NCBI RefSeq assembly: GCF_003576375.1
Contig: NZ_QWGE01000003.1
Coordinates: 682,001-746,000, forward strand
DNA length: 64,000 nucleotides
Direction: 5' to 3'
From: Pontibacter oryzae
Lineage (GTDB): Bacteria; Bacteroidota; Bacteroidia; Cytophagales; Hymenobacteraceae
Position 1 is the stretch's first letter; each line of letters starts with the position of its first letter. The notes below the pieces were generated by a model, which was not told the origin of the DNA, ran no database searches, and was given only the letters and a program-made list of their open reading frames with translations. Below are positions 1 to 64,000 of the stretch, piece after piece. A program made the translations under genes and the position numbers.

Positions 1-480
1 TGGTTAGGTAACCAATCTTACGTAGATAAAAACCGCATCGGTATCTGGGGCCACAGCTTTGGCGGCTACATGACGCTGCTGGGCCTTACCAAAGGCGAGG
101 GCGTGTTTAGAGCGGGTATCTCGGTGGCTCCGGTTACGAACTGGAGATTTTACGATACCATCTACACGGAGCGCTACCTGAAAACACCACAGGAAAATGC
201 TGCAGGGTATGATGATAACTCCCCGCTGTTCTTTGCCGACAAACTGAAGGGCGAGCTGCTGCTCATCCACGGTACCGGCGATGATAACGTGCACTTCCAA
301 AACGCAGTGGCCATGCAGGATGCCCTGATCGATGCCAACAAGCAGTTCGAGAGCTTTTACTACCCGAACCGTAACCACGGCATCTATGGAGGCAACACCT
401 ACATGCACCGCTTCACCATGATGACTGACTTCCTGGAGCGCAACCTGATCAACCCGAAAGGGGAATCTGTGAACCAGTAA
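1..480 (+). CDS. S9 family peptidase (DPP IV/prolyl oligopeptidase), C-terminal part
   Basis: This is the 3' end of a serine peptidase gene; the reading frame is open at base 1, so the beta-propeller and the start lie outside the window. The visible 159 residues are the end of the alpha/beta-hydrolase domain. All three catalytic positions are there: the nucleophile elbow GHSFGG (Ser near visible residue 19), the Asp in HGTGDDNVH (about residue 94) and the His in NRNHGI (about residue 126). GTGDDNVHFQ is typical of dipeptidyl peptidase IV-like S9B enzymes, which release dipeptides from peptides in the periplasm or at the outer surface. A strong terminator hairpin follows the stop. The family is clear; the exact subfamily cannot be fixed from the C-terminus alone. 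Confidence 0.9.
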   Translation, partial: WLGNQSYVDKNRIGIWGHSFGGYMTLLGLTKGEGVFRAGISVAPVTNWRFYDTIYTERYLKTPQENAAGYDDNSPLFFADKLKGELLLIHGTGDDNVHFQNAVAMQDALIDANKQFESFYYPNRNHGIYGGNTYMHRFTMMTDFLERNLINPKGESVNQ

Positions 481-496
481 GCATATCGTATAAACC

Positions 497-538
497 AAAG
501 TATAAAGGCCTGCCGGAAACGGTGGGCCTTTATACTTT
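497..538 (+). terminator. Hairpin terminator with AAGTATA arms
   Basis: A 14-bp stem is formed by AAAGTATAAAGGCC (497-510) and GGCCTTTATACTTT (525-538). Inside it is a second short stem, GCCG/CGGT, closed by a GAAA tetraloop. It sits 17 bp after the S9 peptidase stop, between that gene and the convergent RelA/SpoT-domain gene, so it may end transcription from both sides. The arms themselves are copies of the over-represented word AAGTATA. Confidence 0.8.
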
Positions 539-554
539 ACAAAGGATCTGAAAG

Positions 555-1409
555 CTACTGTTGCCTGCTTGCGCTGGAGATTAAAGTATAAAGCTGTTGT
601 TTTTCTGCTTGCGTAAGAGGCAGGTTGGCGAGCTGTGCATACAAGGCATCTAGGGCGGCCGGGTGCTTGCAGGAATGCAGCGCAATCGTAAGTTGGCGCA
701 TAAACGAGGCCATGGCATCGGACTGGCTGGTAAACCTGTTTAGTATTTGAAGCAGCAGGTTGGTAAGCTCGTTGTTGTTATGGTCGGGGTACCGCAGGCT
801 GTGGTCTATCTCGCTCCAACCTTCCTCAAACAAGGTGCGCAGCTGTATCTCGGCAAAGTATCGCTGCCTGCCCGGTTGGGTCTCTATCACAAAGTGCACA
901 GCCTTATATCCCGAAGGGTGCGGCATTATCTGGCAACCAAACCTCCCGAAAGTATGGGGCACTAGGTTGCTCTCGCTGCTAACCACATAGGCGTATGGCG
1001 GCCTTTTAAGCTGCCAATGCTTGTTTATGTAATGCCCGGTTTTTGCCCAGTGCCCCTTGTACAGGTGCAGTACCCGCATGCCTATCAGATCGTTAATCAG
1101 GTGCAGGTATGTATGGCGGTTAAAGTGGCGGTTTGGGTACTCCCGTTTCTTTCGGATGATCTTTTTGAGCAGGTGCTGTGGCTCTTTCACCCTGAATTTT
1201 ATACTATGCACATGGCTTGCTCCCTCCAGTATCCGGGAAATATAGATGGCTGTATCAGTGAGTTCGGCTTGCCTTTGTACATAGTCCTGGTAAATGGCCA
1301 GTAACTCGTGCGGGTTTATATGCAGTGCGCGCAGTTCCTGCTCACTTTTGTTAACAACGGAAAGTATGAATGATACAGTGGCGGTATGGGCAGGTTTGTG
1401 TTGGCGCAT
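555..1409 (-). CDS. Stand-alone RelA/SpoT-domain (p)ppGpp synthetase-like protein
   Basis: The 284-residue protein carries a RelA/SpoT nucleotidyltransferase domain in its middle: VKEPQHLLKKIIRK (about 73-86), DLIGMRVLHLYK (about 107-118), GYKAVHFVIE (about 167-176) and AEIQLRTLFEEGWSEIDHSLRY (cited in two parts: AEIQLRTLFE, EGWSEIDHSLRY; about 186-207). This family transfers pyrophosphate from ATP to GDP/GTP to make the alarmone (p)ppGpp. There is no N-terminal HD hydrolase domain and no TGS or ACT region, so it resembles a small alarmone synthetase (RelP/RelQ type), though with longer flanks than those usually have. Start is the ATG at 1409. It stands alone, facing the S9 peptidase. Domain assignment is firm; activity is inferred. 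Confidence 0.82.
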   Translation of the reverse strand: MRQHKPAHTATVSFILSVVNKSEQELRALHINPHELLAIYQDYVQRQAELTDTAIYISRILEGASHVHSIKFRVKEPQHLLKKIIRKKREYPNRHFNRHTYLHLINDLIGMRVLHLYKGHWAKTGHYINKHWQLKRPPYAYVVSSESNLVPHTFGRFGCQIMPHPSGYKAVHFVIETQPGRQRYFAEIQLRTLFEEGWSEIDHSLRYPDHNNNELTNLLLQILNRFTSQSDAMASFMRQLTIALHSCKHPAALDALYAQLANLPLTQAEKQQLYTLISSASRQQ

Positions 1410-1492
1410 TACAAGAGGGGTTTAGTATGGCCCTCCTGTAAATTATAATCCGTTTTGGGTGGAAATGTTGCGTAAAGGCGTAACTAGCTGGG

Positions 1493-2935
1493 TTATAGCT
1501 TTACGCAAACGTTTTGCGGCTCGGTAAAGAAGCGCAGCGCCTCAAACCCTCCTTCGCGGCCCACGCCGGAGCTTTTCATGCCGCCAAAGGGTGTGCGGAG
1601 GTCGCGCAGCAGCCAGGTGTTCACCCAAACAATACCGCTGTGCACCTGGTGCGCCACGCGGTGGGCGCGCTGCAGGTTCTGTGTCCAGATGGTGGCGGAG
1701 AGGCCGTAATCGGTACAGTTGGCATAGCGAATCACTTCCTCTTCAGAGTCGAAGGGCGTGAGCGTAACCACTGGGCCAAATATTTCCTCGGTGTTGGTGC
1801 GGCAATCTGGTAGCAGGCCCTCTATAACGGTTGGCGCTATAAACCAGCCGTTGGCGCAGCGGCCCTCAACCTGCACCTGGTGCCCACCGGTAAGTATGAT
1901 GCCGCCTTCCTGTTTTGCGAGCGCAATATAAGAAAGGACTTTTTGCATGTGCTGCTCCGACACCACAGCGCCCTGTTTGGTTCCGTCCTCCAGGGGGTCG
2001 CCTACGGTCAGTTTATTCACTTTATCCACAAAAGCCTGTTTAAACTGTTCATAAAGCGGCCGCTCCACAAAAATGCGAGAGCCGCATAGGCAGATCTGGC
2101 CCTGGTTGGCAAACGAGGAGTGGATAGAAGTATGAAGCGCGTTGTTAAAGTCGCAGTCCGCAAATATGATATTCGGGTTTTTTCCGCCCAGCTCCAGTGA
2201 GAGCTTTTTGAACATGGGTGCGGCCGTGGCGGCAATGCTACGGCCGGTTTTGGTGCCACCTGTAAAAGAGATAACAGGCACCTTAGGGTGCGAGACAATG
2301 GCTGCCCCCACTTTATGCCCATAGCCATGCACAATATTCAGTACGCCAGCCGGCAGGCCAGCTTCCATGCATAGCTCCGACAGCAGGTAGGCCGTCATGG
2401 GGGTTACTTCGGATGGTTTGGCCACTACGCAGTTGCCGGCGGCCAAGGCAGGCGCTATTTTCCAGGTGAACAAGTATAGCGGCAGGTTCCAGGGCGAGAT
2501 GCAGCCCGCCACGCCATGCGGGTGCCGCACGGTATAGTTAATGGCCTCGGTGCCCTCCATGTAATGCGCCTCTGAGGCAAAGTGCTGGATAGCGGTGCCG
2601 TAAAAGCGCATGTTGCTGCTAGCCCTCGGTATGTCTACGGTCTTGGCAAGTTTCAGCGGTTTGCCGTTGTCTATACTTTCGGCTTCGGCCAGGCGGTCCA
2701 GGTTCTGGTCTATCAGGTCGGCGATGCGCATCAGCAGCTGGCCGCGCTTTTCGGCTGGCGTTGCGGCCCATGCCGGAAAAGCAGCCTGTGCCGCCTTCAC
2801 TGCCTGCACCACATCCTGCTCATCCGAGTCGGGGATGTACGCGTAAAGCTCGCCGGTTGCCGGATTATAATTATCGATGTACTGCCCGGCAGTGGGTTCT
2901 ATCAATTGGCCGTTTATATAGTTCTGGAGCTTCAC
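1493..2935 (-). CDS. amnE: Aldehyde dehydrogenase, probable 2-aminomuconic 6-semialdehyde dehydrogenase
   Basis: A 480-residue NAD(P)+-dependent aldehyde dehydrogenase. Visible motifs are ISPWNLPLYLFTWKIAPALAAG split as ISPWNLPLY and KIAPALAAGN (cofactor site), FTGGTKTG, the general-base motif LELGGKNP and the nucleophile region NQGQICLCGSR, where the first Cys is the catalytic position. The ICLCGSR form is typical of 2-hydroxy/2-aminomuconic semialdehyde dehydrogenases rather than betaine aldehyde dehydrogenases. Its neighbours are 3-hydroxyanthranilate dioxygenase and ACMS decarboxylase, so oxidation of 2-aminomuconate semialdehyde to 2-aminomuconate is the likely step. The first codon is GTG at 2935 with no in-frame ATG just upstream. 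A short AT-rich repeat lies directly before it. Family is certain; substrate rests on context and motif. Confidence 0.85.
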   Translation of the reverse strand: MKLQNYINGQLIEPTAGQYIDNYNPATGELYAYIPDSDEQDVVQAVKAAQAAFPAWAATPAEKRGQLLMRIADLIDQNLDRLAEAESIDNGKPLKLAKTVDIPRASSNMRFYGTAIQHFASEAHYMEGTEAINYTVRHPHGVAGCISPWNLPLYLFTWKIAPALAAGNCVVAKPSEVTPMTAYLLSELCMEAGLPAGVLNIVHGYGHKVGAAIVSHPKVPVISFTGGTKTGRSIAATAAPMFKKLSLELGGKNPNIIFADCDFNNALHTSIHSSFANQGQICLCGSRIFVERPLYEQFKQAFVDKVNKLTVGDPLEDGTKQGAVVSEQHMQKVLSYIALAKQEGGIILTGGHQVQVEGRCANGWFIAPTVIEGLLPDCRTNTEEIFGPVVTLTPFDSEEEVIRYANCTDYGLSATIWTQNLQRAHRVAHQVHSGIVWVNTWLLRDLRTPFGGMKSSGVGREGGFEALRFFTEPQNVCVKL

Positions 2936-2941
2936 GGATGA

Positions 2942-2968
2942 GAAATGATGAATTAAGAGTTAAGAATT
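2942..2968. repeat. AT-rich short-unit repeat upstream of amnE
   Basis: The stretch reads as repeated GAATTAAGAGTTAAGAATT-type units and begins a few bases upstream of the amnE start. Similar low-complexity units sit at other gene borders in this window (4705, 22745, 40390, 42236). It is probably a degenerate remnant of the same class of intergenic element. Confidence 0.4.
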
Positions 2969-2980
2969 GTGAGGCATTTA

Positions 2981-3262
2981 TTAGCTTGAAAACCTGCGAC
3001 GTATGTGCTTAATTTGCTTAAGTATACCGTTCCTGAATGGTGCTAGCGAAACATGTACTATAACAAGCGATATAAAGAACTTAATGAATGAGGAGTAGTC
3101 AGGCGCAATATTAAAATGCTTATTCAGATACATCAGGAACACGGTAAGGTTCAGGCATATCATATGGAATACATATTCATCATTGCTTATACTGTACCAC
3201 TTCGATAAAAGAAAAATTGCTGCCAGAAAACCTCCATTAAATAATAGTGCCGCCAATAACAT
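2981..3262 (-). CDS. Small hypothetical membrane protein
   Basis: A 93-residue frame with ATG at 3262, lying 17 bp after the stop of the SDR gene and before amnE, all on the same strand. It has three hydrophobic stretches (about residues 2-19, 31-46 and 62-77), followed by a basic tail (KQIKHIRRR), which suggests a small inner-membrane protein with a cytoplasmic C-terminus. Composition is more AT-rich than the neighbours. I do not recognise a family. Position inside the kynurenine block suggests co-transcription but says nothing firm about function. It could also be a spurious frame, though the length, membrane pattern and fit between two genes argue for a real gene. Confidence 0.45.
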   Translation of the reverse strand: MLLAALLFNGGFLAAIFLLSKWYSISNDEYVFHMICLNLTVFLMYLNKHFNIAPDYSSFIKFFISLVIVHVSLAPFRNGILKQIKHIRRRFSS

Positions 3263-3279
3263 CTCTAAAACCTAATCAC

Positions 3280-4068
3280 CTACAAACACCCTGTTCGGCC
3301 ACCATCTACGGGCAGGTTCACGCCATTAATATACGCCGCTGCCGGCGATGCCAGGAACGCGGCTGCGGCGGCCACCTCTTCAGGGTCTGCAAAGCGGCGG
3401 GCTGGTATTTCGGATTCCATACTTTGCTGCACCTCGCGCGCACTCATCCCGGATTTCTGTGCCCGGCTTTCGATGATTGCCGTAATGCGGCCTGTGTGGG
3501 TAGAGCCCGGCAGCACGTTGTTTACTGTAATGCCGTATTGCCCCAGCTCGTTTGCCATGGTTTTGGCCCAGCTCGCTACGGCGCCACGGATGGTGTTAGA
3601 CACGCCTAGCCCATTAAGCGGCTGCTTTACCGAAGTGCTCACAATGTTAATGATGCGGCCATACTTGGCAGCCTTCATGTAAGGCAGCACGGCTTGCGTA
3701 AGCTGATGGTTATTGACCAAGTGCTGGTTAAAAGCATTTAAAAACTCTTCGGTATCAGCGTCTGCAATGGGGCCACCCGGAGGGCCTCCGGTATTGTTCA
3801 CCAGAATATGCACCTGTTGCAGCTCCTGCAGGCGCACGCGCACGGCCAGGTCTACCTCGTATGGGTTGCTGAAATCGGCCACTACATAATCATGGTGTTG
3901 GCCTTGCTCGCCATCCAGCTCCTGGAGCACGCGCTGTAGTTTACCCTCGTTTCGGGCTATAAGGGTGATGCTGGCGCCAAGCTGGGCCAGCTCCAGGGCT
4001 ACAGCTTTGCCAATGCCCTGTGTGCTGCCGCATACCAAGGCGCGTTTGTTCTTCAGGTTTAAGTCCAT
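3280..4068 (-). CDS. SDR-fold oxidoreductase lacking the canonical YxxxK pair
   Basis: A 262-residue short-chain dehydrogenase/reductase fold. The Rossmann start (VCGSTQGIGKAVALELAQLG, residues about 12-31), the NNTGG motif and the C-terminal GVNLPVDGG are all present. In the active-site helix, where classical enzymes read YSASK, this protein reads VSNTIRGAV, so both the catalytic Tyr and Lys are missing. This matches a known SDR subgroup resembling beta-ketoacyl reductases but lacking the full catalytic tetrad. It is read toward amnE and diverges from the HAAO/ACMSD pair, so a role in the kynurenine branch is possible but unproven. Start is the ATG at 4068. Confidence 0.82.
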   Translation of the reverse strand: MDLNLKNKRALVCGSTQGIGKAVALELAQLGASITLIARNEGKLQRVLQELDGEQGQHHDYVVADFSNPYEVDLAVRVRLQELQQVHILVNNTGGPPGGPIADADTEEFLNAFNQHLVNNHQLTQAVLPYMKAAKYGRIINIVSTSVKQPLNGLGVSNTIRGAVASWAKTMANELGQYGITVNNVLPGSTHTGRITAIIESRAQKSGMSAREVQQSMESEIPARRFADPEEVAAAAAFLASPAAAYINGVNLPVDGGRTGCL

Positions 4069-4182
4069 AGGTTAAATGTACGGAAATATGCTTAAAGATG
4101 TAAGGGGGCAACTAAGGTATAAACTATCATATATGCCGGCTTTTTCGTACTTTCATACTATTAACCAAGATATGCTACACGT

Positions 4183-4707
4183 ATGGCTATAAGCAGACCT
4201 TTCAACTTTAAGCAGTGGATAGATGAACACCGCCACTTGCTAAAACCGCCGGTAGGCAACCAGCAGGTATTTAAAGGCAACGACGATTTTATAGTGATGG
4301 TGGTAGGCGGACCTAACGCACGCAAGGATTACCATTATGACGAAGGTGAGGAGTTCTTCTACCAACTGGAAGGCGATATTGTGCTCAAGATAATTGAAGA
4401 CGGCAAGCCCGTAGATATTCCGATCAAGGAAGGGGAGATATTCCTGCTGCCGCCACGCGTGCCGCACTCGCCCCAACGCCCGGCCAATACGGTGGGGCTG
4501 GTAATGGAGCGCTACCGCAAGCCCGGCGAGAAAGACGGCTTCTTGTGGTTCTGCGAAAACTGCGGCAACAAGCTCTATGAAGAGTATGCCGACGTAACCG
4601 ACATTGTTGGACAGCTGCCTGTTATCATGGGCCACTTCTGGGATAGCCTGGAGCACCGCACCTGCAACAATTGCGCAACCGTTATGGAGCCACCGGCAAA
4701 GATGTAA
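4183..4707 (+). CDS. nbaC: 3-hydroxyanthranilate 3,4-dioxygenase
   Basis: A 174-residue cupin-fold, iron(II)-dependent ring-cleaving dioxygenase that turns 3-hydroxyanthranilate into 2-amino-3-carboxymuconate semialdehyde. The metal ligands fall exactly where expected for the bacterial enzyme: His51, Glu57 and His95. The bacterial rubredoxin-like C-terminal site is present too, with Cys124/Cys127 (FCENCG) and Cys161/Cys164 (CNNC). The next gene downstream on the same strand is the decarboxylase that uses its product. The stop codon merges with the left arm of an inverted-repeat element that separates the two. Start is the ATG at 4183. Assignment is very secure. Confidence 0.96.
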   Translation: MAISRPFNFKQWIDEHRHLLKPPVGNQQVFKGNDDFIVMVVGGPNARKDYHYDEGEEFFYQLEGDIVLKIIEDGKPVDIPIKEGEIFLLPPRVPHSPQRPANTVGLVMERYRKPGEKDGFLWFCENCGNKLYEEYADVTDIVGQLPVIMGHFWDSLEHRTCNNCATVMEPPAKM

Positions 4708-4893
4708 GACGTTAGATTTTAGACATTAGTCGTTAGATAAAGATCATTGTATGATTTTTATAAAGGCAGATTTGCTGCTTGAGAGAATTGAAACGGAACC
4801 AAAGGCGCTAAGATTCGAACCTGCCTCAAGGCTCAGTAAAGTCCTTCGCCTGAAGTCTAAAATCTTACGTCTTATGTCTAAAATCTAAAATAA
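4705..4893. repeat. MITE-like inverted-repeat element between HAAO and ACMSD genes
   Basis: The left arm (4705-4739) reads TTAGATTTTAGACATTAGTC and the right arm (4852-4893), on the opposite strand, reads TTAGATTTTAGACATAAGAC. The arms agree over roughly 26 of 32 positions. About 110 bp of non-coding sequence lies between them. The left arm starts at the TAA stop of the dioxygenase gene and the right arm ends about 15 bp before the next ATG, so the element fills the whole gap. No transposase is encoded. It looks like a non-autonomous palindromic element of the kind scattered in Bacteroidota genomes. Confidence 0.6.
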
Positions 4894-4908
4894 ACTTTAC
4901 CCTTTTGT

Positions 4909-5982
4909 ATGCCAGAAAGCAAACAGCCTATACTTACCGCCGACAAGCTGCTGAAGATAGACATCCATACGCATATCCTGCCTGCTACCTGGCCCAACCT
5001 GCGAGAGCGCTACGGCTATGGCGGGTTTGTACGGTTGGAGCACCATAAGCCTTGCTGTGCCCGCATGATGATGGATGACAAGTTCTTCCGGGAGATACAG
5101 GACAACTGCTGGGACCCACAAGTGCGCATGCACGAGTGTAGCCAGCACCGCGTTGGCGTGCAGGTGCTAAGCACAGTGCCCGTTATGTTTAACTACTGGG
5201 CCAAACCCGAGCATACGTACGACCTGTCACAGATCCTGAACGACCATATTGCTGGCATTGTGTATGACTACCCGGACCGCTTTGTGGGCCTGGGCACCTT
5301 GCCCATGCAAGCCCCCGACCTGGCCATTAAAGAACTGGAGCGCTGCATGAAGGAGTTGGGCATGGCCGGTGTGCAGATCGGTACGCACATCAACGACTGG
5401 AATCTGGAGGCACCGGAGCTTTTCCCGGTTTTTGAGGCGGCAGCAGAGTTGGGCGCGGCGGTTTTTGTGCACCCCTGGGATATGTATGGTAAGGAGAAAA
5501 TGAGCAAATACTGGCTGCCCTGGCTGGTAGGAATGCCCGCCGAAACAAGTATGGCTATCTGTTCTATGATCTTTGGCGGTGTGCTGGAGCGGCTGCCTAA
5601 CTTGCGGGTGGCGTTTGCCCATGGCGGAGGCTCTTTCCCGGCAACTATTGGCCGCATTGCCCACGGCTTTGAGGTGCGCCCCGACCTGTGCGCCATTGAT
5701 AACAACGTAAACCCCCGCGAGTACCTCGGCAAATTTTATCTCGACTCATTGGTGCACGACCCCGCCGCGCTGGAGTATCTGGTAAACTTGGTAGGCGCCA
5801 ACAGCATTGCCCTGGGCACCGATTACCCGTTTCCGCTTGGCGAGCTGGAGCCCGGCAAACTCATCGAATCTATGCCGTACGACCAAGCAACCAAAGAGCG
5901 TATGCTGAGCGGCACCGCGCTGGAGTGGTTAAACCTGAAAAAAGAGCGGTTTGTGCCTAAGCAGAAAAGCGAGAAAGTATAA
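4909..5982 (+). CDS. nbaD: 2-amino-3-carboxymuconate-6-semialdehyde decarboxylase (ACMSD)
   Basis: A 357-residue amidohydrolase-superfamily metalloenzyme. The N-terminal metal site HxH is at His20/His22 (DIHTHILP). Further ligand regions are VHPWDM, FAHGGGSFPATIGR and the terminal Asp in LGTDYPFP. ACMSD removes CO2 from the product of the preceding dioxygenase and so diverts carbon from quinolinate (NAD synthesis) to 2-aminomuconate semialdehyde, the substrate of the amnE-like gene at 1493-2935. Presence of ACMSD therefore marks this set as catabolic. The gene ends in KV-stop, and the stop codon lies inside a copy of AAGTATAA. Start is the ATG at 4909. Confidence 0.94.
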   Translation: MPESKQPILTADKLLKIDIHTHILPATWPNLRERYGYGGFVRLEHHKPCCARMMMDDKFFREIQDNCWDPQVRMHECSQHRVGVQVLSTVPVMFNYWAKPEHTYDLSQILNDHIAGIVYDYPDRFVGLGTLPMQAPDLAIKELERCMKELGMAGVQIGTHINDWNLEAPELFPVFEAAAELGAAVFVHPWDMYGKEKMSKYWLPWLVGMPAETSMAICSMIFGGVLERLPNLRVAFAHGGGSFPATIGRIAHGFEVRPDLCAIDNNVNPREYLGKFYLDSLVHDPAALEYLVNLVGANSIALGTDYPFPLGELEPGKLIESMPYDQATKERMLSGTALEWLNLKKERFVPKQKSEKV

Positions 5983-6062
5983 GCGCCGCTCATAAGTATA
6001 GTTACTCATACTATTTCTTCAAAGTGGTATGCCTGCTTTATTAAAATACTTGAATATTCATT

Positions 6063-6070
6063 TATATTTG
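6063..6070 (+). promoter_or_regulatory. Candidate -7 box (TATATTTG)
   Basis: TATATTTG fits the Bacteroidota -7 consensus TAnnTTTG and lies 34 bp before the ATG of the downstream secreted-protein gene. I see no clear TTG at the -33 spacing, so the call is tentative. Confidence 0.4.
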
Positions 6071-6104
6071 GTTCTTTAAAATCATACTAAAGAGAACCTT
6101 ATAA

Positions 6105-7178
6105 ATGAAATTCAAACTTTTACTTTTTCTCCTGTTGTGCGCTACAGCCGGGTTTGCACAAATTAACAATCAAGCCGGAAACCTTACCTTGCAAGACGGC
6201 AAGGAACTGCAGGGCACCCTGACTTATTACTCCGACTCGCCTAACAAAATTATTTTTGAACAACAGCAAGGCTCAAAAGAAATCTATACTCCTAAACAAG
6301 TTCAGCAGATAAAGCTAAACAGCGGGGAGAAGTTTGTAGCGCGCCCATACGTGCACCGAGATAGCCTGCTTCTGTTTCAGGTGCTGGTAGAGTCACAGGC
6401 AATGAGCCTTTACGTTCGGGAGGAGAGAGGAGATAAAATCTTCTATGTTTCCAAGGATGATGCGATGTATAGACTTGAAAACAATGAGATTATAGAAAGT
6501 GAGGGCGGCACCACACACAAAAGAAAGGATAACAAATACATTAGCACCCTAAGCACGTTGATGCCCGACAGGATGGATCTGGTAGAAAAGCTGTATAAAA
6601 TTAAGCTGATAGAGAGTGACTTAGCGGCAATTGTTACAGGGTATAACAAAGGCGAAACCTCATACTTCTGGAATTCAGGGAAAAAGCTAACAGAAGATTC
6701 GAACTGGGTCTTTTTTGCTCAATATAGCCAGTTCGGGTCTATTTTCGGCGACCGCACCATAGCAAGGTCCACAGGGCAGGTAATGGGCTTGCAGTATTAC
6801 ATCTTTAAAGGCGGGCGCTATTCCTTTAAGTTCTCCGCCGATTACAACCGGTTTTACCTGAACAAAGAAAACTTGACGTTCAAAGGCCTTGGCATCCGGT
6901 ACCAGCACGACCTGAAGAAGACAGATAGGTTTAACTTATACTTTCAGTTGCATTTAGCGGATATAGGCAGGCTAGACAGCGAAGGTGAGTGGCCTAACCC
7001 GCCCAGCGAGAAGAAGACAGTATTTTTACCTAGGCTAAACCCGAGCTTGGGGGCAGAGGCCAAGGTGCTTCCACGAACGGCTGTCTATGCTGAGCTCAAT
7101 AATATTATTTTCATCGAAAATATCCCGCAATCGTTTAGCGTAGGCCTGAAGTATGACTTTGGGGCCGCTGCCTGGTAA
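6105..7178 (+). CDS. Secreted hypothetical protein, probable outer-membrane beta-barrel
   Basis: A 357-residue protein with a signal peptide (MKFKLLLFLLLCATAGFAQ). The first half (about 25-130) holds repeated short beta segments with LQDGKELQGTLTYY and KQVQQIKLNSGEKF, resembling a small surface beta domain. The C-terminal half is rich in alternating aromatic/polar strands (YSFKFSADYNRFYL, FNLYFQLHLADI) and ends in SVGLKYDFGAAAW, as in outer-membrane barrels. It lies between the ACMSD and kynureninase genes on the same strand but has its own likely promoter, so its link to tryptophan catabolism is only positional. I recognise no named family. Confidence 0.7.
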   Translation: MKFKLLLFLLLCATAGFAQINNQAGNLTLQDGKELQGTLTYYSDSPNKIIFEQQQGSKEIYTPKQVQQIKLNSGEKFVARPYVHRDSLLLFQVLVESQAMSLYVREERGDKIFYVSKDDAMYRLENNEIIESEGGTTHKRKDNKYISTLSTLMPDRMDLVEKLYKIKLIESDLAAIVTGYNKGETSYFWNSGKKLTEDSNWVFFAQYSQFGSIFGDRTIARSTGQVMGLQYYIFKGGRYSFKFSADYNRFYLNKENLTFKGLGIRYQHDLKKTDRFNLYFQLHLADIGRLDSEGEWPNPPSEKKTVFLPRLNPSLGAEAKVLPRTAVYAELNNIIFIENIPQSFSVGLKYDFGAAAW

Positions 7179-7268
7179 AGTTGTGCCATCCCGTGAAACA
7201 TTTCTTAACTTAGCTGGATTTAGAAGTATAGGCTGCTACTGTAGCCAAAGTATAAAACTTGCACACGT

Positions 7269-8555
7269 ATGAATTACCAAAATAACCTCGCCTTTGCGCA
7301 GGAACAAGACAAGCACGACCCATTACACTATCTGCGCGACCAGTTTTACTTTCCGCAGGTAAACGGCAACGATGCCATTTACTTTTGCGGTAACTCCCTG
7401 GGCTTGCAGCCAAAATCGGCGCAGCGTTTCATAGACCATGAAATGTACAAGTGGGCCAACCTGGCCGTAGAGGCGCACTTTAAAGGCGAGGAGCCCTGGT
7501 ATAACTATCACGAGCTGCTTGGACCCGGTGCGGCCCGCGTGGTAGGCGCCAAGGAGAGCGAAGTGGTGATCATGAACCAGCTGACCGTGAACCTGCACCT
7601 GATGCTGGTGTCGTTTTACAGGCCGGAGGGCAAACGATTTAAGATCATAACCGAAGGCGGCGCTTTTCCATCGGACCAGTATGCCCTGGAGACCCAGACC
7701 AAGTTCCACGGCTACAACCCCGGCGAGGCTATTATTGAGCTGTTCCCGAGAGAGGGCGAGCACACGCTGCGCACCGAAGACATCCTGGCAAGTATAAAAG
7801 AGCACGGCGAGGAGCTGGCCCTGATCATGATGGGTGGCATAAATTACTACACCGGACAGGTGTTTGATATGCAGGCCATTACCAAAGCAGGCCACGAGGC
7901 AGGCGCGCTGGTAGGTTTCGACCTGGCGCATGCCGCCGGTAACATTCCGCTGCACCTGCACGATTGGGACGTGGACTTTGCCGTGTGGTGTACTTATAAA
8001 TACCTGAACTCGGGCCCGGGCGGCACCTCGGGCGTGTATGTGCACGAGCGCTTCGGCAACGATAGCAGCATTCCGCGCTTTGCCGGCTGGTGGGGCCACG
8101 ATGCCCAGGAGCGTTTTAAAATGCAGAAAGGCTTTAAGCCGATGCAGGGCGCACCCGGTTGGCAACTCAGCAATGGCCAGATTCTGACTATGTCGGTGCA
8201 CCGTGCAGCCCTGGAGCTGGTAGACGAGGCCGGCGGCATGCAGGCCCTGCGCGCCAAAAGCGAAAAGCTAACCGGTTACCTGGAGTACCTGATCAACGAC
8301 GTGGAAGTAGGCAAAGATGTGTTGGAAATGATCACGCCAACAGACCCAAGTGCCCGCGGCTGCCAGATATCGCTGCTGGTTAAGCAGAACTCACGCCTGC
8401 TCTTTGATAAGCTGATGGAGGCCGGCATTATTGTGGATTACCGCGAGCCCAACGTAATTCGCGTAGCCCCGACGCCACTTTACAACAGCTTTGAGGAAGT
8501 ATACCGCTTCTCCGAAATCCTGCACGAGTGCCTGGAAGGCACAGTGGGCAGATAG
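7269..8555 (+). CDS. kynU: Kynureninase
   Basis: A 428-residue fold-type I PLP enzyme that cleaves L-kynurenine or 3-hydroxykynurenine to anthranilate or 3-hydroxyanthranilate plus alanine. Diagnostic motifs are CGNSLGLQPKS near the N-terminus, GGAFPSDQYALETQ, FDLAHAAGNIPL (PLP-ring Asp and neighbours), the Schiff-base lysine near residue 244 in WCTYKYLNSGPGG, and GWWGH. With the monooxygenase at 15141 it would feed the dioxygenase at 4183. Start is the ATG at 7269, which follows a short leader containing AAAGTATAAAAC. A strong terminator follows. Assignment is secure. Confidence 0.96.
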   Translation: MNYQNNLAFAQEQDKHDPLHYLRDQFYFPQVNGNDAIYFCGNSLGLQPKSAQRFIDHEMYKWANLAVEAHFKGEEPWYNYHELLGPGAARVVGAKESEVVIMNQLTVNLHLMLVSFYRPEGKRFKIITEGGAFPSDQYALETQTKFHGYNPGEAIIELFPREGEHTLRTEDILASIKEHGEELALIMMGGINYYTGQVFDMQAITKAGHEAGALVGFDLAHAAGNIPLHLHDWDVDFAVWCTYKYLNSGPGGTSGVYVHERFGNDSSIPRFAGWWGHDAQERFKMQKGFKPMQGAPGWQLSNGQILTMSVHRAALELVDEAGGMQALRAKSEKLTGYLEYLINDVEVGKDVLEMITPTDPSARGCQISLLVKQNSRLLFDKLMEAGIIVDYREPNVIRVAPTPLYNSFEEVYRFSEILHECLEGTVGR

Positions 8556-8570
8556 CAAGTATAAACTCAC

Positions 8571-8620
8571 AAAAAACCGAAGCGGCTGGCAAAGTATAAT
8601 GCCAGCCGCTTTTGGTTTTT
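8571..8620 (+). terminator. Terminator after kynU, loop is AAGTATAA
   Basis: The main stem AGCGGCTGGCA (8581-8591) pairs with TGCCAGCCGCT (8600-8610). The outer arms AAAAACC and GGTTTTT add a second stem. The loop is exactly the over-represented word AAGTATA. It lies between the convergent kynU and alcohol dehydrogenase genes and has T-runs on both strands, so it is probably bidirectional. Confidence 0.85.
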
Positions 8621-8635
8621 GAAAAAGTTCTAAAG

Positions 8636-9643
8636 TTACTCCATTGTAAGCACAACCCTGAAACGGGCCTTATTTGTAATCATTTGCTCGTAAGCTTCCT
8701 CTGCTTTCTCAAGGGGGTAAGTTTCTATCATAGGCACAGTCTTGCTTCTGGCGCTAAACTTCAGGGTGTCCTCAGAGTCTTTAGCTGTGCCACTGGGCCA
8801 GCCTGTTATCGATTTCCTGCCCATAATCAGCTGTAAAGGAGTTACTTTTACAGGGTCTACGGTTGCGGCAAGTGCCATTAGCTTTCCATTAATAGCCAGG
8901 CCATCAATCAAAGAGCTAATAGCATCACTATTAGGGGCGGTAGCCATGATAATATCAGCGCCTCCCAGCTTTTGCAGCTCTTCTACCACATTATGGTCTT
9001 GTTCATTCAGAAATACATCCGCGCCAAGCTCCATAGCTAAGTCGTGCTTACTGTTTGTGCCGGAAATGGCAACCGTATAAAAGCCCATTTTTTTAGCATA
9101 CTGCACCGCCAAATGCCCAAGCCCGCCAATACCCTGCACGGCCACTATTCCCCCAGGTCTGACACCCGAGTTGCGCAGCGAGTTAAAAACTGTAATACCC
9201 GCACAAAGCAAAGGGGCAGCTTCGGCAGAGGACAGGTCGTCGGGTATAGAAGCTATTGCTTCTTCTGGTGCTACCATGTACTCGGCATAGCCGCCATCGT
9301 AGGAGATACCGCATACTTTGCCCTTTTCGCAAAGCACAAAATCACCGCGGCGGCACTGTTCACATTCAAAGCAATGGCCCCCGTGCCAACCAACGCCCAC
9401 GCGCTGGTTTACTTCCCACTGCATGACGTTTGCGCCTACTTTCTCAACAATACCAACCACCTCATGACCAGGCACGCGAGGGTAATCAATACCAGGGAAA
9501 GTGCCATCCTTTACCATGGCATCGCTATGGCAAATACCGCAGGCCTGTACCTTGATAAGCACTTCATTGTCTGCCGGTGTAGGAACAGGTTTTTCCACTA
9601 CTTCAAACGGCCCTCCTGGAGATTTTACTTGTACTGCTTTCAT
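8636..9643 (-). CDS. Zinc-dependent alcohol dehydrogenase (MDR family)
   Basis: A 335-residue medium-chain dehydrogenase. The catalytic zinc site is visible in CGICHSD (about residues 36-42) and GHEVVG (about 59-64). The structural zinc cysteines are in CFECEQCRRGDFVLC (about 97-111). The NAD(P) Rossmann motif is GIGGLGHLAVQYAKKMG (about 170-186). The sequence resembles AdhP/YahK-type enzymes that reduce aldehydes or oxidise primary alcohols in the cytoplasm. It is a single gene converging on kynU. The cofactor cannot be settled by eye. Start is the ATG at 9643. Confidence 0.9.
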   Translation of the reverse strand: MKAVQVKSPGGPFEVVEKPVPTPADNEVLIKVQACGICHSDAMVKDGTFPGIDYPRVPGHEVVGIVEKVGANVMQWEVNQRVGVGWHGGHCFECEQCRRGDFVLCEKGKVCGISYDGGYAEYMVAPEEAIASIPDDLSSAEAAPLLCAGITVFNSLRNSGVRPGGIVAVQGIGGLGHLAVQYAKKMGFYTVAISGTNSKHDLAMELGADVFLNEQDHNVVEELQKLGGADIIMATAPNSDAISSLIDGLAINGKLMALAATVDPVKVTPLQLIMGRKSITGWPSGTAKDSEDTLKFSARSKTVPMIETYPLEKAEEAYEQMITNKARFRVVLTME

Positions 9644-9997
9644 AGATAATGCATTATAACGTAAGGTTTCCCAATTTTAACGGCTTCAATACCTTTGGGT
9701 TACTTACGCTGTAGACCATGAGGATGAAAGGGAGCTGCATTGTAAAATAAAAGAGCATATTGCCATAGCGCCACTTTACGACAATACTAAAGGTACGTGC
9801 CGCTTCTTGAAGCTTCGTGCGTACAAATTATTACCTATAATTTAGTGATAATGTGCTTATTTGGTATAGTAAATACCAACGTCATCTTTTGAGTTGCTAG
9901 AGAGTTTGAGGAGTGCTGAGTAGTCTCTGCAATAGATAGTTTAGAGAGGCAGGATATTGTGTTATCTTTCGGCAGTTTATACTTAGGTCTCCTAAAC
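9644..9997. other. Intergenic region with a short dyad
   Basis: This is the shared upstream region of the divergent alcohol dehydrogenase and GNAT genes. A perfect 7-bp dyad TTGGTAT-agtaa-ATACCAA lies at 9861-9879 and could be an operator, though nothing ties it to a regulator. A TAnnTTTG-like word (TACCTTTG, 9690-9697) is present on the plus strand but lies 300 bp from the next start. No gene is seen. Confidence 0.4.
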
Positions 9998-10531
9998 ATG
10001 ACATCTACCCCGTCTTATTCCGCAAGGGCTGCTTTTGCAGCTGAATTTAAGCCGCTCGGTGCGTTAATGGTACAGGCGTATGCACAACTGCCAGATTTCC
10101 CAAAACCCGATGAGCAACCAGCTTATTACCGCATGCTTGCCAACATCGGGGAGTTTGCCCAGAAGCCTGGCGCCGAACTTTTGGTTGCCGTTTCGCCGGA
10201 GGGCAGGCTGGCTGGAGGGGTGGTATACTTCAGCGATATGCAGTATTACGGTTCCGGCGGTACGGCCACGAAAGAGCCAAATGCCTCGGGCTTCAGACTG
10301 CTAGCTGTAGACCCATCCGTTAGAGGGCATGGCATCGGCAAATTACTGGTTGATGCGTGTATCTCCAGGGCTAAAAGCAAGCAACATAAGCAGCTAATTA
10401 TACATACTACCAAAGCCATGCAAGTAGCCTGGCAGCTATATGAGCGCATGGGCTTTAAAAGGGCCGAGGAACTGGATTTTATGCAGGGGCAGCTCCCTGT
10501 GTTTGGCTTCAGGCTAATGCTTGGGGTATAA
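9998..10531 (+). CDS. GNAT-family N-acetyltransferase
   Basis: A protein of about 177 residues with the Acetyltransf_1 fold. The acetyl-CoA binding motif A is clear: LLAVDPSVRGHGIGKLLVDACI, cited as LLAVDPSVRG and HGIGKLLVDACI (RGxGIGxxL type). The C-terminal beta-strand/helix AWQLYERMGFKRAEE is also typical. The frame is open from a GTG at 9959, but the ATG at 9998 (MTSTPSYSA) begins where family homology would be expected and is preferred. Substrate is unknown. It is a monocistronic gene followed by 278 bp without a gene. Confidence 0.85.
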   Translation: MTSTPSYSARAAFAAEFKPLGALMVQAYAQLPDFPKPDEQPAYYRMLANIGEFAQKPGAELLVAVSPEGRLAGGVVYFSDMQYYGSGGTATKEPNASGFRLLAVDPSVRGHGIGKLLVDACISRAKSKQHKQLIIHTTKAMQVAWQLYERMGFKRAEELDFMQGQLPVFGFRLMLGV

Positions 10532-10809
10532 TTGCCAGATAGCCTGTGGGGGAGAATGGCAAAACTGTCTAAGCAATTTAGCTCTGGTCTAAAGCTGATG
10601 TTTCAGAAACCTACTGGCTCGGTTTATTCTTAAGATAAAGCGTAGCTAGCAGAGGGTTAGGACTGTGTTTAGCCTAATTGTCAAAAAACTTATGCACAAT
10701 TAAGCCCCGATGAGCGTAAAACAAATATGCGCTGCTATACTGCCACAACTTAAGCCTGCCAGGTTTTAGCTAATGAGGCCGAAAAGCGTTGAAGGTTTAC
10801 AGATATATA
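10532..10809. other. Intergenic region, no clear feature
   Basis: This gap before the DUF4239 gene holds no convincing hairpin, repeat or exact promoter match. One AGTATA-class word (CTATACTG) is present near 10735. It probably contains the promoter of the next gene. Confidence 0.4.
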
Positions 10810-11574
10810 ATGTATGACGAAAGCAGTTTTTTAATCGTAGGCATTTTATTTACACTGATTTTGGTAGCCATCGAAATCGGCAACCTGTTTGGCAAGCGGT
10901 ACCACAAAAAGACCGGGGAGGATATAAAATCGCAGACAAATGCCATTATGGGTGGCGTTTTTGGCTTGCTTGCCCTGCTGCTCGGTTTCACGTTTAGTAT
11001 AGCCCTTAACCGCTTTGACAGCAGAACAGAGGCGCAGATTGAGGAGGCCAATGCCATAGGCACGGCCCTGCTCCGAACAGCCTTGCTACCCGAGCCATAC
11101 CACATAGAGGGCCATCAGTTGCTGCAACAATACGTGGATGTACGGCTGGAGTTGATTAACGTGGACCTTACAAAAGTAGCAGAGCGAAGACGCCTGCTCC
11201 GGAAAACCGAGAAAATTCAGGATGCCATCTGGGCAACGGCTACCGCTGCCGTAGAAATAGACCCCCGGCCCGTTACTACAGGCATGTTCATTACGGCACT
11301 CAACAAAATGATAGATGCCCAGGAAAAACGCAACACCATACAGGAGCAGCACGTGCCAGAGCCTATTTTCCTACTTTTGTTTATGGTCTTTATAGTGGCA
11401 GGCGCACTGATGGGCTACGCGAAGGGCCTGAGTAAAAACAGATCGCGCATACCTACCACCATCTTCATTGTCCTGATCACGCTGGTCGTTTTTATCATCA
11501 TCGACTTAGACCGGCCAAAGCGAGCCATCATTAAAGTTAGCCAGGCAAGTATGCTGGATCTGAAGAATGAATAA
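10810..11574 (+). CDS. DUF4239 (bestrophin-like) membrane protein
   Basis: A protein of about 254 residues. The hallmark of DUF4239 proteins is visible: a first membrane segment (SSFLIVGILFTLILVAIEIG), then GGVFGLLALLLGFTFSIAL followed by the polar helix NRFDSRTEAQIEEANAIGTA. Two more membrane segments follow at the C-terminus (IFLLLFMVFIVAGALMGYA and TTIFIVLITLVVFIIIDLD). This four-helix layout with a cytoplasmic middle domain resembles bestrophin channels, but no transport function is shown. A TTG at 10789 is in frame; the ATG at 10810 is preferred because the conserved part begins directly after it. Confidence 0.78.
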   Translation: MYDESSFLIVGILFTLILVAIEIGNLFGKRYHKKTGEDIKSQTNAIMGGVFGLLALLLGFTFSIALNRFDSRTEAQIEEANAIGTALLRTALLPEPYHIEGHQLLQQYVDVRLELINVDLTKVAERRRLLRKTEKIQDAIWATATAAVEIDPRPVTTGMFITALNKMIDAQEKRNTIQEQHVPEPIFLLLFMVFIVAGALMGYAKGLSKNRSRIPTTIFIVLITLVVFIIIDLDRPKRAIIKVSQASMLDLKNE

Positions 11575-11637
11575 CAAAGGCTATACTTTAGCGGCTTGCT
11601 AAAATATAGCTTTTAAACTGATGATGAGCGCTGCTAA

Positions 11638-13026
11638 TTATACTTGCACCTTTTCCTCGCGGAACTCTTTCATGCGCTTAAAATAATCGCGCGCGGCACG
11701 CATTACCTTCGGCGAAAGTATGAGCGCCGATACCACCGTAGGGATCGCCATCATGGCATACATCCCGTCGATCAGGGCCAGCACAGCGGTAATGGAAGCA
11801 ACAGCACCAAAGGCTATCGTGAACACATAAAAGTAATTGTAGTAATGCTTATACTTTGCACCAAAGAGAAAGCCGAAGCACTTGGTGCCGTAGTAGGAGT
11901 AGGAAAATAGCGAGGTAAACGCAAAAATCAGTACGCAAACCACCAGCACATAGCTGCCAATGCCACCCGGCAACGAAGACCCGAAGGCCGTGGCCGTCAT
12001 GGTTACGCCATTGCTGTCAGAAGTCTGCCAGGTACCCGTTATGATGATGGCAAGCCCCGTAAGGGTGCATACTATGAGCGTGTCAATAAAAGGGCCGAGC
12101 ATAGCTACCAGGCCTTCGCGGATGGGCTCGTCTGTCTTGGCGGCGCCGTGCATCATGGCTGCCGTACCAATGCCCGCCTCGTTAGAGAAAGCCGCGCGGC
12201 GTGCACCAGCGATAATAATAGCACCCACGGCACCGCCCAGCACAGCCTTAGCCGAGAAAGCGTCTTCCAGGATCAGGGCAAAAGCGGCGGGTATACTTTC
12301 GGCATGCGAGAACATGATGTAAAAAACAGCCGCCATGTAGAGCAAAACCATACTTGGTACCATTTTGCCGGCCACGTGGCCAATACGCTTAATCCCCCCG
12401 AAAATCACCATTGAGGTAATTACAACAAGTATAAGCCCGATGCCCAGGTTCCAGTAAAACGGATTTTCGGTGGCAATGCCGTTGGGTACAAGCACTACCT
12501 CGCGGAGCACCTGCGTAAGCTGGTTGGCCTGGAAAATTGGCAAAGTACCGAACAAACCAGCTATGGCGAAAAAGGCGGCCAGCGGTTTCCATTTACGGCC
12601 CAGGCCTTCCGTGATCACGTACATCGGCCCGCCCTCCAGGTGGCCGTTGGTGTCGCGGCCCCGATACATAATAGCCAGCGAGCAGGTAAAGAACTTGGTG
12701 GCCATGCCCACGAAGGCACTCACCCACATCCAAAACAAAACGCCTGGCCCGCCAGTGGCAATGGCCACGGCCACACCACTGATGTTACCCATGCCCACGG
12801 TGGCAGCCAACGCGCTGGAAAGCGCCTCGAAGTGATTAATGTCGCCGGGGTCGTTGGGGTCGTCGTACTTGCCGCGCAGTACGTTGATGGCGTGGCCCAG
12901 GTAGCGGAAGGGTAGAAAGCCGGAGTATAGCATAAAGTAAAAGCCACCTCCCATCAATAAAATCAGCAAAGGCATGCCCCAGGCCGCGTTGCTAAACTCT
13001 ACCAGTATATTCTCTATAGCGCTCAA
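11638..13026 (-). CDS. Sodium:alanine/glycine symporter (AGCS family)
   Basis: A 462-residue inner-membrane transporter with about ten membrane segments. Typical AGCS motifs are present: ALSSALAATVGMGNISGVAVAI (cited as SSALAATVGMGNISGVA), the GGPGVLFWMWVSAFVGMATKF region, GGPMYVI, and GARRAAFSNEAGIGTAAMMHG (cited as RRAAFSNEAGIGTA). The family imports small neutral amino acids with Na+. The reading frame begins at a TTG at 13026 and no in-frame ATG is nearby upstream; the N-terminus (IENILVEFSNAAWGMPLL) matches family starts, so a TTG start is likely. It stands alone between DUF4239 and the antiporter. Confidence 0.92.
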   Translation of the reverse strand: MSAIENILVEFSNAAWGMPLLILLMGGGFYFMLYSGFLPFRYLGHAINVLRGKYDDPNDPGDINHFEALSSALAATVGMGNISGVAVAIATGGPGVLFWMWVSAFVGMATKFFTCSLAIMYRGRDTNGHLEGGPMYVITEGLGRKWKPLAAFFAIAGLFGTLPIFQANQLTQVLREVVLVPNGIATENPFYWNLGIGLILVVITSMVIFGGIKRIGHVAGKMVPSMVLLYMAAVFYIMFSHAESIPAAFALILEDAFSAKAVLGGAVGAIIIAGARRAAFSNEAGIGTAAMMHGAAKTDEPIREGLVAMLGPFIDTLIVCTLTGLAIIITGTWQTSDSNGVTMTATAFGSSLPGGIGSYVLVVCVLIFAFTSLFSYSYYGTKCFGFLFGAKYKHYYNYFYVFTIAFGAVASITAVLALIDGMYAMMAIPTVVSALILSPKVMRAARDYFKRMKEFREEKVQV

Positions 13027-13164
13027 TTGCTCGTGATTTAGTATTTGCTAAAGTATAAATATAGGCATAAAACCTGAAAACACGTATGTATGCTACACGG
13101 CGGCTAAAGCGCAGGTTTAACCTCGCATTACAATGAGTGGCTGCTCAGGTTTTAACACAACTAT

Positions 13165-14451
13165 ATGTCAACATACATACTTGTAATAACGCTGGTGGGG
13201 TTAGCGGCGCTTGCTATGGCGTGGGTACCCGCCTTGCTCAAACGCACCTTTATTTCATACCCTATCGTGTTTTTGCTGGCTGGCGTGGGTATTTACCTGC
13301 TGCCCGTGGAGCTGCCCATCCCGGACCCAATGTGGCAGGAAGACTATGTGGTGCACCTTACCGAGCTTAGTGTGATAATATCGCTGATGGGCACTGGCCT
13401 GAAGATAAGGCGTAAGGTAAGCTGGCGAAACTGGCAAGTGCCATTGCGGCTGGTGAGTATAACGATGTTGCTCTGTATTGGCGGGTTGGCCTTGCTTGGC
13501 TGGGGTGTGCTGGGCATGAGTGCGGCTGCCGCCATACTGCTTGGTGCTGTGCTTGCTCCCACAGACCCCGTGCTAGCAGAGCAAGTGCAGGTAGGCCCGC
13601 CTCACGAAAAAGAAGAGGATGAAGTGCGTTTCTCGCTGACAGCCGAAGCGGGACTGAATGACGGAATGGCTTTTCCGTTTACATGGCTGGCCGTGGTTAT
13701 TGCCATTGCCGCCGAAGCTACCGACAGTGAATGGCTGAGCGGCTGGCTGCTGCGCGACCTGCTGTACCGTATTGCAGCCGGCATTTTAATTGGCTTTCTG
13801 ATTGGTAGGGGCCTTGCTTACCTGATTTTCAGATTACCCCGCATCTCAAGCTTCCCAAAAGCACAGGAAGGTTTTCTGGCCCTGTCGGCTACGCTGGTAG
13901 TGTATGGCATTACCGAAATGGCGCATGGCTACGGCTTTATTGCCGTATTTGTAGCCGCTATTACGATTAGTAGTTGGGAGCCAGAGCACGAGTACCATAC
14001 CGAAATGCACGATTTTGTAAGCCAAGTAGAGCATATATTAATGGTGATGCTGCTGATGGTGTTTGGTGGTAGCCTGGTTTTTGGCCTATTGGATAATCTT
14101 ACCTGGCAGGGGGCAGCCGTTGGGTTAGTCTTCCTTTTCCTTATTCGGCCGCTGGCGGGGCTGATAGGCATGTTGGGGATATCTATGCCTCTGCAGGAGA
14201 AGCTGGGCATCAGCTTTTTCGGGATTCGGGGCATAGGCTCGTTTTTCTACCTGTCGTTTGCTCTGGATAAGGTTACCTTTGTTGAAGGAGACCAACTGTG
14301 GTCGGTGGTGAGCTTCATTGTGCTGGTGTCTATTGTACTGCATGGCGTTACCGCCTCCCGGTCTATGCGCTACCTCGATTACCAGCGCAAGCGTTATAAT
14401 GGCAACGGAGCGCAAACCACGGCACCGAAAAGCAATACCTTAAGAGCCTAG
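13165..14451 (+). CDS. Cation:proton antiporter (CPA1/NhaP type)
   Basis: A 428-residue membrane protein with about twelve helices and the Na_H_Exchanger fold. Conserved acidic motifs are visible: GAVLAPTDPVLAEQVQVG (the APTDP motif of the unwound helix), LTAEAGLNDGMAFPFTWLA (the ND pair of electroneutral antiporters) and GIRGIGSFFYLSFAL. This indicates exchange of Na+ or K+ for H+ at the inner membrane. It reads in the same direction as alkB (31-bp gap) and the kynurenine monooxygenase gene, forming a possible operon. Start is the ATG at 13165. Confidence 0.9.
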   Translation: MSTYILVITLVGLAALAMAWVPALLKRTFISYPIVFLLAGVGIYLLPVELPIPDPMWQEDYVVHLTELSVIISLMGTGLKIRRKVSWRNWQVPLRLVSITMLLCIGGLALLGWGVLGMSAAAAILLGAVLAPTDPVLAEQVQVGPPHEKEEDEVRFSLTAEAGLNDGMAFPFTWLAVVIAIAAEATDSEWLSGWLLRDLLYRIAAGILIGFLIGRGLAYLIFRLPRISSFPKAQEGFLALSATLVVYGITEMAHGYGFIAVFVAAITISSWEPEHEYHTEMHDFVSQVEHILMVMLLMVFGGSLVFGLLDNLTWQGAAVGLVFLFLIRPLAGLIGMLGISMPLQEKLGISFFGIRGIGSFFYLSFALDKVTFVEGDQLWSVVSFIVLVSIVLHGVTASRSMRYLDYQRKRYNGNGAQTTAPKSNTLRA

Positions 14452-14481
14452 CCCATCACCTCTAAACAAACACAACACCGC

Positions 14482-15072
14482 ATGCACCCAACGCTACAGC
14501 CACTGCCTATGCCTGATGCCGAAGTATACTTTGCCCCAGATTTTATACCTGGCCCGCAGGCCGACACATACTTTATGCAGCTGATGGAGCAGGTAAACTG
14601 GCAGCAGGAAAGTATAAAGCTGTTTGGCAAACTGCAGCCCATGCCCCGGCTAACGGCCTGGTACGGCGATAAAAGTTATACTTACTCGGGCCTGGAGAAC
14701 AAGCCGCAGGCCTGGCTGCCGGTGCTGCAGGAGCTGCGCGAGCAAGTAGAGCAGGCCACCGGGCATACTTATAACAGCGTGCTACTAAACCTTTACCGCA
14801 GCGGCCAGGATAGTATGGGCTGGCATGCGGACAATGAGCAGGCACTGGGGCCGCAGCCACGCATAGCCAGTCTAAGCCTGGGCGGCGAGCGCCGCTTTGC
14901 CTTTAAGCACCGCAACCGGAAAGATGTGGAGCCAGTGCGCTTGCCGCTGCAAAACGGCAGCCTGCTGCTGATGCAAGGGCCAACGCAGCACCACTGGCTG
15001 CATCAAATCCCTAAAACCACGCGCGCCGTACAACCACGCATCAACCTTACCTTCCGGCAGGTGATTAGCTAG
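14482..15072 (+). CDS. alkB: AlkB-family 2-oxoglutarate/Fe(II)-dependent dioxygenase
   Basis: A 196-residue member of the AlkB family, which repairs alkylated DNA or RNA bases by oxidative demethylation. The iron ligands are visible as HxD in GWHADNEQ (about residue 113) and a C-terminal His in QHHWLHQIPK. The 2-oxoglutarate-binding Arg region is RINLTFR at the very end. The substrate-loop motif PRLTAWYGD is also typical of the AlkB/ALKBH2-3-like group. It is preceded by the antiporter and followed 68 bp later by the kmo start. Start is the ATG at 14482. Confidence 0.92.
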   Translation: MHPTLQPLPMPDAEVYFAPDFIPGPQADTYFMQLMEQVNWQQESIKLFGKLQPMPRLTAWYGDKSYTYSGLENKPQAWLPVLQELREQVEQATGHTYNSVLLNLYRSGQDSMGWHADNEQALGPQPRIASLSLGGERRFAFKHRNRKDVEPVRLPLQNGSLLLMQGPTQHHWLHQIPKTTRAVQPRINLTFRQVIS

Positions 15073-15140
15073 GGCTCTTGCCAAAGCGCTCCGGAAACCG
15101 TTACTTTACGCCAACAAGAGGCTTTGGCCCCGGATACACT

Positions 15141-16535
15141 ATGACCGAAAAGAAGAACATCGCCATCATGGGAGCTGGTTTGGTCGGCTCGCTGCTGTCT
15201 TTGTACCTGGCCAAGCGCGGCCACAAGGTAGACCTCTACGAGCGCCGCCCGGACCTGCGCAAAAACGTTATCGACGGTGGCCGTTCGATTAACCTGGCGC
15301 TCAGCGACCGCGGCTGGCGCGCCCTGAAAGGCATCGGTATAGAAGAAGAGGTGCGCAAAGTGTCTATACCCATGTATGGCCGCATGATGCACGACGAGCA
15401 AGGCAAGCTCACTTACCAGCCTTACGGCAAAGAGGGGCAGGCCATTTACTCGGTATCCAGGGGTGGGCTAAACATGGCCCTAATGAACCTCTCGGAGCCA
15501 AACAACGACATTACCTACCACTTTAGCAGGCAGGCAACCGATGTGAACCTGCGCACCAACGAGGTGCAGCTGCGCAACACGGAAACGGGCAGCACCGAAA
15601 CCATACAGCCGGATCTGCTTTTCGGGGCCGATGGGGCTTTCTCGGTGGTGCGCGGCGCCATGCAGAGAACCGAGCGCTTCGATTACCAGCAAAGCTACCT
15701 GGAGTATGGCTACAAAGAGCTCACGATTCCGGCTGCGGCCGGTGGGGGGTGGGCCATCGAGAAAAACGCCCTGCACATTTGGCCGCGCGGCAATTACATG
15801 ATGATTGCCCTGCCCAACCTGGATGGCAGCTTTACCTGCACGCTGTTCTTCCCGTATGAGGGCGAGCGCTCGTTTGCCGCTATCCAGAACGAGCAGGATC
15901 TGCTTGGTTTCTTCAGGGAGGTTTTCCCGGATGCCTTGCCGTTGATGCCTGAACTGGTGCAGGATTACTTTGAGCACCCAGTGGGCTCTTTGGTTACAGT
16001 GAAGTGCTTCCCATGGAGCTACGAGGATAAATCCTTGCTGATCGGGGATGCCAGCCATGCCGTGGTGCCGTTTTACGGGCAAGGTATGAACGCCGGCTTC
16101 GAAGACATCACGGTGCTGGACCAGATGCTCGATAGCTTTGACGGGGAAAACTGGGGACAGCTGTTTGAGGCATTTGAGCGCCGCCGCAAACCCAATGCCG
16201 ACGCCATCGCCGACCTGGCCGTGCTCAACTTCATCGAGATGCGCGACAAAGTGGCCGACCCGCGGTTCCTGCTCCGCAAAAAGATTGAAGGTAAAATATC
16301 AGAGCAGTACCCCGATAAATGGATTCCGCTATACTCCATGGTTACCTTCACCGATTTGCCCTACTCATACGCCCTCGAAACTGGCCGCCAGCAGGACAAG
16401 ATCATGAAGAAGGTGATGAAGCACATCAAAAGTATAGAAGACTACGACAAGCCCGAGGTGCAGAAGCTGCTGGAAAAGCAGCTGGTGACAAAAGAGAAGC
16501 TGAAGAAGTATGACAAAAGCGCTGGCTTAGAGTAA
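15141..16535 (+). CDS. kmo: Kynurenine 3-monooxygenase
   Basis: A protein of about 464 residues, an FAD- and NADPH-dependent aromatic hydroxylase that converts L-kynurenine to 3-hydroxykynurenine. It has the FAD motif IMGAGLVGSLLSLYLAKRGH, the RRPDLRK and GRSINLALSDRGWRAL segments, the GADG motif (LFGADGAFSVVR) and the second FAD motif LLIGDASHAVVPFYGQGMNAGFED (cited as GDASHAVVPFYGQGMNAGF). These are highly specific to KMO. The ATG at 15141 (MTEKKN) puts the dinucleotide fold right at the N-terminus; the frame runs open to 15078 but that extension is unlikely. It is separated from the other kynurenine genes by about 6.5 kb. Confidence 0.95.
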   Translation: MTEKKNIAIMGAGLVGSLLSLYLAKRGHKVDLYERRPDLRKNVIDGGRSINLALSDRGWRALKGIGIEEEVRKVSIPMYGRMMHDEQGKLTYQPYGKEGQAIYSVSRGGLNMALMNLSEPNNDITYHFSRQATDVNLRTNEVQLRNTETGSTETIQPDLLFGADGAFSVVRGAMQRTERFDYQQSYLEYGYKELTIPAAAGGGWAIEKNALHIWPRGNYMMIALPNLDGSFTCTLFFPYEGERSFAAIQNEQDLLGFFREVFPDALPLMPELVQDYFEHPVGSLVTVKCFPWSYEDKSLLIGDASHAVVPFYGQGMNAGFEDITVLDQMLDSFDGENWGQLFEAFERRRKPNADAIADLAVLNFIEMRDKVADPRFLLRKKIEGKISEQYPDKWIPLYSMVTFTDLPYSYALETGRQQDKIMKKVMKHIKSIEDYDKPEVQKLLEKQLVTKEKLKKYDKSAGLE

Positions 16536-16560
16536 AACGTAATTCTAGCGTGCTGCTGAG

Positions 16561-16615
16561 GGCTCACCATCTAAAGAATTCTTATTACAGCTTGCCATGG
16601 AGCTGCTGGTGAGCC
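16561..16615 (+). terminator. Long hairpin after kmo
   Basis: An outer stem GGCTCACCA (16561-16569) pairs with TGGTGAGCC (16607-16615). Inside it CAGCT (16589-16593) pairs with AGCTG (16601-16605). It starts 25 bp after the kmo stop. There is no T-run, so it may be a 3'-end stabiliser or a structured element rather than an intrinsic terminator. The rest of the 314-bp gap (16536-16849) shows no gene. Confidence 0.5.
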
Positions 16616-16849
16616 ACTGGTGTTGGGTAGCGCGCAGAAACATCTTATAAACATGACCAAATAAACCTTTCTGTTAAATAATATCACCATTCTATCCGGG
16701 CAAATAAAGTGGGGGAGGTATGAAGCGGAGTATGCTTGTAATAAGGCTGTAGAACAATTTCTTTATACAATAGGTATATGGAAAGAGGAAATCACACAAG
16801 TACCCGCCTCAAAATCAATTTCTCACTACTAAATCAAAATCCGGAAATT

Positions 16850-17341
16850 ATGAACCTTAAGTATAAACTGAAAGGCGCAGCCTTGGCCGCGCTGTTTGTG
16901 GCCGCAAGTATGGCCGCCCCCGAAGCCTCAGCTCAGCAAACCACGCCGCAATCGCAGCAGCAACAGCAGAGCTTTTCCGATACCGACCTGAAACAGTTTG
17001 CCAGTGCCAGCTCACGGTTGGTGGCGGTGCAGCAAAAAGGAGAGAAAGCCATGATGAGCATTCTGGAGGAAGAGAAACTGAGCATCGATAAGTTTAACGA
17101 AATGGCCCAGGCGCACCAGCAGCAAAAGCTGGACGAAGTTGAGGCCTCTGCCGAAGAAAAAGCCGCTTTTAACAAGGCTGCCCAGCGCATGATGGAACTG
17201 CAACCAACCCTGGAGAAAGACGTGGAAGCGGCCATACAAAAAGAGGGTATGACACTGGAGAAGTATGAGCAGATCATGATTGCCTACCGCCAAGACGAAG
17301 CCCTGCAACAACGCGTGAATGCGCTCATGCAGCAAAACTAA
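16850..17341 (+). CDS. DUF4168 secreted protein
   Basis: A protein of about 163 residues. The N-terminus (MNLKYKLKGAALAALFVAAS... up to ASAQQ) is a signal peptide. After a glutamine-rich linker comes a DUF4168-like helical domain: SDTDLKQFASASSRLVAVQQ, then FNEMAQAHQQQ and MTLEKYEQIMIAYRQDEALQQRV. Proteins of this family are small, periplasmic and helical, with unknown role. The frame is open back to an ATG at 16778, but the ATG at 16850 places the signal peptide at the N-terminus and is preferred. A strong terminator follows. Confidence 0.8.
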   Translation: MNLKYKLKGAALAALFVAASMAAPEASAQQTTPQSQQQQQSFSDTDLKQFASASSRLVAVQQKGEKAMMSILEEEKLSIDKFNEMAQAHQQQKLDEVEASAEEKAAFNKAAQRMMELQPTLEKDVEAAIQKEGMTLEKYEQIMIAYRQDEALQQRVNALMQQN

Positions 17342-17359
17342 ACCAATAAGTTTATCCAT

Positions 17360-17396
17360 AAAAAATCCCCGCTGGCATAACCGGCGGGGATTTTTT
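17360..17396 (+). terminator. Intrinsic terminator after DUF4168 gene
   Basis: AAAAAATCCCCGC (17360-17372) pairs with GCGGGGATTTTTT (17384-17396). It lies between the DUF4168 gene and the convergent gene at 17421 and has runs on both sides, so it can serve both. TTATACTTGATG follows it directly. Confidence 0.88.
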
Positions 17397-17420
17397 ATAC
17401 TTGATGATTCGTGTTTATAC

Positions 17421-18986
17421 TTATTGCTGGTTATCAGAGGGCGTTGGCGCCTGGCCGTGTGCAAACTCTACAATCCGAAAAGTGCGGGCCTTGCGGTCGT
17501 AATAGCCATAGTGCAGCTTGTCGCCGTAGCGGTACACCGTCTGGAACTCAGGTTCAGGCTTTAATTCGCGCTCATACCGCTCCACGCGCTCCTGCAGCAC
17601 ATCTACCTCACCTTCCTGTTCTACCTTAGCCAGGCTTTTGGCATCCAGTACACTATGGAAGTATGTGCTAATACCCGGGCCAGATGGCAGGCCGTCGCTT
17701 TGCCCGTACGGGTCATAGAAATAACGGCTATAGTATGGCGAATTCAGGTAATAGCTCGGGATATTGTAAGCCGGCGTCCAGCGGCCCGGGATCAGGGCCA
17801 GGCCACGCGAGGTGCGCACATAGCGATCTGGGGTGCGCACCATGCGGCTGCGGTCCTGGCTGTTGCTGCGCTCGCGCGGAGCCTTGTATGAGCCAATGGT
17901 AAGCTGCAGGGTGCTGTCGCTGTACGTATCCACGGTGATGGCAGGTATGCCGCCCGCCAGGTTCTTCATCACCTTATCCTGCTTTTCGATAATATCATCG
18001 CCGGAAGAGAACAGGCCACCTGCGCCACGCTGATGCACCGGCGTAGACTTAATCGCGATTTCCTCGTTCTCGGCATAGCTATACTCTTTTAGCGGCTGCA
18101 GGCTATTAAAGTCATAAGCCGTGAGCTTAAACTTATCCTTCTCCAGGTTTACCCGAAAAATTTTATCTTGATACAAAAAGGAGTTAAAGGTTGGGGAGTT
18201 ACGCTGCGCTATGGCAGGCAGGGTGCGGTACTGCGTTTGCCCGGAGTTCCAGTCCAAGGTCAGGATTTCGGTGGTTGTGTCGTCGGAGCCTTTGCCGCGC
18301 AGGAAGTAGCCATCGAAGATCATGTACAGCTTGTCACCGCGCGAGTAGATCTTGCTGCGGTGATGGCCGGTAAACACGTTTCGCTCCAAATCAGGGTGCA
18401 CGTAAATCATCCCCGACTCGCGGGCATAGCGGTCGCGGGTGCGGGGCATCTGGTCTGTTTTAAAAACCTTATACTCCATGGTAGCCACGTTTTGGTCAGA
18501 ATCGCGGTAGAGGTGCAGGTTTTCATCCTTATCAGTGTAGAGCATATAAAAATGCTGGTCATCCCCGAATCCACCGATAAAGTCTACGTTACGCTCTAGC
18601 TGCAGCTGCACATCTTGCAAGCTACGGAACGCGCCCGTTCTACGGTTAATGGCAAAAGGCCGCACATACTCGCGGCGGCCGTTGGTGTAACGGCTATAGA
18701 AGATAAACTCCTCATCGGTTACGCGTGTGCCAAGCACCTGCGGGTCTTTAGAAAAACGATACGGAATTTCGTGCTGCGCCAGTTTTTGGCCACTCGGCGA
18801 GAGCAGTGCAAAGTTCAGGTCGCCGCCCTGGTAAAAGTAAATACAAACATTTCCGTTTTTATCTGCCACCGAAACAAGGTCCTCGGCACGGTTCATGGGC
18901 AGTTCTATATTGGCAAACTCCTTCTGGGCGCTGGCTGCCGTAGCAAAGGCCCCCACAAAGAGCAGGCTGAAGAATAGTTTACGCAT
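17421..18986 (-). CDS. Secreted protein, paralogue of the gene at 19121
   Basis: A 521-residue protein with a signal peptide (MRKLFFSLLFVGAFATAASAQ). The body has repeated strand-turn segments with kinase/propeller-like loops (DKNGNVCIYFYQGGD, GGFGDDQHFYMLYTD, RGDKLYMIFDGYF), suggesting a beta-propeller-like fold. It aligns along its length with the next protein: RNTGAF-like motif (INRRTGAF), RTLPAIAQRNSPTFNSFLYQ (compare LPYLLTMKGLTFNSYLHQ), and the C-terminal GISTYFHSVLDAK plus LHYGYYDRKARTFRIVEF. The shared GxSTYFxS block and the tail are the best family signature. I recognise no named family. Confidence 0.78.
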   Translation of the reverse strand: MRKLFFSLLFVGAFATAASAQKEFANIELPMNRAEDLVSVADKNGNVCIYFYQGGDLNFALLSPSGQKLAQHEIPYRFSKDPQVLGTRVTDEEFIFYSRYTNGRREYVRPFAINRRTGAFRSLQDVQLQLERNVDFIGGFGDDQHFYMLYTDKDENLHLYRDSDQNVATMEYKVFKTDQMPRTRDRYARESGMIYVHPDLERNVFTGHHRSKIYSRGDKLYMIFDGYFLRGKGSDDTTTEILTLDWNSGQTQYRTLPAIAQRNSPTFNSFLYQDKIFRVNLEKDKFKLTAYDFNSLQPLKEYSYAENEEIAIKSTPVHQRGAGGLFSSGDDIIEKQDKVMKNLAGGIPAITVDTYSDSTLQLTIGSYKAPRERSNSQDRSRMVRTPDRYVRTSRGLALIPGRWTPAYNIPSYYLNSPYYSRYFYDPYGQSDGLPSGPGISTYFHSVLDAKSLAKVEQEGEVDVLQERVERYERELKPEPEFQTVYRYGDKLHYGYYDRKARTFRIVEFAHGQAPTPSDNQQ

Positions 18987-19120
18987 AGTATAAAAGATTG
19001 GAATTTACAGTTTTACAACGTGCAAATATTTAGCCAAAGTATAAAATAAAGCAGGCAAAGCACCAGAAATATAAGCTCTCCTGCTGCCTTGCCTGCCAGG
19101 CTAAATATACCGTTTTTCTG

Positions 19121-20584
19121 TTATTTTGGAAAGGATGTAATCACTAGCTTCTTCAGCTTCTTGTCGAGGTAGGCATAGTGCGCCTGGCCCTGATAGCTGT
19201 AAAGTATGGCCCCGCCCATTTTCGTTTTTTGCACCTCAAGCGAGTTCTCAAAGTCCCTTACCTCATCCTGCAAGGAGCCGCGCGGGCTAGCCTGGGCCGG
19301 TTCTTTGGTATCGCTGGTGAGTATACTTTGGAAGTAGGTGCTTACGCCAGCCCCATCGGCCAGTGTGTAGCTCGTTACCTGCATGGCAAGGCCGGCCATC
19401 ATTAAAGGTATGGCTGCCGGCCCCGCGGCACTGGCTATGCCCCGGCCAACGCTGCTGGCTACGGTGCTGTTCTTACTTTGCTGCACCTCGTAGGTGCCCA
19501 CCAGCAACTGTACCTTGCCGGCCTCCAGGTGCTGCACAACTGTGGCAGGGTAGCCGTTTCCCATTTTGCGTAACACCTTGGCCGTATTCTGCAGCGTGTC
19601 GGGGTGCGGCGACCACGAGTTGGCCGTGCCCGCACGGAAGACGCCCGCCGTCATAATGCCGATGGCGTCTTCTTGGGTGTAGTAATAGTGCTTCTGGGTT
19701 TTATCGGTGGCCAGGTTGTGCACCTGCAGTTGCAACGATTGTTTCGTGATGATGAAGCGGTAAACGTTGCCCTGGTGCAAGTATGAGTTAAAGGTCAGGC
19801 CCTTCATGGTGAGCAGGTAAGGCAGTTTTCTGAAAGAGGACTTGTCCTGGTGCAGGTCCAGGGTCAGCAGCTCGGTGGTTAGGGCGCCGCGGTTCGGGGC
19901 ATCCGGGTTCTCAAAAAGGTCGAAAGTGAGCACCAGGCTGTCAGGGTAAGTATAAACCTTGTTGATGTAGTAGGTTGAGTACATGCTCTGGTCCATGCCG
20001 GGCTCCATCACCTGTATTTCCCCATTTTTGAACAGGCGGTCATACATGTGCTTATCCTCTAAAGCATAGGTGCGCACCTCCGGGGCCTGTTCATCCTTAA
20101 AAATGCTCAGGTACAGCGTATTCGTTTTTTTGTTGATGAAAAGCATGTACAGTTTGCCATCGGCGTTAAAAGCCCTGACCAGCTTGCTTTTAGGGTCTGG
20201 AACGGCTTGCAGGGAGGCAAGAGCCGTAAATGCGCCTGTGTTGCGGTCTATGCGGTATGGCTGTATCTTAGTTTCCTCCTGCTGCGCCTTATCAAAGAAC
20301 AGGAAGCTGCCCGGTAAGCCCAGGGTGCCAAGCACGGTGCTGCCGCTGCTGAAGTTAAAGGGGTAAGCGCCGCTAGCTACAGCCTGGCCTTTGCCGTCTA
20401 TCACCACAAAATCAGTGTTGATGGTGCCGAAGGTCAGCATGCACACATCGCCGGTACTGTTGGTGGCAGCCAGCATGCGGCTAATGTTTTGGGCGTCTAT
20501 GGGCAGCTCTGCAAAGGGGCGCTGTGCAAAGGTGAGTTGGGCCAGCAGCACAAGCAGCAGGGTTAGGGTAAATGATTTTTTCAT
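19121..20584 (-). CDS. Secreted protein, paralogue of the gene at 17421
   Basis: A 487-residue protein with a signal peptide (MKKSFTLTLLLVLLAQLTFAQ). It shares with the downstream protein an early segment (NSTGDVCMLTFGTINTDFVV), DRNTGAF, LTFNSYLHQGNVYRF, GVSTYFQSILTSD and the closing AHYAYLDKKLKKLVITSF. Near residues 375-405 it has a glycine/alanine-rich hydrophobic stretch (SVGRGIASAAGPAAIPLMMA), where the paralogue is instead Arg/Tyr-rich. The gene lies 15 bp after the beta-barrel gene at 20599, and 134 bp separate it from the paralogue, so all three may be one leftward transcription unit. Function is unknown. Confidence 0.78.
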   Translation of the reverse strand: MKKSFTLTLLLVLLAQLTFAQRPFAELPIDAQNISRMLAATNSTGDVCMLTFGTINTDFVVIDGKGQAVASGAYPFNFSSGSTVLGTLGLPGSFLFFDKAQQEETKIQPYRIDRNTGAFTALASLQAVPDPKSKLVRAFNADGKLYMLFINKKTNTLYLSIFKDEQAPEVRTYALEDKHMYDRLFKNGEIQVMEPGMDQSMYSTYYINKVYTYPDSLVLTFDLFENPDAPNRGALTTELLTLDLHQDKSSFRKLPYLLTMKGLTFNSYLHQGNVYRFIITKQSLQLQVHNLATDKTQKHYYYTQEDAIGIMTAGVFRAGTANSWSPHPDTLQNTAKVLRKMGNGYPATVVQHLEAGKVQLLVGTYEVQQSKNSTVASSVGRGIASAAGPAAIPLMMAGLAMQVTSYTLADGAGVSTYFQSILTSDTKEPAQASPRGSLQDEVRDFENSLEVQKTKMGGAILYSYQGQAHYAYLDKKLKKLVITSFPK

Positions 20585-20598
20585 GTGGGGAGAAGGTG

Positions 20599-21168
20599 TT
20601 ACTTGTTAAGACAGTATGACACGGAAAGCTGAAAAACCTGGTTCTTGGCATCGTTGATGTTGGCCAACCCTACCTGGTGGCGGAGGCTAACGGTGGCCTT
20701 GCTCTCGTTACCGAACGATATACCATAGGCAAGCCCATAATCTTTGGAATCCAGGTTAGTGGCAGCGCTCCTCGACTCGCGGGCGAAGCGCTGCGAAAGC
20801 AAGAGGCCGGCATAGGCACCGCCCTGTAAGCTCACCTTAGGCTCTATAAAGTATTTGGCAAGCACCGGAACGTTAATGTAGTGCAGGGTTAAATGGCCTT
20901 GCTCCACACCAGCGCCCTGTAAAGAGTACTGCACCTCCGTTTGGATGCCAAACTTGTCGTTCTCCATGAATAGAAAGTATAAGCCTACGTGCGCTCCGGG
21001 CTGCATGTCCTGCCAGGAGGCACCTTTAATGGCGAGCGTAGTAAGGCTGGGCCCGATTTTAATGCTGGTGTATTTCTGCTTGGCCTGTTGCGGAGAAGTG
21101 GTTTGCGCGGAGGCGGTAAAAGAAAAGAGCAGGGCACAGGCAGCTAAAAGCTGGTAAAGTTTGTTCAT
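20599..21168 (-). CDS. Outer-membrane beta-barrel protein (PorT/OmpW-like)
   Basis: A 189-residue protein with a signal peptide (MNKLYQLLAACALLFSFTASAQ) and alternating strand pattern throughout, including KIGPSLTTLAIKGASW, HVGLYFLFMENDKFGIQTEVQYSLQG, INVPVLAKYFIEPKVSLQGGAYAGLLLS (cited as VPVLAKYFIEPKVSLQGG). These are the marks of the Bacteroidota outer-membrane beta-barrel (PorT-like, OMP_b-brl_2) family. It is first in a probable unit with the two paralogous secreted proteins. Start is the ATG at 21168. Role is unknown beyond an outer-membrane location. Confidence 0.85.
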   Translation of the reverse strand: MNKLYQLLAACALLFSFTASAQTTSPQQAKQKYTSIKIGPSLTTLAIKGASWQDMQPGAHVGLYFLFMENDKFGIQTEVQYSLQGAGVEQGHLTLHYINVPVLAKYFIEPKVSLQGGAYAGLLLSQRFARESRSAATNLDSKDYGLAYGISFGNESKATVSLRHQVGLANINDAKNQVFQLSVSYCLNK

Positions 21169-21233
21169 AGCACGCTAAGGATCAGGTTTGAAAGGTAAAT
21201 ATATGAAAAATCTGTTTTTGGCGTAGCAGTGCA

Positions 21234-21265
21234 ATAAAAAAGCCCGGCCAAAGTATAGCCGGGCT
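21234..21265 (-). terminator. Intrinsic terminator of asnS, loop contains AAGTATA
   Basis: On the minus strand AGCCCGGC pairs with GCCGGGCT (plus positions 21258-21265 and 21241-21248), followed by a run of six T. The 9-nt loop is TATACTTTG on the minus strand, again the over-represented word. It lies 22 bp after the asnS stop. Confidence 0.88.
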
Positions 21266-21286
21266 CTCCTGCAAGTATAAATACGC

Positions 21287-22726
21287 TTAAAATTCTGCGT
21301 TTTGCGGCGTTCTCGGGAAAGGAATCACGTCTCTAATGTTACCCATGCCGGTTACAAACTGTACCATACGTTCGAAGCCTAGTCCGAAACCTGCATGCGG
21401 GCAGCCACCGAAGCGGCGTGTATCCAGGTACCACCAAAGGGCCTCTTCCTCAATACCAACGCCTTTCATGCGCTCAACAAGTATATCGATGCGCTCCTCG
21501 CGCTGCGAGCCACCCACAATCTCACCGATGCCCGGCGCAAGTATGTCCATGGCGGCCACGGTTTTGCCGTCGTCGTTCAGGCGCATGTAAAACGCCTTGA
21601 TATCCTTCGGATAATCTGTTACGATCACCGGCTTCTTGAAGTGCTTCTCCACCAGGTAGCGCTCGTGCTCGCTCTGCAGGTCAATGCCCCAGCTCACCTC
21701 GTACTGGAATTTCTTCTTTTTGTAGTGGTTCGAGTTCAGCAGGATGTCAATCGCCTCGGTGTAGGTAACGCGCTCAAAATCGTTGTTCACCACAAACTCC
21801 AGTTTCTCCAGCAGGGTCATTTCCTGGCGCTCGTTCTGTGGCTTGGTCTTGTCCTCCTCGGCCTGGCGCTGCGCCAGGAACTCAATGTCCTCGCGGTTGT
21901 TCTCCAGAGCGTGGCGGATGATGTATTTTATGAACTCCTCGGCCAGGTCGGCGTTCATTTTCAGGTCGTGGAAAGCCATCTCCGGCTCGATCATCCAGAA
22001 CTCGGCCAGGTGGCGCGTGGTGTTGGAGTTCTCGGCGCGGAAGGTTGGCCCGAAAGTATAAATATCGCTGAACGCCATGGCTGCCAGCTCGCCCTCCAAC
22101 TGCCCGGAAACGGTAAGGTTGGTGGCTCTCCCGAAGAAGTCCTCCTCGTAGTTTACCTCGCCGCTCTCTGTGCGTGGCGGGTTAACCGGGTCCAGGGTCG
22201 TTACACGGAACATCTCACCGGCGCCCTCGGCATCAGAAGCCGTGATGATAGGCGTGTGCATGTATACAAAGCCTTTCTCGTTGAAGAACTTATGCACGGC
22301 GAAAGCCAGTGCGTTGCGTACCCTGAATACAGCGCCGAAGGTGTTGGTGCGGAAGCGCAGGTGCGCGATCTCACGCAGGAACTCTAGCGAGTGCGCTTTC
22401 TTCTGCAATGGGTAGGCTTCCGGATCAGCTTTGCCAAGCACCTCTATACTTGTAGCCTGTATCTCGAAAGCCTGGCCCTTACCCTGCGAGGCAACCAACT
22501 CGCCGGTAACAGCTACGGCAGCGCCCGTGGTAACGTCCTTCAGTGCCTCCTCGCTAAACTTCTCAGCCTCGGCAACTACCTGTAAATTATTTATTGTGGA
22601 GCCGTCGTTCACGGCAATAAAGTTCACATACTTGTTTCCGCGCTTTGTGCGCACCCAGCCTTTCAGCAGGACTTGTTGGCCTACCTCGGCACCCTGTAGC
22701 AGATCTTTAACTTTTGTGCGTTGCAT
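21287..22726 (-). CDS. asnS: Asparaginyl-tRNA synthetase
   Basis: A 479-residue class IIb aminoacyl-tRNA synthetase that charges tRNA-Asn. The N-terminal OB-fold anticodon-binding domain (about 1-110) includes [21 protein letters not shown] (cited as [19 protein letters not shown]). Class II motif 2 is [20 protein letters not shown] and motif 3 is [15 protein letters not shown] at the C-terminus. The AsnRS-type (rather than AspRS) features [21 protein letters not shown] (cited as [17 protein letters not shown]) and [14 protein letters not shown] are present. Start is the ATG at 22726. It ends in a terminator. Confidence 0.97.
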
Positions 22727-22744
22727 GTGTATGGTTTTTATGGC

Positions 22745-22775
22745 GTATCAAGACGCAGGTATCAAGATACAAGAC
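22745..22775. repeat. Short-unit repeat upstream of asnS
   Basis: Repeated units of the form TATCAAGACGCAGGTATCAAG followed by ATACAAGACT occupy this stretch just upstream of asnS. In the opposite direction it reads as GTCTTGTATCTTGATAC-type units. Like the stretches at 2942 and 42236 it sits at a gene border. The remainder of the gap to rpoN (322 bp in all) holds the rpoN promoter and no gene I can support. Confidence 0.4.
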
Positions 22776-22977
22776 TAAATTTAATTTCTCCTCACTTTAT
22801 CGCTGGCATTGTAAAACTTACCGTTGCGCTGGCAGGCGCTTTGGGTTCGCTGGAGCCGCAATGGCTGCCGCAGTTCTGCGCCAAACCGGTGAAAGTTTAT
22901 CTCAGAAGTTCTGTGCCTGATGCCCTTATACTTGCGTCTTTTCAAAAATCCCTCAAAGTAACGATATTTTAACCTTT

Positions 22978-23010
22978 TTTGTAAATGCGAGTAAAATTAT
23001 CCTAAATTTG
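22978..23010 (+). promoter_or_regulatory. rpoN promoter
   Basis: TTTG (22978-22981) and TAAATTTG (23003-23010) are separated by 21 bp. This matches the Bacteroidota primary sigma promoter (TTTG at -33, TAnnTTTG at -7). The predicted transcript start lies about 30 bp before the rpoN ATG at 23049. Confidence 0.72.
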
Positions 23011-23048
23011 GATGTGCGCACAAGGGCGCGGAATTTTCTTTAAAAACT

Positions 23049-24485
23049 ATGCAGCGACTCGATTTAAGACAACTTTTATCCCAGAAGCTATCGCCGCAGC
23101 AGATACAATTTATCAAGCTGCTGCAGATACCTACTGCCGAGTTGGAAATGCGCATTAAAGAAGAGATGGAAGTGAATCCTGCTCTGGAGGAAGGCCGCGA
23201 GGAACCCACAGAGGAGTATAGCGAGTCTGATGAGTATGAGGAAGACTACAGCAAGGACGATGACATCGACCTGAACGAGTACCTGAACGATGACGAGATC
23301 AGCGGCTATAAAATGCAGGGCGACCGTGGCGGTGATGACGAGGACAAGGAAACGCCTATCGCCATGACATCCACGCTGACCGACTCGCTGATGGACCAGC
23401 TCGGCTTCCTAGATCTGGACGATAAGCAGTACAACATCGGCATGCAGCTGATTGGAAGTATAGACCATGACGGCTACATCCGCCGCGACCTGCGCTCCAT
23501 TGCCAATGACTTGGCTTTCTCGCAGAACATAGAAACTACCGAGGAGGAGATAGAGCAGGTGCTGCACCTGATCCAGACCTTTGACCCGGCCGGCATTGCC
23601 GCCCGCGACCTGCCCGAGTGCCTTTTGCTGCAGTTGGAGCGCCGCGAGCAGGACGAGACCACCAGGCTTGCCGAGCGCATCCTGCAGGATACATTCGATG
23701 AGTTCTCGAAAAAGCACTACTCTAAGATCCAGAGTAAGTTTAACGTATCGGAAGAGGAGCTGAAAAAGGCCATCGACCTGATTGTGCGCCTGAACCCGAA
23801 ACCGGGCGGCGCCGGCGCCAGCATGACGCGGGTGCAGTACATCATCCCGGATTTTATACTTGCCAACAACAACGGCCAGCTCGAGCTTTCGCTTAACTCG
23901 CGCAACGCCCCCGACCTGCGCATCAGCCGCTCATACTCTGATATGTTCGATGCCTATGACAAATCGGACAAGAAGGACAAGAAGCTGAAGGAGACGGTAA
24001 CTTTTGTGAAGCAGAAACTGGATGCGGCTAAATGGTTTATTGATGCCATACGCCAGCGCCAGAACACGCTGCTGCGCACCATGGAGGCCATTATTAAGTA
24101 CCAGCACGATTTCTTTCTGGAAGGTGATGAAAGCGAGCTGCGCCCGATGATTCTGAAAGATATTGCTGAGGAGATCGGGATGGATATCTCCACAGTGAGC
24201 CGCGTGGCTAACAGCAAGGCCGTGCAAACGGAGTTCGGCATTTACCCACTCAAGTATTTCTTCTCGGAAGGTATCGCCACCGACTCGGGCGAAGACGCGA
24301 GTAGCCGCGAGGTAAAGCACATCCTGAAAGAAATTATTGATGGAGAGAACAAGCGCAAGCCGCTCTCCGACGAGAAGATTGAAAAGCTCCTGAACGACAA
24401 AGGCTATAACATTGCCCGCCGCACCGTGGCCAAGTACAGGGAGCAGCTAAACATACCGGTTGCCCGCCTGCGCAAAGAGCTATAA
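23049..24485 (+). CDS. rpoN: RNA polymerase sigma-54 factor
   Basis: A 478-residue sigma-54. The N-terminal Q/L-rich activator-interaction region reads LRQLLSQKLSPQQIQFIKLLQ. An acidic region follows (about 45-95, EEGREEPTEEYSESDEYEED). The core-binding domain comes next, then the helix-turn-helix (EEIGMDISTVSRVANSKAVQ) that reads the -12 element, and the C-terminal RpoN box ARRTVAKYREQLNIPVARLR that reads the -24 element. It lets polymerase start at GG/GC promoters with AAA+ activators. Start is the ATG at 23049, just after its predicted promoter. It is followed by a long AT-rich hairpin. Confidence 0.97.
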   Translation: MQRLDLRQLLSQKLSPQQIQFIKLLQIPTAELEMRIKEEMEVNPALEEGREEPTEEYSESDEYEEDYSKDDDIDLNEYLNDDEISGYKMQGDRGGDDEDKETPIAMTSTLTDSLMDQLGFLDLDDKQYNIGMQLIGSIDHDGYIRRDLRSIANDLAFSQNIETTEEEIEQVLHLIQTFDPAGIAARDLPECLLLQLERREQDETTRLAERILQDTFDEFSKKHYSKIQSKFNVSEEELKKAIDLIVRLNPKPGGAGASMTRVQYIIPDFILANNNGQLELSLNSRNAPDLRISRSYSDMFDAYDKSDKKDKKLKETVTFVKQKLDAAKWFIDAIRQRQNTLLRTMEAIIKYQHDFFLEGDESELRPMILKDIAEEIGMDISTVSRVANSKAVQTEFGIYPLKYFFSEGIATDSGEDASSREVKHILKEIIDGENKRKPLSDEKIEKLLNDKGYNIARRTVAKYREQLNIPVARLRKEL

Positions 24486-24501
24486 TACGTATGGCCCTTG
24501 C

Positions 24502-24544
24502 CAAGTATAAAGTATGGCTCGATCTGACTCATACTTTATACTTG
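24502..24544 (+). terminator. Perfect 15-bp hairpin built from AAGTATA words, after rpoN
   Basis: CAAGTATAAAGTATG (24502-24516) is followed by a 13-nt loop and its exact complement CATACTTTATACTTG (24530-24544). Each arm contains AAGTATA and AAGTATG. It begins 17 bp after the rpoN stop and ends 38 bp before the next start. It lacks a GC-rich stem and T-run, so calling it a terminator is tentative. Confidence 0.5.
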
Positions 24545-24582
24545 CACTCCCGTTAAACCTCCCAAGAATATAACCACAGTAA

Positions 24583-25566
24583 ATGAAAGTATCCTTTGAG
24601 GAGCTAGAGGCTCAGTTTACAAGCGTGTTGCTGAAGTATGGCTTTAGCGAAGAGAAGGCAGCGCTATGCGCCCGCATTTTTGCAGAGAACAGCCGCGATG
24701 GCGTTTACTCGCATGGGCTTAACCGTTTCCCGGTTTTTGTAAAACTGGTGAAGGAAGGGTTGATAAAGGCTGATGCAGAACCAGAAAAGATAGGTAGCAA
24801 CGGCGTGGTAGAGCAGTGGGACGGAAACTTGGCGCCCGGCATGTACACGGCATCCAAAGCCATGGAGCGCGCCATAGAGTTGGCAAAGCAAAACGGCATG
24901 GGCTGCGTGGCCGTGCGCAACACCAACCACTGGATGCGCGGCGGTACCTATGGCTGGCAAGCCGCAGATGCCGGCTGCATTGGCATTTGCGCCACCAATG
25001 CTATTGCCAACATGCCGCCTTACGGAGGTACAGAACCCAGACTGGGCAACAACCCGCTGGTAATTGCAGTGCCGCGCAAGCAGGGGCACATGGTGCTGGA
25101 TATGGCCATGTCGCAGTTCTCTTATGGCAAGATGCAGGAGTATGAGCTGAAGGGCGAGGAGTTGCCAGTTTATGGAGGCTACGATGTAGAAGGCAACTTA
25201 AGTACCAATCCGGCCGCAATCAGGGCATCAACCAAAGCCTTGCCCATCGGGTTCTGGAAAGGCTCGGGCCTGGCCCTGATGCTAGATGTGTTGGTGGCCT
25301 CTCTGAGTGGCGGCCGCACTGTGGGCCAGATAACCGCAGACGGGAAGGAAGCTGGTGTTTCACAGTTTTTCCTGTGCATCAACGCTGAGAACCTGAACGA
25401 GCAGATACTTGAGCAGATCATCAGCTACACAAAAAGCAGCCCGGCCAGTGATGATGCCGGAGAGGCGCGCTACCCCGGCGAGGGCACATTGGCCACTCGG
25501 CAGAAAAATATAAAAGAGGGCATACCGGTTAATCCTGAGATCTGGGCGCAGGTGCAGGCGCTGTAA
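24583..25566 (+). CDS. Ldh2-family oxidoreductase, 2,3-diketo-L-gulonate reductase-like
   Basis: A 327-residue member of the malate/L-lactate dehydrogenase type 2 family (Ldh_2), NAD(P)H-dependent enzymes with a fold unlike Rossmann dehydrogenases. Typical pieces are YSHGLNRFPVFVKLVKEG, GMGCVAVRNTNHWMRGGTYG (the catalytic His is in this segment), NAIANMPPYGG, NNPLVIAVPR and GSGLALMLDVLVASLSGG. NTNHWMRGGTYGWQAAD resembles YiaK, which reduces 2,3-diketo-L-gulonate, but relatives also act on malate, lactate or ureidoglycolate. No sugar genes are adjacent, so the substrate is open. Start is the ATG at 24583. Confidence 0.88.
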   Translation: MKVSFEELEAQFTSVLLKYGFSEEKAALCARIFAENSRDGVYSHGLNRFPVFVKLVKEGLIKADAEPEKIGSNGVVEQWDGNLAPGMYTASKAMERAIELAKQNGMGCVAVRNTNHWMRGGTYGWQAADAGCIGICATNAIANMPPYGGTEPRLGNNPLVIAVPRKQGHMVLDMAMSQFSYGKMQEYELKGEELPVYGGYDVEGNLSTNPAAIRASTKALPIGFWKGSGLALMLDVLVASLSGGRTVGQITADGKEAGVSQFFLCINAENLNEQILEQIISYTKSSPASDDAGEARYPGEGTLATRQKNIKEGIPVNPEIWAQVQAL

Positions 25567-25678
25567 CATCGGCGGCATTTAACCCAAAGCGCTGTTATCA
25601 AGTATAGCTTCTTGTGAATGTATACCTTTGCTGGTTCAGCATTACTTAATCTTGGTTTCTAATTAATAAGTCTTTCGC

Positions 25679-26302
25679 GTGAATCGTTCGCTTGCGCAGG
25701 TGCTCTCAGTGGTTTTTCACCCGCTGTTGCTGCCCACGTACCTCTTTGCAGTTATACTTTACTACATGCCTGCCTCGTTGCTTACGCTGCCCCTCCGGGT
25801 GCGCTGGGTGGTGCTGGCCATGATCTTTTTTACCACGTTTATCATTCCTGGCGCGGCAGCGGCGGCCATGGTGCGCTTCGGCCACCTCGATTCCGTAGAG
25901 ATGCACAAGCGCTCCCAACGCGGACTGCCGCTCTTGTTCACGGGCATTTGCTACGCCACCACTACCTACCTTCTCTACCGCGAGTCTGCCTACGATGCCA
26001 TTTTCTACTTCGTGATGGGGATTATCGCTGCCTCTGTGTTCCTCACCTTCGCTGTGTCGCAGTTCTGGAAGATAAGCGCGCACAGCATAGGCATGGGTGG
26101 CTGCCTGGGGCTGCTGCTGGTGCTCAACAGTATGGCCCCAGATGCCATGCTTATCCTTCCTATAGCTATTGCCATTTTCCTGACGGGTGCCGTTCTTTCG
26201 GCCAGGCTGGCGCTGCATGCGCACACACCTGCCCAAGTATACGCCGGTTTTGGCAGCGGCTTGCTACTGGCTATAACAGCAGCTACGGTGGCGCTTTATT
26301 AA
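25679..26302 (+). CDS. PAP2-like integral membrane protein
   Basis: A 207-residue membrane protein with about six hydrophobic segments. KISAHSIGMGG (about 137-147) and RLALHAHTPAQVYAGFGSG (about 177-195) sit where PAP2 phosphatases have SGH and the R-x5-H-x3-D motif. Here the SGH is replaced by SAH and the final Asp by Gln-Val. That points to a PAP2-superfamily fold with an altered active site. The start is GTG at 25679; there is no earlier in-frame ATG and the hydrophobic N-terminus begins directly after it. Enzymatic activity is doubtful. Confidence 0.68.
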   Translation: MNRSLAQVLSVVFHPLLLPTYLFAVILYYMPASLLTLPLRVRWVVLAMIFFTTFIIPGAAAAAMVRFGHLDSVEMHKRSQRGLPLLFTGICYATTTYLLYRESAYDAIFYFVMGIIAASVFLTFAVSQFWKISAHSIGMGGCLGLLLVLNSMAPDAMLILPIAIAIFLTGAVLSARLALHAHTPAQVYAGFGSGLLLAITAATVALY

Positions 26303-26322
26303 CCCCTGATTTATACTTCTCG

Positions 26323-27660
26323 CTAACGCTTTACAATTTTGCGGGTGGTAACCGCATCTTTATCACTGGAAAGCTGCAGCAAGTAAACCCCGCTGGGCAG
26401 GTGGCTCATGTTTACGGTGTTGCCGTTTCTAACATCCTGCTGCTGGTATACTTGTTGCCCGGTTATGCTGTATACTTTTAGCGAGGCACGCTGCACCTTA
26501 GTGCCATCTAACTGAATGCGAAGCTCGCCCTGTACCGGATTAGGGTAAACCAGCATGGCTGCTGCCAGTGCGTCATCCTCCACACTGCTCACAGTAATGT
26601 TTACATAGTCGGAGTAAGTTAGGCGAAGGGTGTTGACCATTGCACCTGCGGAAGCATCATACTCCTGGTACACAATCTGGGCAATATCGCCGTTTGTTTC
26701 GCGTGTAATAATGGCTTGTTCTTCCTCGGTGCGCTGCCACTGCTGGTTGCTGCTGTTATAGGTTTCTAAGAGATAGCGCGTGGTAGGGTCTTCCACAAAA
26801 GTCTCGTTGGTGGTAAGTATAGTTTCGGTGATGCGCTGGTAAGGGGAGGTATTACCATTAGTCAGGTCTACATGAAACACATTGTCGGTAGTGGTGCGGG
26901 TATCGCTGCTGTGCTGCGTGTATTGCAACTCATGCTTATACTTAGCGGTGATGCCGGTAAGCAAATCATAAACCTGAATAAAGTAGCTGCTTCGCTCATC
27001 TGTCCCTCCAACGTAGGTTATCTGCGTTTCTTCTGCGGTTTTCTGCCAGGCATTACTGCTCCAGGCATAGGTTATGGTGCCGGAAGGGCGCGTGTCGGTA
27101 CCGGTGTAGGTATAAGTTTCTCTTTCGCTGTTGCCCCAGGCAGTGCCATCGAAAACCTCACGCACCATTTCTGTGATACGCCCGGCGTCAAAGGTATACG
27201 TGTACCGCATGCCCTGCAGCAACACCCAACTGCCGGTCCATATATAGATTTCAAGGCTCTTAAGATTTTCCCCCTCATAAGTAAACGTGGTTTTGCCCAG
27301 GTTTACCCAGTTCTGGCCCTGTAAGCCCTGCACCACCACTTCTGTTGGGTTATCTTGGGCATCGTAGGTGTAGTTAAAGCGTGTCTGGCTTTGCTGGCCG
27401 CCAATCTCCTGTTGTAGCTGGCCCTCTACCAAGCCCCGGTTATTGTAAGTATAAGTAGTCCGCAGCTCGTCCTGCCATTGGTTTGCACTAAAGGATGCCT
27501 GCACAACCTGCTGCGGCACGCGCAGCGTGGTCTCGAGCTGTTGCAGCCGGGTTTTATGAAACAGGCCTGTGGCCGATTGGGAGTTATTTTGTGCCGAAGC
27601 GGCGCTGGTAAGCCCAAGCAAAATCAGGCCGAAAAACAGGAGCGTAAAATGTTTTTTCAT
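26323..27660 (-). CDS. T9SS cargo protein with YD-like repeats
   Basis: A 445-residue secreted protein with an N-terminal signal peptide (ending ASAASAQ). The central part (about 65-280) has repeated motifs of the form YTYNNRGLVEGQ, NYTYDAQDNPTEV, TFTYEGENLKSLEIY, YTYTFDAGRITEMV and TYTYTGTDTRPSG, related to the YD/RHS-type strand repeat. The last 75 residues form a type IX secretion sorting domain: VYPNPVQGELRIQL, LKVYSITGQQVYQ, SHLPSGVYLLQL and the final TRKIVKR. It should be exported through the outer membrane by the type IX system and attached to or released from the surface. Start is the ATG at 27660. Confidence 0.85.
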   Translation of the reverse strand: MKKHFTLLFFGLILLGLTSAASAQNNSQSATGLFHKTRLQQLETTLRVPQQVVQASFSANQWQDELRTTYTYNNRGLVEGQLQQEIGGQQSQTRFNYTYDAQDNPTEVVVQGLQGQNWVNLGKTTFTYEGENLKSLEIYIWTGSWVLLQGMRYTYTFDAGRITEMVREVFDGTAWGNSERETYTYTGTDTRPSGTITYAWSSNAWQKTAEETQITYVGGTDERSSYFIQVYDLLTGITAKYKHELQYTQHSSDTRTTTDNVFHVDLTNGNTSPYQRITETILTTNETFVEDPTTRYLLETYNSSNQQWQRTEEEQAIITRETNGDIAQIVYQEYDASAGAMVNTLRLTYSDYVNITVSSVEDDALAAAMLVYPNPVQGELRIQLDGTKVQRASLKVYSITGQQVYQQQDVRNGNTVNMSHLPSGVYLLQLSSDKDAVTTRKIVKR

Positions 27661-27848
27661 AGATTATCATAGCTTTAAATTTACTTAAGGGTGATGCTGG
27701 CTGTGAAGCCGCGTGATGGGGATAGTGGCAAACTAACACTGCAAAATAAAAGGGATGCCGTGTAAGTTGCACAGGATCAGTTATAAATACCGTAAACCAG
27801 CGCTCCTGGTTGGCAGACTTTATATATCAGGAGGTAAAATGCTTTGGC

Positions 27849-27878
27849 TTGCGGATAAAGCGGTATTTCTTAACTTTG
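27849..27878 (+). promoter_or_regulatory. Promoter of the enoyl-CoA hydratase gene
   Basis: TTG (27849-27851) and TAACTTTG (27871-27878) are 19 bp apart, matching the Bacteroidota -33/-7 pattern. The ATG follows 25 bp later. Confidence 0.65.
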
Positions 27879-27903
27879 ATAGTATAACCTAAACCCAAAA
27901 CCG

Positions 27904-28686
27904 ATGACTTACGAGTGCTTGTTATATGAAGTGCAGGATGGTGTGGCCACCATTACCCTGAATCGCCCGGATGTGTTTAATGCGTTTAACGACCAGCAAA
28001 GCTACGACCTGCAGGATGCCCTGAAACAGGTAAGCCGCGATAGCAATGTACGTGTAGTGATTTTAACCGGCGCGGGTAAGGCCTTCTGCTCCGGCCAGGA
28101 CCTGAAAGCGATTGCCAGCGCCAGCAAAAGGGATTTGTCGGAATCGCTGGAGAAGCGCTACAACCCTATTATCCGGGCCATGCGCAACCTGCCAAAGCCA
28201 ATCATCTGCAAGCTTAACGGCGTGGCGGCCGGTGCGGGCTGCTCGCTTGCCTTGGCCTGCGACATGGTGGTGGCCTCCTCGAAAGCAAGTATGATTGAGG
28301 TATTTGTAAACGTAGGCCTGGTGCTCGACTCAGGCTCTTCCTTCTTTCTGCCGCGCGCCGTAGGTTCTTTAAAGGCGTTTGAACTGAGCACACTGGGCTC
28401 CAAGGTATCAGCTGAGGAAGCCTTGCAGCTAGGCATGGTAAACAAAGTGGTTGAGCCGGAGGAGTTGGATGCTGCCGTGGCTGAGCTGACACTGCGCTTT
28501 GCTGGCGGCCCTACTAAAGCCATCGGCCTCATGAAAAAAATGCTGAACAAATCCTTTAGCTCCACCCTGGATGAGATGCTGGATTATGAAGCGCACTGCC
28601 AGAAAATAGCCGGCAACTCCGAAGACTATAAAGAAGGGGTAACGGCCTTCAATGAAAAACGCAAGCCGCAGTTTAAGGGCGCTTAA
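27904..28686 (+). CDS. Enoyl-CoA hydratase/isomerase family protein (PaaG-like)
   Basis: A 260-residue crotonase-fold enzyme. The oxyanion-hole motifs are ILTGAGKAFCSGQDLKAI (about 57-74) and KLNGVAAGAGCSLALACDMV (about 102-121). Active-site Glu is not at the standard hydratase position: VFVNVGLVLDSGSSFFLPR carries VLDSG where PaaG-type 1,2-epoxyphenylacetyl-CoA isomerases have a similar Asp. This suggests an isomerase of the PaaG type rather than a straight hydratase. Such enzymes act in aerobic aromatic acid degradation or fatty acid oxidation. No other paa genes are visible, so the substrate is uncertain. Start is the ATG at 27904. Confidence 0.88.
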   Translation: MTYECLLYEVQDGVATITLNRPDVFNAFNDQQSYDLQDALKQVSRDSNVRVVILTGAGKAFCSGQDLKAIASASKRDLSESLEKRYNPIIRAMRNLPKPIICKLNGVAAGAGCSLALACDMVVASSKASMIEVFVNVGLVLDSGSSFFLPRAVGSLKAFELSTLGSKVSAEEALQLGMVNKVVEPEELDAAVAELTLRFAGGPTKAIGLMKKMLNKSFSSTLDEMLDYEAHCQKIAGNSEDYKEGVTAFNEKRKPQFKGA

Positions 28687-28710
28687 AGTATAGCATCCGT
28701 ATAAATCTGA

Positions 28711-28738
28711 AAAGTCAGGCCAGGAGCCTGGCTTTTTT
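28711..28738 (+). terminator. Intrinsic terminator after enoyl-CoA hydratase gene
   Basis: GCCAGG and CCTGGC (28719-28732) form a compact stem followed by six T. It lies about 30 bp after the stop. Confidence 0.75.
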
Positions 28739-28814
28739 ACTTTAAAAACTGCGGTTTATACTTAGCAATCAGCTGCTTATACTTTAAAACGAGGCAGAAG
28801 CTTGGCGCGGTACC

Positions 28815-28855
28815 ATCAAACAAAGTATAAATATATCACTCATGCTTCGTTTGAT
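28815..28855 (+). other. Inverted repeat before the DUF3108-like gene
   Basis: ATCAAACAAAG (28815-28825) pairs, with one mismatch, with CTTCGTTTGAT (28845-28855). The loop contains AAAGTATAAAT-type sequence. It ends 15 bp before the ATG at 28871, so it could be a leader hairpin or an operator. Confidence 0.4.
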
Positions 28856-28870
28856 CTAACCTAACTGATT

Positions 28871-29593
28871 ATGCGCCAAATTTTTATATCCCTGATGCTG
28901 GGTTGCCTGCTTATGGTGGCAGCCTGTGTTAGCTCCCTAGCCCAAGCCCACTGTGCCGATTACGAGCTGCTGCGCGAAAATGCAAGCTACGAGATGACAA
29001 GCTTCGACCGGAAGGACCGGCAAACCGGTAGCGTGGTCTATAAGTTAGACGACTTGAGCCGAAGTGGTGGCAAAGTGGAGGCAAAAATCCATACGCAGGT
29101 TTTCGATGAAAAAGGTAAGATGGTAACCGAAGGCGACTTTGCCATTGGCTGCGATGATGGCACCATCTGGATGGATATGCGCTCTATGATGAACCAGCAA
29201 AGCATGGAGGGCTTTAATAGCATGGAAATGACCATGGAAGGCGACCGCATGGTTTACCCAAACAATTTGAAAGTGGGGCAGAAGCTCGCTGACGGCACCA
29301 TGACCTTGAAGATGACTGATAAAGGCAGCATGCAAAACGCCATGACGATGGTAATGAACATCAGCAACCGTACCGTAGAAGCCAAAGAAAACGTGCAGGT
29401 GCCAGCCGGCAACTATAGCAGCTACAAAATCCGGCAGCAGACCGAGATGCAGAACCAGGCTATGGGTATAAAGATGCCCGGCATGCGCATGGAAACCGTA
29501 GAGTATTATGTGCCAAAGGTAGGCGTGGTGCGCTCCGAAACTTACCGCAATGGTAAGTTGCAGTCTTATACCGTGCTCAGTAAGATAAATTAA
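28871..29593 (+). CDS. Secreted DUF3108/TapB-like protein
   Basis: A 240-residue protein with a signal peptide (MRQIFISLMLGCLLMVAACV, then SSLAQA). The body is a beta-rich domain with ENASYEMTSFDRKDRQTGSV, a methionine-rich middle (MDMRSMMNQQSMEGFNSMEM) and the C-terminal VEYYVPKVGVVRSETY. That last motif is typical of DUF3108/TapB-like proteins in Bacteroidota, whose role is unknown. A Cys in the signal region (VAACV) could be a lipobox, but AHC after SLAQ is equally possible, so lipidation is unclear. A strong terminator follows. Confidence 0.72.
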   Translation: MRQIFISLMLGCLLMVAACVSSLAQAHCADYELLRENASYEMTSFDRKDRQTGSVVYKLDDLSRSGGKVEAKIHTQVFDEKGKMVTEGDFAIGCDDGTIWMDMRSMMNQQSMEGFNSMEMTMEGDRMVYPNNLKVGQKLADGTMTLKMTDKGSMQNAMTMVMNISNRTVEAKENVQVPAGNYSSYKIRQQTEMQNQAMGIKMPGMRMETVEYYVPKVGVVRSETYRNGKLQSYTVLSKIN

Positions 29594-29619
29594 CGTAGCA
29601 GAAGTTCATCGTCCAAAGC

Positions 29620-29656
29620 AAAAAGCGCCAGCCCTGAAATATGGCTGGCGCTTTTT
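29620..29656 (+). terminator. Bidirectional intrinsic terminator
   Basis: AAAAAGCGCCAGCC (29620-29633) pairs with GGCTGGCGCTTTTT (29643-29656). It separates two convergent genes and has runs on both strands. AAAGTATAATC follows within 6 bp. Confidence 0.9.
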
Positions 29657-29676
29657 ATCAAAGTATAATCTTGCGG

Positions 29677-30513
29677 CTAGCGCAGCGAGATAAGTTTGCT
29701 GCGGCCGTTTATAGTAATCTCAGCAATATTGTCGCAAGGCTCTTTACCTGTTGGGTCATAGTTTAGCTTTAGGTTGCCGCCATTTTCATTTGTAATGCTA
29801 ATCACACCCGAAACAAAATTACGCGCGCAGCCAATAGCCAATACCTTTTTAAGCGGCTGCTCAATAACAGTAGTATAGGCCACACCGCGTCTGTTTACCC
29901 CAGTGTAATTGCCGGATACGGTCCATACATCATCAAAGATAGTGCGCGTATCCATGCCTGCAATCTGCTGTACCGTTCGGTCTGAGCTCCAAGTGGCTGT
30001 GCCTTCATCCGTGATCATGCTAGCATTGCGCACCGCTACCGATACAGTATGGTTACCCTGATAGGTGCGTACCATGGAGCCTGTAAACTGCACGTTGTTT
30101 ACAAAGTAATTCTCGAGAGTGATTGTGCTCTTTGAGCCAACCTCGCCTCGTGTGCCACTGAACACGGCAATAATTTTACCGCGACGCTCCAAGCCATCGC
30201 GGCACGTGCAATTAGTAGTGCCAAAGTCTATGGTTAAGGTTTTAGTCTGGCCAACATAGCTGATGGTGGCGCAGCTGGGCAGGCTTTCGGCGGTAGTGGC
30301 TACGCGGCCTCCCTGCACGGGCTCTGCTTGGGTAGCATCCTCTACAAAGGCACTCACTGAAGAGTACTCTTCTTCCATTAAGGCATTCACCTCTGCAGAT
30401 TCAACTTCTTCGTTAGAGACACTGGTTTCTTCGTCTTCCTGGCAACTGGTGGCTGCAAACAGTGCGCAAAGCAACAAAGCTTTCGGCATTAGGGTAAAAA
30501 AATGCTTCTTCAT
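29677..30513 (-). CDS. Hypothetical lipoprotein
   Basis: A 278-residue protein with a lipoprotein signal peptide; the lipobox is ATSCQEDEE, so the mature protein starts at about Cys25 and has an acidic tail as is common for surface lipoproteins of Bacteroidota. The rest is beta-rich, with ITLENYFVNNVQFTGSMVRTYQ (cited as LENYFVNNVQFTGSMV), a CTCRDGLERRGKIIAVFSG motif and a repeated strand pattern. Similar lipoproteins with the CxCxDGxxRxGxI motif are common in this phylum and unnamed. Start is the ATG at 30513. It is followed by a gap and the convergent terminator. Confidence 0.72.
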   Translation of the reverse strand: MKKHFFTLMPKALLLCALFAATSCQEDEETSVSNEEVESAEVNALMEEEYSSVSAFVEDATQAEPVQGGRVATTAESLPSCATISYVGQTKTLTIDFGTTNCTCRDGLERRGKIIAVFSGTRGEVGSKSTITLENYFVNNVQFTGSMVRTYQGNHTVSVAVRNASMITDEGTATWSSDRTVQQIAGMDTRTIFDDVWTVSGNYTGVNRRGVAYTTVIEQPLKKVLAIGCARNFVSGVISITNENGGNLKLNYDPTGKEPCDNIAEITINGRSKLISLR

Positions 30514-30603
30514 ATGCTAAGGGTTTTTAGGGTTGGTTATGCTCTTTGGAGCAAATTGCAACATAAAGGTTTAATGCTATATATAGCTAATTTGCTTTAA
30601 AGC

Positions 30604-31302
30604 CTAGAAAGAGTAGCCCACCGAAATGTTAAGTTGAGGGGAGGGCACCACAAAAATAGCAGAATTTTCTTCGGTTACGAGTTCATGCCCTATGATATAG
30701 TCGGCCAACAGATCGCCGGCACCTTTGGCAAGCGCATACTTTACACGGCCACCTAGCGCACCGGAAACTTCTCCGGTAAATTGCTGTCCCAGTTTAAACT
30801 GCCAGCCTAACTGGTAATTTAGCTCCAGCGAGTTTTGATACAGGCGGCCAACGTAGCGGTAGTCCGGGCTGCTGGGGTCCTGCTCCACCTCCAGTGCATT
30901 ATCCTCGAAAGCCATAAAGCGGTACCCGAACATAGGCCCATGGAAAAACCCGAACGGCGTGCCCCTGCGCTTCTTGGAAGTATAATGCCGCTGGCTCATC
31001 CGGATAGCTATGCCGTTCACAGCCTTGTCGTTCTCCACAAAAAAAGAGCTGCCATCCAAGTATGCTTTGTAAATATAGCTGAGACCAAACTCATTGGACA
31101 CACGGTCAGCACGCATCTTTTCATAAGACAGGTATACTTCACCGAGTTGCAAAGGATGTAGCTTTATGATTCTGTCGTGATCTGGATTGACCTGAAGCTC
31201 TTCTTCCTGGTGGGGTGCACTAATATGTTGTGCCATTGCCGCCCCAAGCGGCAGTAGGAGCAAGGCCAATAACAGGCAGGCCAAGCGGTTACTATCTCTC
31301 AT
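30604..31302 (-). CDS. Probable outer-membrane protein
   Basis: A 232-residue protein with a signal peptide (ending LGAAMAQ). It has a row of amphipathic beta strands (LQLGEVYLSYEKMRADRVSNEF is cited as LGEVYLSYEKMRADRVS; NSLELNYQLGWQFKLG; FTGEVSGALGGRVKYAL) and ends in LNISVGYSF with a terminal Phe, as in outer-membrane barrels. The opening (HDRIIKLHPLQLGEVYLSYE) is shared by a group of uncharacterised Bacteroidota outer-membrane proteins. A TAACTTTG box (plus 31373-31380) lies about 70 bp upstream. No named family was recognised. Confidence 0.65.
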   Translation of the reverse strand: MRDSNRLACLLLALLLLPLGAAMAQHISAPHQEEELQVNPDHDRIIKLHPLQLGEVYLSYEKMRADRVSNEFGLSYIYKAYLDGSSFFVENDKAVNGIAIRMSQRHYTSKKRRGTPFGFFHGPMFGYRFMAFEDNALEVEQDPSSPDYRYVGRLYQNSLELNYQLGWQFKLGQQFTGEVSGALGGRVKYALAKGAGDLLADYIIGHELVTEENSAIFVVPSPQLNISVGYSF

Positions 31303-31527
31303 ATATAGATTTTGAAGTGGGGTAAGCCAAAGTACAAGGCAGCTAAGTGTGTCATAGTTCCGAAGATTCTTGCAAAGTTAAGCAAAAGTATGAGTTGCAC
31401 TTTGCAGCTTATTATGCTAAAAAATGCCTAGCCTTATAGTATGATGGTCTTCTGATAACTCCATGTAACTAAAGGCGTATAATCAATTTTGTTAGTAAGC
31501 ACATGATAACTAAACGACAATAAAGCT

Positions 31528-32100
31528 ATGAAAAAAATTGCATCAACAGGACTAATCCTTAGTGCCTTTTTAGTCGGCATGGCCTCTTGTAACCAAGAGA
31601 ATGGTGCCGTAGAAGAAGCGCAGGAAACCAACGAAATGATGGCTGATGACACCGCCATGGAAGATGAAATGGAGGATATGTCGGAGTTTATGACTAAAGC
31701 TGCCAGTGGTGGTATGATGGAAGTTGAGCTAGGTAAGCTGGCCCAAGAGAAAGGTGCTAGCCAGGACGTGAAAAACTTTGGCCAGATGATGGTAACTGAC
31801 CATACAAGCGCCAACGATAAACTAAAGCAGCTAGCAATGCAGAAAAACATTGTATTGCCAGACAGTATGGGCGAGAAGCACATGGAACACGTAAATGAGC
31901 TGCGCGAGAAATCCGGCGCTGAGTTTGACAAAGCCTATATGGAGTTGATGGTAAACGACCACCAGGAGGATGTAGATCTGTTTCAAAAAGCAGCAGATAA
32001 TATGCAGGACGCAGATGTGAAGAGCTTTGCCTCTAGCACAGTTACCGTATTGCAGCAGCACTTAGACCGTGCCAAGCAAATCCATGAGGGACTGAAATAG
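31528..32100 (+). CDS. DUF4142 lipoprotein, first of a tandem pair
   Basis: A 190-residue protein with a lipobox (GMASCNQE, Cys about 22), an acidic linker rich in Glu/Met, and a DUF4142 helical bundle. Family signatures are FMTKAASGGMMEVELGKLAQ, KNFGQMMVTDHTSANDKLKQ and FDKAYMELMVNDHQEDVDLF. The repeated xxDH/xxxH helices resemble ferritin-like bundles and the family is thought to be periplasmic, possibly stress-linked, but no activity is shown. The next gene is a diverged copy 85 bp downstream. Start is the ATG at 31528. Confidence 0.85.
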   Translation: MKKIASTGLILSAFLVGMASCNQENGAVEEAQETNEMMADDTAMEDEMEDMSEFMTKAASGGMMEVELGKLAQEKGASQDVKNFGQMMVTDHTSANDKLKQLAMQKNIVLPDSMGEKHMEHVNELREKSGAEFDKAYMELMVNDHQEDVDLFQKAADNMQDADVKSFASSTVTVLQQHLDRAKQIHEGLK

Positions 32101-32185
32101 TGGTAATAGGCTGTTCACCCAGTTTTAATAAAGCATCTGTAAGTCTTATCTTGCAGATGCTTTATACTTTAAACAAAATCCGTTT

Positions 32186-32749
32186 ATGAAAAGAACTATA
32201 CTTGCCGTGTTGGCCCTCATTTTTATGACTGGCTGCGGCCCCGACGATAGTATTGAACAAGCCACTGAACAAAGCTTGGAGCAGCTTAAGGCTGCTGGTG
32301 TGCAAGGCGATTTAAAGAATGATGCTTTGTTTGCCGCCGAAGCTGCCAGCGCCAGCATGCTGCAGGTGCAACTAGGCGAGGCTGCCGAAGGGATGGCTGT
32401 GAGCCCGGAGGTAAAAGGGTTGGCCCAGGAAATGATTCGTGCACACCAAAGTATGCTGAACGATTTAAGGCAGATGGCCACTCAGAGTGGTTTTGTGCTG
32501 CCAACCACACTTGGCAAGTCTCACCACGAGGTGTACGAAGAGGTAACAAGCAAGTCCGGAATATCTTTCGACCTGACCTATCTGAAGAATATCGTGGAGC
32601 AAAACGAAAAGCTGGTAAAACGCTATGACGACATAGCAGAGTATGCGCAAATTATGGAACTGAAGCAGTATGCCAGCAAGCAACTGCCCTTGCTAAGGCA
32701 GCACCAGGAGATTTTGGAGGAGCTAGAAGACTCGATTGATGACCTTTAA
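32186..32749 (+). CDS. DUF4142 lipoprotein, second of a tandem pair
   Basis: A 187-residue lipoprotein (lipobox MTGCGPDD) with the same four-helix arrangement as the preceding gene: LFAAEAASASMLQVQLGEAA, GLAQEMIRAHQSMLNDLRQM and FDLTYLKNIVEQNEKLVKRY. The residues that read TDH and NDH in the first copy read RAH and EQN here, so the polar positions of the bundle have changed. That suggests functional divergence after duplication. Start is the ATG at 32186. A strong terminator shared with uvrA follows. Confidence 0.82.
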   Translation: MKRTILAVLALIFMTGCGPDDSIEQATEQSLEQLKAAGVQGDLKNDALFAAEAASASMLQVQLGEAAEGMAVSPEVKGLAQEMIRAHQSMLNDLRQMATQSGFVLPTTLGKSHHEVYEEVTSKSGISFDLTYLKNIVEQNEKLVKRYDDIAEYAQIMELKQYASKQLPLLRQHQEILEELEDSIDDL

Positions 32750-32793
32750 AAACAAAGAGCGCCGTTGCATAAGCAGCGGCGCTCTTTGTTTTA
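32747..32793 (+). terminator. Bidirectional intrinsic terminator between DUF4142 and uvrA
   Basis: ACAAAGAGCGCCGTTGC pairs with GCAGCGGCGCTCTTTGT (one G-T type mismatch) around a 4-nt loop ATAA near 32769-32772. Runs of A before and T after make it work for both convergent genes. TTATACTTTATG follows. Confidence 0.9.
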
Positions 32794-32818
32794 TACTTTA
32801 TGATGATACCGAGTTATG

Positions 32819-35737
32819 TTAGCCCTCTGGTTCTGGCGTAGCCGGTTCCAGGTAGTGGCTGGTGCTTAGCTCTTCCTTCAGGAAGCGAGAAGTATACCCT
32901 TTTCCGCTTTCGGCTACTTCCTCAGGCGTGCCTGCTGCCACAATGGTGCCACCGCCTTCACCACCTTCCGGGCCAATATCTATAAGCCAGTCAGCAATTT
33001 TGATCAGGTCCAGGTTGTGCTCGATCAGAAGCACGGTATTTCCCTTATCGGTTAGTTTGTGGAGCACCTCTGATAGATGCTCAATATCCTGAAAGTGCAG
33101 GCCAGTGGTTGGCTCATCCAAAATGTACAGGGTTTGGCCCGTATCCTTTTTAGAAAGCTCTGTGGCTAGCTTTACGCGCTGCGCCTCGCCGCCGGAAAGC
33201 GTGGTTGCCTGCTGCCCCAGCGTAATGTAGCCCAAGCCAACCTCGTTCAGGGTCTGGATTTTGCGCAGGATACGTGGCTGGCTCTCAAAGAACTCCACGG
33301 CCTGCTCCACGGTCATCTCCAGCACATCGGTTATACTTTTGCCCTTGAAGCGTACTTCCAGGGTTTCGCGGTTGTAGCGCTTGCCTTTGCATACCTCGCA
33401 TGGCACATACACGTCCGGCAGAAAGTTCATCTCAATGGTGCGCATGCCCGCGCCCTCACAGGCTTCGCAACGGCCGCCTTTCACGTTAAACGAGAAACGG
33501 CCCGGCGAGTACCCTCTGATCTTTGCCTCGGGAAGCTGCGCAAACAAACTACGGATATCGGTAAACACGCCCGTGTAAGTGGCAGGGTTAGAGCGCGGCG
33601 TGCGCCCAATCGGTGATTGGTCCACCTCGATCACTTTATCGATCTTATCCAGGCCTTCTATACTTTTGTAAGGAAGCGGCTCGCGCTTGGCCCGGAAAAA
33701 GTGCGTGTTAAGTATAGGGTACAGCGTATCGTGTATCAACGACGACTTGCCACTGCCTGACACACCGGTTACGCAGATCATTTTACCGAGCGGCAACTCC
33801 AACGTCACGTTTTTTAGGTTATGGCCCGTTGCGCCAATCAGTTTTAATGTCTGGCCGGTGCCTGGGCGCTTCTCGCGGGGTACGGCAATGCCGCGGCGGT
33901 TGCTCAGGAAGTCGGCGGTGGTGGTGCCAGCCTGCATCATTTCCTGTGGCGTGCCGGCTGTTACAACTTGCCCACCATGTATGCCAGCGCCAGGGCCGAT
34001 ATCCACTACATAATCCGCGTGCAGGATCATATCCTTGTCATGCTCTACCACAATAATGGAGTTGCCTAGGTCGCGGAGGTCTTTCAGGGCGTTTATCAGG
34101 CGCTCGTTATCGCGCTGGTGCAGGCCTATACTTGGCTCATCCATAATGTATAGCACGCCTACCAACTGCGTACCGATCTGCGTGGCCAGGCGGATGCGTT
34201 GGCTCTCGCCCCCGGAAAGCGTACGCACAGGGCGGTGCAAACTCAGATAATCCAGGCCAACATCCAGCAGAAAGCCGATGCGTTTCCGGATCTCCTTCAG
34301 CAGCTCGCGGGCAATCACGTTCTGGCGCTCGCTCATGCGGTCTTCCAGGCCCTCGAACCAGTTGGCTAGCTTGTTAATATCCAGCACTGAGAGCTCCCCG
34401 ATGTTCTTGTTATCGATCTTAAAGTGCAGCGATTCTTTTTTAAGGCGATAGCCGTTGCACTCCGGGCAAGTGGTGGTTTGGGTAAAGTCCTCTATCCAGG
34501 AGCGGATATTGTCCGAGTCGGACTCCATCTGGTTTTTCAGGAAGTTGACGATGCCCTCAAACTCCACAATGTAATTGCCCTTTTTGGTTTTTACCTCCAG
34601 GTCTTCCTCCAGGCCATAAAGCAGCACTTTCAGCAAGTCCTCGGGCAGGTCTTTGATTGGAGTAGAAACGGATGCCTTAAAATGCTTGAAAAGCGCCTCG
34701 ATCTGCTTAAATATCCAGATATCGCGGTACTCGCCCAGTGGTGCAATGCCTCCGCGGCGTATACTCAGGTTTTTATCCGGGATCACGGTTTCGTCGGTAA
34801 TCTCTTGTATCTCGCCTAAACCATTACATACCGGGCAGGCACCGTATGGTGAGTTAAACGAGAAAGAGTTAGGGGCCGGGTCGTCGTAGGCGATGCCGGT
34901 GGCGGGGTCCATGAGGTGGCGCGAAAAGAAGTGCGTTTTGTCGGCATCCACGTCAAGTATAAGTACCGTGCCTTTGCCATGCGTCAGCGCGTTTTGGATG
35001 GAGCCAGACAATCGGAAACGATCTTCCTCTTTCACCACAATCTTATCCACCACAATCTCGATGTCGTGAATCTTATAGCGGTCTACCTGCATTTTCGGAG
35101 CTATCTCAACAAGCTCACCATCTACACGGGCACGTATAAAGCCCATCTTACGGATTTGCTGGAAAAGCTCGCGGTAATGGCCTTTACGGCCCTTAACTAC
35201 TGGGGCAAGCACTACAATGCGCTTGCCATCGAAGTTCTCGAGAATATGGTTTACAATCTGATCATCACTCTGGCGCACCATCTTATCACCGGATACATAG
35301 CTGAAGGCCTCGGCAGTCCGGGCCCAAAGCAAACGCATAAAGTCGTAGATCTCGGTGATGGTCCCCACCGTAGAGCGCGGGTTGCGGCTAGTGGTTTTCT
35401 GCTCAATGGAGATTACCGGCGACAGCCCCTCAATCTTATCCACATTGGGGCGCTCCAGGCCACCCATAAACGAGCGGGCGTAGGCTGAGAAGGTCTCCAT
35501 GTAGCGGCGCTGTCCCTCGGCATATATCGTGTCGAAGGCCAGCGAGGACTTGCCAGAGCCGCTAATGCCAGTAAACACCACCAGCTTGTAGCGTGGCAGC
35601 TTGATGGATATATTCTTGAGGTTATGCTCGCGGGCACCGTATACTTCTATCTGCTGCGCATCGCCGTTTTGGCTTGGCATGATGGCGGCGGTATCGGTGC
35701 CGGTAGTCGTAGTTTCTTGCTCCTGGTTTAAAGCCAT
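32819..35737 (-). CDS. uvrA: Excinuclease ABC subunit A
   Basis: A protein of about 972 residues, the damage-scanning ATPase of nucleotide excision repair. It has two ABC ATPase halves: Walker A GISGSGKSSLAF and GVSGSGKSSLIH, signature LSGGESQRIRLATQIG and LSGGEAQRVKLATELS, Walker B YIMDEPSIGLHQRDN and YILDEPTTGLHFQDI. Zinc-finger cysteines are in CPVCNGLG, CPECNG and CEACEGAG/CEVCKGKRYN. The frame is open to an ATG at 35764, but that codon lies inside the predicted -7 box, so the start is taken as the ATG at 35737 (MALNQEQ). No uvrB or uvrC is nearby, which is normal. Confidence 0.97.
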   Translation of the reverse strand: MALNQEQETTTTGTDTAAIMPSQNGDAQQIEVYGAREHNLKNISIKLPRYKLVVFTGISGSGKSSLAFDTIYAEGQRRYMETFSAYARSFMGGLERPNVDKIEGLSPVISIEQKTTSRNPRSTVGTITEIYDFMRLLWARTAEAFSYVSGDKMVRQSDDQIVNHILENFDGKRIVVLAPVVKGRKGHYRELFQQIRKMGFIRARVDGELVEIAPKMQVDRYKIHDIEIVVDKIVVKEEDRFRLSGSIQNALTHGKGTVLILDVDADKTHFFSRHLMDPATGIAYDDPAPNSFSFNSPYGACPVCNGLGEIQEITDETVIPDKNLSIRRGGIAPLGEYRDIWIFKQIEALFKHFKASVSTPIKDLPEDLLKVLLYGLEEDLEVKTKKGNYIVEFEGIVNFLKNQMESDSDNIRSWIEDFTQTTTCPECNGYRLKKESLHFKIDNKNIGELSVLDINKLANWFEGLEDRMSERQNVIARELLKEIRKRIGFLLDVGLDYLSLHRPVRTLSGGESQRIRLATQIGTQLVGVLYIMDEPSIGLHQRDNERLINALKDLRDLGNSIIVVEHDKDMILHADYVVDIGPGAGIHGGQVVTAGTPQEMMQAGTTTADFLSNRRGIAVPREKRPGTGQTLKLIGATGHNLKNVTLELPLGKMICVTGVSGSGKSSLIHDTLYPILNTHFFRAKREPLPYKSIEGLDKIDKVIEVDQSPIGRTPRSNPATYTGVFTDIRSLFAQLPEAKIRGYSPGRFSFNVKGGRCEACEGAGMRTIEMNFLPDVYVPCEVCKGKRYNRETLEVRFKGKSITDVLEMTVEQAVEFFESQPRILRKIQTLNEVGLGYITLGQQATTLSGGEAQRVKLATELSKKDTGQTLYILDEPTTGLHFQDIEHLSEVLHKLTDKGNTVLLIEHNLDLIKIADWLIDIGPEGGEGGGTIVAAGTPEEVAESGKGYTSRFLKEELSTSHYLEPATPEPEG

Positions 35738-35761
35738 TCGGAATGGGTTGTTCTTAAATAG

Positions 35762-35769
35762 CAAAGTTA
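35762..35769 (-). promoter_or_regulatory. uvrA -7 box (TAACTTTG)
   Basis: On the minus strand TAACTTTG matches TAnnTTTG and lies 24 bp before the preferred uvrA start at 35737. A TTTTG sits 24 bp further upstream, a little beyond ideal spacing. The site rules out the earlier ATG at 35764 as a start. Confidence 0.55.
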
Positions 35770-35858
35770 CATAATCTTAGGTTTCTGCTGCTGCAAAACC
35801 CCAACCATTGTTAACAGAAATAAGCGAGAATAGGTTTAGGGCCTTGTGCTTTAAAAGG

Positions 35859-36242
35859 CTAATCCATTAGATCGGCGTCGTTATACCTATTTCGGTGCAG
35901 CGTGGCGTGGTGATGGCTGGTGGGTGCGTAGCGCTGGTGGTGCCCCTCAATGGCTTTCTGTTTGCTGCGGTATCGGGTCAATGAGTAAACGGTCAGCGCA
36001 ATGCCTCCTAGAATCAGTATAATGCCAATGCCTTTCAGGTAAAAGTCGTTGGAGAACTTAATGGCGGCGAAGCCACCGGCTGCTACGGCCATAGCTGTGC
36101 GCAGGTAGGCCATCAGCGTGCGCTCATTTGCAAATGTGGTGCGTTGCATGGCCATCTGGTCACGGATCTCCCTGTTCTGTTGTTCCTGTAACCGAAGCTT
36201 TTTCTTCAGCTTCTTGATCTTTTGTTTCTCGGCATCCGACAT
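35859..36242 (-). CDS. YidH/DUF202 family membrane protein
   Basis: A protein of about 127 residues. A charged N-terminal coiled-coil (EKQKIKKLKKKLRLQEQQNR) is followed by the DUF202 hallmark FANERTLMAYLRTAMAVAAGG with two membrane segments (about 55-75 and 80-97). The tail is basic and His-rich (KAIEGHHQRYAPTSHHHATL). The family is small inner-membrane proteins of unknown role, often beside other small membrane proteins. The frame opens at an ATG at 36275, but the ATG at 36242 (MSDAEKQK) is a better start. The broken gene at 36334-36557 lies just upstream on the same strand. Confidence 0.82.
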   Translation of the reverse strand: MSDAEKQKIKKLKKKLRLQEQQNREIRDQMAMQRTTFANERTLMAYLRTAMAVAAGGFAAIKFSNDFYLKGIGIILILGGIALTVYSLTRYRSKQKAIEGHHQRYAPTSHHHATLHRNRYNDADLMD

Positions 36243-36333
36243 AACCTTGTATCTAAGTGCCGCCCCGCTGGGCAAATTATATAGTAAGCAGATACTCTCT
36301 AACGCATTCTAAACAGTGCAGGATAGGCTTGCC

Positions 36334-36557
36334 TTATACAGCTGTTGAGTTGGCTTTCTCTTTTTCCTGTGCGGTAACCTCGGCGTGCACGGGGCTTGTT
36401 GGCATGGATACCTGCTTTTTGCAGAACCTGCGGTAGCCATACACTGCAATAGCTAGCCCGGCAGGTACAAACACCGCACCTATACTATACTTTTGTAAAG
36501 CATATCCTCAAACAGTTTAATAAATGTAAGCCCGGCCAGTTCTAAAGCCATGGCCAT
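36334..36557 (-). pseudogene. Small membrane protein gene broken by a 5-bp duplication
   Basis: Reading the minus strand from the ATG at 36557 gives MAMALELAGLTFIKLFED, then MLYKSIV and a stop. Just before the stop the DNA holds TATAG twice in tandem (plus 36480-36489, CTATA CTATA). Removing one unit restores a single open frame of about 72 residues. It continues GAVFVPAGLAIAVYGYRRF (one membrane segment), then CKKQVSMPTSPVHAEV and a charged tail EKEKANSTAV before TAA at 36334. The match across the join and the coding look of both halves make a true frameshift likely. I do not recognise the family. It is followed by the DUF202 gene on the same strand. Confidence 0.55.
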
Positions 36558-36698
36558 TCAACTTTTATTGTACCTTCAGGTCTTCGCAGATAGCTTGTTT
36601 TGGCTGCCTGCCTGCTAAACATCGCTCTGATTCCCATGCCCAAGTATACGGAGTCAGGTGCTTAAAGTGTGCAATGGAAGCGGCGAAGCAGCCCAAAA

Positions 36699-36732
36699 CA
36701 AAAAAGCAGGCCCTCCCAAGGAGAGCCTGCTT
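36699..36732 (-). terminator. Intrinsic terminator after LOG-family gene
   Basis: On the minus strand AAGCAGGCTCTCC pairs with GGGAGGGCCTGCTT (a mismatch near the loop), followed by TTTT. It is 30 bp after the stop of the gene at 36763. A palindromic AAGTATACTT (36737-36746) lies between them. Confidence 0.82.
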
Positions 36733-36762
36733 CTGAAAGTATACTTGCAGTAACGTGTAAAC

Positions 36763-37626
36763 TTAAAAGTTTGGAGACAGCAGGTATTTGCTATAGAAAT
36801 CGTCGATGATTTTTACGGCCTCGCTGGCATCGTCCACGATGTGTACCAAGTCCAAGTCTTCTGCACTGATGTTAGTCTCCATGTTCAGCATCACATCCTC
36901 GATCCACTTAAACAGGCCTTCCCAGTAAGAACGGCCTACTAGCACAATTGGGAATGCACCGATCTTCTTGGTCTGGATTAGTGTAATGGCCTCGAAAAGC
37001 TCATCTAGCGTGCCGAAGCCGCCTGGCATTACCACAAAGCCCTGCGCATACTTTACAAACATTACTTTGCGCACAAAGAAGTAGTCAAAGTTAATGAGCT
37101 TGTCGGAGTCGATGTAGATGTTGTTGAACTGCTCAAACGGCAGCTGGATGTTAAGGCCTACAGATTTGCCACCCTCAGAGTGCGCGCCTTTGTTACCGGC
37201 TTCCATAATGCCCGGGCCACCGCCTGTAATTACACCATAACCGTGGCGCACCAGCTTAGCGGCAATCTCCTCGGCCATAATGTAGTACTTGTTATCCGAC
37301 TTGGTGCGTGCCGAGCCGAACACAGATACGCATGGGCCAATTTTAGACAGCTTCTCGAAGCCATCCACAAACTCAGCCATTACCTTAAAAATCTGCCAGG
37401 AATCGGCAATCTTAATCTCGTTCCAGTCTTTGTCTACAAATGCCTGGCGTATTTTCTTGTCTTCTTCAGAGGCTGGCGCTGCCGTAGACTGGCCGCTCTC
37501 GCGCAAGTCTGTTACCGACCTGGCCTTGTTATCGTTTACATCCGGTTTAAGAATGGTTTGCCCGCTGCCGCTGTTAACTGAGTCCTCGTGCAGCTTGGTT
37601 TTGCTCGTTTTTCTAAGCTTCGTCAT
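36763..37626 (-). CDS. LOG-family protein (TIGR00730 Rossmann fold)
   Basis: A 287-residue protein. After a charged, low-complexity N-terminal region of about 70 residues comes the LOG domain with VSVFGSARTKSDNKYYIMAE, GYGVITGGGPGIMEAGNKGA, and the nucleotide-binding/catalytic motif VMPGGFGTLDELFEAITLIQ. LOG enzymes are cytokinin-riboside-monophosphate or AMP/CMP phosphoribohydrolases (PpnN relatives) that cleave nucleotide N-glycosidic bonds. The N-terminal extension is longer than in the shortest members. It stands alone, leftward. Start is the ATG at 37626. Function as nucleotide hydrolase is inferred from the motif. Confidence 0.88.
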   Translation of the reverse strand: MTKLRKTSKTKLHEDSVNSGSGQTILKPDVNDNKARSVTDLRESGQSTAAPASEEDKKIRQAFVDKDWNEIKIADSWQIFKVMAEFVDGFEKLSKIGPCVSVFGSARTKSDNKYYIMAEEIAAKLVRHGYGVITGGGPGIMEAGNKGAHSEGGKSVGLNIQLPFEQFNNIYIDSDKLINFDYFFVRKVMFVKYAQGFVVMPGGFGTLDELFEAITLIQTKKIGAFPIVLVGRSYWEGLFKWIEDVMLNMETNISAEDLDLVHIVDDASEAVKIIDDFYSKYLLSPNF

Positions 37627-37764
37627 AATTTTTTCTCGTCATCGTCTGAGGAGGCACCTGCCTCCTGCGCCATAGGTTACCAGGCGCGCGTCGTCACATA
37701 TTAAAATAAAAGGGTGGTTTGCGGCACGGTGAGGTGTGCTGCAATGCCAAAAGTGTAAATATAT

Positions 37765-39012
37765 CTATTTGGATCGGATTGCAATAACCGGGTCTAAATT
37801 TGATGCCATCACGGCAGGAATAATTCCTGAGAGCATGCCTATCACGGCCGATACGCCAAGGCCAAGTATGATGTTGCCCATAGAGAGGGAGATTTTCATA
37901 AAATCCTGCGGGATGATTGTAAGCAGGAACACCAGCATAATGCCAATGCCGCCACCTAACAGGCTTAGAAACACAGATTCAAACAGGAACTGGAAAAGTA
38001 TGAAATAGTTTTTAGCGCCTAATGATTTCTGAATGCCAATAATATTGGTACGCTCCTTTACCGATACAAACATAATGTTGGCAATGCCAAAGCCACCTAC
38101 AAGTATGGCAAACCCTCCAATCACCCAGCCCGCCAGGCCTACTACCTGGAAAAAGCCTCCGATAGCCTCCTGTATCATTTCAGGGCGGTTCATGGCAAAG
38201 CTATCCTCGTCGCGGGGGCGCAAGCCACGTATGTTTCGCATCATTCCTCTTGTTTCATACTCCAGTTCCAGCAGGCCAGGGTCATCTTCTCGGCCTTTTA
38301 GCGCGATGGTAGAGCCCATGCCGCTTGGCCCCACGTCATACATTTTAGAAAAGGTGCTATACGGGATCATGCCCATTTGGTCCATGTTCGGCATTCCGAA
38401 CATATTCTCGCCCTGCTTCTCAATTACACCAACCACTTTAAACTTGTGACCTGCCACTTTAAGATCCCGGCCAACGGGGCTGCCATACGGGAAGAGAGTA
38501 GAGGCCACTTCGTCGCCGATGATCATAACGTTGCGTGCCGCATTTGCCTCCTGCGGCGTAAAGTAGCGCCCTTCTATCACCGGTACCTCGCTTACCTTGG
38601 GGTAGTCATAAGATACACCCATCAGGTTGCCGTTGGAGTAGCTGTTGTTGCTCTGCTTAAAGGTATTGCCGCCCTTACTTGCAAATATGGCTATGCCGTT
38701 ACTGTTGGTAATGTAGCGCTCTAACTGCTTAAACTCGCGCTCCGTGGGTTCTGGCCGCTGAAAATACTTCCACCATGGGTAGTTGCCACCAGTAGACCAA
38801 GGCCACTTTTGCACATAGATTACCTTATCGCCGATAAAGCTCATGCTATCGCGCACGTTCCGCTCCAGAGAGTCTACCAGCGTAAACACAGAGATAATTG
38901 CGAAGATACCGATGGTGACCCCCAGCAACGACAGGATGGTGCGCAACAGGTTGGCACGTAGAGCCTGCCAGGCAAACCGGAAGCTTTCAGCTACCAAACG
39001 CAGGTATATCAT
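37765..39012 (-). CDS. MacB-type ABC transporter permease
   Basis: A 415-residue permease with the MacB/FtsX layout: one N-terminal membrane helix (LLRTILSLLGVTIGIFAIISV, cited as TILSLLGVTIGIFAIISV), a large periplasmic MacB_PCD domain (about 45-275), then three C-terminal helices (WVIGGFAILVGGFGIANIMFV; FLFESVFLSLLGGGIGIMLV; MGNIILGLGVSAVIGMLSGI cited in part). GIANIMFVSVKERTNIIGIQKSLGA (cited as MFVSVKERTNIIGIQKSLGA) is the coupling motif. Such proteins export peptides, lipids or drugs or act in lipoprotein release with an ATPase partner, which is not adjacent here. Start is the ATG at 39012. Confidence 0.9.
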   Translation of the reverse strand: MIYLRLVAESFRFAWQALRANLLRTILSLLGVTIGIFAIISVFTLVDSLERNVRDSMSFIGDKVIYVQKWPWSTGGNYPWWKYFQRPEPTEREFKQLERYITNSNGIAIFASKGGNTFKQSNNSYSNGNLMGVSYDYPKVSEVPVIEGRYFTPQEANAARNVMIIGDEVASTLFPYGSPVGRDLKVAGHKFKVVGVIEKQGENMFGMPNMDQMGMIPYSTFSKMYDVGPSGMGSTIALKGREDDPGLLELEYETRGMMRNIRGLRPRDEDSFAMNRPEMIQEAIGGFFQVVGLAGWVIGGFAILVGGFGIANIMFVSVKERTNIIGIQKSLGAKNYFILFQFLFESVFLSLLGGGIGIMLVFLLTIIPQDFMKISLSMGNIILGLGVSAVIGMLSGIIPAVMASNLDPVIAIRSK

Positions 39013-39213
39013 AGTTATGTTCTTATATCAGGTTAAACAGATCGAAGTAATTTTCTTAAAAGTAAGAATATTTCGCTCAAACTGAGTAAATTTGCGGCTT
39101 GATTTTTTGTTTTTTAGTAGCGGTTGCTTATGAACCCCGCAAGGGTATTCGGCTGTTCTGTAACCGAAGGTGCCCTATACTAGTTGGAAACCAAATACCG
39201 TAATATTTGATAT

Positions 39214-40260
39214 ATGAAGTTATCCGAATTTAAATTTGATCTCCCTGAAAGCTTTCTTGCTCCTTACCCTGCCGAGAACCGCGATGAGTCTCGCATGATG
39301 GTAGTGCACCGCGACACAGGAAAGATCGAGCACCGCGTATTCAAAGACATCCTGGAATATTTCGAGGATGGCGATGTGATGGTGGTGAATGACACAAAAG
39401 TATTCCCGGCGCGCCTGTATGGCAATAAGGAGAAGACAGGAGCCAAAATTGAGGTTTTCCTGCTTCGCGAGCTGAACAAAGACATTCACCTGTGGGATGT
39501 ACTGGTTGACCCGGCCCGTAAAATCCGTGTGGGTAACAAGCTATACTTCGGCGACAGCGACCTGGTAGCTGAGGTAATCGACAATACTACCTCCCGTGGC
39601 CGTACCATTAAGTTTTTGTTTGATGGCACCGATGAGGAGTTTTACAAAACCATTAACGACCTGGGCGAAACGCCGCTTCCAAAGTATATCAAGCGCGAGG
39701 CTGAGCCGGAAGACCGTGAGCGTTACCAGACTGTGTATGCCAAAAACGTAGGTGCAGTGGCTGCCCCAACCGCTGGACTGCACTTTACCAAAGAGGTTAT
39801 GAAGCGCCTTGAAATTAAAGGTGTGGATGTAGAGCCGGTTACGCTGCACGTTGGCCTGGGTACTTTCCGCCCGGTGGATGTGGAAGACCTGACCAAGCAT
39901 AAAATGGACTCTGAGAACTTTATGGTTCCCGGCACCACAGCGGAGCGCGTAAACAAGGCCCTGGATAGCAAAAAGCGTGTGTGTGCCATTGGTACTACTA
40001 CTATGCGTGCTTTAGAGTCATCGGTGTCGGCTAACAGCCGCCTAAAGGCAAACGAGGGCTGGACAGACCGTTTTATCTTCCCTCCGTACGAGTTTAAGAT
40101 CGCAAACTGCCTGCTTACCAACTTTCATATGCCAGAGAGCACCCTGCTTATGATGGCTGCTGCTTTTGGTGGCTACGAGCTAGTGATGAAAGCATACGAA
40201 GAGGCTGTTAAAGAAAACTACCGCTTCTTCAGCTACGGTGATGTAATGCTGATTCTGTAA
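39214..40260 (+). CDS. queA: S-adenosylmethionine:tRNA ribosyltransferase-isomerase
   Basis: A 348-residue enzyme of queuosine synthesis: it transfers and isomerises the ribosyl part of SAM onto preQ1 in tRNA to give epoxyqueuosine. Recognisable blocks are [15 protein letters not shown]-type ([20 protein letters not shown]), [36 protein letters not shown] and [19 protein letters not shown]. Length is standard. A TAAATTTG word (39087-39094) is present about 120 bp upstream, without a clear -33 box. Start is the ATG at 39214. A terminator follows. Assignment is secure. Confidence 0.97.
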
Positions 40261-40285
40261 GTGCGTCCTAGAGATTAAGATACTT

Positions 40286-40315
40286 AAAACCCTGGCCTAA
40301 AAAGCCAGGGTTTTT
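40286..40315 (+). terminator. Intrinsic terminator of queA
   Basis: AAAACCCTGGC (40286-40296) pairs with GCCAGGGTTTT (40304-40314) around a 7-nt loop, followed by a further T. It is 25 bp after the stop. Confidence 0.88.
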
Positions 40316-40387
40316 GCTTTTAGCAGGGGGAAGGGCTTGCTGTATTTTAGAGTATTGCATCTCTATGCTGTATTGCCATAACTCCAG

Positions 40388-40425
40388 ATTTTCTAACTTT
40401 TTAAACTGCTAACTTTCTAACTTTG
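40388..40425. repeat. TCTAACTTT repeat before ispD with an embedded -7 box
   Basis: TCTAACTTTT (40392-40401), CTAACTTTC (40409-40417) and CTAACTTTG (40417-40425) repeat in direct order. The last copy gives TAACTTTG (40418-40425), an exact TAnnTTTG, only 5 bp before the ispD ATG. If used, the mRNA would be nearly leaderless. Confidence 0.45.
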
Positions 40426-40430
40426 CTGCC

Positions 40431-41111
40431 ATGGCGAAATTACCGAAATATGCAATTATAGTGGCAGGAGGCTCAGGAAGCCGCATGCAGGCAGCTATCC
40501 CCAAGCAGTTTTTAGAGGTGGCTGGCAAACCCATCCTGATGCACACCATCGAGCAGTTTTACAAGTATAACCCCCAGATCAGGATAGTGGTGGTACTGCC
40601 CCAGCAGCAACTGGATGCCTGGCGCAAGCTCTGCCAGAAACATCAGTTCAAGCTGTTCCACATGACGGTGCCGGGCGGAGACACCCGCTTCGGTTCTGTG
40701 AAGAATGGCCTGGATACAGTGTTTGGGGAGGCGCTTGTGGCAGTGCATGATGGCGTGCGCCCGTTTGTAGAAGTAAAGACTATTGAAGCTGCATTTGAGG
40801 CTGCTGAAAAGGATGGCAGCGCAGTGGTAGCCGTCTCGCCGAAAGACTCTATCCGGGAGCTGACAGATGATGGCAGCCGTGCTGTGCCGCGAGCAAAGTA
40901 TAAATTAGTGCAAACACCTCAGTGCTTTCGGGCAAGTATACTGCGCAAAGCCTATGAGCAGCCAGAGCAAGAGCACTTTACCGATGACGCATCAGTTGTA
41001 GAAAGTATAGGCGAAGCCATAACCCTGGTAGAAGGCAGCTACCGGAACATCAAAATAACCACGCCCGAAGACCTTATACTTGCCGAGGCTTTTGCTGGAA
41101 GCCAGCCCTAG
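40431..41111 (+). CDS. ispD: 2-C-methyl-D-erythritol 4-phosphate cytidylyltransferase
   Basis: A 226-residue nucleotidyltransferase of the MEP isoprenoid pathway (CTP + MEP to CDP-ME). The N-terminal nucleotide-binding motif IIVAGGSGSRMQAAIPKQFL is diagnostic. VPGGDTRFGSVKNGLD, VAVHDGVRPFVE and the C-terminal EGSYRNIKITTPEDLILAE (cited as YRNIKITTPEDLILAE) are also typical IspD segments. The gene contains four copies of AAGTATA/TATACTT, encoding Ser-Ile or Ile-Leu pairs, an unusual density. Start is the ATG at 40431, directly after a repeat. Downstream is a 389-bp gap with repeats. Confidence 0.96.
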   Translation: MAKLPKYAIIVAGGSGSRMQAAIPKQFLEVAGKPILMHTIEQFYKYNPQIRIVVVLPQQQLDAWRKLCQKHQFKLFHMTVPGGDTRFGSVKNGLDTVFGEALVAVHDGVRPFVEVKTIEAAFEAAEKDGSAVVAVSPKDSIRELTDDGSRAVPRAKYKLVQTPQCFRASILRKAYEQPEQEHFTDDASVVESIGEAITLVEGSYRNIKITTPEDLILAEAFAGSQP

Positions 41112-41277
41112 CCCCTCTGATTAGAGATGAATTCTTTCCCCATTACTCTGAAGGAAAGGGTATAAAATTGTGGGCGGTTAATGCCTCCTAGCCTTGAGGG
41201 AGCCAAAACCAGAAATGAAACAATGGGTCTGTAAGACTGATGATGCACGGTAGCAGGTAAGTATAGTATCTTAATCC

Positions 41278-41494
41278 AACCACCCCTAGCCCCTCCTTGT
41301 CTAAGGAGGGGAACTTATACTTGCCAATTTAACTGCCTGCTAGCTATAGTCTCTTTTTGTAAGGTTAAAAGAGGTAATTGCAGTGTTAAATAAATCTTGT
41401 GTAAGGAAAGTGTAACGGATGCTTGAACATCGCCCCCTAAGCTGAAGTAATAACACAATTCCCCGCCTTAGGCAAGGAGGGGGTAAGGGTGGTT
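41278..41494. repeat. MITE-like element with CCCCTCCTT hairpin ends
   Basis: The left end (41278-41313) begins AACCACCCCTAGCCCCTCCT and folds on itself (CCCCTCCTT / AAGGAGGGG). The right end (41457-41494) is its inverted copy, beginning AACCACCCTTACCCCCTCCT on the other strand. The 140 bp between have no gene. The stretch 41112-41277 before it holds fragments of related GGGAG/CTCCC sequence. AACCACCCCTAnCCCCTCC-type ends are a widespread non-coding repeat in Bacteroidota. No transposase is present, so it would be moved in trans. Confidence 0.65.
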
Positions 41495-41500
41495 AGAAAG

Positions 41501-42226
41501 CTATACAACTGGCTGCCGGCCAGACTCCAGAAAGGCCTGGTTCTCTAGCACTGTTTCGCGGGAGATTTTCTCCAGAATAGGCTCCGGTTTGGAGAGGTTT
41601 AGCAGGTAGCCTTGCAAAGGGATAAGGTTGTACAGATCATGTGTAATGCACAGCACGGTTTTCTGTTGCTGGGTTACCCAATCCTGTAGTAGGGCAAACA
41701 CCTGGTTTTTATAATATACATCCAGTTGCTGCGTTGGCTCGTCTAGGAGGTTAATAGAAGCATCCTGCAGCATTAGCTGTGCCAGCCAGACAAGCTGCTG
41801 CTCGCCTCCAGAGAGCGTCGTGAAGTCGTGGTCGATGAGGTGTAAGAGTTGCAATTGCTCTAAAGTATGGGCTGCCAACATGTAATCCTCCGCAGAATAA
41901 TTCTCGAAAAATCGCTTCTTGCGGAACAGGCCCATCACCACCAGGTCGTGCACCTTAATCGGGAAGTTGATTACATTTTTTTGTGGCAGGTAGGCTACAA
42001 GGCCTTTGGCAGGCGCATCGGGGAGGTGGCGCAGGTCGTGGTTTTGCACCAGCAGCTGCCCTTGGTAGGAAATCTTGCCCTGAAAGGCACGGAAGAATGT
42101 AGTTTTCCCAGCGCCGTTATGGCCAACAATGGCAACAAAGGCAGGGGAGGGGATAGAAAACGAAAGGTTGCGAATCAGGACCCTTTGGCCATAACCCGCA
42201 ACCAAGTTTTTTGCTTCAACGATCAA
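41501..42226 (-). CDS. Orphan ABC transporter ATP-binding protein
   Basis: A 241-residue ABC ATPase with Walker A GHNGAGKTTFF, Q-loop AYLPQKN, signature LSGGEQQLVWLAQ, Walker B INLLDEPTQQLD and the switch His in CITHDLYNLI. Sequence style is that of metal-chelate/zinc or iron importers (FecE/ZnuC-like). No permease or binding protein is adjacent. There is no ATG; the first usable codon is TTG at 42226, with an in-frame stop a short way upstream. The upstream side is taken up by an AT-rich inverted-repeat element, so the original promoter or 5' end may have been replaced. Repeat elements thus flank the gene on both sides. Confidence 0.82.
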   Translation of the reverse strand: MIVEAKNLVAGYGQRVLIRNLSFSIPSPAFVAIVGHNGAGKTTFFRAFQGKISYQGQLLVQNHDLRHLPDAPAKGLVAYLPQKNVINFPIKVHDLVVMGLFRKKRFFENYSAEDYMLAAHTLEQLQLLHLIDHDFTTLSGGEQQLVWLAQLMLQDASINLLDEPTQQLDVYYKNQVFALLQDWVTQQQKTVLCITHDLYNLIPLQGYLLNLSKPEPILEKISRETVLENQAFLESGRQPVV

Positions 42227-42235
42227 GATCAGATC

Positions 42236-42325
42236 AATTAAAAATTAGAAATTGAAAAATTAAAAATGGAGTGAATGTATCCAGGAGCAATTTTTAATAT
42301 CTAATTCTCAATTTCTAATTTTTTA
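42236..42325. repeat. AT-rich inverted-repeat element between DUF2795 and ABC genes
   Basis: The left arm reads AAAAATTAGAAATTGAAAAA and the opposite strand of the right arm reads AAAAATTAGAAATTGAGAAT; both end near ATTAAAAAT. The 90-bp element runs from the TAA of the DUF2795 gene to about 10 bp before the TTG start of the ABC ATPase. It encodes nothing and resembles the element at 4705-4893 in layout (arm touching a stop codon, whole gap filled). Confidence 0.6.
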
Positions 42326-42544
42326 GTACTCGTCCTCGTTGAACATGAAGTCCTCTTTGGTCGGATAGTCAGGCCAGATCTCCTCGATGTTCTCGTATGG
42401 CTGTCCGTCGTCTTCCAGTGCTTGCAGGTTTTCAACCACTTCCATTGGCGCTCCTGAGCGGATAGAAAAGTCGATCAGCTCATCTTTAGTTGCTGGCCAG
42501 GGTGCGTCCTCCAGGTATGAAGCTAATTCAAGTGTCCAGTACAT
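42323..42544 (-). CDS. DUF2795 small protein
   Basis: A 73-residue acidic protein containing the short DUF2795 fold: MYWTLELASYLEDAPWPATK, ELIDFSIRSGAPMEVVENLQ and LEDDGQPYENIEEIWPDYPT. These small soluble proteins are very common in Cytophagales and have no known role. The ATG at 42544 has an unusually good Shine-Dalgarno (AAAGGAG on the minus strand, plus 42553-42559), which is rare in this phylum and suggests high translation. A TACTTTTG word further upstream fits the -7 consensus. Confidence 0.85.
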   Translation of the reverse strand: MYWTLELASYLEDAPWPATKDELIDFSIRSGAPMEVVENLQALEDDGQPYENIEEIWPDYPTKEDFMFNEDEY

Positions 42545-42552
42545 AGTATTTT

Positions 42553-42559
42553 CTCCTTT
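42553..42559 (-). promoter_or_regulatory. Strong Shine-Dalgarno of the DUF2795 gene
   Basis: AAAGGAG on the minus strand lies 8 bp before the ATG at 42544. Most genes in this window lack such a site, as expected for Bacteroidota. On the same strand TACTTTTG (plus 42585-42592) is a possible -7 box. Confidence 0.6.
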
Positions 42560-42770
42560 AACTTATTGGCTAATATAAAATAGTTTGCAAAAGTATAAAT
42601 AAAAATAACAACTAAAATTTTTGCAGAATATTAATTGCTTTTTTGTCCGTTTTTAACAACACAACGCAAATAAAACACAAATGTTCAAAACGGACCCTAC
42701 AAATTTAAACGATTCTTTTGCAGGTATAACATTAGGTGTAAGTATGGTAATAAGCTATACTTAAAACCTA

Positions 42771-42804
42771 AAAAGCGCCTGCTGCAAAGGCAACAGGCGC
42801 TTTT
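42771..42804 (-). terminator. Intrinsic terminator of the DUF349 gene
   Basis: AAAAGCGCCTG pairs with CAGGCGCTTTT, with an inner TGC/GCA pair, 29 bp beyond the DUF349 stop. The gap 42545-42770 otherwise holds the AT-rich upstream region of the DUF2795 gene and shows no other gene. Confidence 0.85.
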
Positions 42805-42833
42805 GAAAGTGATATGCTAAAAGAGTTAGGCTG

Positions 42834-44147
42834 TTAACGCGAAATAGCGCTTAACTGGCTCTGAAACATCTCGATAAGCGCAGTCTTGGTGCCAATCTTG
42901 CGGTTGAAGTTACGAATCTTGCCTTTAAGCATGTTACGAAACGCATCGTTGCTCGGCGAGTCGTTCAACTTGTCGAGGTTTGTTTCCAGCACTTCCAGCT
43001 CGCTCCTGTCCGATTTGATAAAGTCTTTAAGGGCGTTGATGCGGGCCTGCAGGCCATCTGTCTCCGAGAAGGTTTCGTTGCTTGCCTGCTGGCGCTTGCG
43101 GATGTAGTGCTCCAGGCTGCTCATTTCAAACACGCGGTCACAGGCTTTAATGAAGCGCTCCCAAACCGCGTCAGACACCTCTGGGCGAACCGGGCCAACT
43201 TTTTTCCACTCGGCCTGCAGTTCTTTGGCGCGCTTCACGGCATCGTTCAGGCTCTGGTCCTGTAGCAGGCGCTCGGCCTCTGCGGCTAGCTCTTGCTTGC
43301 GCTCGTAGTTCTGCTCATAGAACTGCTCCCTGGATGCGTTTTTCTCTTTCTGTATTTTGCGTTTCAGGCGCTCAAAAAAGTGGTTGTGGGCCTTGCGGAA
43401 GCTGTTCCAGAGGTTGGTCATGGTTTTGCGTGGCAGCGTGCCGTCCACCTCTTTCCACTGGTTTTGCAGTTGCTTCAGCTTAGCGGTAGTTTCCTCCCAC
43501 TCCTCCGAGTTCATGATGGCGTAAGACTGGTTGATCAGCTCTCTGTAACGCTCGTACGCACGGTTCTGCATACGTTTTTTGTCCTCGAAGAAGTTCTTCT
43601 TACGCTCAAAGAAATTCTCCACAGCGTTTTTAAAGCGCTCTTCAATCTCGTCGGTGAGTTCTTTTTCTACAGGGCCGGTTTTGATCCAGGCGGTGCGCAG
43701 GTCTTTCAGCTTTTCAGTTGCCTCTTTCCACTCAATGCTTTCGCTATGTGCCTCAGCCTCTTGTATCAGGCTAATCTTAATGGTGAGGTTCTTTTCTCGG
43801 TTCTGCTGGATGGTGCCGTTGATCTCTTCCTCGGCCTTGCTAAGGGCATGGAAAATCTGCTCAAAATCACCAAGAGCGTCGTAGCTGCCCACTTGCTCTT
43901 TCATGTGCAGCACCTTCATCAGGAAAGAGCCTTTGTTCTCTGAGGTTGCGATGCGTTCCAGCAGGCCATTCACCTTTTCCTGGAACATACCGAAACGCTT
44001 GGCAAAGTATACCAGCGAGTCATCTTCCGATTCCTTCACCTCACCCACCTGTCTGGCCGGGTAGTTCATAAAGGGCTTAAGCCATACTTGCTGGTCCTGA
44101 ATGAAACCATATTTCTTGGCTTCTTCCAATAGGTTGTTGTTTTCCAT
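42834..44147 (-). CDS. DUF349 coiled-coil protein
   Basis: A 437-residue, highly charged helical protein with repeated DUF349 units of about 75 residues. The repeated core is W...(L)KxLxxxWKxxGPV: LKDLRTAWIKTGPVEKELTD, LKQLQNQWKEVDGTLPRKTM and AKELQAEWKKVGPVRPEVSD, each followed by a helix with FF/R (FKNAVENFFERKKNFFEDKK, FRKAHNHFFERLKRKIQKEK). It is cytoplasmic; no role is established, though such proteins are nearly universal in Bacteroidota. The sequence contains almost no AAGTATA words. Start is the ATG at 44147. Confidence 0.88.
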   Translation of the reverse strand: MENNNLLEEAKKYGFIQDQQVWLKPFMNYPARQVGEVKESEDDSLVYFAKRFGMFQEKVNGLLERIATSENKGSFLMKVLHMKEQVGSYDALGDFEQIFHALSKAEEEINGTIQQNREKNLTIKISLIQEAEAHSESIEWKEATEKLKDLRTAWIKTGPVEKELTDEIEERFKNAVENFFERKKNFFEDKKRMQNRAYERYRELINQSYAIMNSEEWEETTAKLKQLQNQWKEVDGTLPRKTMTNLWNSFRKAHNHFFERLKRKIQKEKNASREQFYEQNYERKQELAAEAERLLQDQSLNDAVKRAKELQAEWKKVGPVRPEVSDAVWERFIKACDRVFEMSSLEHYIRKRQQASNETFSETDGLQARINALKDFIKSDRSELEVLETNLDKLNDSPSNDAFRNMLKGKIRNFNRKIGTKTALIEMFQSQLSAISR

Positions 44148-44478
44148 TTTACTGGATCGTGTTAAGCGTCGTAAGTAATAGTTGGGTAAGGATATACCAG
44201 GAATAAACTAGATTTAGCATACGCAGGCATTCTAGTAGCGTTCGCCACAGCTTGGTGCTAAATTCAGTAAGTGCAGCCCTTATCCATCAGTTTTTTACAA
44301 GTTTAATGATTTCGGCGCACTTTTGTGAAGTGCAAACACATGAATTTTTACGATATTTGTAATTCTCTGGGAAATAATAAGCATACAGCCAGGTATATGG
44401 CCAGGGCAACTGCCAACGGGCACACAACAGGCTGCAGCTTTGTTAGAAATATATTAGCAGAACACTATAAGTTATAGC
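44148..44478. other. Intergenic region between divergent DUF349 and ettA genes
   Basis: A short hairpin GCACTT-ttgtg-AAGTGC lies at 44317-44333. No exact TAnnTTTG box and no gene were seen. It must hold both promoters. Confidence 0.4.
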
Positions 44479-46149
44479 ATGAGCAACGAAACCATTATTT
44501 TCTCAATGGCTGGGGTAAGTAAGATTTACCCACCACAGAAACAAGTACTTAAAAATATTTATCTGTCTTTTTTCTACGGAGCTAAGATTGGCGTACTCGG
44601 CCTGAACGGCTCGGGTAAATCCAGCTTGCTAAAGATCATTGCTGGCGTTGATAAAGAGTTTCAGGGTGAGGTAGTTTGGTCGCCGGGTTACACGGTGGGC
44701 TACCTGGAGCAGGAGCCGCAACTAGACCCGACCAAGACTGTGCGTGAAGTAGTTGAGGAAGGCGTGAGCGAGGTAGTTGGTCTGTTGAAGGAGTTCGACG
44801 AGATCAACATGAAGTTTGGCGAGGAGATGACCGACGATGAGATGAACAAGCTCATCGAGCGCCAGGGTGAGGTGCAGGAGCGCCTGGACCAACTGAACGC
44901 CTGGGAACTGGATAACCGTCTGGAGCGCGCCATGGATGCCCTGCGTACCCCGCCAGAGGATGCCAAAATAGAGAACCTATCGGGTGGCGAGAAGCGCCGC
45001 GTAGCCCTGTGCCGCTTGCTGCTGCAGGAGCCAGACGTGCTATTGCTGGATGAGCCTACCAACCACTTGGACGCAGAATCGGTGGACTGGCTGGAGCAGC
45101 ACCTGAAGCAGTACAAAGGCACGGTAATCGCCGTAACTCACGACCGCTACTTCCTGGACAACGTAGCTGGCTGGATTTTGGAGCTGGACCGTGGCGAAGG
45201 CATTCCGTGGAAAGGTAACTACAGCAGCTGGCTGGATCAAAAGGCAAGCCGCCTGGCCCAAGAGGAGAAAACCGAAAGCAAGCGCCAGAAAACCCTGCAG
45301 CGCGAGCTGGAGTGGGTTAAAATGGCCCCGAAAGCACGCCACGCCAAATCGAAGGCGCGCCTTAGCCAGTACGACAAACTAGCCGGAGAGGAAGCTTCTC
45401 AGAAAGAAGAGAAACTGGAGCTGTTTATCCCGGATGGCCCGCGCCTTGGCTCGCAGGTAATCGAGGTGAACCATGTAAGTAAGGCATACGGCGATAAGCT
45501 GCTTTTCGAAGACCTTAACTTTGCATTGCCTCAGGGTGGTATTGTTGGTATCATTGGGCCGAACGGCGCTGGTAAAACCACGCTGTTTAAATTGATTACT
45601 GGCCAAGAGAAACCAGACGCTGGCGACTTTACTGTGGGCTCCACTGTGCAGATTTCTTACGTAGACCAGGAGCACGCGCAACTAGACCCGACCAAATCGG
45701 TGTTTGAGGTGATCTCGGGTGGCACAGAGCACATGATGATGGCTGGCCGCCAAGTGGTATCCCGCGCTTATGTGAGTAAGTTCAACTTCTCGGGCGGCGA
45801 CCAGGAGAAGAAGGTAGAAAAGCTGTCGGGTGGAGAGCGTAACCGCGTGCACCTGGCCATGACGCTGAAAGAAGGCGGTAACCTACTGCTGCTCGATGAG
45901 CCGACCAACGACCTGGACGTAAACGCGATCCGGGCGCTGGAAGATGCTTTGGAGAATTTTGCCGGCTGCGCCGTGATTATCTCTCACGACCGTTGGTTCC
46001 TGGACCGCATCTGTACGCACATTCTGGCTTTCGAGGGCGACTCGCAGGTGTACTGGTTCGAGGGTAACTACACAGAGTACGAGGAGAATAAGAAGAAGCG
46101 CATGGGCGACACAGAGCCGAAGCGTATCCGCTATAAGAAGCTAGTATAA
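44479..46149 (+). CDS. ettA: Energy-dependent translational throttle protein EttA
   Basis: A 556-residue ABC-F ATPase with two ATP-binding domains and no membrane part. Walker A motifs are [12 protein letters not shown] and [12 protein letters not shown]; signatures are [15 protein letters not shown] and [15 protein letters not shown]; Walker B regions are [14 protein letters not shown] and [14 protein letters not shown]. The inter-domain linker (about 240-320, rich in Lys/Arg/Glu) and [10 protein letters not shown] are typical EttA features. It binds the ribosomal E site and tunes early elongation to the ATP level. It has no AAGTATA word inside the gene except for CTAGTATAA at its stop. Start is the ATG at 44479. 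Confidence 0.96.
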
Positions 46150-46200
46150 AGCTGAGCTGCCTAAAGTATAACTCATCTTTAGCACAAGTATAAATACAGA

Positions 46201-46231
46201 GAGGGCCGTTGCGTTTTGCAGCGGCCTTTTT
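46201..46231 (+). terminator. Intrinsic terminator after ettA
   Basis: AGGGCCGTTGC pairs with GCAGCGGCCTTTTT around GTTTT, followed by the T-run. It is about 50 bp after the stop. Confidence 0.85.
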
Positions 46232-46275
46232 CATGCCGATAGGTCCAGAATAGTATGGCTTGTTAGAAAATCAGT

Positions 46276-46283
46276 TAAATTTG
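46276..46283 (+). promoter_or_regulatory. Candidate -7 box of the acyltransferase pair
   Basis: TAAATTTG matches TAnnTTTG and lies 41 bp before the ATG at 46325. No well-spaced -33 TTG is present. Confidence 0.45.
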
Positions 46284-46324
46284 ATGGCAAGGCCTTCGCT
46301 TGCCTAAGACTTTGCCCATTACCC

Positions 46325-47317
46325 ATGATCACATACCTAAAACACGAACAGCTGGATAAAGCCAAGTGGGATGCCTGCATCATGGCATCCGCTGATAACA
46401 TGGTGTATGCTCTGTCGTGGTTTCTGGATGTGGTGGCCCCGGCCTGGCAGGGTTTGGTAGAGGAACTTGGTGGTGCTTATGTGACGGTAATGCCGCTGCC
46501 AGGCATCACAAAAATGAGCTTTCCGTATCTGTCGCAGCCTTACCATACGCACCAGCTTGGCGTTTTTACCACTGCCCAAAGCAGTAGCGGCATCCGTAAG
46601 GAAATGCTGGAGCTAGCCGTAAAGCGCTTCCGGTTCATACATAACTATCGCTTCAACATGAGCGATACCTCCACGCTCGAAACGCTGCAGGGCAAGTATG
46701 AGTTAATAGGCCGCTATACCCGCTACCTTATACTTGATAAACCTTATCAGGCGCTCTATAAAAGCTATACCCGCGACCGCAAAATGAACCTGAAGCGGGC
46801 GCAGCGTGCCAACCTGAGCATGTTTGAGAGCGACGATATAGAACCGCTTATCCAGCATTTCAAAATCCATATAGAGCATAAGGTGGTAGGCGGCGTGGCT
46901 GAGAGCACCTACCAGATGCTGCGGGAGCTATTTAAAGTGATGCAGGAGAAAGGCGTTGCCCAACTCATTTATACTACGGCAGGCGGCGAGGTAAACGCTG
47001 GGTGCCTGTTCATAAAGTATAATGGCGTAATCAGCTATGCCTTTAACTCCGCAGACAGTGAGGGGCGTGTAACCAACGGGCGCACGCTGGTACTGGACGA
47101 GATCATCAGGCAGTATGCAGGCACCGGTTATACTTTGGATTTTGAGAGCCCCATGATCGAGCAGATTGACCATTTCTATGCCAGCTTCGGGGCGCATAAA
47201 GTTAAGTACTTCGCGCTGCGGCATAATGCGCTGCCGTTCTATGTAAAGGTTGTCCGGGCTATCCGGATGAAAGTATACCGTGCCCTGTTCGCGTCAGGCG
47301 TTGCGGAAGAAGTATAA
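46325..47317 (+). CDS. FemAB/Acetyltransf_6-like acyltransferase, first of a tandem pair
   Basis: A 330-residue GNAT-superfamily protein of the FemAB/CelD-like type. The N-terminal half starts LDKAKWDACIMASADNMVYA and SWFLDVVAPAWQGLV. The second half carries the FemAB-like acyl-transfer domain: YTRDRKMNLKRAQRANLSMF, IEHKVVGGVAESTYQMLREL, GGEVNAGCLFIKYNGVISYA and DFESPMIEQIDHFYASFGA. Related proteins add amino acids or acyl groups to cell-wall or polysaccharide precursors, or remain unnamed. The next gene is a clear paralogue starting 5 bp after this stop. The last codons are GAAGAAGTATAA, so the stop lies within the repeated word. Confidence 0.75.
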   Translation: MITYLKHEQLDKAKWDACIMASADNMVYALSWFLDVVAPAWQGLVEELGGAYVTVMPLPGITKMSFPYLSQPYHTHQLGVFTTAQSSSGIRKEMLELAVKRFRFIHNYRFNMSDTSTLETLQGKYELIGRYTRYLILDKPYQALYKSYTRDRKMNLKRAQRANLSMFESDDIEPLIQHFKIHIEHKVVGGVAESTYQMLRELFKVMQEKGVAQLIYTTAGGEVNAGCLFIKYNGVISYAFNSADSEGRVTNGRTLVLDEIIRQYAGTGYTLDFESPMIEQIDHFYASFGAHKVKYFALRHNALPFYVKVVRAIRMKVYRALFASGVAEEV

Positions 47318-47321
47318 CGCT

Positions 47322-48317
47322 GTGCCCCATCTGCTCCATCATAACCAAATAGATAAAACCGCTTGGGATGTTTGTGTACATAACTTGGCGCAGCGGCAGG
47401 TATATGCCTTGTCGTGGTACTTGGATATAGTATCTCCGGGCTGGCAGGCTCTGGTGATGAAGGGTGAGACAGGAGAATACGTGGCAGTAATGCCGCTGCC
47501 AGTGCGTAAGAAGTATGGTATTTCATACTTGCAGCAACCCTTGTTCTGTCAGCAGCTTGGGCTATATACAACCTGCACGCTCTCTGACTCCCAACTTGGC
47601 ACTTTCTTAGAACTCATCCAAGCTAAATTCGGGTATACTGCAGGCTATGCTTTTTCTACAGACAATACCCTAGTTTTAAACCAGATTAGCGGCGGCCAGG
47701 ATTGGGGCAAACTTTACACCCATCACCTAAGCTTGCAACTCCCTTACCCACAGATATGGCAAGGCTATACCCGCGATAGAAAATACAACCTGAACAAGGC
47801 CCGCCGCGCAAACCTGAAACTGATCAATAGCCAAGATATAGAGCCGCTTATCTCGCTTTTCAGAGAGAACATTGCGCACAAAGTATACGGGGGCGTAGCT
47901 GAGCAGGCCTATATCATGCTGCGCCGGCTATTCACGGCCTGTCTAGAAAAGGGGATAGCGCAGCTGATGTATGCGACCACCGAAACCGGCAACATCCTAG
48001 CTGGCGGCTTGTTTGTATACTATGGGGGCCACATTATATACCTTTTTAACGCTGCCGATGCTAAAGGCCGGCAGCTTAACGCCCGTACACTCATCCTCGA
48101 CAACGTTATCCAGCGCAACGCTGAAACAAGTATGGTTTTAGACTTCGAGAGCCCAATGATAGAGAGCATTGCTGGGTTCTACAAAAGCTTTGGCTCAGAG
48201 GCTATCCCTTTCTATGAGTGGCGTTATAATCGGTTGCCGCTACCTATCCGATTGCTAAAGCAAGCCCGGCAAAAAATTTTAACCTATAGTTTAAATAATA
48301 AAACAAAGTACAAGTAG
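47322..48317 (+). CDS. FemAB/Acetyltransf_6-like acyltransferase, second of a tandem pair
   Basis: A protein of about 331 residues that aligns with the preceding one over its whole length: LHHNQIDKTAWDVCVHNLAQ, VYALSWYLDIVSPGWQALV, YTRDRKYNLNKARRANLKLI, GGVAEQAYIMLRRLFTACLE, ESPMIESIAGFYKSFGSEAI. The frame is open upstream to 47280, overlapping the first gene, but the alignment begins at a GTG at 47322, which is the better start and gives a 4-bp gap. Identity between the two is roughly half by eye, so the duplication is old and both copies are kept. It is likely co-transcribed with the first. Substrate unknown. Confidence 0.75.
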   Translation: MPHLLHHNQIDKTAWDVCVHNLAQRQVYALSWYLDIVSPGWQALVMKGETGEYVAVMPLPVRKKYGISYLQQPLFCQQLGLYTTCTLSDSQLGTFLELIQAKFGYTAGYAFSTDNTLVLNQISGGQDWGKLYTHHLSLQLPYPQIWQGYTRDRKYNLNKARRANLKLINSQDIEPLISLFRENIAHKVYGGVAEQAYIMLRRLFTACLEKGIAQLMYATTETGNILAGGLFVYYGGHIIYLFNAADAKGRQLNARTLILDNVIQRNAETSMVLDFESPMIESIAGFYKSFGSEAIPFYEWRYNRLPLPIRLLKQARQKILTYSLNNKTKYK

Positions 48318-48484
48318 TGCCTGCCTTCTGATTAAGCAGTAGAGCATACTTATATATCGTTAATCTTACAAAGTTCAAAAATATAAAGGATAATCAACAT
48401 ATTTCTTAATGTGACGTATGTTTTACTATAAGCTAAAATATTTGGCTTATTTCAATGTATGTTCTACCTCAAAGATTGTTGATC

Positions 48485-48586
48485 ATGAAAAAGGTTTACC
48501 AAAACAGCGATGCGATGGCTTATTGGATCATTGCTGGTTACTTTGCTGTAGTAAGCGCCATTGCTGCAGTGGCAGCCGGTTTGTAA
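48485..48586 (+). CDS. 33-residue single-span membrane peptide
   Basis: A short frame ATG (48485) to TAA (48586) encodes a 33-residue peptide: a polar start MKKVYQNSDAM, then a membrane segment AYWIIAGYFAVVSAIAAVAA ending in GL. The clean N-in/positive start, single hydrophobic helix and immediate hairpin after the stop suggest a real microprotein. It lies between the acyltransferase pair and the convergent serine hydrolase and is far too short for family assignment by eye. The surrounding 300 bp are AT-rich. Confidence 0.5.
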   Translation: MKKVYQNSDAMAYWIIAGYFAVVSAIAAVAAGL

Positions 48587-48587
48587 C

Positions 48588-48630
48588 TGTTTCCCTGCAA
48601 ACCTTTTGATTGTAGGTTAACAGGGAAACA
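48588..48630 (+). terminator. Two-stem hairpin after the 33-residue gene
   Basis: The outer stem TGTTTCCCTG (48588-48597) pairs perfectly with CAGGGAAACA (48621-48630). An inner stem AACCT/AGGTT closes a TTTGATTGT loop. It starts one base after the stop codon, so it belongs to the small gene's transcript; AAGTATAGC follows. Confidence 0.7.
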
Positions 48631-48640
48631 AGTATAGCAG

Positions 48641-50209
48641 TTACTTTACTTTAACAAATTCCAGCTCATCAAAGTGGAAATCCGGATTGTCGGAGTCGAG
48701 GCGCATTTGCGTGATGCTTCCGTCCGGGCCGGGTAAGAAGCGCACATTGGTCGGGTGCAGCAGGGCGAAGTCATTTTTCCAGTCCAGGTTAAAGATGTCC
48801 TGCTTCCAGAAGTTGAGTGTGCCGCTGAGCGCTGGTGCGGGCTCCAGTTGCAGGTGCAATTGCCCGTTCTTGAGTGTTATGGTGGCATCGCCGTACAGCT
48901 GGCTGCGGTATGTTCCGGCGTAAGCGGCTAGCTCCCGTGTGATTTTCTCTTTGCGTTTTTTCTCCTTCGGTGCTTTAGCAGCTGCCTCTTCGGCGGCTTT
49001 TTTTGCTTTAGCGGCGCGGTCCAGGTACTCTTGGCTCCAGTCGCGGCTGTTGGCTACGTGCAGCAGCTGGTCGATAGTATAGTTTGCAAGCGGCGTCATG
49101 ATGCTGCTCATGCTGTTGGTCAGGATCACGATGCCGATATTTTCTTCGGGCACCAGCACGGTTCGGCTGTTCATGCCCTCGTGGCCGCCGCCGTGGTAAA
49201 CCAATTTGCGCCCTTCATAATCACTCACAAACCAGCCCAGCCCCGCAGCCACAAAATGCGTGGAAGGCACAGCTTCCTCTGCCTGCTTCGATACCGGAAT
49301 AGGGTTGTGGGCCTGCCACATGTTGCGGCTGGATTCCTCGCTAAAAATCTCTTTGCCCTGGAAGGTGCCGCGGTTCAGCTGCAGGCGCAGCCACTGGGCA
49401 TTCTGGTTAACACTTGTGAAAATACCGGCGGCGGGGTTCCAGCTATCCCAGGCCGTGAGGGTTGTGGCAGAAGGCTTGCCGTTGGCATCAAAGCCGTGCG
49501 GCGAGGCGACGTTCTGAACGCCTCTCAGGTCGTTTACGGAAGTATAAGTGCGGCTCATGCCCAGCGGTTGCAGAAACGTTTCCTTAATGTATGCTTCCCA
49601 GCTTTTGCCAGTTACCTGCTCTATCACTTCGCCTGCCGTGATAAACATCAGGTTAGAGTAACCATATCCGTCGCGGAAGTCATACACAGGCTCCAGGTAG
49701 CGCATGCGCTTGATAATTTCTGGGCGGCTGTACGTGGTGTTGTACCAGAGCAAATCGCCGCTAAAGGTTTTAAAGCCGACACGGTGGCTCAGCAGGTCTT
49801 CTATCGTCAGGTTTTCGGTTACATAGGGGCTGTACAGCTGCAGGTATGGTACGTAATCCTTCACCTTGTCTTTCCAGCGGATCTTGCCCTGGTCTACCAG
49901 CGTGGCCAGCGCGGCGGCAGTGTAGGCTTTTGTATTGGAGGCGATGCCGAACAGCGTGTTCCCGTCAACCTGGCCGCCGGTTTTGCTGTTTAGAACGCCG
50001 TAGCCTCTCGAGAAAATAACCGAGTCGTTGCGGACGATGGCGATGGCCATTCCCGGCACGTCCCAGGCTTTCAGGGCTTTTTGATAGTAGGCATCCAGGG
50101 TATTTAAAGTGGCAGCGTTGCCTTGCTGGGCCCAGGCCTGTGGCAGCACGAGCAGGGCTAGCAGCAGCAGGGCCAACCGGAGCTGCCGGAAAGTATAGGC
50201 ATGTATCAT
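48641..50209 (-). CDS. Serine hydrolase of the class C beta-lactamase/PBP family
   Basis: A 522-residue secreted protein (signal peptide ending QAWAQQ) with a penicillin-binding-like serine hydrolase domain (about 30-390). The catalytic SxxK is SNTK in FGIASNTKAYTAAALATL, the YxN is YSN in DGYGYSNLMFITAGEV, and HGG in LVYHGGGHEGMNSRTVL stands for the KTG triad region. A C-terminal beta domain (DUF3471-like, about 420-522) follows a lysine/alanine-rich linker (AKAKKAAEEAAAKAPKEKKR). Such proteins are usually esterases, D-amino-acid peptidases or cell-wall enzymes rather than true beta-lactamases. Start is the ATG at 50209. Confidence 0.88.
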   Translation of the reverse strand: MIHAYTFRQLRLALLLLALLVLPQAWAQQGNAATLNTLDAYYQKALKAWDVPGMAIAIVRNDSVIFSRGYGVLNSKTGGQVDGNTLFGIASNTKAYTAAALATLVDQGKIRWKDKVKDYVPYLQLYSPYVTENLTIEDLLSHRVGFKTFSGDLLWYNTTYSRPEIIKRMRYLEPVYDFRDGYGYSNLMFITAGEVIEQVTGKSWEAYIKETFLQPLGMSRTYTSVNDLRGVQNVASPHGFDANGKPSATTLTAWDSWNPAAGIFTSVNQNAQWLRLQLNRGTFQGKEIFSEESSRNMWQAHNPIPVSKQAEEAVPSTHFVAAGLGWFVSDYEGRKLVYHGGGHEGMNSRTVLVPEENIGIVILTNSMSSIMTPLANYTIDQLLHVANSRDWSQEYLDRAAKAKKAAEEAAAKAPKEKKRKEKITRELAAYAGTYRSQLYGDATITLKNGQLHLQLEPAPALSGTLNFWKQDIFNLDWKNDFALLHPTNVRFLPGPDGSITQMRLDSDNPDFHFDELEFVKVK

Positions 50210-50311
50210 GTAGAAGTATAGAAATTGTACGATGCAGCAATATACTTATATTTAGAACGATAGCGAAACAGCGCAAAGGGGCAGGCAAGTATAAAATTGC
50301 GCTGTTTCGTG

Positions 50312-51283
50312 TTACTGCACGCCTTCCTCGCGCGGCTTGTGGGCGCCGTGCTCATACTCCTGCTTCTCCATTTCAAGGCGCTGCAACTCCGCCGCCGACG
50401 GGCTACCCAAGGTGCTTAGGTCGGGTTGGCCGGCATCTACCCAGGCAGTGTACCAGAAGCTGGCAATGGTATGGATGGCCAAACGCATCTGGCGCTCTAC
50501 CTGCCCGTTCAGCTTGCGGCTGTAGGCTTCCGAAAAAGCGCGGGAGTAAACCCGGGTGGTCTGGTTGCTTCGTATCTCGTAGCTATACTTCTTCTCTTCG
50601 TCAAACTCCTGCGTTAGCTGCTTCTCAAAGAATAAAACCGAATCAAGGGCCAGGTGGGCACTGCCAACCAGTTGCCATGCCTTGAGCTGGGGCTGCGCAA
50701 TGTACTCGGGCTGGCCTATAAAAAAGTCATAGGAATCGGAGTAAAGCTCGGGCAGGCGCGTTTCCCAGAAAGCGTGTATGCCCCGCTGTCCGGTTAGCTG
50801 GCCGTTGTAGTTGCGGGTAGTGTGCAGCGGCACGCAGGCATCGGCTACATAATGGCCCAGCTCGGTGCTCAGGCGCAGGATGCGGTCGGCGTTACGCTCT
50901 TTAAAGGCTTGGGTTAGCTGATACTTCATCAGGCTGATGTGCCAGGGCACGATGCCGTTGGCCTGCAGGGTGTCTTCGCCATACTTTTTCAGGGCTTGCT
51001 GCCAGTAGCGGGGCAGTTTGTACAGGGCGCTGTCGCCGTACACATCCAGGTCGATGTAGTGGCGTGCAGCCTCGTTGGCCACGGCGTAGCGGCGGCGATC
51101 GGGGTTCACGGCGTTTTCGGTGATGTAGCGGATATGCTTTTTATAGAACCCGAACAGCTCGGGAGGCAAGGTAAATACAGCCAGCCGGTTAATGCGCTGG
51201 TGCGCAAAAAAGCCCCAGGTATAAGCCTGGAGCGGCAGCAGAAGTGTAATTAGCAAAAGTATACTTATGGCTGGCCTTCTCAT
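50312..51283 (-). CDS. Secreted zinc-dependent phospholipase C/S1-P1 nuclease-like protein
   Basis: A 323-residue protein with a signal peptide ending QAYT. The mature protein opens WGFFAHQRINRLAV; an N-terminal Trp plus a nearby His are zinc ligands in the phospholipase C/P1 nuclease fold. Further candidate ligands are ARHYIDLDVY, ELGHYVADACVPLHTTRNYN and GIHAFWETRL, matching the His-rich metal-site layout of that family. The protein is helical. Whether it cuts phospholipids or nucleic acid is undecided. The C-terminal tail (MEKQEYEHGAHKPREEGVQ) is hydrophilic. It lies upstream of the serine hydrolase on the same strand, 102 bp apart. Start is the ATG at 51283. Confidence 0.78.
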   Translation of the reverse strand: MRRPAISILLLITLLLPLQAYTWGFFAHQRINRLAVFTLPPELFGFYKKHIRYITENAVNPDRRRYAVANEAARHYIDLDVYGDSALYKLPRYWQQALKKYGEDTLQANGIVPWHISLMKYQLTQAFKERNADRILRLSTELGHYVADACVPLHTTRNYNGQLTGQRGIHAFWETRLPELYSDSYDFFIGQPEYIAQPQLKAWQLVGSAHLALDSVLFFEKQLTQEFDEEKKYSYEIRSNQTTRVYSRAFSEAYSRKLNGQVERQMRLAIHTIASFWYTAWVDAGQPDLSTLGSPSAAELQRLEMEKQEYEHGAHKPREEGVQ

Positions 51284-51697
51284 ACTTGCCTTTTACGGGA
51301 AGTGCTGATTCTCAAGGTTACATCAAGTATAATTATTTTATATAGTACAGTGTGTTGTCAGTTGTAGAGCTTTAAAGGCTTAGGAATAGTGGAGTTGCTA
51401 GCAGCAGACCTGATCTCCCTCTTATTGGTCTGCTCTTGCCTTACGTTCGGTGGTATAATATTACCGAACCACTTTTCCGGTGCAAGTATAGAGGGCCACG
51501 CGCTTTCATATCCGTGAGTCAGCGCCATTATACCTGCACTTTGGGTTGGCTCATGTATAAGAAAAAGCTGAAAACTGCGAACGTATAAGGCATACCTGAA
51601 GCACGTAGGATGCCTACCATAAAGTATAAGCCACTGGTTTTTGCTGCGCAAAGCCTTATCTTAGGTGCTCATTATTCCACAAAACTCGATAAACAAA
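51284..51697. other. Intergenic region with two adjacent inverted repeats
   Basis: AGCAGACC (51403-51410) pairs with GGTCTGCT (51427-51434). Ten bases later GTTCGGT (51445-51451) pairs with ACCGAAC (51463-51469). The two hairpins lie about 230 bp before the glyoxalase-fold gene. A 97-codon frame covers the region on the minus strand, but its translation looks arbitrary and I do not call it. Several AAGTATA words are present. Confidence 0.45.
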
Positions 51698-52132
51698 ATG
51701 GCAACCATCAACCCTTACCTAACCTTTAGCGGCAATTGCGAGGAGGCATTCAATTTCTACAGATCTGTATTCGGGGGCGAGTTCCCGTATGTGGGCCGGT
51801 TTAAAGACATGCCTTCTGATGAGCCTTTGCCAGAAGCGGAAGTTAACAAGATCATGCATATCTCACTCCCGATCAGCCAGGAAACCGTGCTGATGGGCAG
51901 CGATTCTTCGGAAGCCTTTGGGCAGGCAACCGTGGCAGGAAACAACTTCTCTATCTCTATCAACACCGACAGCGAGGAGGAGGCCGAAAGGCTTTTCAAC
52001 GGTTTGTCTGCGGGAGGCAACGTAACCATGCCGCTCAACAAGACCTTCTGGGGCGCCTACTTTGGCATGTTCACCGATAAGTTTGGCATACAATGGATGG
52101 TAAACTACGATTACAATCAAGAAGAGCAATAA
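51698..52132 (+). CDS. VOC/PhnB-like glyoxalase-fold protein
   Basis: A protein of about 144 residues of the vicinal oxygen chelate superfamily, PhnB/3-demethylubiquinone-like subgroup. Diagnostic segments are INPYLTFSGNCEEAFNFYRS, GGEFPYVGRFKDMPSD, HISLPISQETVLMGSD, and the C-terminal FWGAYFGMFTDKFGIQWMVN with YD. These proteins are small cytoplasmic dimers; no activity is known for PhnB-type members. The frame is open to an ATG at 51665, but the ATG at 51698 (MATINPYL) matches family starts. A hairpin shared with the convergent def gene follows. Confidence 0.88.
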   Translation: MATINPYLTFSGNCEEAFNFYRSVFGGEFPYVGRFKDMPSDEPLPEAEVNKIMHISLPISQETVLMGSDSSEAFGQATVAGNNFSISINTDSEEEAERLFNGLSAGGNVTMPLNKTFWGAYFGMFTDKFGIQWMVNYDYNQEEQ

Positions 52133-52136
52133 AACA

Positions 52137-52170
52137 CAAATGCCAGCCACAGTAACGGGGCTGGCATTTG
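52137..52170. terminator. Hairpin between convergent genes
   Basis: CAAATGCCAGCC (52137-52148) pairs with GGCTGGCATTTG (52159-52170). It separates the VOC-fold and def genes. There is no long T-run, but the position fits a bidirectional terminator. Confidence 0.75.
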
Positions 52171-52188
52171 CTTACAAGTTATACATGG

Positions 52189-52758
52189 CTAGCGCTTTTT
52201 AGACAGCCCCGGAAAGCTCATCTTATAATCAGCGTCCACTTCGCCTTTCGATATCTTGGTCAGCTTGTTCTTGATCAGGCGTTTTTTAAGGCCGGAAACT
52301 AAATCCGTGAAGAGTATGCCTTCCACGTGGTCGTACTCGTGCTGGATAACGCGGGCCGTCATGCCATCATAGGTGTCGGTGTGCTCGTTCCACTCCTCAT
52401 CGAAGTAACGGATAACGATGCGCTCCGGGCGGTAAACCACCTCGCGCACGCCAGGTATGCTCAGGCAGCCTTCCTCAAAGCCCCATTCCTCACCGTCTTC
52501 CTCTATAATCTCCGGGTTGATAAAAGCTTTTTTCACGCCTTTTCCTTCGTCTTCATCATCCATCATTGGCTCAGAATCGATCACGAACAAGCGAATACTT
52601 TTGCCGATCTGCGGAGCTGCCAGGCCCACGCCATGCGCATGGTACATAGTAGTGTACATGTCTTCGATCAACTCCTTCAGGTTAGGAAAGTCCTGCGGAA
52701 TGTCTTCTGCTACTTCTTTCAGTACAGGGTCGCCGTAGGCAACAATTGGGTAAATCAT
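52189..52758 (-). CDS. def: Peptide deformylase
   Basis: A 189-residue metalloenzyme that removes the formyl group from new protein N-termini. The three family motifs are intact: GVGLAAPQIG (motif 1), EEGCLSIPGV (motif 2, metal Cys) and QHEYDHVEG (motif 3, HExxH-type ligands and catalytic Glu). An acidic insert (DSEPMMDDEDEGKGVKKAF, about 72-90) is typical of Bacteroidota enzymes. The ATG overlaps the stop of ruvX by the ATGA type, so the two are translationally coupled. Assignment is secure. Confidence 0.96.
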   Translation of the reverse strand: MIYPIVAYGDPVLKEVAEDIPQDFPNLKELIEDMYTTMYHAHGVGLAAPQIGKSIRLFVIDSEPMMDDEDEGKGVKKAFINPEIIEEDGEEWGFEEGCLSIPGVREVVYRPERIVIRYFDEEWNEHTDTYDGMTARVIQHEYDHVEGILFTDLVSGLKKRLIKNKLTKISKGEVDADYKMSFPGLSKKR

Positions 52759-53171
52759 ATGCTTCTGCTTTCTAAATACGACTGTAAAATAATGGTGGCG
52801 CTCAGGCGGTCAACAGTGCCTTTATCCTGGCGGTCTTTTTTCTTCATGCCGCCGGCAAGCATGGCCTGTTGCGCCATTTTAGAGGTAAAGCGTTCATCGG
52901 CTAAGTGTACCGGAATACCAGGGAACTCCTTTTCCAGCTTCCTATGGAAGCCTACCACATGCTGTGTGGCATCGGTTGGCTCGCCGGTCAGGCGCTTGGG
53001 CATGCCTAATACCATAGCATCCACGGGTTCGCGCTGCATGTAGGCCTTCAGGTAGGCTAACACATCTTTGGCGTGAACGGTTTCTAGCGGGTTCGCGATT
53101 ATCTGCAGTGGGTCTGTTACTGCCAGTCCCACACGCTTGGTGCCATAATCAATCGCTAAAATCCTGCCCAT
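52755..53171 (-). CDS. ruvX: Holliday junction resolvase-like RuvX/YqgF
   Basis: A 138-residue RNase H-fold protein. The N-terminal acidic motif AIDYGTKRVGLAVTDPLQII, the middle VLGMPKRLTGEPTD and HLADERFTSKMAQQ (with the conserved DER), and the terminal Asp/Ser region near DRLSATIILQSYLE match RuvX/YqgF, linked to pre-16S rRNA 5'-end maturation and once proposed as a Holliday junction resolvase. It overlaps def by 4 bp and is first in that pair. A TACCTTTG box on the minus strand (plus 53191-53198) lies 19 bp before the ATG at 53171. Confidence 0.94.
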   Translation of the reverse strand: MGRILAIDYGTKRVGLAVTDPLQIIANPLETVHAKDVLAYLKAYMQREPVDAMVLGMPKRLTGEPTDATQHVVGFHRKLEKEFPGIPVHLADERFTSKMAQQAMLAGGMKKKDRQDKGTVDRLSATIILQSYLESRSI

Positions 53172-53190
53172 AGTATAAATGCTTGTGCCG

Positions 53191-53198
53191 CAAAGGTA
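53191..53198 (-). promoter_or_regulatory. Candidate -7 box of ruvX-def
   Basis: TACCTTTG on the minus strand fits TAnnTTTG and lies 19 bp before the ruvX start, giving a very short leader as for uvrA. No clear -33 TTG. Confidence 0.4.
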
Positions 53199-53246
53199 AG
53201 GAATTTAATGTTTGCTTGTTAACTGCCCGTTGCGGCGGCCTTATAC

Positions 53247-55655
53247 TTACAGTTTAAACTCTAGGGTAACATAGTAGCTGCGGGCATCCGAAGGGATAAT
53301 GCCGGGGCCAGGGTATCCTGTGGCACGGCGCGTAAAGTAGCGGTTATCCGTCAGGTTGTTGATGCCGGACTCCAGCGTGAAGCGCTTATATGTATAGCTT
53401 CCCGAAAGGTCCATAACCCAGTACGCCGGTATTTTGCCCACCACGGCGGTTGGCTCCAGTATTGAGTTTTCCGCATCGGTGTATTGCTCCGAAGTATAGC
53501 TGTATTGGTAGGCCAGCTTAAAGTTGTTGCGCTTGAAAGCCAGGCCGGCCTTGGCGATGAGCGCTGGGGCCAGCTCCACCTGGTTGCCGTCTACGGTCTT
53601 GTCCGGGGAGCTATACACCGTATGCACCAGCGTAATGTTGGAGAAGGCCGAGAGGCTGGATGGGTGCTCCGCGCCATAGTATAGTTTCAGGAGGTCAGCC
53701 TCCGCGAAGGTTTCCAGGCCGTAATGGTACGAGTCGCCGATGTTGGTGCGGATGCGGTCTGTGGTGCCCTGTATTTTTTTAAAGTTAATGCGGTCTTTAT
53801 AAGCCAGGTAAAACAGGCTGGCATCATAGTTCAGCAGGCCGCTCTTATTGCCGCGCAAGCCCAGGTCGGCACTGTAGCCGCTCTCGTCCTGCAAGTTTTG
53901 GTCTGGTACCACATTAGGGTTTACCACGCGCATATCGTTAAAGTTGATGGCGCGGTAGTTCTGCGAAAAGTTGGCGTATACTTCCATCGCATCGCTGGCT
54001 TTATAGCTCAGGCCTAGGCCCATCAGAAACACATGGCGGGTATTGCTGCGTTCTTCCGGCACCACTTCATCATATACAACGTTACCTGCCTGGTCCTTTT
54101 TCTGGTCTCGGTAGCTGCCATCGGCATTGGTGTTAATCCACTCGTAGCGCAGGCCAGGGGTAATACTTAGCTTTGGGGTGATGTTAAAGATATTCTCGGC
54201 AAAAAGAGCTGTGTTCTGGCTCAAGTAGTCGTAGCTGGAGGTGTTCGGGCCGTTAACCTCGGTGTAATAATTAAAGTCAGCGTTAGAGGCCACAGAGCCA
54301 TCGCCCTGCTGTTGGTCGGTAAAGCCACGGTAATAGCGCCCGCCTACTAACAGCGTGGAGAAAGAGTTGCCTAGGTCGTAGCGGTGGATGAGGCGCGTTT
54401 CGTTGCCCACGTTCCGGAACTTATCCTGCAGTAGTGTGCGGGGCGCGGTCAGGTCGTCGGGGCGGTTTATCTTGCCCATGTAGCCTAAGGCATCACGCTG
54501 GGCAAGTAAACCGAAATTGCGCACGTTCAGCTTGGTGCGTTCGGCCAAGCGATAGTCCAGCGTTAGGGCCAGCAGGTTCCAGTTCACCTTAAACCAGTTT
54601 CGGTCACGCTTCGATTGTTGCGCATCCTGGTTAAACTCAAGGTCAGTTAAGCCGCCGGGTTGCTGGGCCAGGTAATCCATGTACGTATAATCAAAGCCTA
54701 TTTCCAGTTTAGAGTTTGGCTTGTAGTGTACTGAGCTAAAAGCAGTATGTGCCTCAAATCCAGAATTATCGCGCCAGCCGTCGCCGCGCTTGTACTGGTA
54801 GTAGCCATAGTAGTGCAAATTACCCTTTGTGCCGCCAATGCTGTTAAAGGAATTAAAGAGGCCCCAGGAGCCAGCGGTCTGTCGGGTTGTCAATTCAAAG
54901 GGTTTATCCTCCGGGCCTTCTTTCATTACAAAGTTAACCATGCCGCCAAACTGCGTGCCGTACTGCAGGGATGCCGCGCCGCGCACCACCTCTATGCGGT
55001 CCAGTGCCTCGGTAGGCGGGGTGTAGTAGCTTTCGGGGTAGCCGAGCGCATCAGCCGAAATATCGTAGCCGTTTTGGCGCGTGTTAAAGTTGGATGTGCG
55101 GTTAGGGCTAAGGCCGCGGCCCCCAATGCCAAGCTGAATGCCGGCTCCATCGCTTTCCCAGATGTTAAGGCCGGCCACCTTGGCAAACACTTGCCGGCTG
55201 TTGTTGGTGGCTTTGTTGGCTGTAACATCACTGAGCACCACTACCTCGCTTTTCTTTCCTTCGTAGATAGCAGCACCCTCCACAGAATTGAGGCGGGTAA
55301 TACCAAAGGTTTTTTCGCGCTCGCCCTTCACATTTACCTCGCGGAGTTTGCCTTCCAGGGGCTTCAGTTCAAAGTGAAGTATGGCGTTGCCATTGCGGAT
55401 GCTAACCTGCTGCGTAGCCGAGCCCCAGCCAACGCTATAGGCCGTTAAAGTATAGGTGCCGGGCACCAAGCCGTCTATAGTATAAGCTCCTTTGGAATCA
55501 GCCTTTACCAGCATGCCGGTATTGGTTAACAAGACCTCAGCCTGCGTCACAGGCTTTTGGCTGCCAGCGCTGGTTATGTTGCCGGAAACGGAAAAGGTCT
55601 GGGCCACAGCAGACAGGCTGCAAAGTATGAGGGCAATTATAAACGTAACGCGCAT
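53247..55655 (-). CDS. FecA-like TonB-dependent receptor
   Basis: An 802-residue outer-membrane receptor, last gene of a leftward four-gene operon. It has a signal peptide (ending SAVAQ), a carboxypeptidase-regulatory-like domain (about 20-110: VSGNITSAGSQKPVTQAEVL), a plug domain and a 22-strand barrel ending ARSYYVTLEFKL. The plug block GLNIWESDGAGIQLGIGGRG with SPNRTSNFNTRQNGYDISAD matches FecA-type ferric citrate receptors. It would move iron chelates or a similar ligand across the outer membrane using the TonB system. It starts 6 bp after the HTTM gene, so it is co-transcribed with it. Start is the ATG at 55655. Confidence 0.92.
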   Translation of the reverse strand: MRVTFIIALILCSLSAVAQTFSVSGNITSAGSQKPVTQAEVLLTNTGMLVKADSKGAYTIDGLVPGTYTLTAYSVGWGSATQQVSIRNGNAILHFELKPLEGKLREVNVKGEREKTFGITRLNSVEGAAIYEGKKSEVVVLSDVTANKATNNSRQVFAKVAGLNIWESDGAGIQLGIGGRGLSPNRTSNFNTRQNGYDISADALGYPESYYTPPTEALDRIEVVRGAASLQYGTQFGGMVNFVMKEGPEDKPFELTTRQTAGSWGLFNSFNSIGGTKGNLHYYGYYQYKRGDGWRDNSGFEAHTAFSSVHYKPNSKLEIGFDYTYMDYLAQQPGGLTDLEFNQDAQQSKRDRNWFKVNWNLLALTLDYRLAERTKLNVRNFGLLAQRDALGYMGKINRPDDLTAPRTLLQDKFRNVGNETRLIHRYDLGNSFSTLLVGGRYYRGFTDQQQGDGSVASNADFNYYTEVNGPNTSSYDYLSQNTALFAENIFNITPKLSITPGLRYEWINTNADGSYRDQKKDQAGNVVYDEVVPEERSNTRHVFLMGLGLSYKASDAMEVYANFSQNYRAINFNDMRVVNPNVVPDQNLQDESGYSADLGLRGNKSGLLNYDASLFYLAYKDRINFKKIQGTTDRIRTNIGDSYHYGLETFAEADLLKLYYGAEHPSSLSAFSNITLVHTVYSSPDKTVDGNQVELAPALIAKAGLAFKRNNFKLAYQYSYTSEQYTDAENSILEPTAVVGKIPAYWVMDLSGSYTYKRFTLESGINNLTDNRYFTRRATGYPGPGIIPSDARSYYVTLEFKL

Positions 55656-55661
55656 CAGATA

Positions 55662-57038
55662 TTAATTCTGCCCCAATGCATCTTGCGGAGGGGCTGTGTT
55701 TGGGTTTAAAGGTAAAATCCAGGCTTTTGGCAGGAAGCTGTCTTTCTCGGCCGCTAAGTTAACGGTTGGGTCGATAAAAAGCCTGCTGCCACGCCCATTC
55801 ATAGCGACATAAATCTCGGCACGCACTTCAGCATTGGCTATGCCACGGCTGGCAAAATCCTGCTTCAGCAAATGGGCATACTGCACCATCATGTCGGGTT
55901 GAGTGGCTACCTGCTTTTCCTGGTTCACGGTCAGGTAGTCACGGTTATTGATCTCGGTCTCGCGGCCTGTCTTCGGATCACGGACGTAGAAAAAGGCTGT
56001 CCCGGTTTTCTCCATCAGCATTACGCGCCACGAGAAGCGGTAGCCTTGCTCGGTCCAGAACAACTGGCCGGGGTAAAGTATAAAGCGCCATGGTACCAAT
56101 GCCTGCACGGCAAAATGCAGTGCCAGCAAGTATAAAAGTATGGGCTGCGCGGTTGTATGGCTATATCTCTGGAAAGCGGGAGTGCGCGCGCGGGTTATAC
56201 CTTTGAGCCCTTGCAGCAGCCGCTCATGAAACTTCTCAGAGAAGAAAATCAGGGTGCTCACCATCATGATGTATGGGAACATACCGATCTGGAACAGCAC
56301 GGCCGTGAGCACATGAAACACGATTACCGTGGCATAAGCCACAAGCCTGCTCTTGCGCCAGCTCAGGAAAAACGGGATGGTGAGGTCGTAAAACGCGCCA
56401 AACCAGCAGAACAGGTAAGCTATCCATGCTTTATCCAGCCACGTGCCGATAAGCGGCAGGTGCGTGTGGGCAGGCAGCCAGTAGCGCAGCGGCATGGCCT
56501 CCAGCAGCCAGTCAGGGTGCAGTTTGGCTAAGCCGGCGTAGAAGTATACCAGCCCCAGTTGCAGCTTAAAAATAAGCACGGCCCAGCGCGGCACGTGGCT
56601 CACCCAGGTATGCGGCTTGCGCAACACATCCAGCGAGAAATGCCGATGCGCCGGCACCAGCACCAGCAGCAGCGCCACCACGCTTACAAAGTAGTAGTGG
56701 TTAAGGTAATTGGTTTTATCGATGAGCTCGACGTAGGTAAAGCTCAGGAAAAACAGCACCGCCGACAAACGGTAGAACAAACCCAGCATCAGGCCGAGCG
56801 CAGCCAGCGCCATCAGTATAAATAGGGCGTGCATGCCTGTTTCGCCGAGGGGCTGCACCCACTCAAAACCGTAGTAGGGGAAGTATACTTTAGGTGTTAC
56901 GTACAGGTCGGTTACCCAGCCTTTTGCCATAAAGCGCAGAATGCTGGCCAGCATCATCCCCCCGAAAATAACCCGGAACACCGCCAGCGGAGCCGCCGAT
57001 ACTTGAGCCGTTAGGTATGGTTTGAGCTTTTGGAGCAT
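55662..57038 (-). CDS. HTTM-domain membrane protein, vitamin K-dependent gamma-carboxylase-like
   Basis: A protein of about 458 residues with a multi-helix N-terminal HTTM domain and a C-terminal soluble part (about 350-458). The motif NYLNHYYFVSVVALLL and YFYAGLAKLHPDWLLEAMPL (about 165-184) correspond to regions of human gamma-glutamyl carboxylase, including the Asn-His pair and the Lys that acts as base on vitamin K hydroquinone. QIGMFPYIMMVSTLIFF is also conserved. No peptide substrate is known for bacterial members. The frame opens at a GTG at 57074; the ATG at 57038 (MLQKLKPY) is preferred. It lies between the imelysin-like and receptor genes in one operon. Confidence 0.82.
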   Translation of the reverse strand: MLQKLKPYLTAQVSAAPLAVFRVIFGGMMLASILRFMAKGWVTDLYVTPKVYFPYYGFEWVQPLGETGMHALFILMALAALGLMLGLFYRLSAVLFFLSFTYVELIDKTNYLNHYYFVSVVALLLVLVPAHRHFSLDVLRKPHTWVSHVPRWAVLIFKLQLGLVYFYAGLAKLHPDWLLEAMPLRYWLPAHTHLPLIGTWLDKAWIAYLFCWFGAFYDLTIPFFLSWRKSRLVAYATVIVFHVLTAVLFQIGMFPYIMMVSTLIFFSEKFHERLLQGLKGITRARTPAFQRYSHTTAQPILLYLLALHFAVQALVPWRFILYPGQLFWTEQGYRFSWRVMLMEKTGTAFFYVRDPKTGRETEINNRDYLTVNQEKQVATQPDMMVQYAHLLKQDFASRGIANAEVRAEIYVAMNGRGSRLFIDPTVNLAAEKDSFLPKAWILPLNPNTAPPQDALGQN

Positions 57039-57110
57039 AAAGTATGCGTGCTGTGATAACCTGAGAAAGCCCACGCCGGTTGCTGCCGGCGCAGGGTAAA
57101 GTATAATGGC

Positions 57111-58229
57111 TTAGTCGCCGTCGCTATCGTTGTAGGTAATGGTTACGCCCAGGGCAGACGGCATGTCGGTTTTGGTGAGCACGATGAGCTTCTGTAACTC
57201 GTCGTATGCTTTTGTTACGGCTTGCGGCTGCGTATTAACGGCTTGCACCAATGGCTCTTGAATAGCATTTACAGCAGCTAGTGCGGCATCAAATTGCTGC
57301 TCAATGGCATCGGATAACAAGCCTTGTCCGTAGGGCGCTTTCACGTAATCCAGATAATCGTCCAGACCCGGGCCGTTGGTGCCGTTGGTTGTCATGCCCA
57401 TGAACACGGCTTTCTCGGCTTTAATGCTGCGCTTTAACAGCTCCAGCGAAAAGCTCTGGCTATAGTAAGCTTCTACTCTGTCCGGAAGGGTGGTTCCTTG
57501 CGAAAACCTGCCGCTCGGGAAACCGATTTTATTTCGCTTTGTATTGTCGATGTCCTGGTTAAGCTCGTTTACTAGGCTGCCAATGGCGCTGCCAACCGCT
57601 GTGCCCTTGGCTTGTTTAAAGGTAGAAGTATAGCCTCCGTTTGTCCAACCCTGGTATGTTGCAGCTGCGCGCTGCTTTATCAATGCGCTTACATCCTGCA
57701 GGTACTTTTTGCGCTTGGCTGCGTTGGCAGCGTTAGTGTACTGCTCCAGCAGCGTGGCATCAGCGGCATTGTAAAGCAGGTAGTCCAGGGCTGGGAAGCC
57801 TTTGGCATCCAGGTTAGCGGCAGCTTGTAGGTCGTAAGTTCCCGCAGTAATGTTTGCCTCGATCTCGGCGGATGAGGTAGGGTAAATGTTCAGGTTAGTG
57901 CGCAGCAGTTGGTCGCTGGCTGGGCCAAACTCAAATACACTTGCATCCTGCCAAGCCGTGTAGGCATCCAGGTAGGCGGCGCGGGCCGCCTGTAGGTTTA
58001 CTGCGGTAGGTGTGGCTGCAAACGCATTAATGGCTGTGTGCATGGCCTCGGCCTTCGCACTGAAGGTGGCGTATGCCGGTATAATCAGGTTGTCGGCATA
58101 ATGGGCCACCATGGCATCGCGGTCGTAGGTGTCAGCTGGCGCGGATTCGCCGTCCGAGGAGCTGCAACTGCTCAACAGCGCTGCACTGGCTAATGCCACT
58201 AAACTATACTTTCTGAAATTAAACTTCAT
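57111..58229 (-). CDS. Imelysin-like lipoprotein with a divergent metal motif
   Basis: A protein of about 372 residues with a lipobox (LLSSCSSSD, Cys about 22) and a two-bundle imelysin fold. Typical pieces are ARAAYLDAYTAWQDASVFEF, LRTNLNIYPTSSAEIEANI, and KAVFMGMTTNGTNGPGLDDY. In canonical imelysins/EfeO proteins a GxHxxE motif marks the putative metal site; here it reads GFPALDYLL, so His is Pro and Glu is Asp. Such divergent forms are known in Bacteroidota. The protein is periplasmic or outer-membrane anchored. The frame begins further upstream, but the ATG at 58229 (MKFNFRKY) gives a proper signal peptide. Confidence 0.85.
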   Translation of the reverse strand: MKFNFRKYSLVALASAALLSSCSSSDGESAPADTYDRDAMVAHYADNLIIPAYATFSAKAEAMHTAINAFAATPTAVNLQAARAAYLDAYTAWQDASVFEFGPASDQLLRTNLNIYPTSSAEIEANITAGTYDLQAAANLDAKGFPALDYLLYNAADATLLEQYTNAANAAKRKKYLQDVSALIKQRAAATYQGWTNGGYTSTFKQAKGTAVGSAIGSLVNELNQDIDNTKRNKIGFPSGRFSQGTTLPDRVEAYYSQSFSLELLKRSIKAEKAVFMGMTTNGTNGPGLDDYLDYVKAPYGQGLLSDAIEQQFDAALAAVNAIQEPLVQAVNTQPQAVTKAYDELQKLIVLTKTDMPSALGVTITYNDSDGD

Positions 58230-58259
58230 GAGGATATATTGCTTTTTAAACGAGAAAGG

Positions 58260-58301
58260 CAGCAGCCCGGGATAGATGAACCCCAAGCTGCTGCGTCTGC
58301 T
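58260..58301 (-). other. Intra-operon hairpin
   Basis: GCAGCAGC (58260-58267) pairs with GCTGCTGC (plus side 58287-58294 region), with GGG/CCC pairing inside. It lies in the 103-bp gap between the DUF4856 and imelysin genes and has no T-run. It may stabilise the mRNA or limit readthrough and so set the ratio of the first gene to the rest. Confidence 0.45.
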
Positions 58302-58332
58302 TTATTGCTCTCTAAAATCTGCGGCTGCTTGC

Positions 58333-59439
58333 TTATAGCTGGCCCTTAATGCTATCCATGCCATAAGTAGTGCTTAGGATGTTGATGGCGGTATTAATAT
58401 TGTCAGCGGTAGTATTGTACAGGTTCTCTCCAATGGCCGCTCTCACTTCCTGATACTTAGCATCGGTTAGTTTGCGGTCTGTCTTATACTGCAGGCCCAT
58501 CACAAAGCCAATAGCCTCAGAAAGGTAATGGCTCTTCTTAGCTTGGTCAGCCAGGTTGTTTTTGGCGGCATTCAGCTCATGTATGGCAGAGGCGGCTACC
58601 AGACGCTCCCACTCGGTGCGGATGGTGGCGATAGCCTCGTCCTTGGCTTTCATGTCTTTGGCCGAGATGGCGGCGCGGCCCTTCAGGAAGGCATCCATCA
58701 ACACTTTGTTGCTACCCAGGGCAAGGTTAACCTGGTTGCTGTAGTTAGCCCAGTATTTCGTGTCCGTTACGTTTGTCGGGAAGTCTTTTGGCGCACCGAA
58801 GTAACCGAAAGCTTCGTCCCAGTGGTGCTCCATGGTAGTGCCTTCGCCCGGCGTTACGGTAGTGTTGTCTACGGCAGGGCCTATTTTCTCAGTAGAGAGG
58901 TAACCATCAACAGCCTGGCTATAGAACACGGCGCCCATCAGGCCCTTCTGGATAACCTGGCCATACTCCACGCCTTTGGCGCTTACAAAGTACTTTTTGG
59001 TGTTGTCTGTAGTTGAGGTAAGTATACCCGCTGTGCCATTTGTTGCGTTTGTATTGGCATTTTGGCTGGCAGAAGCCACATCTGTCAGGAGTTGCTCAAA
59101 AACCGGCTGAGCAGTAAGGGCAGTCTTGTTTTTCAGTTGTTTACCAGATGCATTCAGGCTGGCATCGCTGAATGGCTGGCCAGTGTTGCTGTACATGTTC
59201 TGCAGCTTCTGAGCATCCAGGGGAGCGCCGGCATTCGCTGTCTTGATGTAGTTGTTCAACTCATCAAGCATGGCTATACGCGCTGTCTGGCCAGAGTAGT
59301 TTACGTTCTCGAAGTTATAAGTGGCAGGTACTTGATAAGAAACAGTATCGTCTTCGTCATCAGAGCAAGAAGTAAACGAAACGCAGGCTGCAAGCCCAAT
59401 AAGTGCTAACGTAGTGTGCCTTCTAAGGGTGGTAAGCAT
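58333..59439 (-). CDS. DUF4856 lipoprotein
   Basis: A 368-residue lipoprotein (lipobox SFTSCSDDED, Cys about 26) of the DUF4856 family, first gene of the operon. Family segments are YNFENVNYSGQTARIAMLDE, FVSAKGVEYGQVIQKGLMGA, EHHWDEAFGYFGAPKDFPTN and SAIHELNAAKNN. The mature protein is helical and resembles imelysin-type bundles in layout; the EHHWDEAFGY block has His/Glu/Asp residues suited to metal binding, though no function is proven. It has the operon's promoter and a 23-bp dyad upstream. Start is the ATG at 59439. DUF4856 genes beside imelysin genes are a recurring Bacteroidota arrangement. Confidence 0.9.
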   Translation of the reverse strand: MLTTLRRHTTLALIGLAACVSFTSCSDDEDDTVSYQVPATYNFENVNYSGQTARIAMLDELNNYIKTANAGAPLDAQKLQNMYSNTGQPFSDASLNASGKQLKNKTALTAQPVFEQLLTDVASASQNANTNATNGTAGILTSTTDNTKKYFVSAKGVEYGQVIQKGLMGAVFYSQAVDGYLSTEKIGPAVDNTTVTPGEGTTMEHHWDEAFGYFGAPKDFPTNVTDTKYWANYSNQVNLALGSNKVLMDAFLKGRAAISAKDMKAKDEAIATIRTEWERLVAASAIHELNAAKNNLADQAKKSHYLSEAIGFVMGLQYKTDRKLTDAKYQEVRAAIGENLYNTTADNINTAINILSTTYGMDSIKGQL

Positions 59440-59482
59440 AGGTATTTTATCTCTTTATTTAGACTGATTTAAAATAGTGATG

Positions 59483-59513
59483 CAAAGCTAAAAGGCTATT
59501 CTAATCTAGGCAA
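59483..59513 (-). promoter_or_regulatory. Promoter of the DUF4856-imelysin-HTTM-receptor operon
   Basis: On the minus strand TTG (plus 59511-59513) and TAGCTTTG (plus 59483-59490) are separated by exactly 20 bp, an excellent match to the Bacteroidota -33/-7 promoter. The predicted transcript start is about 35-40 bp before the ATG at 59439. Confidence 0.75.
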
Positions 59514-59516
59514 GCT

Positions 59517-59539
59517 TTATTTGGAATAATTTTAAATAA
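59517..59539 (-). promoter_or_regulatory. 23-bp dyad next to the operon promoter, possible Fur-type operator
   Basis: The sequence TTATTTGGAATA (59517-59528) continues ATTTTAAATAA; it is an inverted repeat of form TTATTTnnAAT-n-ATTnnAAATAA with only two unpaired base pairs per arm. It ends 4 bp upstream of the -33 box. AT-rich dyads of this size are typical of Fur-family sites, and the operon encodes a FecA-like receptor, so iron control is plausible. TATACAGTGTATA (59543-59555) is a second small dyad beside it. The remaining divergent region up to 59717 must also serve the protease gene. Confidence 0.5.
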
Positions 59540-59717
59540 GCTATACAGTGTATAAACATTGACCTAGATGCACCGGATGACTATGCAGCGCCAGTCGCAA
59601 CTTTAACAATTTTGAATTTGTATAGATATAGGGCACCTCAGTATATTTAAGGTAAATTACCGTACTGCATGCCGGCCCCTTGCTGTGCCGGCTCACCAAA
59701 CAAATCAGAATAAAACT

Positions 59718-61379
59718 ATGGATATGATGGAGAAAGAGGACGAGAGAGATAAGATCCGAAACTCACCATTTCAGATAAAATTGCCATTTATTATAGGTAT
59801 GGCGCTTGTAATAGGCGTGTTGCTGGGAGCCACAACCTTCTCTCCATCGCCCAATAACCCACAGGGCACAGCCAAAAGTTACCTGAAGTTCAGGGATATA
59901 CTAAGCTATATAGACCGCGATTACGTGGACACTGTGGATATTGAGGAACTTACTGACTTCGCAATCACTGAAATGCTGGAAAAGCTAGACCCGCACACAG
60001 CCTACATTCCTGCTGACGAGCTGGCCATGGCACGGTCCTACCTAGAGGGCGACTTTGAAGGCATCGGTATTGAGTTTAATATCTTTAAAGACACCATTTA
60101 TGTGATAACGCCCCTGAGCGGCGGCCCTTCCGAGGCGGCAGGCATACAGGCTGGCGATAAAATCATTAAAGTGAACCAGGAGAATGTAGCCGGCATAGGC
60201 ATTAACAACGAAGGAGTGTTTAAGCGCCTGCGCGGGAGAAAAGGCACCCAGGTAAACCTGACTATACTTCGCAAAGCGCTTAAAAAGCCGCTGAACTTTA
60301 CGATTGAGCGTAGCAAGATCCCGACTTACTCCGTGGATGTGAGCTATATGGTAGATAAGAAGACGGGCTATATTAAGGTGAGCCGCTTCTCGGCCAATAC
60401 CTACGAGGAGTTTAAGGAAGCGCTGGTAAGCCTGAAAGGAAAAGGGCTGGAGCAACTTATACTGGACTTGCGCGGCAACCCTGGCGGTTACATGGACCAC
60501 GCCATCCGCATGGCTGATGAGTTTATCTCTGGCGATAAGCTGATCGTGTATACCGATGGCAAAGGTAACAAGTATGATTCCAAGACATTTGCCGAGCGCC
60601 GCGGTATTTTCGAGAACGGCCCGCTGATCGTGCTGCTGGACGAAGGCAGCGCCTCGGCCTCCGAAATTGTGGCCGGTGCCCTGCAGGACAATGATCGTGC
60701 CCTGATTGTGGGCCGCCGCTCATTTGGCAAAGGCCTGGTGCAAATGCCGATCCCGCTAAACGATGGCTCTGAGCTGCGTCTCACCATCTCGCGCTACTAT
60801 ACACCAAGTGGCCGCTCCATTCAAAAGCCATATACCCACGGCGCGGAAGACTACCAGATGGATATTCTGAACCGCTTCGAGAACGGCGAGTACTTCCACC
60901 CCGATAGCAGCCTGTTTGTGGACTCTCTGAAGTATAAAACCCTGAAGGGGCGCGCCGTGTATGGCGGCGGCGGCATTATGCCCGATGTGTTTGTGCCCCG
61001 CGATACCACAGAGCTATCCGAGTACCTGAGCCAGCTGTATAACAAGAACATTATCCGGGAGTATACTTTATCATACTACCAAAAGCATAAAAAGGAGCTT
61101 GAGAAAATGCCTTTCGAGAAGTTCCAGAAGAGCTTTGAGGTAACCGAGAACATGCTGCAGGAAGTTGTTAAAATGGCGCGTGCCTCGGGGGTAGAGTACA
61201 ACGATGCGCAGTTCAAACGATCCAAAAACCTGCTACGCAACAACCTGAAAGCCTTTATTGGCCGAAGCGTGTATGGCAATGCTGGCTTCTTCCCGGTGCT
61301 GCACGAGTCGGACGAAGAGTTTCAGCAGGCCCTGAAGTACTTCAGCCGGGCAGGCAAGCTGGCGGCAGGCAATATGTAA
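59718..61379 (+). CDS. S41-family C-terminal processing peptidase
   Basis: A protein of about 553 residues, with a cytoplasmic start, a membrane anchor (FIIGMALVIGVLLGATTF), a PDZ domain (about 95-175, GIGIEFNIFKDTIYVITPLS and AAGIQAGDKIIKVN) and the S41 protease core. The Ser of DEGSASASEIVAGAL and the Lys of GRRSFGKGLVQ form the Ser/Lys dyad. It trims C-termini of envelope proteins in the periplasm. A C-terminal extension of about 140 residues follows, as usual in Bacteroidota. The ATG at 59718 (MDMMEKED) is preferred over a GTG at 59685. It is divergent from the uptake operon. Confidence 0.92.
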   Translation: MDMMEKEDERDKIRNSPFQIKLPFIIGMALVIGVLLGATTFSPSPNNPQGTAKSYLKFRDILSYIDRDYVDTVDIEELTDFAITEMLEKLDPHTAYIPADELAMARSYLEGDFEGIGIEFNIFKDTIYVITPLSGGPSEAAGIQAGDKIIKVNQENVAGIGINNEGVFKRLRGRKGTQVNLTILRKALKKPLNFTIERSKIPTYSVDVSYMVDKKTGYIKVSRFSANTYEEFKEALVSLKGKGLEQLILDLRGNPGGYMDHAIRMADEFISGDKLIVYTDGKGNKYDSKTFAERRGIFENGPLIVLLDEGSASASEIVAGALQDNDRALIVGRRSFGKGLVQMPIPLNDGSELRLTISRYYTPSGRSIQKPYTHGAEDYQMDILNRFENGEYFHPDSSLFVDSLKYKTLKGRAVYGGGGIMPDVFVPRDTTELSEYLSQLYNKNIIREYTLSYYQKHKKELEKMPFEKFQKSFEVTENMLQEVVKMARASGVEYNDAQFKRSKNLLRNNLKAFIGRSVYGNAGFFPVLHESDEEFQQALKYFSRAGKLAAGNM

Positions 61380-61534
61380 GTATATGTTGGCTAAAATAAC
61401 CTTCGGCTACTAGGTTTATACTTATTGATTAACTTTTGATTGAACGTACGGGAACTGGGCAGTGTAAAAGGCCACGTGCCTGATGCCCTGTACTTTCAGC
61501 TCCAAACCCAACGACACCTTAAAACTAATCATAC

Positions 61535-62740
61535 ATGGCCTATTACTATAAACTCGGGGAGGTGCCACACAAGCGGCACACGCAGTTCCGGCAACCCGAC
61601 GGCAGCTTATACGCAGAGCAGCTGGTGGGCACGCTGGGCTTTAGCGGCGTTTCGTCTTTGCTGTACCATATTAACCCGCCCACGCAGATCAGCCGCATCG
61701 GGGAGCCCAGGCCTTATGCGCCAAAGCGTGCCGAGGGCGTAAAGCTGGCGCCGCAGCACCTGCGCACCGTAGAGGTAAACGCCACCGGCCCCGACTACCT
61801 GAGCGCCCGCAAAACCATGCTCTTTAACAACGATGTGGCCATCAGCCTTTGCAACCCCTCGGAGCAGGAAATGGACTATTACTATAAAAACGCCCAGGCC
61901 GATGAAGTAGTGTTTGTGCACGACGGAACCGGCGACCTGCTTACCCAGATGGGCCGCATCCCGTTTGGCCCCGGCGACTACCTGGTTATCCCGCGCACCG
62001 TTATCCATAAATTCCGCTTCGATAAGAGCGAGAACCAGGTAAGGCTGCTGGTAATAGAGTCTTTCAGCCCGATAGAAACGCCTCGCCGCTACCGCAATCA
62101 CTTTGGCCAACTGCTGGAGCACTCCCCATTCTGTGAGCGCGACATGCGCCCACCCGTGGAGCTCAACACCGAAACCGGCCCGGGCGAGCGGCTGGTACAA
62201 GTAAAGAAAGAAGGCGAGCTGCACCAGTTTTACTATAACTTCAGCCCTTTCGATGCTGTGGGCTGGGATGGCTATTTCTACCCCTACGCGTTCAACATCA
62301 AGGATTTTGAGCCGATTACCGGCCGCATACACCAGCCGCCTCCCGTGCACCAGACCTTCGAGGCGCATAACTTCGTGATCTGCTCGTTTGTGCCGCGCCT
62401 CTTCGATTACCACCCGCTGTCCATCCCTGCGCCCTACAATCACTCCAACGTAGACTCCGATGAGGTGCTATACTATGTGGAGGGCAACTTTATGAGCCGC
62501 AAAGGCGTGGACCGGGGTTCGTTTACCATCCACCCAGGAGGAATTCCGCACGGGCCGCACCCGGGTACCGTGGAGGCAAGTATTGGCAAGAAGGAAACCG
62601 AGGAGTATGCCGTGATGGTAGACACCTTCAAGCCACTACACTTAACCGTGGACGCGCTACCTTACCTGGACGAAAACTACCCGATGAGCTGGAACGAGCA
62701 CGGCACTGGAAACGTGCGCAAAGGAGATATGTTTGACTAA
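61535..62740 (+). CDS. hmgA: Homogentisate 1,2-dioxygenase
   Basis: A 401-residue cupin dioxygenase that opens the ring of homogentisate, the central intermediate of tyrosine and phenylalanine breakdown, to maleylacetoacetate. Motifs YYYKLGEVPHKRHTQFR, PFAFNIKD-like (FYPYAFNIKDFEPITGRIHQ), YHPLSIPAPYNHSNVDSDEV (His and Glu iron ligands) and HPGGIPHGPHPGT are diagnostic. Length is slightly shorter than the eukaryotic enzyme, as in related bacteria. No fumarylacetoacetase or 4-hydroxyphenylpyruvate dioxygenase is in the window. Start is the ATG at 61535, after 155 bp with no other gene. Confidence 0.95.
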   Translation: MAYYYKLGEVPHKRHTQFRQPDGSLYAEQLVGTLGFSGVSSLLYHINPPTQISRIGEPRPYAPKRAEGVKLAPQHLRTVEVNATGPDYLSARKTMLFNNDVAISLCNPSEQEMDYYYKNAQADEVVFVHDGTGDLLTQMGRIPFGPGDYLVIPRTVIHKFRFDKSENQVRLLVIESFSPIETPRRYRNHFGQLLEHSPFCERDMRPPVELNTETGPGERLVQVKKEGELHQFYYNFSPFDAVGWDGYFYPYAFNIKDFEPITGRIHQPPPVHQTFEAHNFVICSFVPRLFDYHPLSIPAPYNHSNVDSDEVLYYVEGNFMSRKGVDRGSFTIHPGGIPHGPHPGTVEASIGKKETEEYAVMVDTFKPLHLTVDALPYLDENYPMSWNEHGTGNVRKGDMFD

Positions 62741-62835
62741 ACTGCTTCTAGTTTTGTAACTTGCGGCGGGAGAGAAGGTGCTCAGGTGCTGGTATCTCTC
62801 GCCGCAATTGTTTTTCACCCTTATATAATTTTACA

Positions 62836-63369
62836 ATGATGATGAGAAGAGTAGCAATGGCTGTAGTAATGATGGTAGCCCTGGCAGCAGTAGCCTGTGA
62901 CAAGATTGATGACCTGCTGACCTTCTACATAAACGAAGAGGAAACTTTTACAATTGAGTCGGACTTTCCATTGGGCGTGCTAGTGCCGGCCACACCGTTT
63001 ACGATCACTACTAACTCCGAGGAGAAATTCAAGAACAACAAGACCCGTGCTGAACTGGTAAAGGATGTTACCCTGAACAGACTCTCGCTAAAAGTTACGG
63101 ACCCGGAAGGACAGAATTTTGATTTCCTGGAGCGAATCGAGCTATACATTTCCAGCGAGGATGAACCGGAAGTAAAGATTGCTTATCTGGATGCAGTGCC
63201 GGAAGGCCAGACAGAACTAACCTTAGAGTCTACCAACGCCAAGCTGGATAAGTACATTAAAGGAGATAGTTATACTATCAGAACCAAAGCAGCGCTCAGA
63301 AAAGCCATATCAAAGGATATTACTATTAAAGCCGACATGCGCTTTAAAGTAACCGCAGATCCGTTATAA
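62836..63369 (+). CDS. Small hypothetical lipoprotein
   Basis: A protein of about 177 residues with a lipobox (ALAAVACDKID, Cys about 19). The mature part is a beta-sandwich-like domain: TFTIESDFPLGVLVPATPFT, DVTLNRLSLKVTDPEGQNFD, FLERIELYISSEDEPEVKIA and ITIKADMRFKVTADPL. No named family is recognised. The frame runs open to 62761, but the ATG at 62836 gives a proper signal peptide and is preferred. The GroES-fold gene begins one base after the stop, so the two are co-transcribed and likely translationally coupled. Confidence 0.78.
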   Translation: MMMRRVAMAVVMMVALAAVACDKIDDLLTFYINEEETFTIESDFPLGVLVPATPFTITTNSEEKFKNNKTRAELVKDVTLNRLSLKVTDPEGQNFDFLERIELYISSEDEPEVKIAYLDAVPEGQTELTLESTNAKLDKYIKGDSYTIRTKAALRKAISKDITIKADMRFKVTADPL

Positions 63370-63370
63370 G

Positions 63371-63763
63371 ATGCATACGTTACAAATGAGGATTTCAGAA
63401 GATAATAAGTTAGAGAAGATCATCATAGTAGGCGACCGCGTGCTCATAAAGCCCAAAACCGCCCGCGACCAAACCAAGACTGGTTTATACTTGCCGCCTG
63501 GCGTGCAGGAAAAAGAAAAGGTGCAGGAAGGCTATATTATGAAAGTGGGCCCAGGCTACCCGATTCCGGCAGACTTCGGCTACGATGAGGAATCGTGGGG
63601 GCAGGAGGAGGAAGAGGTGCGCTACATCCCGCTTCAGGCAAGAGAAGGCGACTTGGCCATTTACCTGCAGCGCGATGCCATTGAGATCAACTACCTCGGC
63701 GAGAAATACTTTATCGTGCCGCAGTCGGCAGTGCTGATGCTGGTGCGTGAAGAAGATCTTTAG
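63371..63763 (+). CDS. GroES-fold (Cpn10-like) protein with an acidic insert
   Basis: A 130-residue protein with the Cpn10 beta-barrel pattern: IIIVGDRVLIKPKTARDQTK, TGLYLPPGVQEKEKVQEGYI, MKVGPGYPIPADFG, then REGDLAIYLQRDAIEINYLG and EKYFIVPQSAVLML. The mobile loop region near residues 33-45 is present (ARDQTKTGLYLPP). An acidic insert (YDEESWGQEEEEV, about 71-83) sits where true GroES is short. No groEL is nearby, so this is a GroES-family paralogue rather than the co-chaperone. It follows the lipoprotein gene by one base. A strong terminator follows. Start is ATG 63371 or, less likely, 63386. Confidence 0.85.
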   Translation: MHTLQMRISEDNKLEKIIIVGDRVLIKPKTARDQTKTGLYLPPGVQEKEKVQEGYIMKVGPGYPIPADFGYDEESWGQEEEEVRYIPLQAREGDLAIYLQRDAIEINYLGEKYFIVPQSAVLMLVREEDL

Positions 63764-63781
63764 CCAGCAAGTCATTTATGC

Positions 63782-63821
63782 AAAAAGGCCATACTTGCAG
63801 TGTTGCAAGTATGGCCTTTTT
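63782..63821 (+). terminator. Intrinsic terminator at the window end
   Basis: AAAAAGGCCATACTTGCA (63782-63799) pairs perfectly with TGCAAGTATGGCCTTTTT (63804-63821) around GTGT. Both arms contain the AAGTATG/CATACTT word. Downstream sequence to 64000 shows no gene; a 12-bp palindrome ATGTTTAAACAT occurs near 63925-63936. Confidence 0.92.
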
Positions 63822-64000
63822 GTGTTTGGGGAAGTTTGTAACGAAAGGTGTAATCCAGCAATAATTCAGCGTGTGATTATCAGATTTCATACTTTAGTGA
63901 TATAAACCAGTAGCACCTCAAGACATGTTTAAACATTAAAAAAATAGTGTCCTCCAGAAGCAACTTTTGCCTTTGGTGCTGCATCTATTATATCACGTAC

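What the first reader, a model, noticed from the sequence alone, without database searches (positions are those of the whole stretch)
1..64000. AAGTATA/TATACTT is massively over-represented across the whole window
By a hand tally I find about 155 sites of AGTATA/TATACT, of which roughly 120 are the heptamer AAGTATA/TATACTT. At near-even base composition about 30 and 8 would be expected on the two strands. AAGTATG/CATACTT is common too, whereas the reversed word TATAAGT is seen only a few times. The word occurs in both orientations, inside coding sequence (often as AGT-ATA for Ser-Ile or ATA-CTT for Ile-Leu, using otherwise rare codons), in leaders, at stop codons (ends of the genes at 5982, 46149 and 47317) and in terminator loops and arms. 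Highly conserved genes such as ettA have none inside. Such a pattern could be a protein-binding or chromosome-organising word, a recombination or DNA-uptake signal, or the trace of a biased mutational process. I know of no described role.
Basis: partly seen in the sequence, partly recalled or inferred. Interest (0 to 1): 0.85.

Follow-up and report, generated by a model that had tools for sequence, protein, structure and literature searches.

The report
Clade-specific DNA words in Pontibacter genomes
Genomes of Pontibacter, a genus of environmental bacteria, carry thousands of copies of one 7-8 letter DNA word whose spelling differs between branches of the genus; it resembles the 'this is my kind of DNA' uptake labels known from two other bacterial families, but it lies in a different phylum and what reads it is unknown.

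Summary
AAGTATA/TATACTT occurs 127 times in the window against 7 (base composition) or 11 (order-2 Markov); inside genes 84 against 11.6 in synonymous shuffles. The window is Pontibacter (Bacteroidota); its genome holds 3,503 AAGTATAA against 134 reversed. Of 241 genomes surveyed across the order, only Pontibacter genomes show a strong excess.

New: the word has dialects. Sampling 50 Pontibacter genomes gave AAGTATA in 19, AGGTATAG in 12 (one clade), AACTATAG in 4, A plus C in 4, GGTATRR in one, weak TATATAG in one, none in 9. Dialects follow a ComEC tree, are usually conserved beyond flanks and permuted words, partly swap in place, and show no strand bias.

Best explanation (0.55): a label read by natural-transformation machinery, kept by preferential uptake. 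comEC, dprA and a ComEA-like gene occur in all 50 genomes; one genome has all three broken. Against: no type IV pilus ATPase found, no reader identified, no-dialect genomes keep these genes, and word decay after competence loss is not shown. So it works like a DNA uptake sequence but is not filed as one. Uptake is untested.

The parts
1..64000 (.). 127 copies of AAGTATA/TATACTT (74 on +, 53 on -) plus 54 of AAGTATG/CATACTT, dispersed over the whole window
498..537 (.). two copies facing each other (498 +, 531 -) in the arms of a hairpin that looks like a terminator
   Evidence: sequence shown; terminator function inferred
5975..5981 (+). AAGTATA at the stop codon of the gene ending at 5982
47310..47316 (+). 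AAGTATA at the stop codon of the gene ending at 47317
46143..46148 (+). AGTATA only (TAGTATA) at the stop codon of the ettA gene ending at 46149; the heptamer is absent here
44479..46149 (+). ettA: no heptamer inside
63790..63813 (.). variant CATACTT (63790) and AAGTATG (63807) as arms of a hairpin
   Evidence: sequence shown

Best explanation
AAGTATA(A) is the self-label of a DNA-uptake system. Shown here: thousands of copies, clade-specific spellings, better conservation than flanks and permuted words in nearly all same-dialect comparisons, partial respelling in place between dialects, no strand polarity, and a transformation gene set (comEC, dprA, ComEA-like) present throughout the genus. 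Inferred: a protein of the Bacteroidota transformation machinery recognises the word in outside DNA; labelled fragments are taken up and recombined preferentially, so alleles that by mutation spell the word spread.
For: Excess over Markov, shuffle and reversed-word controls. Dialects in 50 genomes that follow the ComEC tree: 10 label changes against 27.6 in shuffles, as low in 0 of 200. Genomes with two spellings at once (G027, G033, G065, G071). Same-dialect maintenance: AGGTATA sites intact in 48-77% against 19-33% for permuted words over 20 ordered pairs. In-place swaps: A sites read AGGTATA in the G group in 9.2% of 2,068 comparisons against 2.4% of 1,814 in eight no-dialect genomes; G sites read AAGTATA in A genomes in 7.1% of 2,809 against 2.2% of 1,190. 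No polarity: 266 against 259 by GC skew, 38 against 45 by gene strand. comEC, dprA and a triple-HHH ComEA-like gene found in 50 of 50; all three broken at separate loci in G022, comEC and dprA broken in G009, while NamZ is intact in both: I read this as loss of one working unit. Bacteroidota precedent: Riemerella columbina preferred its own DNA (PMC7965970 section 16); R. anatipestifer needs ComEC, DprA and an HHH protein (PMC8459023).
Against: No uptake experiment. No reader found. Known uptake words are read through type IV pilins, and no full-length pilus ATPase was found in 50 genomes. The nine no-dialect genomes keep comEC, dprA and the ComEA-like gene. Word decay after competence loss is not established: G022 is second lowest of 16 A genomes in density (461 per Mb) but its sites are still conserved above control (0.360 against 0.241), G009 is not reduced (1,096 per Mb), and G020 is lowest (449 per Mb) with weak or no conservation (0.228 against 0.232; 0.279 against 0.221) although its competence genes look intact. 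The Riemerella k-mer table shows only A/T-rich words. The higher density between genes is shared by control words, so it is no support.
Confidence: 0.55

Rival explanations
1. Binding site of an abundant chromosome-organising or nucleoid protein whose specificity has drifted between clades.
For: Even coverage: longest gap without AAGTATA or AAGTATG in the sampled own genome is 3.7 kb. Both strands, all frames, genes and spacers alike. Dialects and in-place swaps fit any drifting reader. A palindromic form AAGTATACTT is common (31 in 484 kb).
Against: Very sharp consensus: most single mismatches fall to 1-2 times expectation against 9-15 times for the heptamer. Nine of 50 genomes of the same genus do without any dialect. 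No candidate protein was looked for.
Confidence: 0.17
2. HIP-like origin: DNA methylation coupled to biased repair creates and keeps the word, as proposed for HIP1 of cyanobacteria.
For: HIP words are also replaced by other words in some lineages, with matching methyltransferases (PMC4390886, abstract).
Against: The word is not a palindrome. Beta-class methyltransferases (PF01555) are absent from the window's own genome and from the four C genomes (31 of 50 have one). Words found in place of AAGTATA differ at every position, not at one precursor. Other methyltransferase classes were not searched.
Confidence: 0.15
3. A Chi-like signal for a recombination exonuclease.
For: Short, non-palindromic, genome-wide word that could evolve with its enzyme.
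Against: No strand bias by GC skew (266 against 259 in 16 of 20 stretches) or gene strand (38 against 45); known Chi words are oriented and sparser (recalled). Some species of the genus lack the word. The distribution of AddAB/RecBCD was not tested.
Confidence: 0.05

Closest known systems
DNA uptake sequence (DUS) dialects of Neisseriaceae (PMC3630211; abstract and section 6 read)
   Same: Thousands of copies of a short word per genome, several spellings that follow the phylogeny, a shared core, one genome with two dialects, some genomes of the family with none
   Different: Here Bacteroidota; an 8-letter word instead of 10-12; no pilus ATPase found; reader unknown; uptake untested
Uptake signal sequence (USS) of Pasteurellaceae (PMC1626085; abstract read)
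   Same: Two subclade-specific spellings; [quoted passage not shown] competence genes conserved with sporadic recent defects
   Different: 9-letter word with flanking AT-rich repeats; here flanks show little beyond one base on each side; uptake demonstrated there, not here
HIP1 of cyanobacteria (PMC4390886; abstract read)
   Same: Highly iterated short word, replaced by other words or lost in some lineages
   Different: GC-rich palindromes tied to methyltransferases; here non-palindromic and no methyltransferase link found in the one class tested
Riemerella natural transformation (PMC8459023 sections 19-21, PMC7965970 section 16)
   Same: Bacteroidota with ComEC, DprA and an HHH protein essential for transformation; R. 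columbina favours its own DNA
   Different: No clear uptake word known there; outer-membrane proteins of that system were not found here

Membership tests
DNA uptake sequences (DUS/USS) | short word in thousands of copies, far above expectation | tested here: met
   3,503 AAGTATAA against 134 reversed
DNA uptake sequences (DUS/USS) | clade-specific dialects with a shared core | tested here: met
   the weak TATATAG word of G069 does not share the STAT core
DNA uptake sequences (DUS/USS) | words arise in place by mutation, not by insertion | tested here: met
   orthologous positions hold many substituted forms; whole-word gaps are few (4 among the listed replacements; 0.8% of 4,894). Only alignable sites are seen
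DNA uptake sequences (DUS/USS) | competence genes present | tested here: met
   comEC, dprA, ComEA-like in 50 of 50, broken copies in G022 and G009 included
DNA uptake sequences (DUS/USS) | type IV pilus machinery with a pilin that reads the word | tested here: not met
   PF00437: only partial low-score hits, 3 of 50 over cut-off; the one scanned is a helicase. Pilins and secretins were not searched
DNA uptake sequences (DUS/USS) | DNA with the word is preferentially taken up | not testable with these tools
   needs an experiment
HIP1-like iterated palindromes | palindromic word | tested here: not met
   AAGTATA is not palindromic; the palindrome AAGTATACTT is a minority (31 in 484 kb holding 835 heptamers)
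HIP1-like iterated palindromes | cognate DNA methyltransferase | tested here: inconclusive
   PF01555 absent from the own genome; other classes not searched
Chi sites | orientation bias along replication | tested here: not met
   266 against 259 by GC-skew sign in 16 of 20 stretches; the skew sign is only a proxy for replication direction
Chi sites | recognised by the cell's recombination exonuclease | not tested
   no search of AddAB/RecBCD was made

The most novel reading that the evidence does not exclude
Pontibacter has a sequence-specific DNA-uptake system that works without a type IV pilus, in a phylum where no uptake word is established, with at least three spellings within one genus and a dialect switch caught in progress in genomes that carry both A and C words, so that the word acts as a barrier to recombination between species.
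Probability: 0.5. Interest if true: 0.9.

Novelty: new variant of a known kind. Interest (0 to 1): 0.85.

Why it matters
Uptake words are established in two proteobacterial families, both with type IV pilus machinery (recalled, and as framed in the abstracts). A dialected word in Bacteroidota would mean that sequence-specific DNA uptake evolved again with a different machine. Fifty species with several spellings, mixed genomes, genomes without the word and two natural losses of competence genes would let one ask directly how such words arise, switch and decay. If the uptake reading is wrong, a drifting genome-wide word of this density still needs an explanation.

Tried and rejected
Codon or Markov artefact: rejected. 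Effect limited to the window: rejected. Single mutational precursor: not seen. Strand polarity: none. Density between genes: 1.7 to 6.3 times that in genes, but control words show about the same rise, so it is not special to the word. Scarcity in divergent spacers seen in the window (1 site in 1,812 bp) shrank in larger samples and is absent in the G dialect. A preferred direct spacing of 19-24 bp in the window was not clearly reproduced. AGGTAGAG as a dialect of G028: a local 8-bp tandem array, so G028 was moved to 'none' after the tree was drawn (recounted). DUF5689, prompted by a Riemerella protein: 22 of 50 genomes, 12 of them proteins of 413-450 aa whose neighbours look like polysaccharide-utilisation genes to my eye (not scanned) and 10 of about 1,100-1,300 aa; no match to the dialects. 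NamZ/DUF1343: intact in 50 of 50. ComEA-like protein as reader: conserved in the 15 aligned, nothing obviously dialect-linked. Competence loss followed by word decay: not established. Larger genomes in the no-dialect group: medians 5.8 against 4.6 Mb, uncorrected p 1.9e-5 on rounded sizes, not supported by independent pairs.

Literature: searches showed no report of this word or of transformation in Pontibacter; the library holds open-access papers only. One search (Pontibacter with AAGTATA) found 0 papers, (Pontibacter with natural transformation) one, on LexA. Seen as listing only: all papers not named with sections or abstract above.
Full report
Identity. The protein encoded at 53247-55655 matches Pontibacter contigs best, 85% identity to P. 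anaerobius. The window is G000:C3:682001-746000 of a 4,227,908-base genome in 9 contigs.

Observation. AAGTATA occurs 127 times against 7.0 and 11.3 expected under base composition and an order-2 Markov model; a maximal-order model gives 111 but contains the word's own pieces. In 56 predicted genes there are 84 copies against a mean of 11.6 (sd 3.3, maximum 22) in 300 synonymous shuffles. Gene calls are a simple longest-ORF rule. Of the 127 sites 83 lie in genes, 38 on the gene's strand and 45 opposite, in all frames.

Genome, genus, order. AAGTATAA occurs 3,503 times in the own genome against 134 for the reversed word. Of 37 genus genomes in that one search have more than 2,200 copies; the 22 genomes of other families show no excess. 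AGGTATAG exceeds 2,800 copies in 12 of 50 genus genomes and is at most 833 in the other 38; nine of those 12 were also counted for AAGTATAA and have 276-453. With ARSTATAR over 241 genomes of the order, the ratio to the reversed pattern is 5.7-15.8 in four of six genus genomes drawn (own 5.8), 2.0 and 1.2 in the other two (G025, no dialect; G069), at most 1.3 in 23 genomes of other genera of the family, and at most 2.4 in the other 212. This survey sees only these spellings. Twenty-kb samples of other genera showed no comparable dispersed word, but they are small and some are dominated by local repeats.

Dialects. Word counts without a preset word, in 19 named loci and in 50 genomes (20 kb or less around comEC, plus other stretches for some), give AAGTATA 19, AGGTATA 12, AACTATA 4, A and C together 4, GGTATRR 1 (G036), TATATAG weakly 1 (G069), none 9. 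The nine include G028, whose word proved a local array. Some no-dialect genomes keep a small residue (G007: AAGTATA 34 against 11.6, AGGTATA 33 against 12.3); pooled over the nine the excess is 1.5-2.2 times. Best extended forms are AAGTATAA (22 times expectation in 18 other A genomes, 16 in the own), AGGTATAG (35) and AACTATAG (47); most single mismatches fall to 1-2 times, with AAGTATG (4-5) and GGGTATA in the G group (4) as exceptions. On a ComEC tree the AGGTATA genomes form one branch (93/99) and the AACTATA genomes one weak branch (80/16) within a well supported group (100/100) that holds three of the four mixed genomes; AAGTATA needs 4 changes. All labels need 10 changes against 27.6 in shuffles, 9 with G028 relabelled. 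The tree rests on one gene. That A is the older spelling is my inference from its wide spread.

Maintenance and change. For AGGTATA, 20 ordered species pairs keep 48-77% of alignable sites against 19-33% for permuted words. For AAGTATA, 30 ordered pairs keep 27-75% against 3-40%, with one pair (mangrovi to window) equal at 0.28; word positions are more conserved than flanks in all 50 pairs. Later, on more genomes, G020 as target showed no maintenance in the comEC region (0.228 against 0.232). Across dialects, AAGTATA sites are AGGTATA in the G group in 9.2% of 2,068 comparisons against 2.4% of 1,814 in eight no-dialect genomes, and AGGTATA sites are AAGTATA in A genomes in 7.1% of 2,809 against 2.2% of 1,190. 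AAGTATA sites of three mixed genomes are AACTATA in C genomes in 12.4% of 193; from G071 to C genomes AACTATA is not among the nine commonest forms of 55. These comparisons share genomes and are not independent. The control words of that call were too few (17 and 10) to use.

Polarity and spread. In the 16 of 20 own-genome stretches with |GC skew| over 0.01 the word lies 266 times on the G-rich strand and 259 on the other. The longest gap without AAGTATA or AAGTATG in the sampled own-genome DNA is 3.7 kb. Spacers hold 1.7-6.3 times the coding density, but control words rise about as much.

Competence genes. ComEC (PF03772) and DprA (PF02481) are found in 50 of 50 genomes. A protein of about 315 aa with three HHH_3 stretches, over the cut-off of the NCBIfam ComEA helix-hairpin-helix region model, appears for all 50 in the listing, open (304-346 aa) in 49 and broken in G022. 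In G022 comEC, dprA and this gene, at three separate loci, all show frame changes and stops. Of the neighbours, 15 of 15 other matched frames are clean in the dprA region (G000 as reference) and 7 of 7 in the HHH region with G023 as reference; with G070 as reference four of ten other frames there show stops, some probably antisense frames. Near comEC one of 7 (G070) or two of 7 (G023) other frames show stops; those reference frames ran from stop to stop, so stops ahead of the start are expected. G009 has comEC and dprA broken; 7 of 7 other frames near dprA are clean, but several frames near its comEC and ComEA-like genes show stops too, and its ComEA-like gene is uncertain (one stop, an open frame of 304 aa). 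NamZ is intact in both genomes. I read this as co-loss of a working unit, which suggests that the rest of the genus is or was recently competent.

Loss and decay. Word density in G022 is 461 per Mb, second lowest of 16 A genomes counted (449-1,472), but its sites are still kept above control (0.360 against 0.241; ratio 1.49, against 1.73-1.89 in the four genomes compared over similar loci and 1.19-1.66 in seven others). G009 is not reduced. So a link between competence and word is suggested, not shown.

Reader. Not found. PF00437 gave only partial hits, 3 of 50 over cut-off; the one scanned is a helicase. PF01555 methyltransferases are absent from the own genome. DUF5689 does not follow the dialects.

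Reading. The pattern is that of uptake words: Neisseriaceae dialects (PMC3630211, abstract and section 6) and Pasteurellaceae USS (PMC1626085, abstract); a drive by uptake bias is argued in PMC1939737 (abstract). In Bacteroidota, R. columbina is reported to prefer its own DNA (PMC7965970, section 16), and R. anatipestifer needs ComEC, DprA, an HHH protein and unknown outer-membrane proteins (PMC8459023). I therefore say that the word works like an uptake word, and do not file it as DUS or USS, because the pilus feature was tested and not met and uptake itself is untested.

Noticed in passing
G022: C1:2771217, C1:4158575, C1:2078296 (L229, L314, L313): comEC, dprA and the ComEA-like gene all broken in one genome while most neighbours are intact; comEC and dprA are also broken in G009.
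   Followed up: yes
G020:C1:1944098-1946633: AGGTATAG recurs every 64-69 bases about forty times, as in a CRISPR array.
   Followed up: no
L230 (G028) around 1150-1212: Local 8-bp tandem array that imitates an over-represented word.
   Followed up: partly
G-dialect loci: AGGTATA in direct repeat every 6 bp (32 neighbour pairs in 352 kb): small tandem runs built of the dialect word.
   Followed up: no
nine no-dialect genomes: They are larger (median 5.8 against 4.6 Mb), but the tree has too few independent pairs to support a link.
   Followed up: partly
window 53247-55655: This 802-aa protein (it looks like a ribonucleotide reductase large chain; not scanned) has a match at E 1e-100 in only 27 of 50 genus genomes.
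   Followed up: no
L263 (G039), L262 (G038), L079 (Niastella), L087: Other Bacteroidota samples with strongly repeated words, e.g. AGTACTCC 217 times in 20 kb of G039; probably repeat arrays.
   Followed up: no
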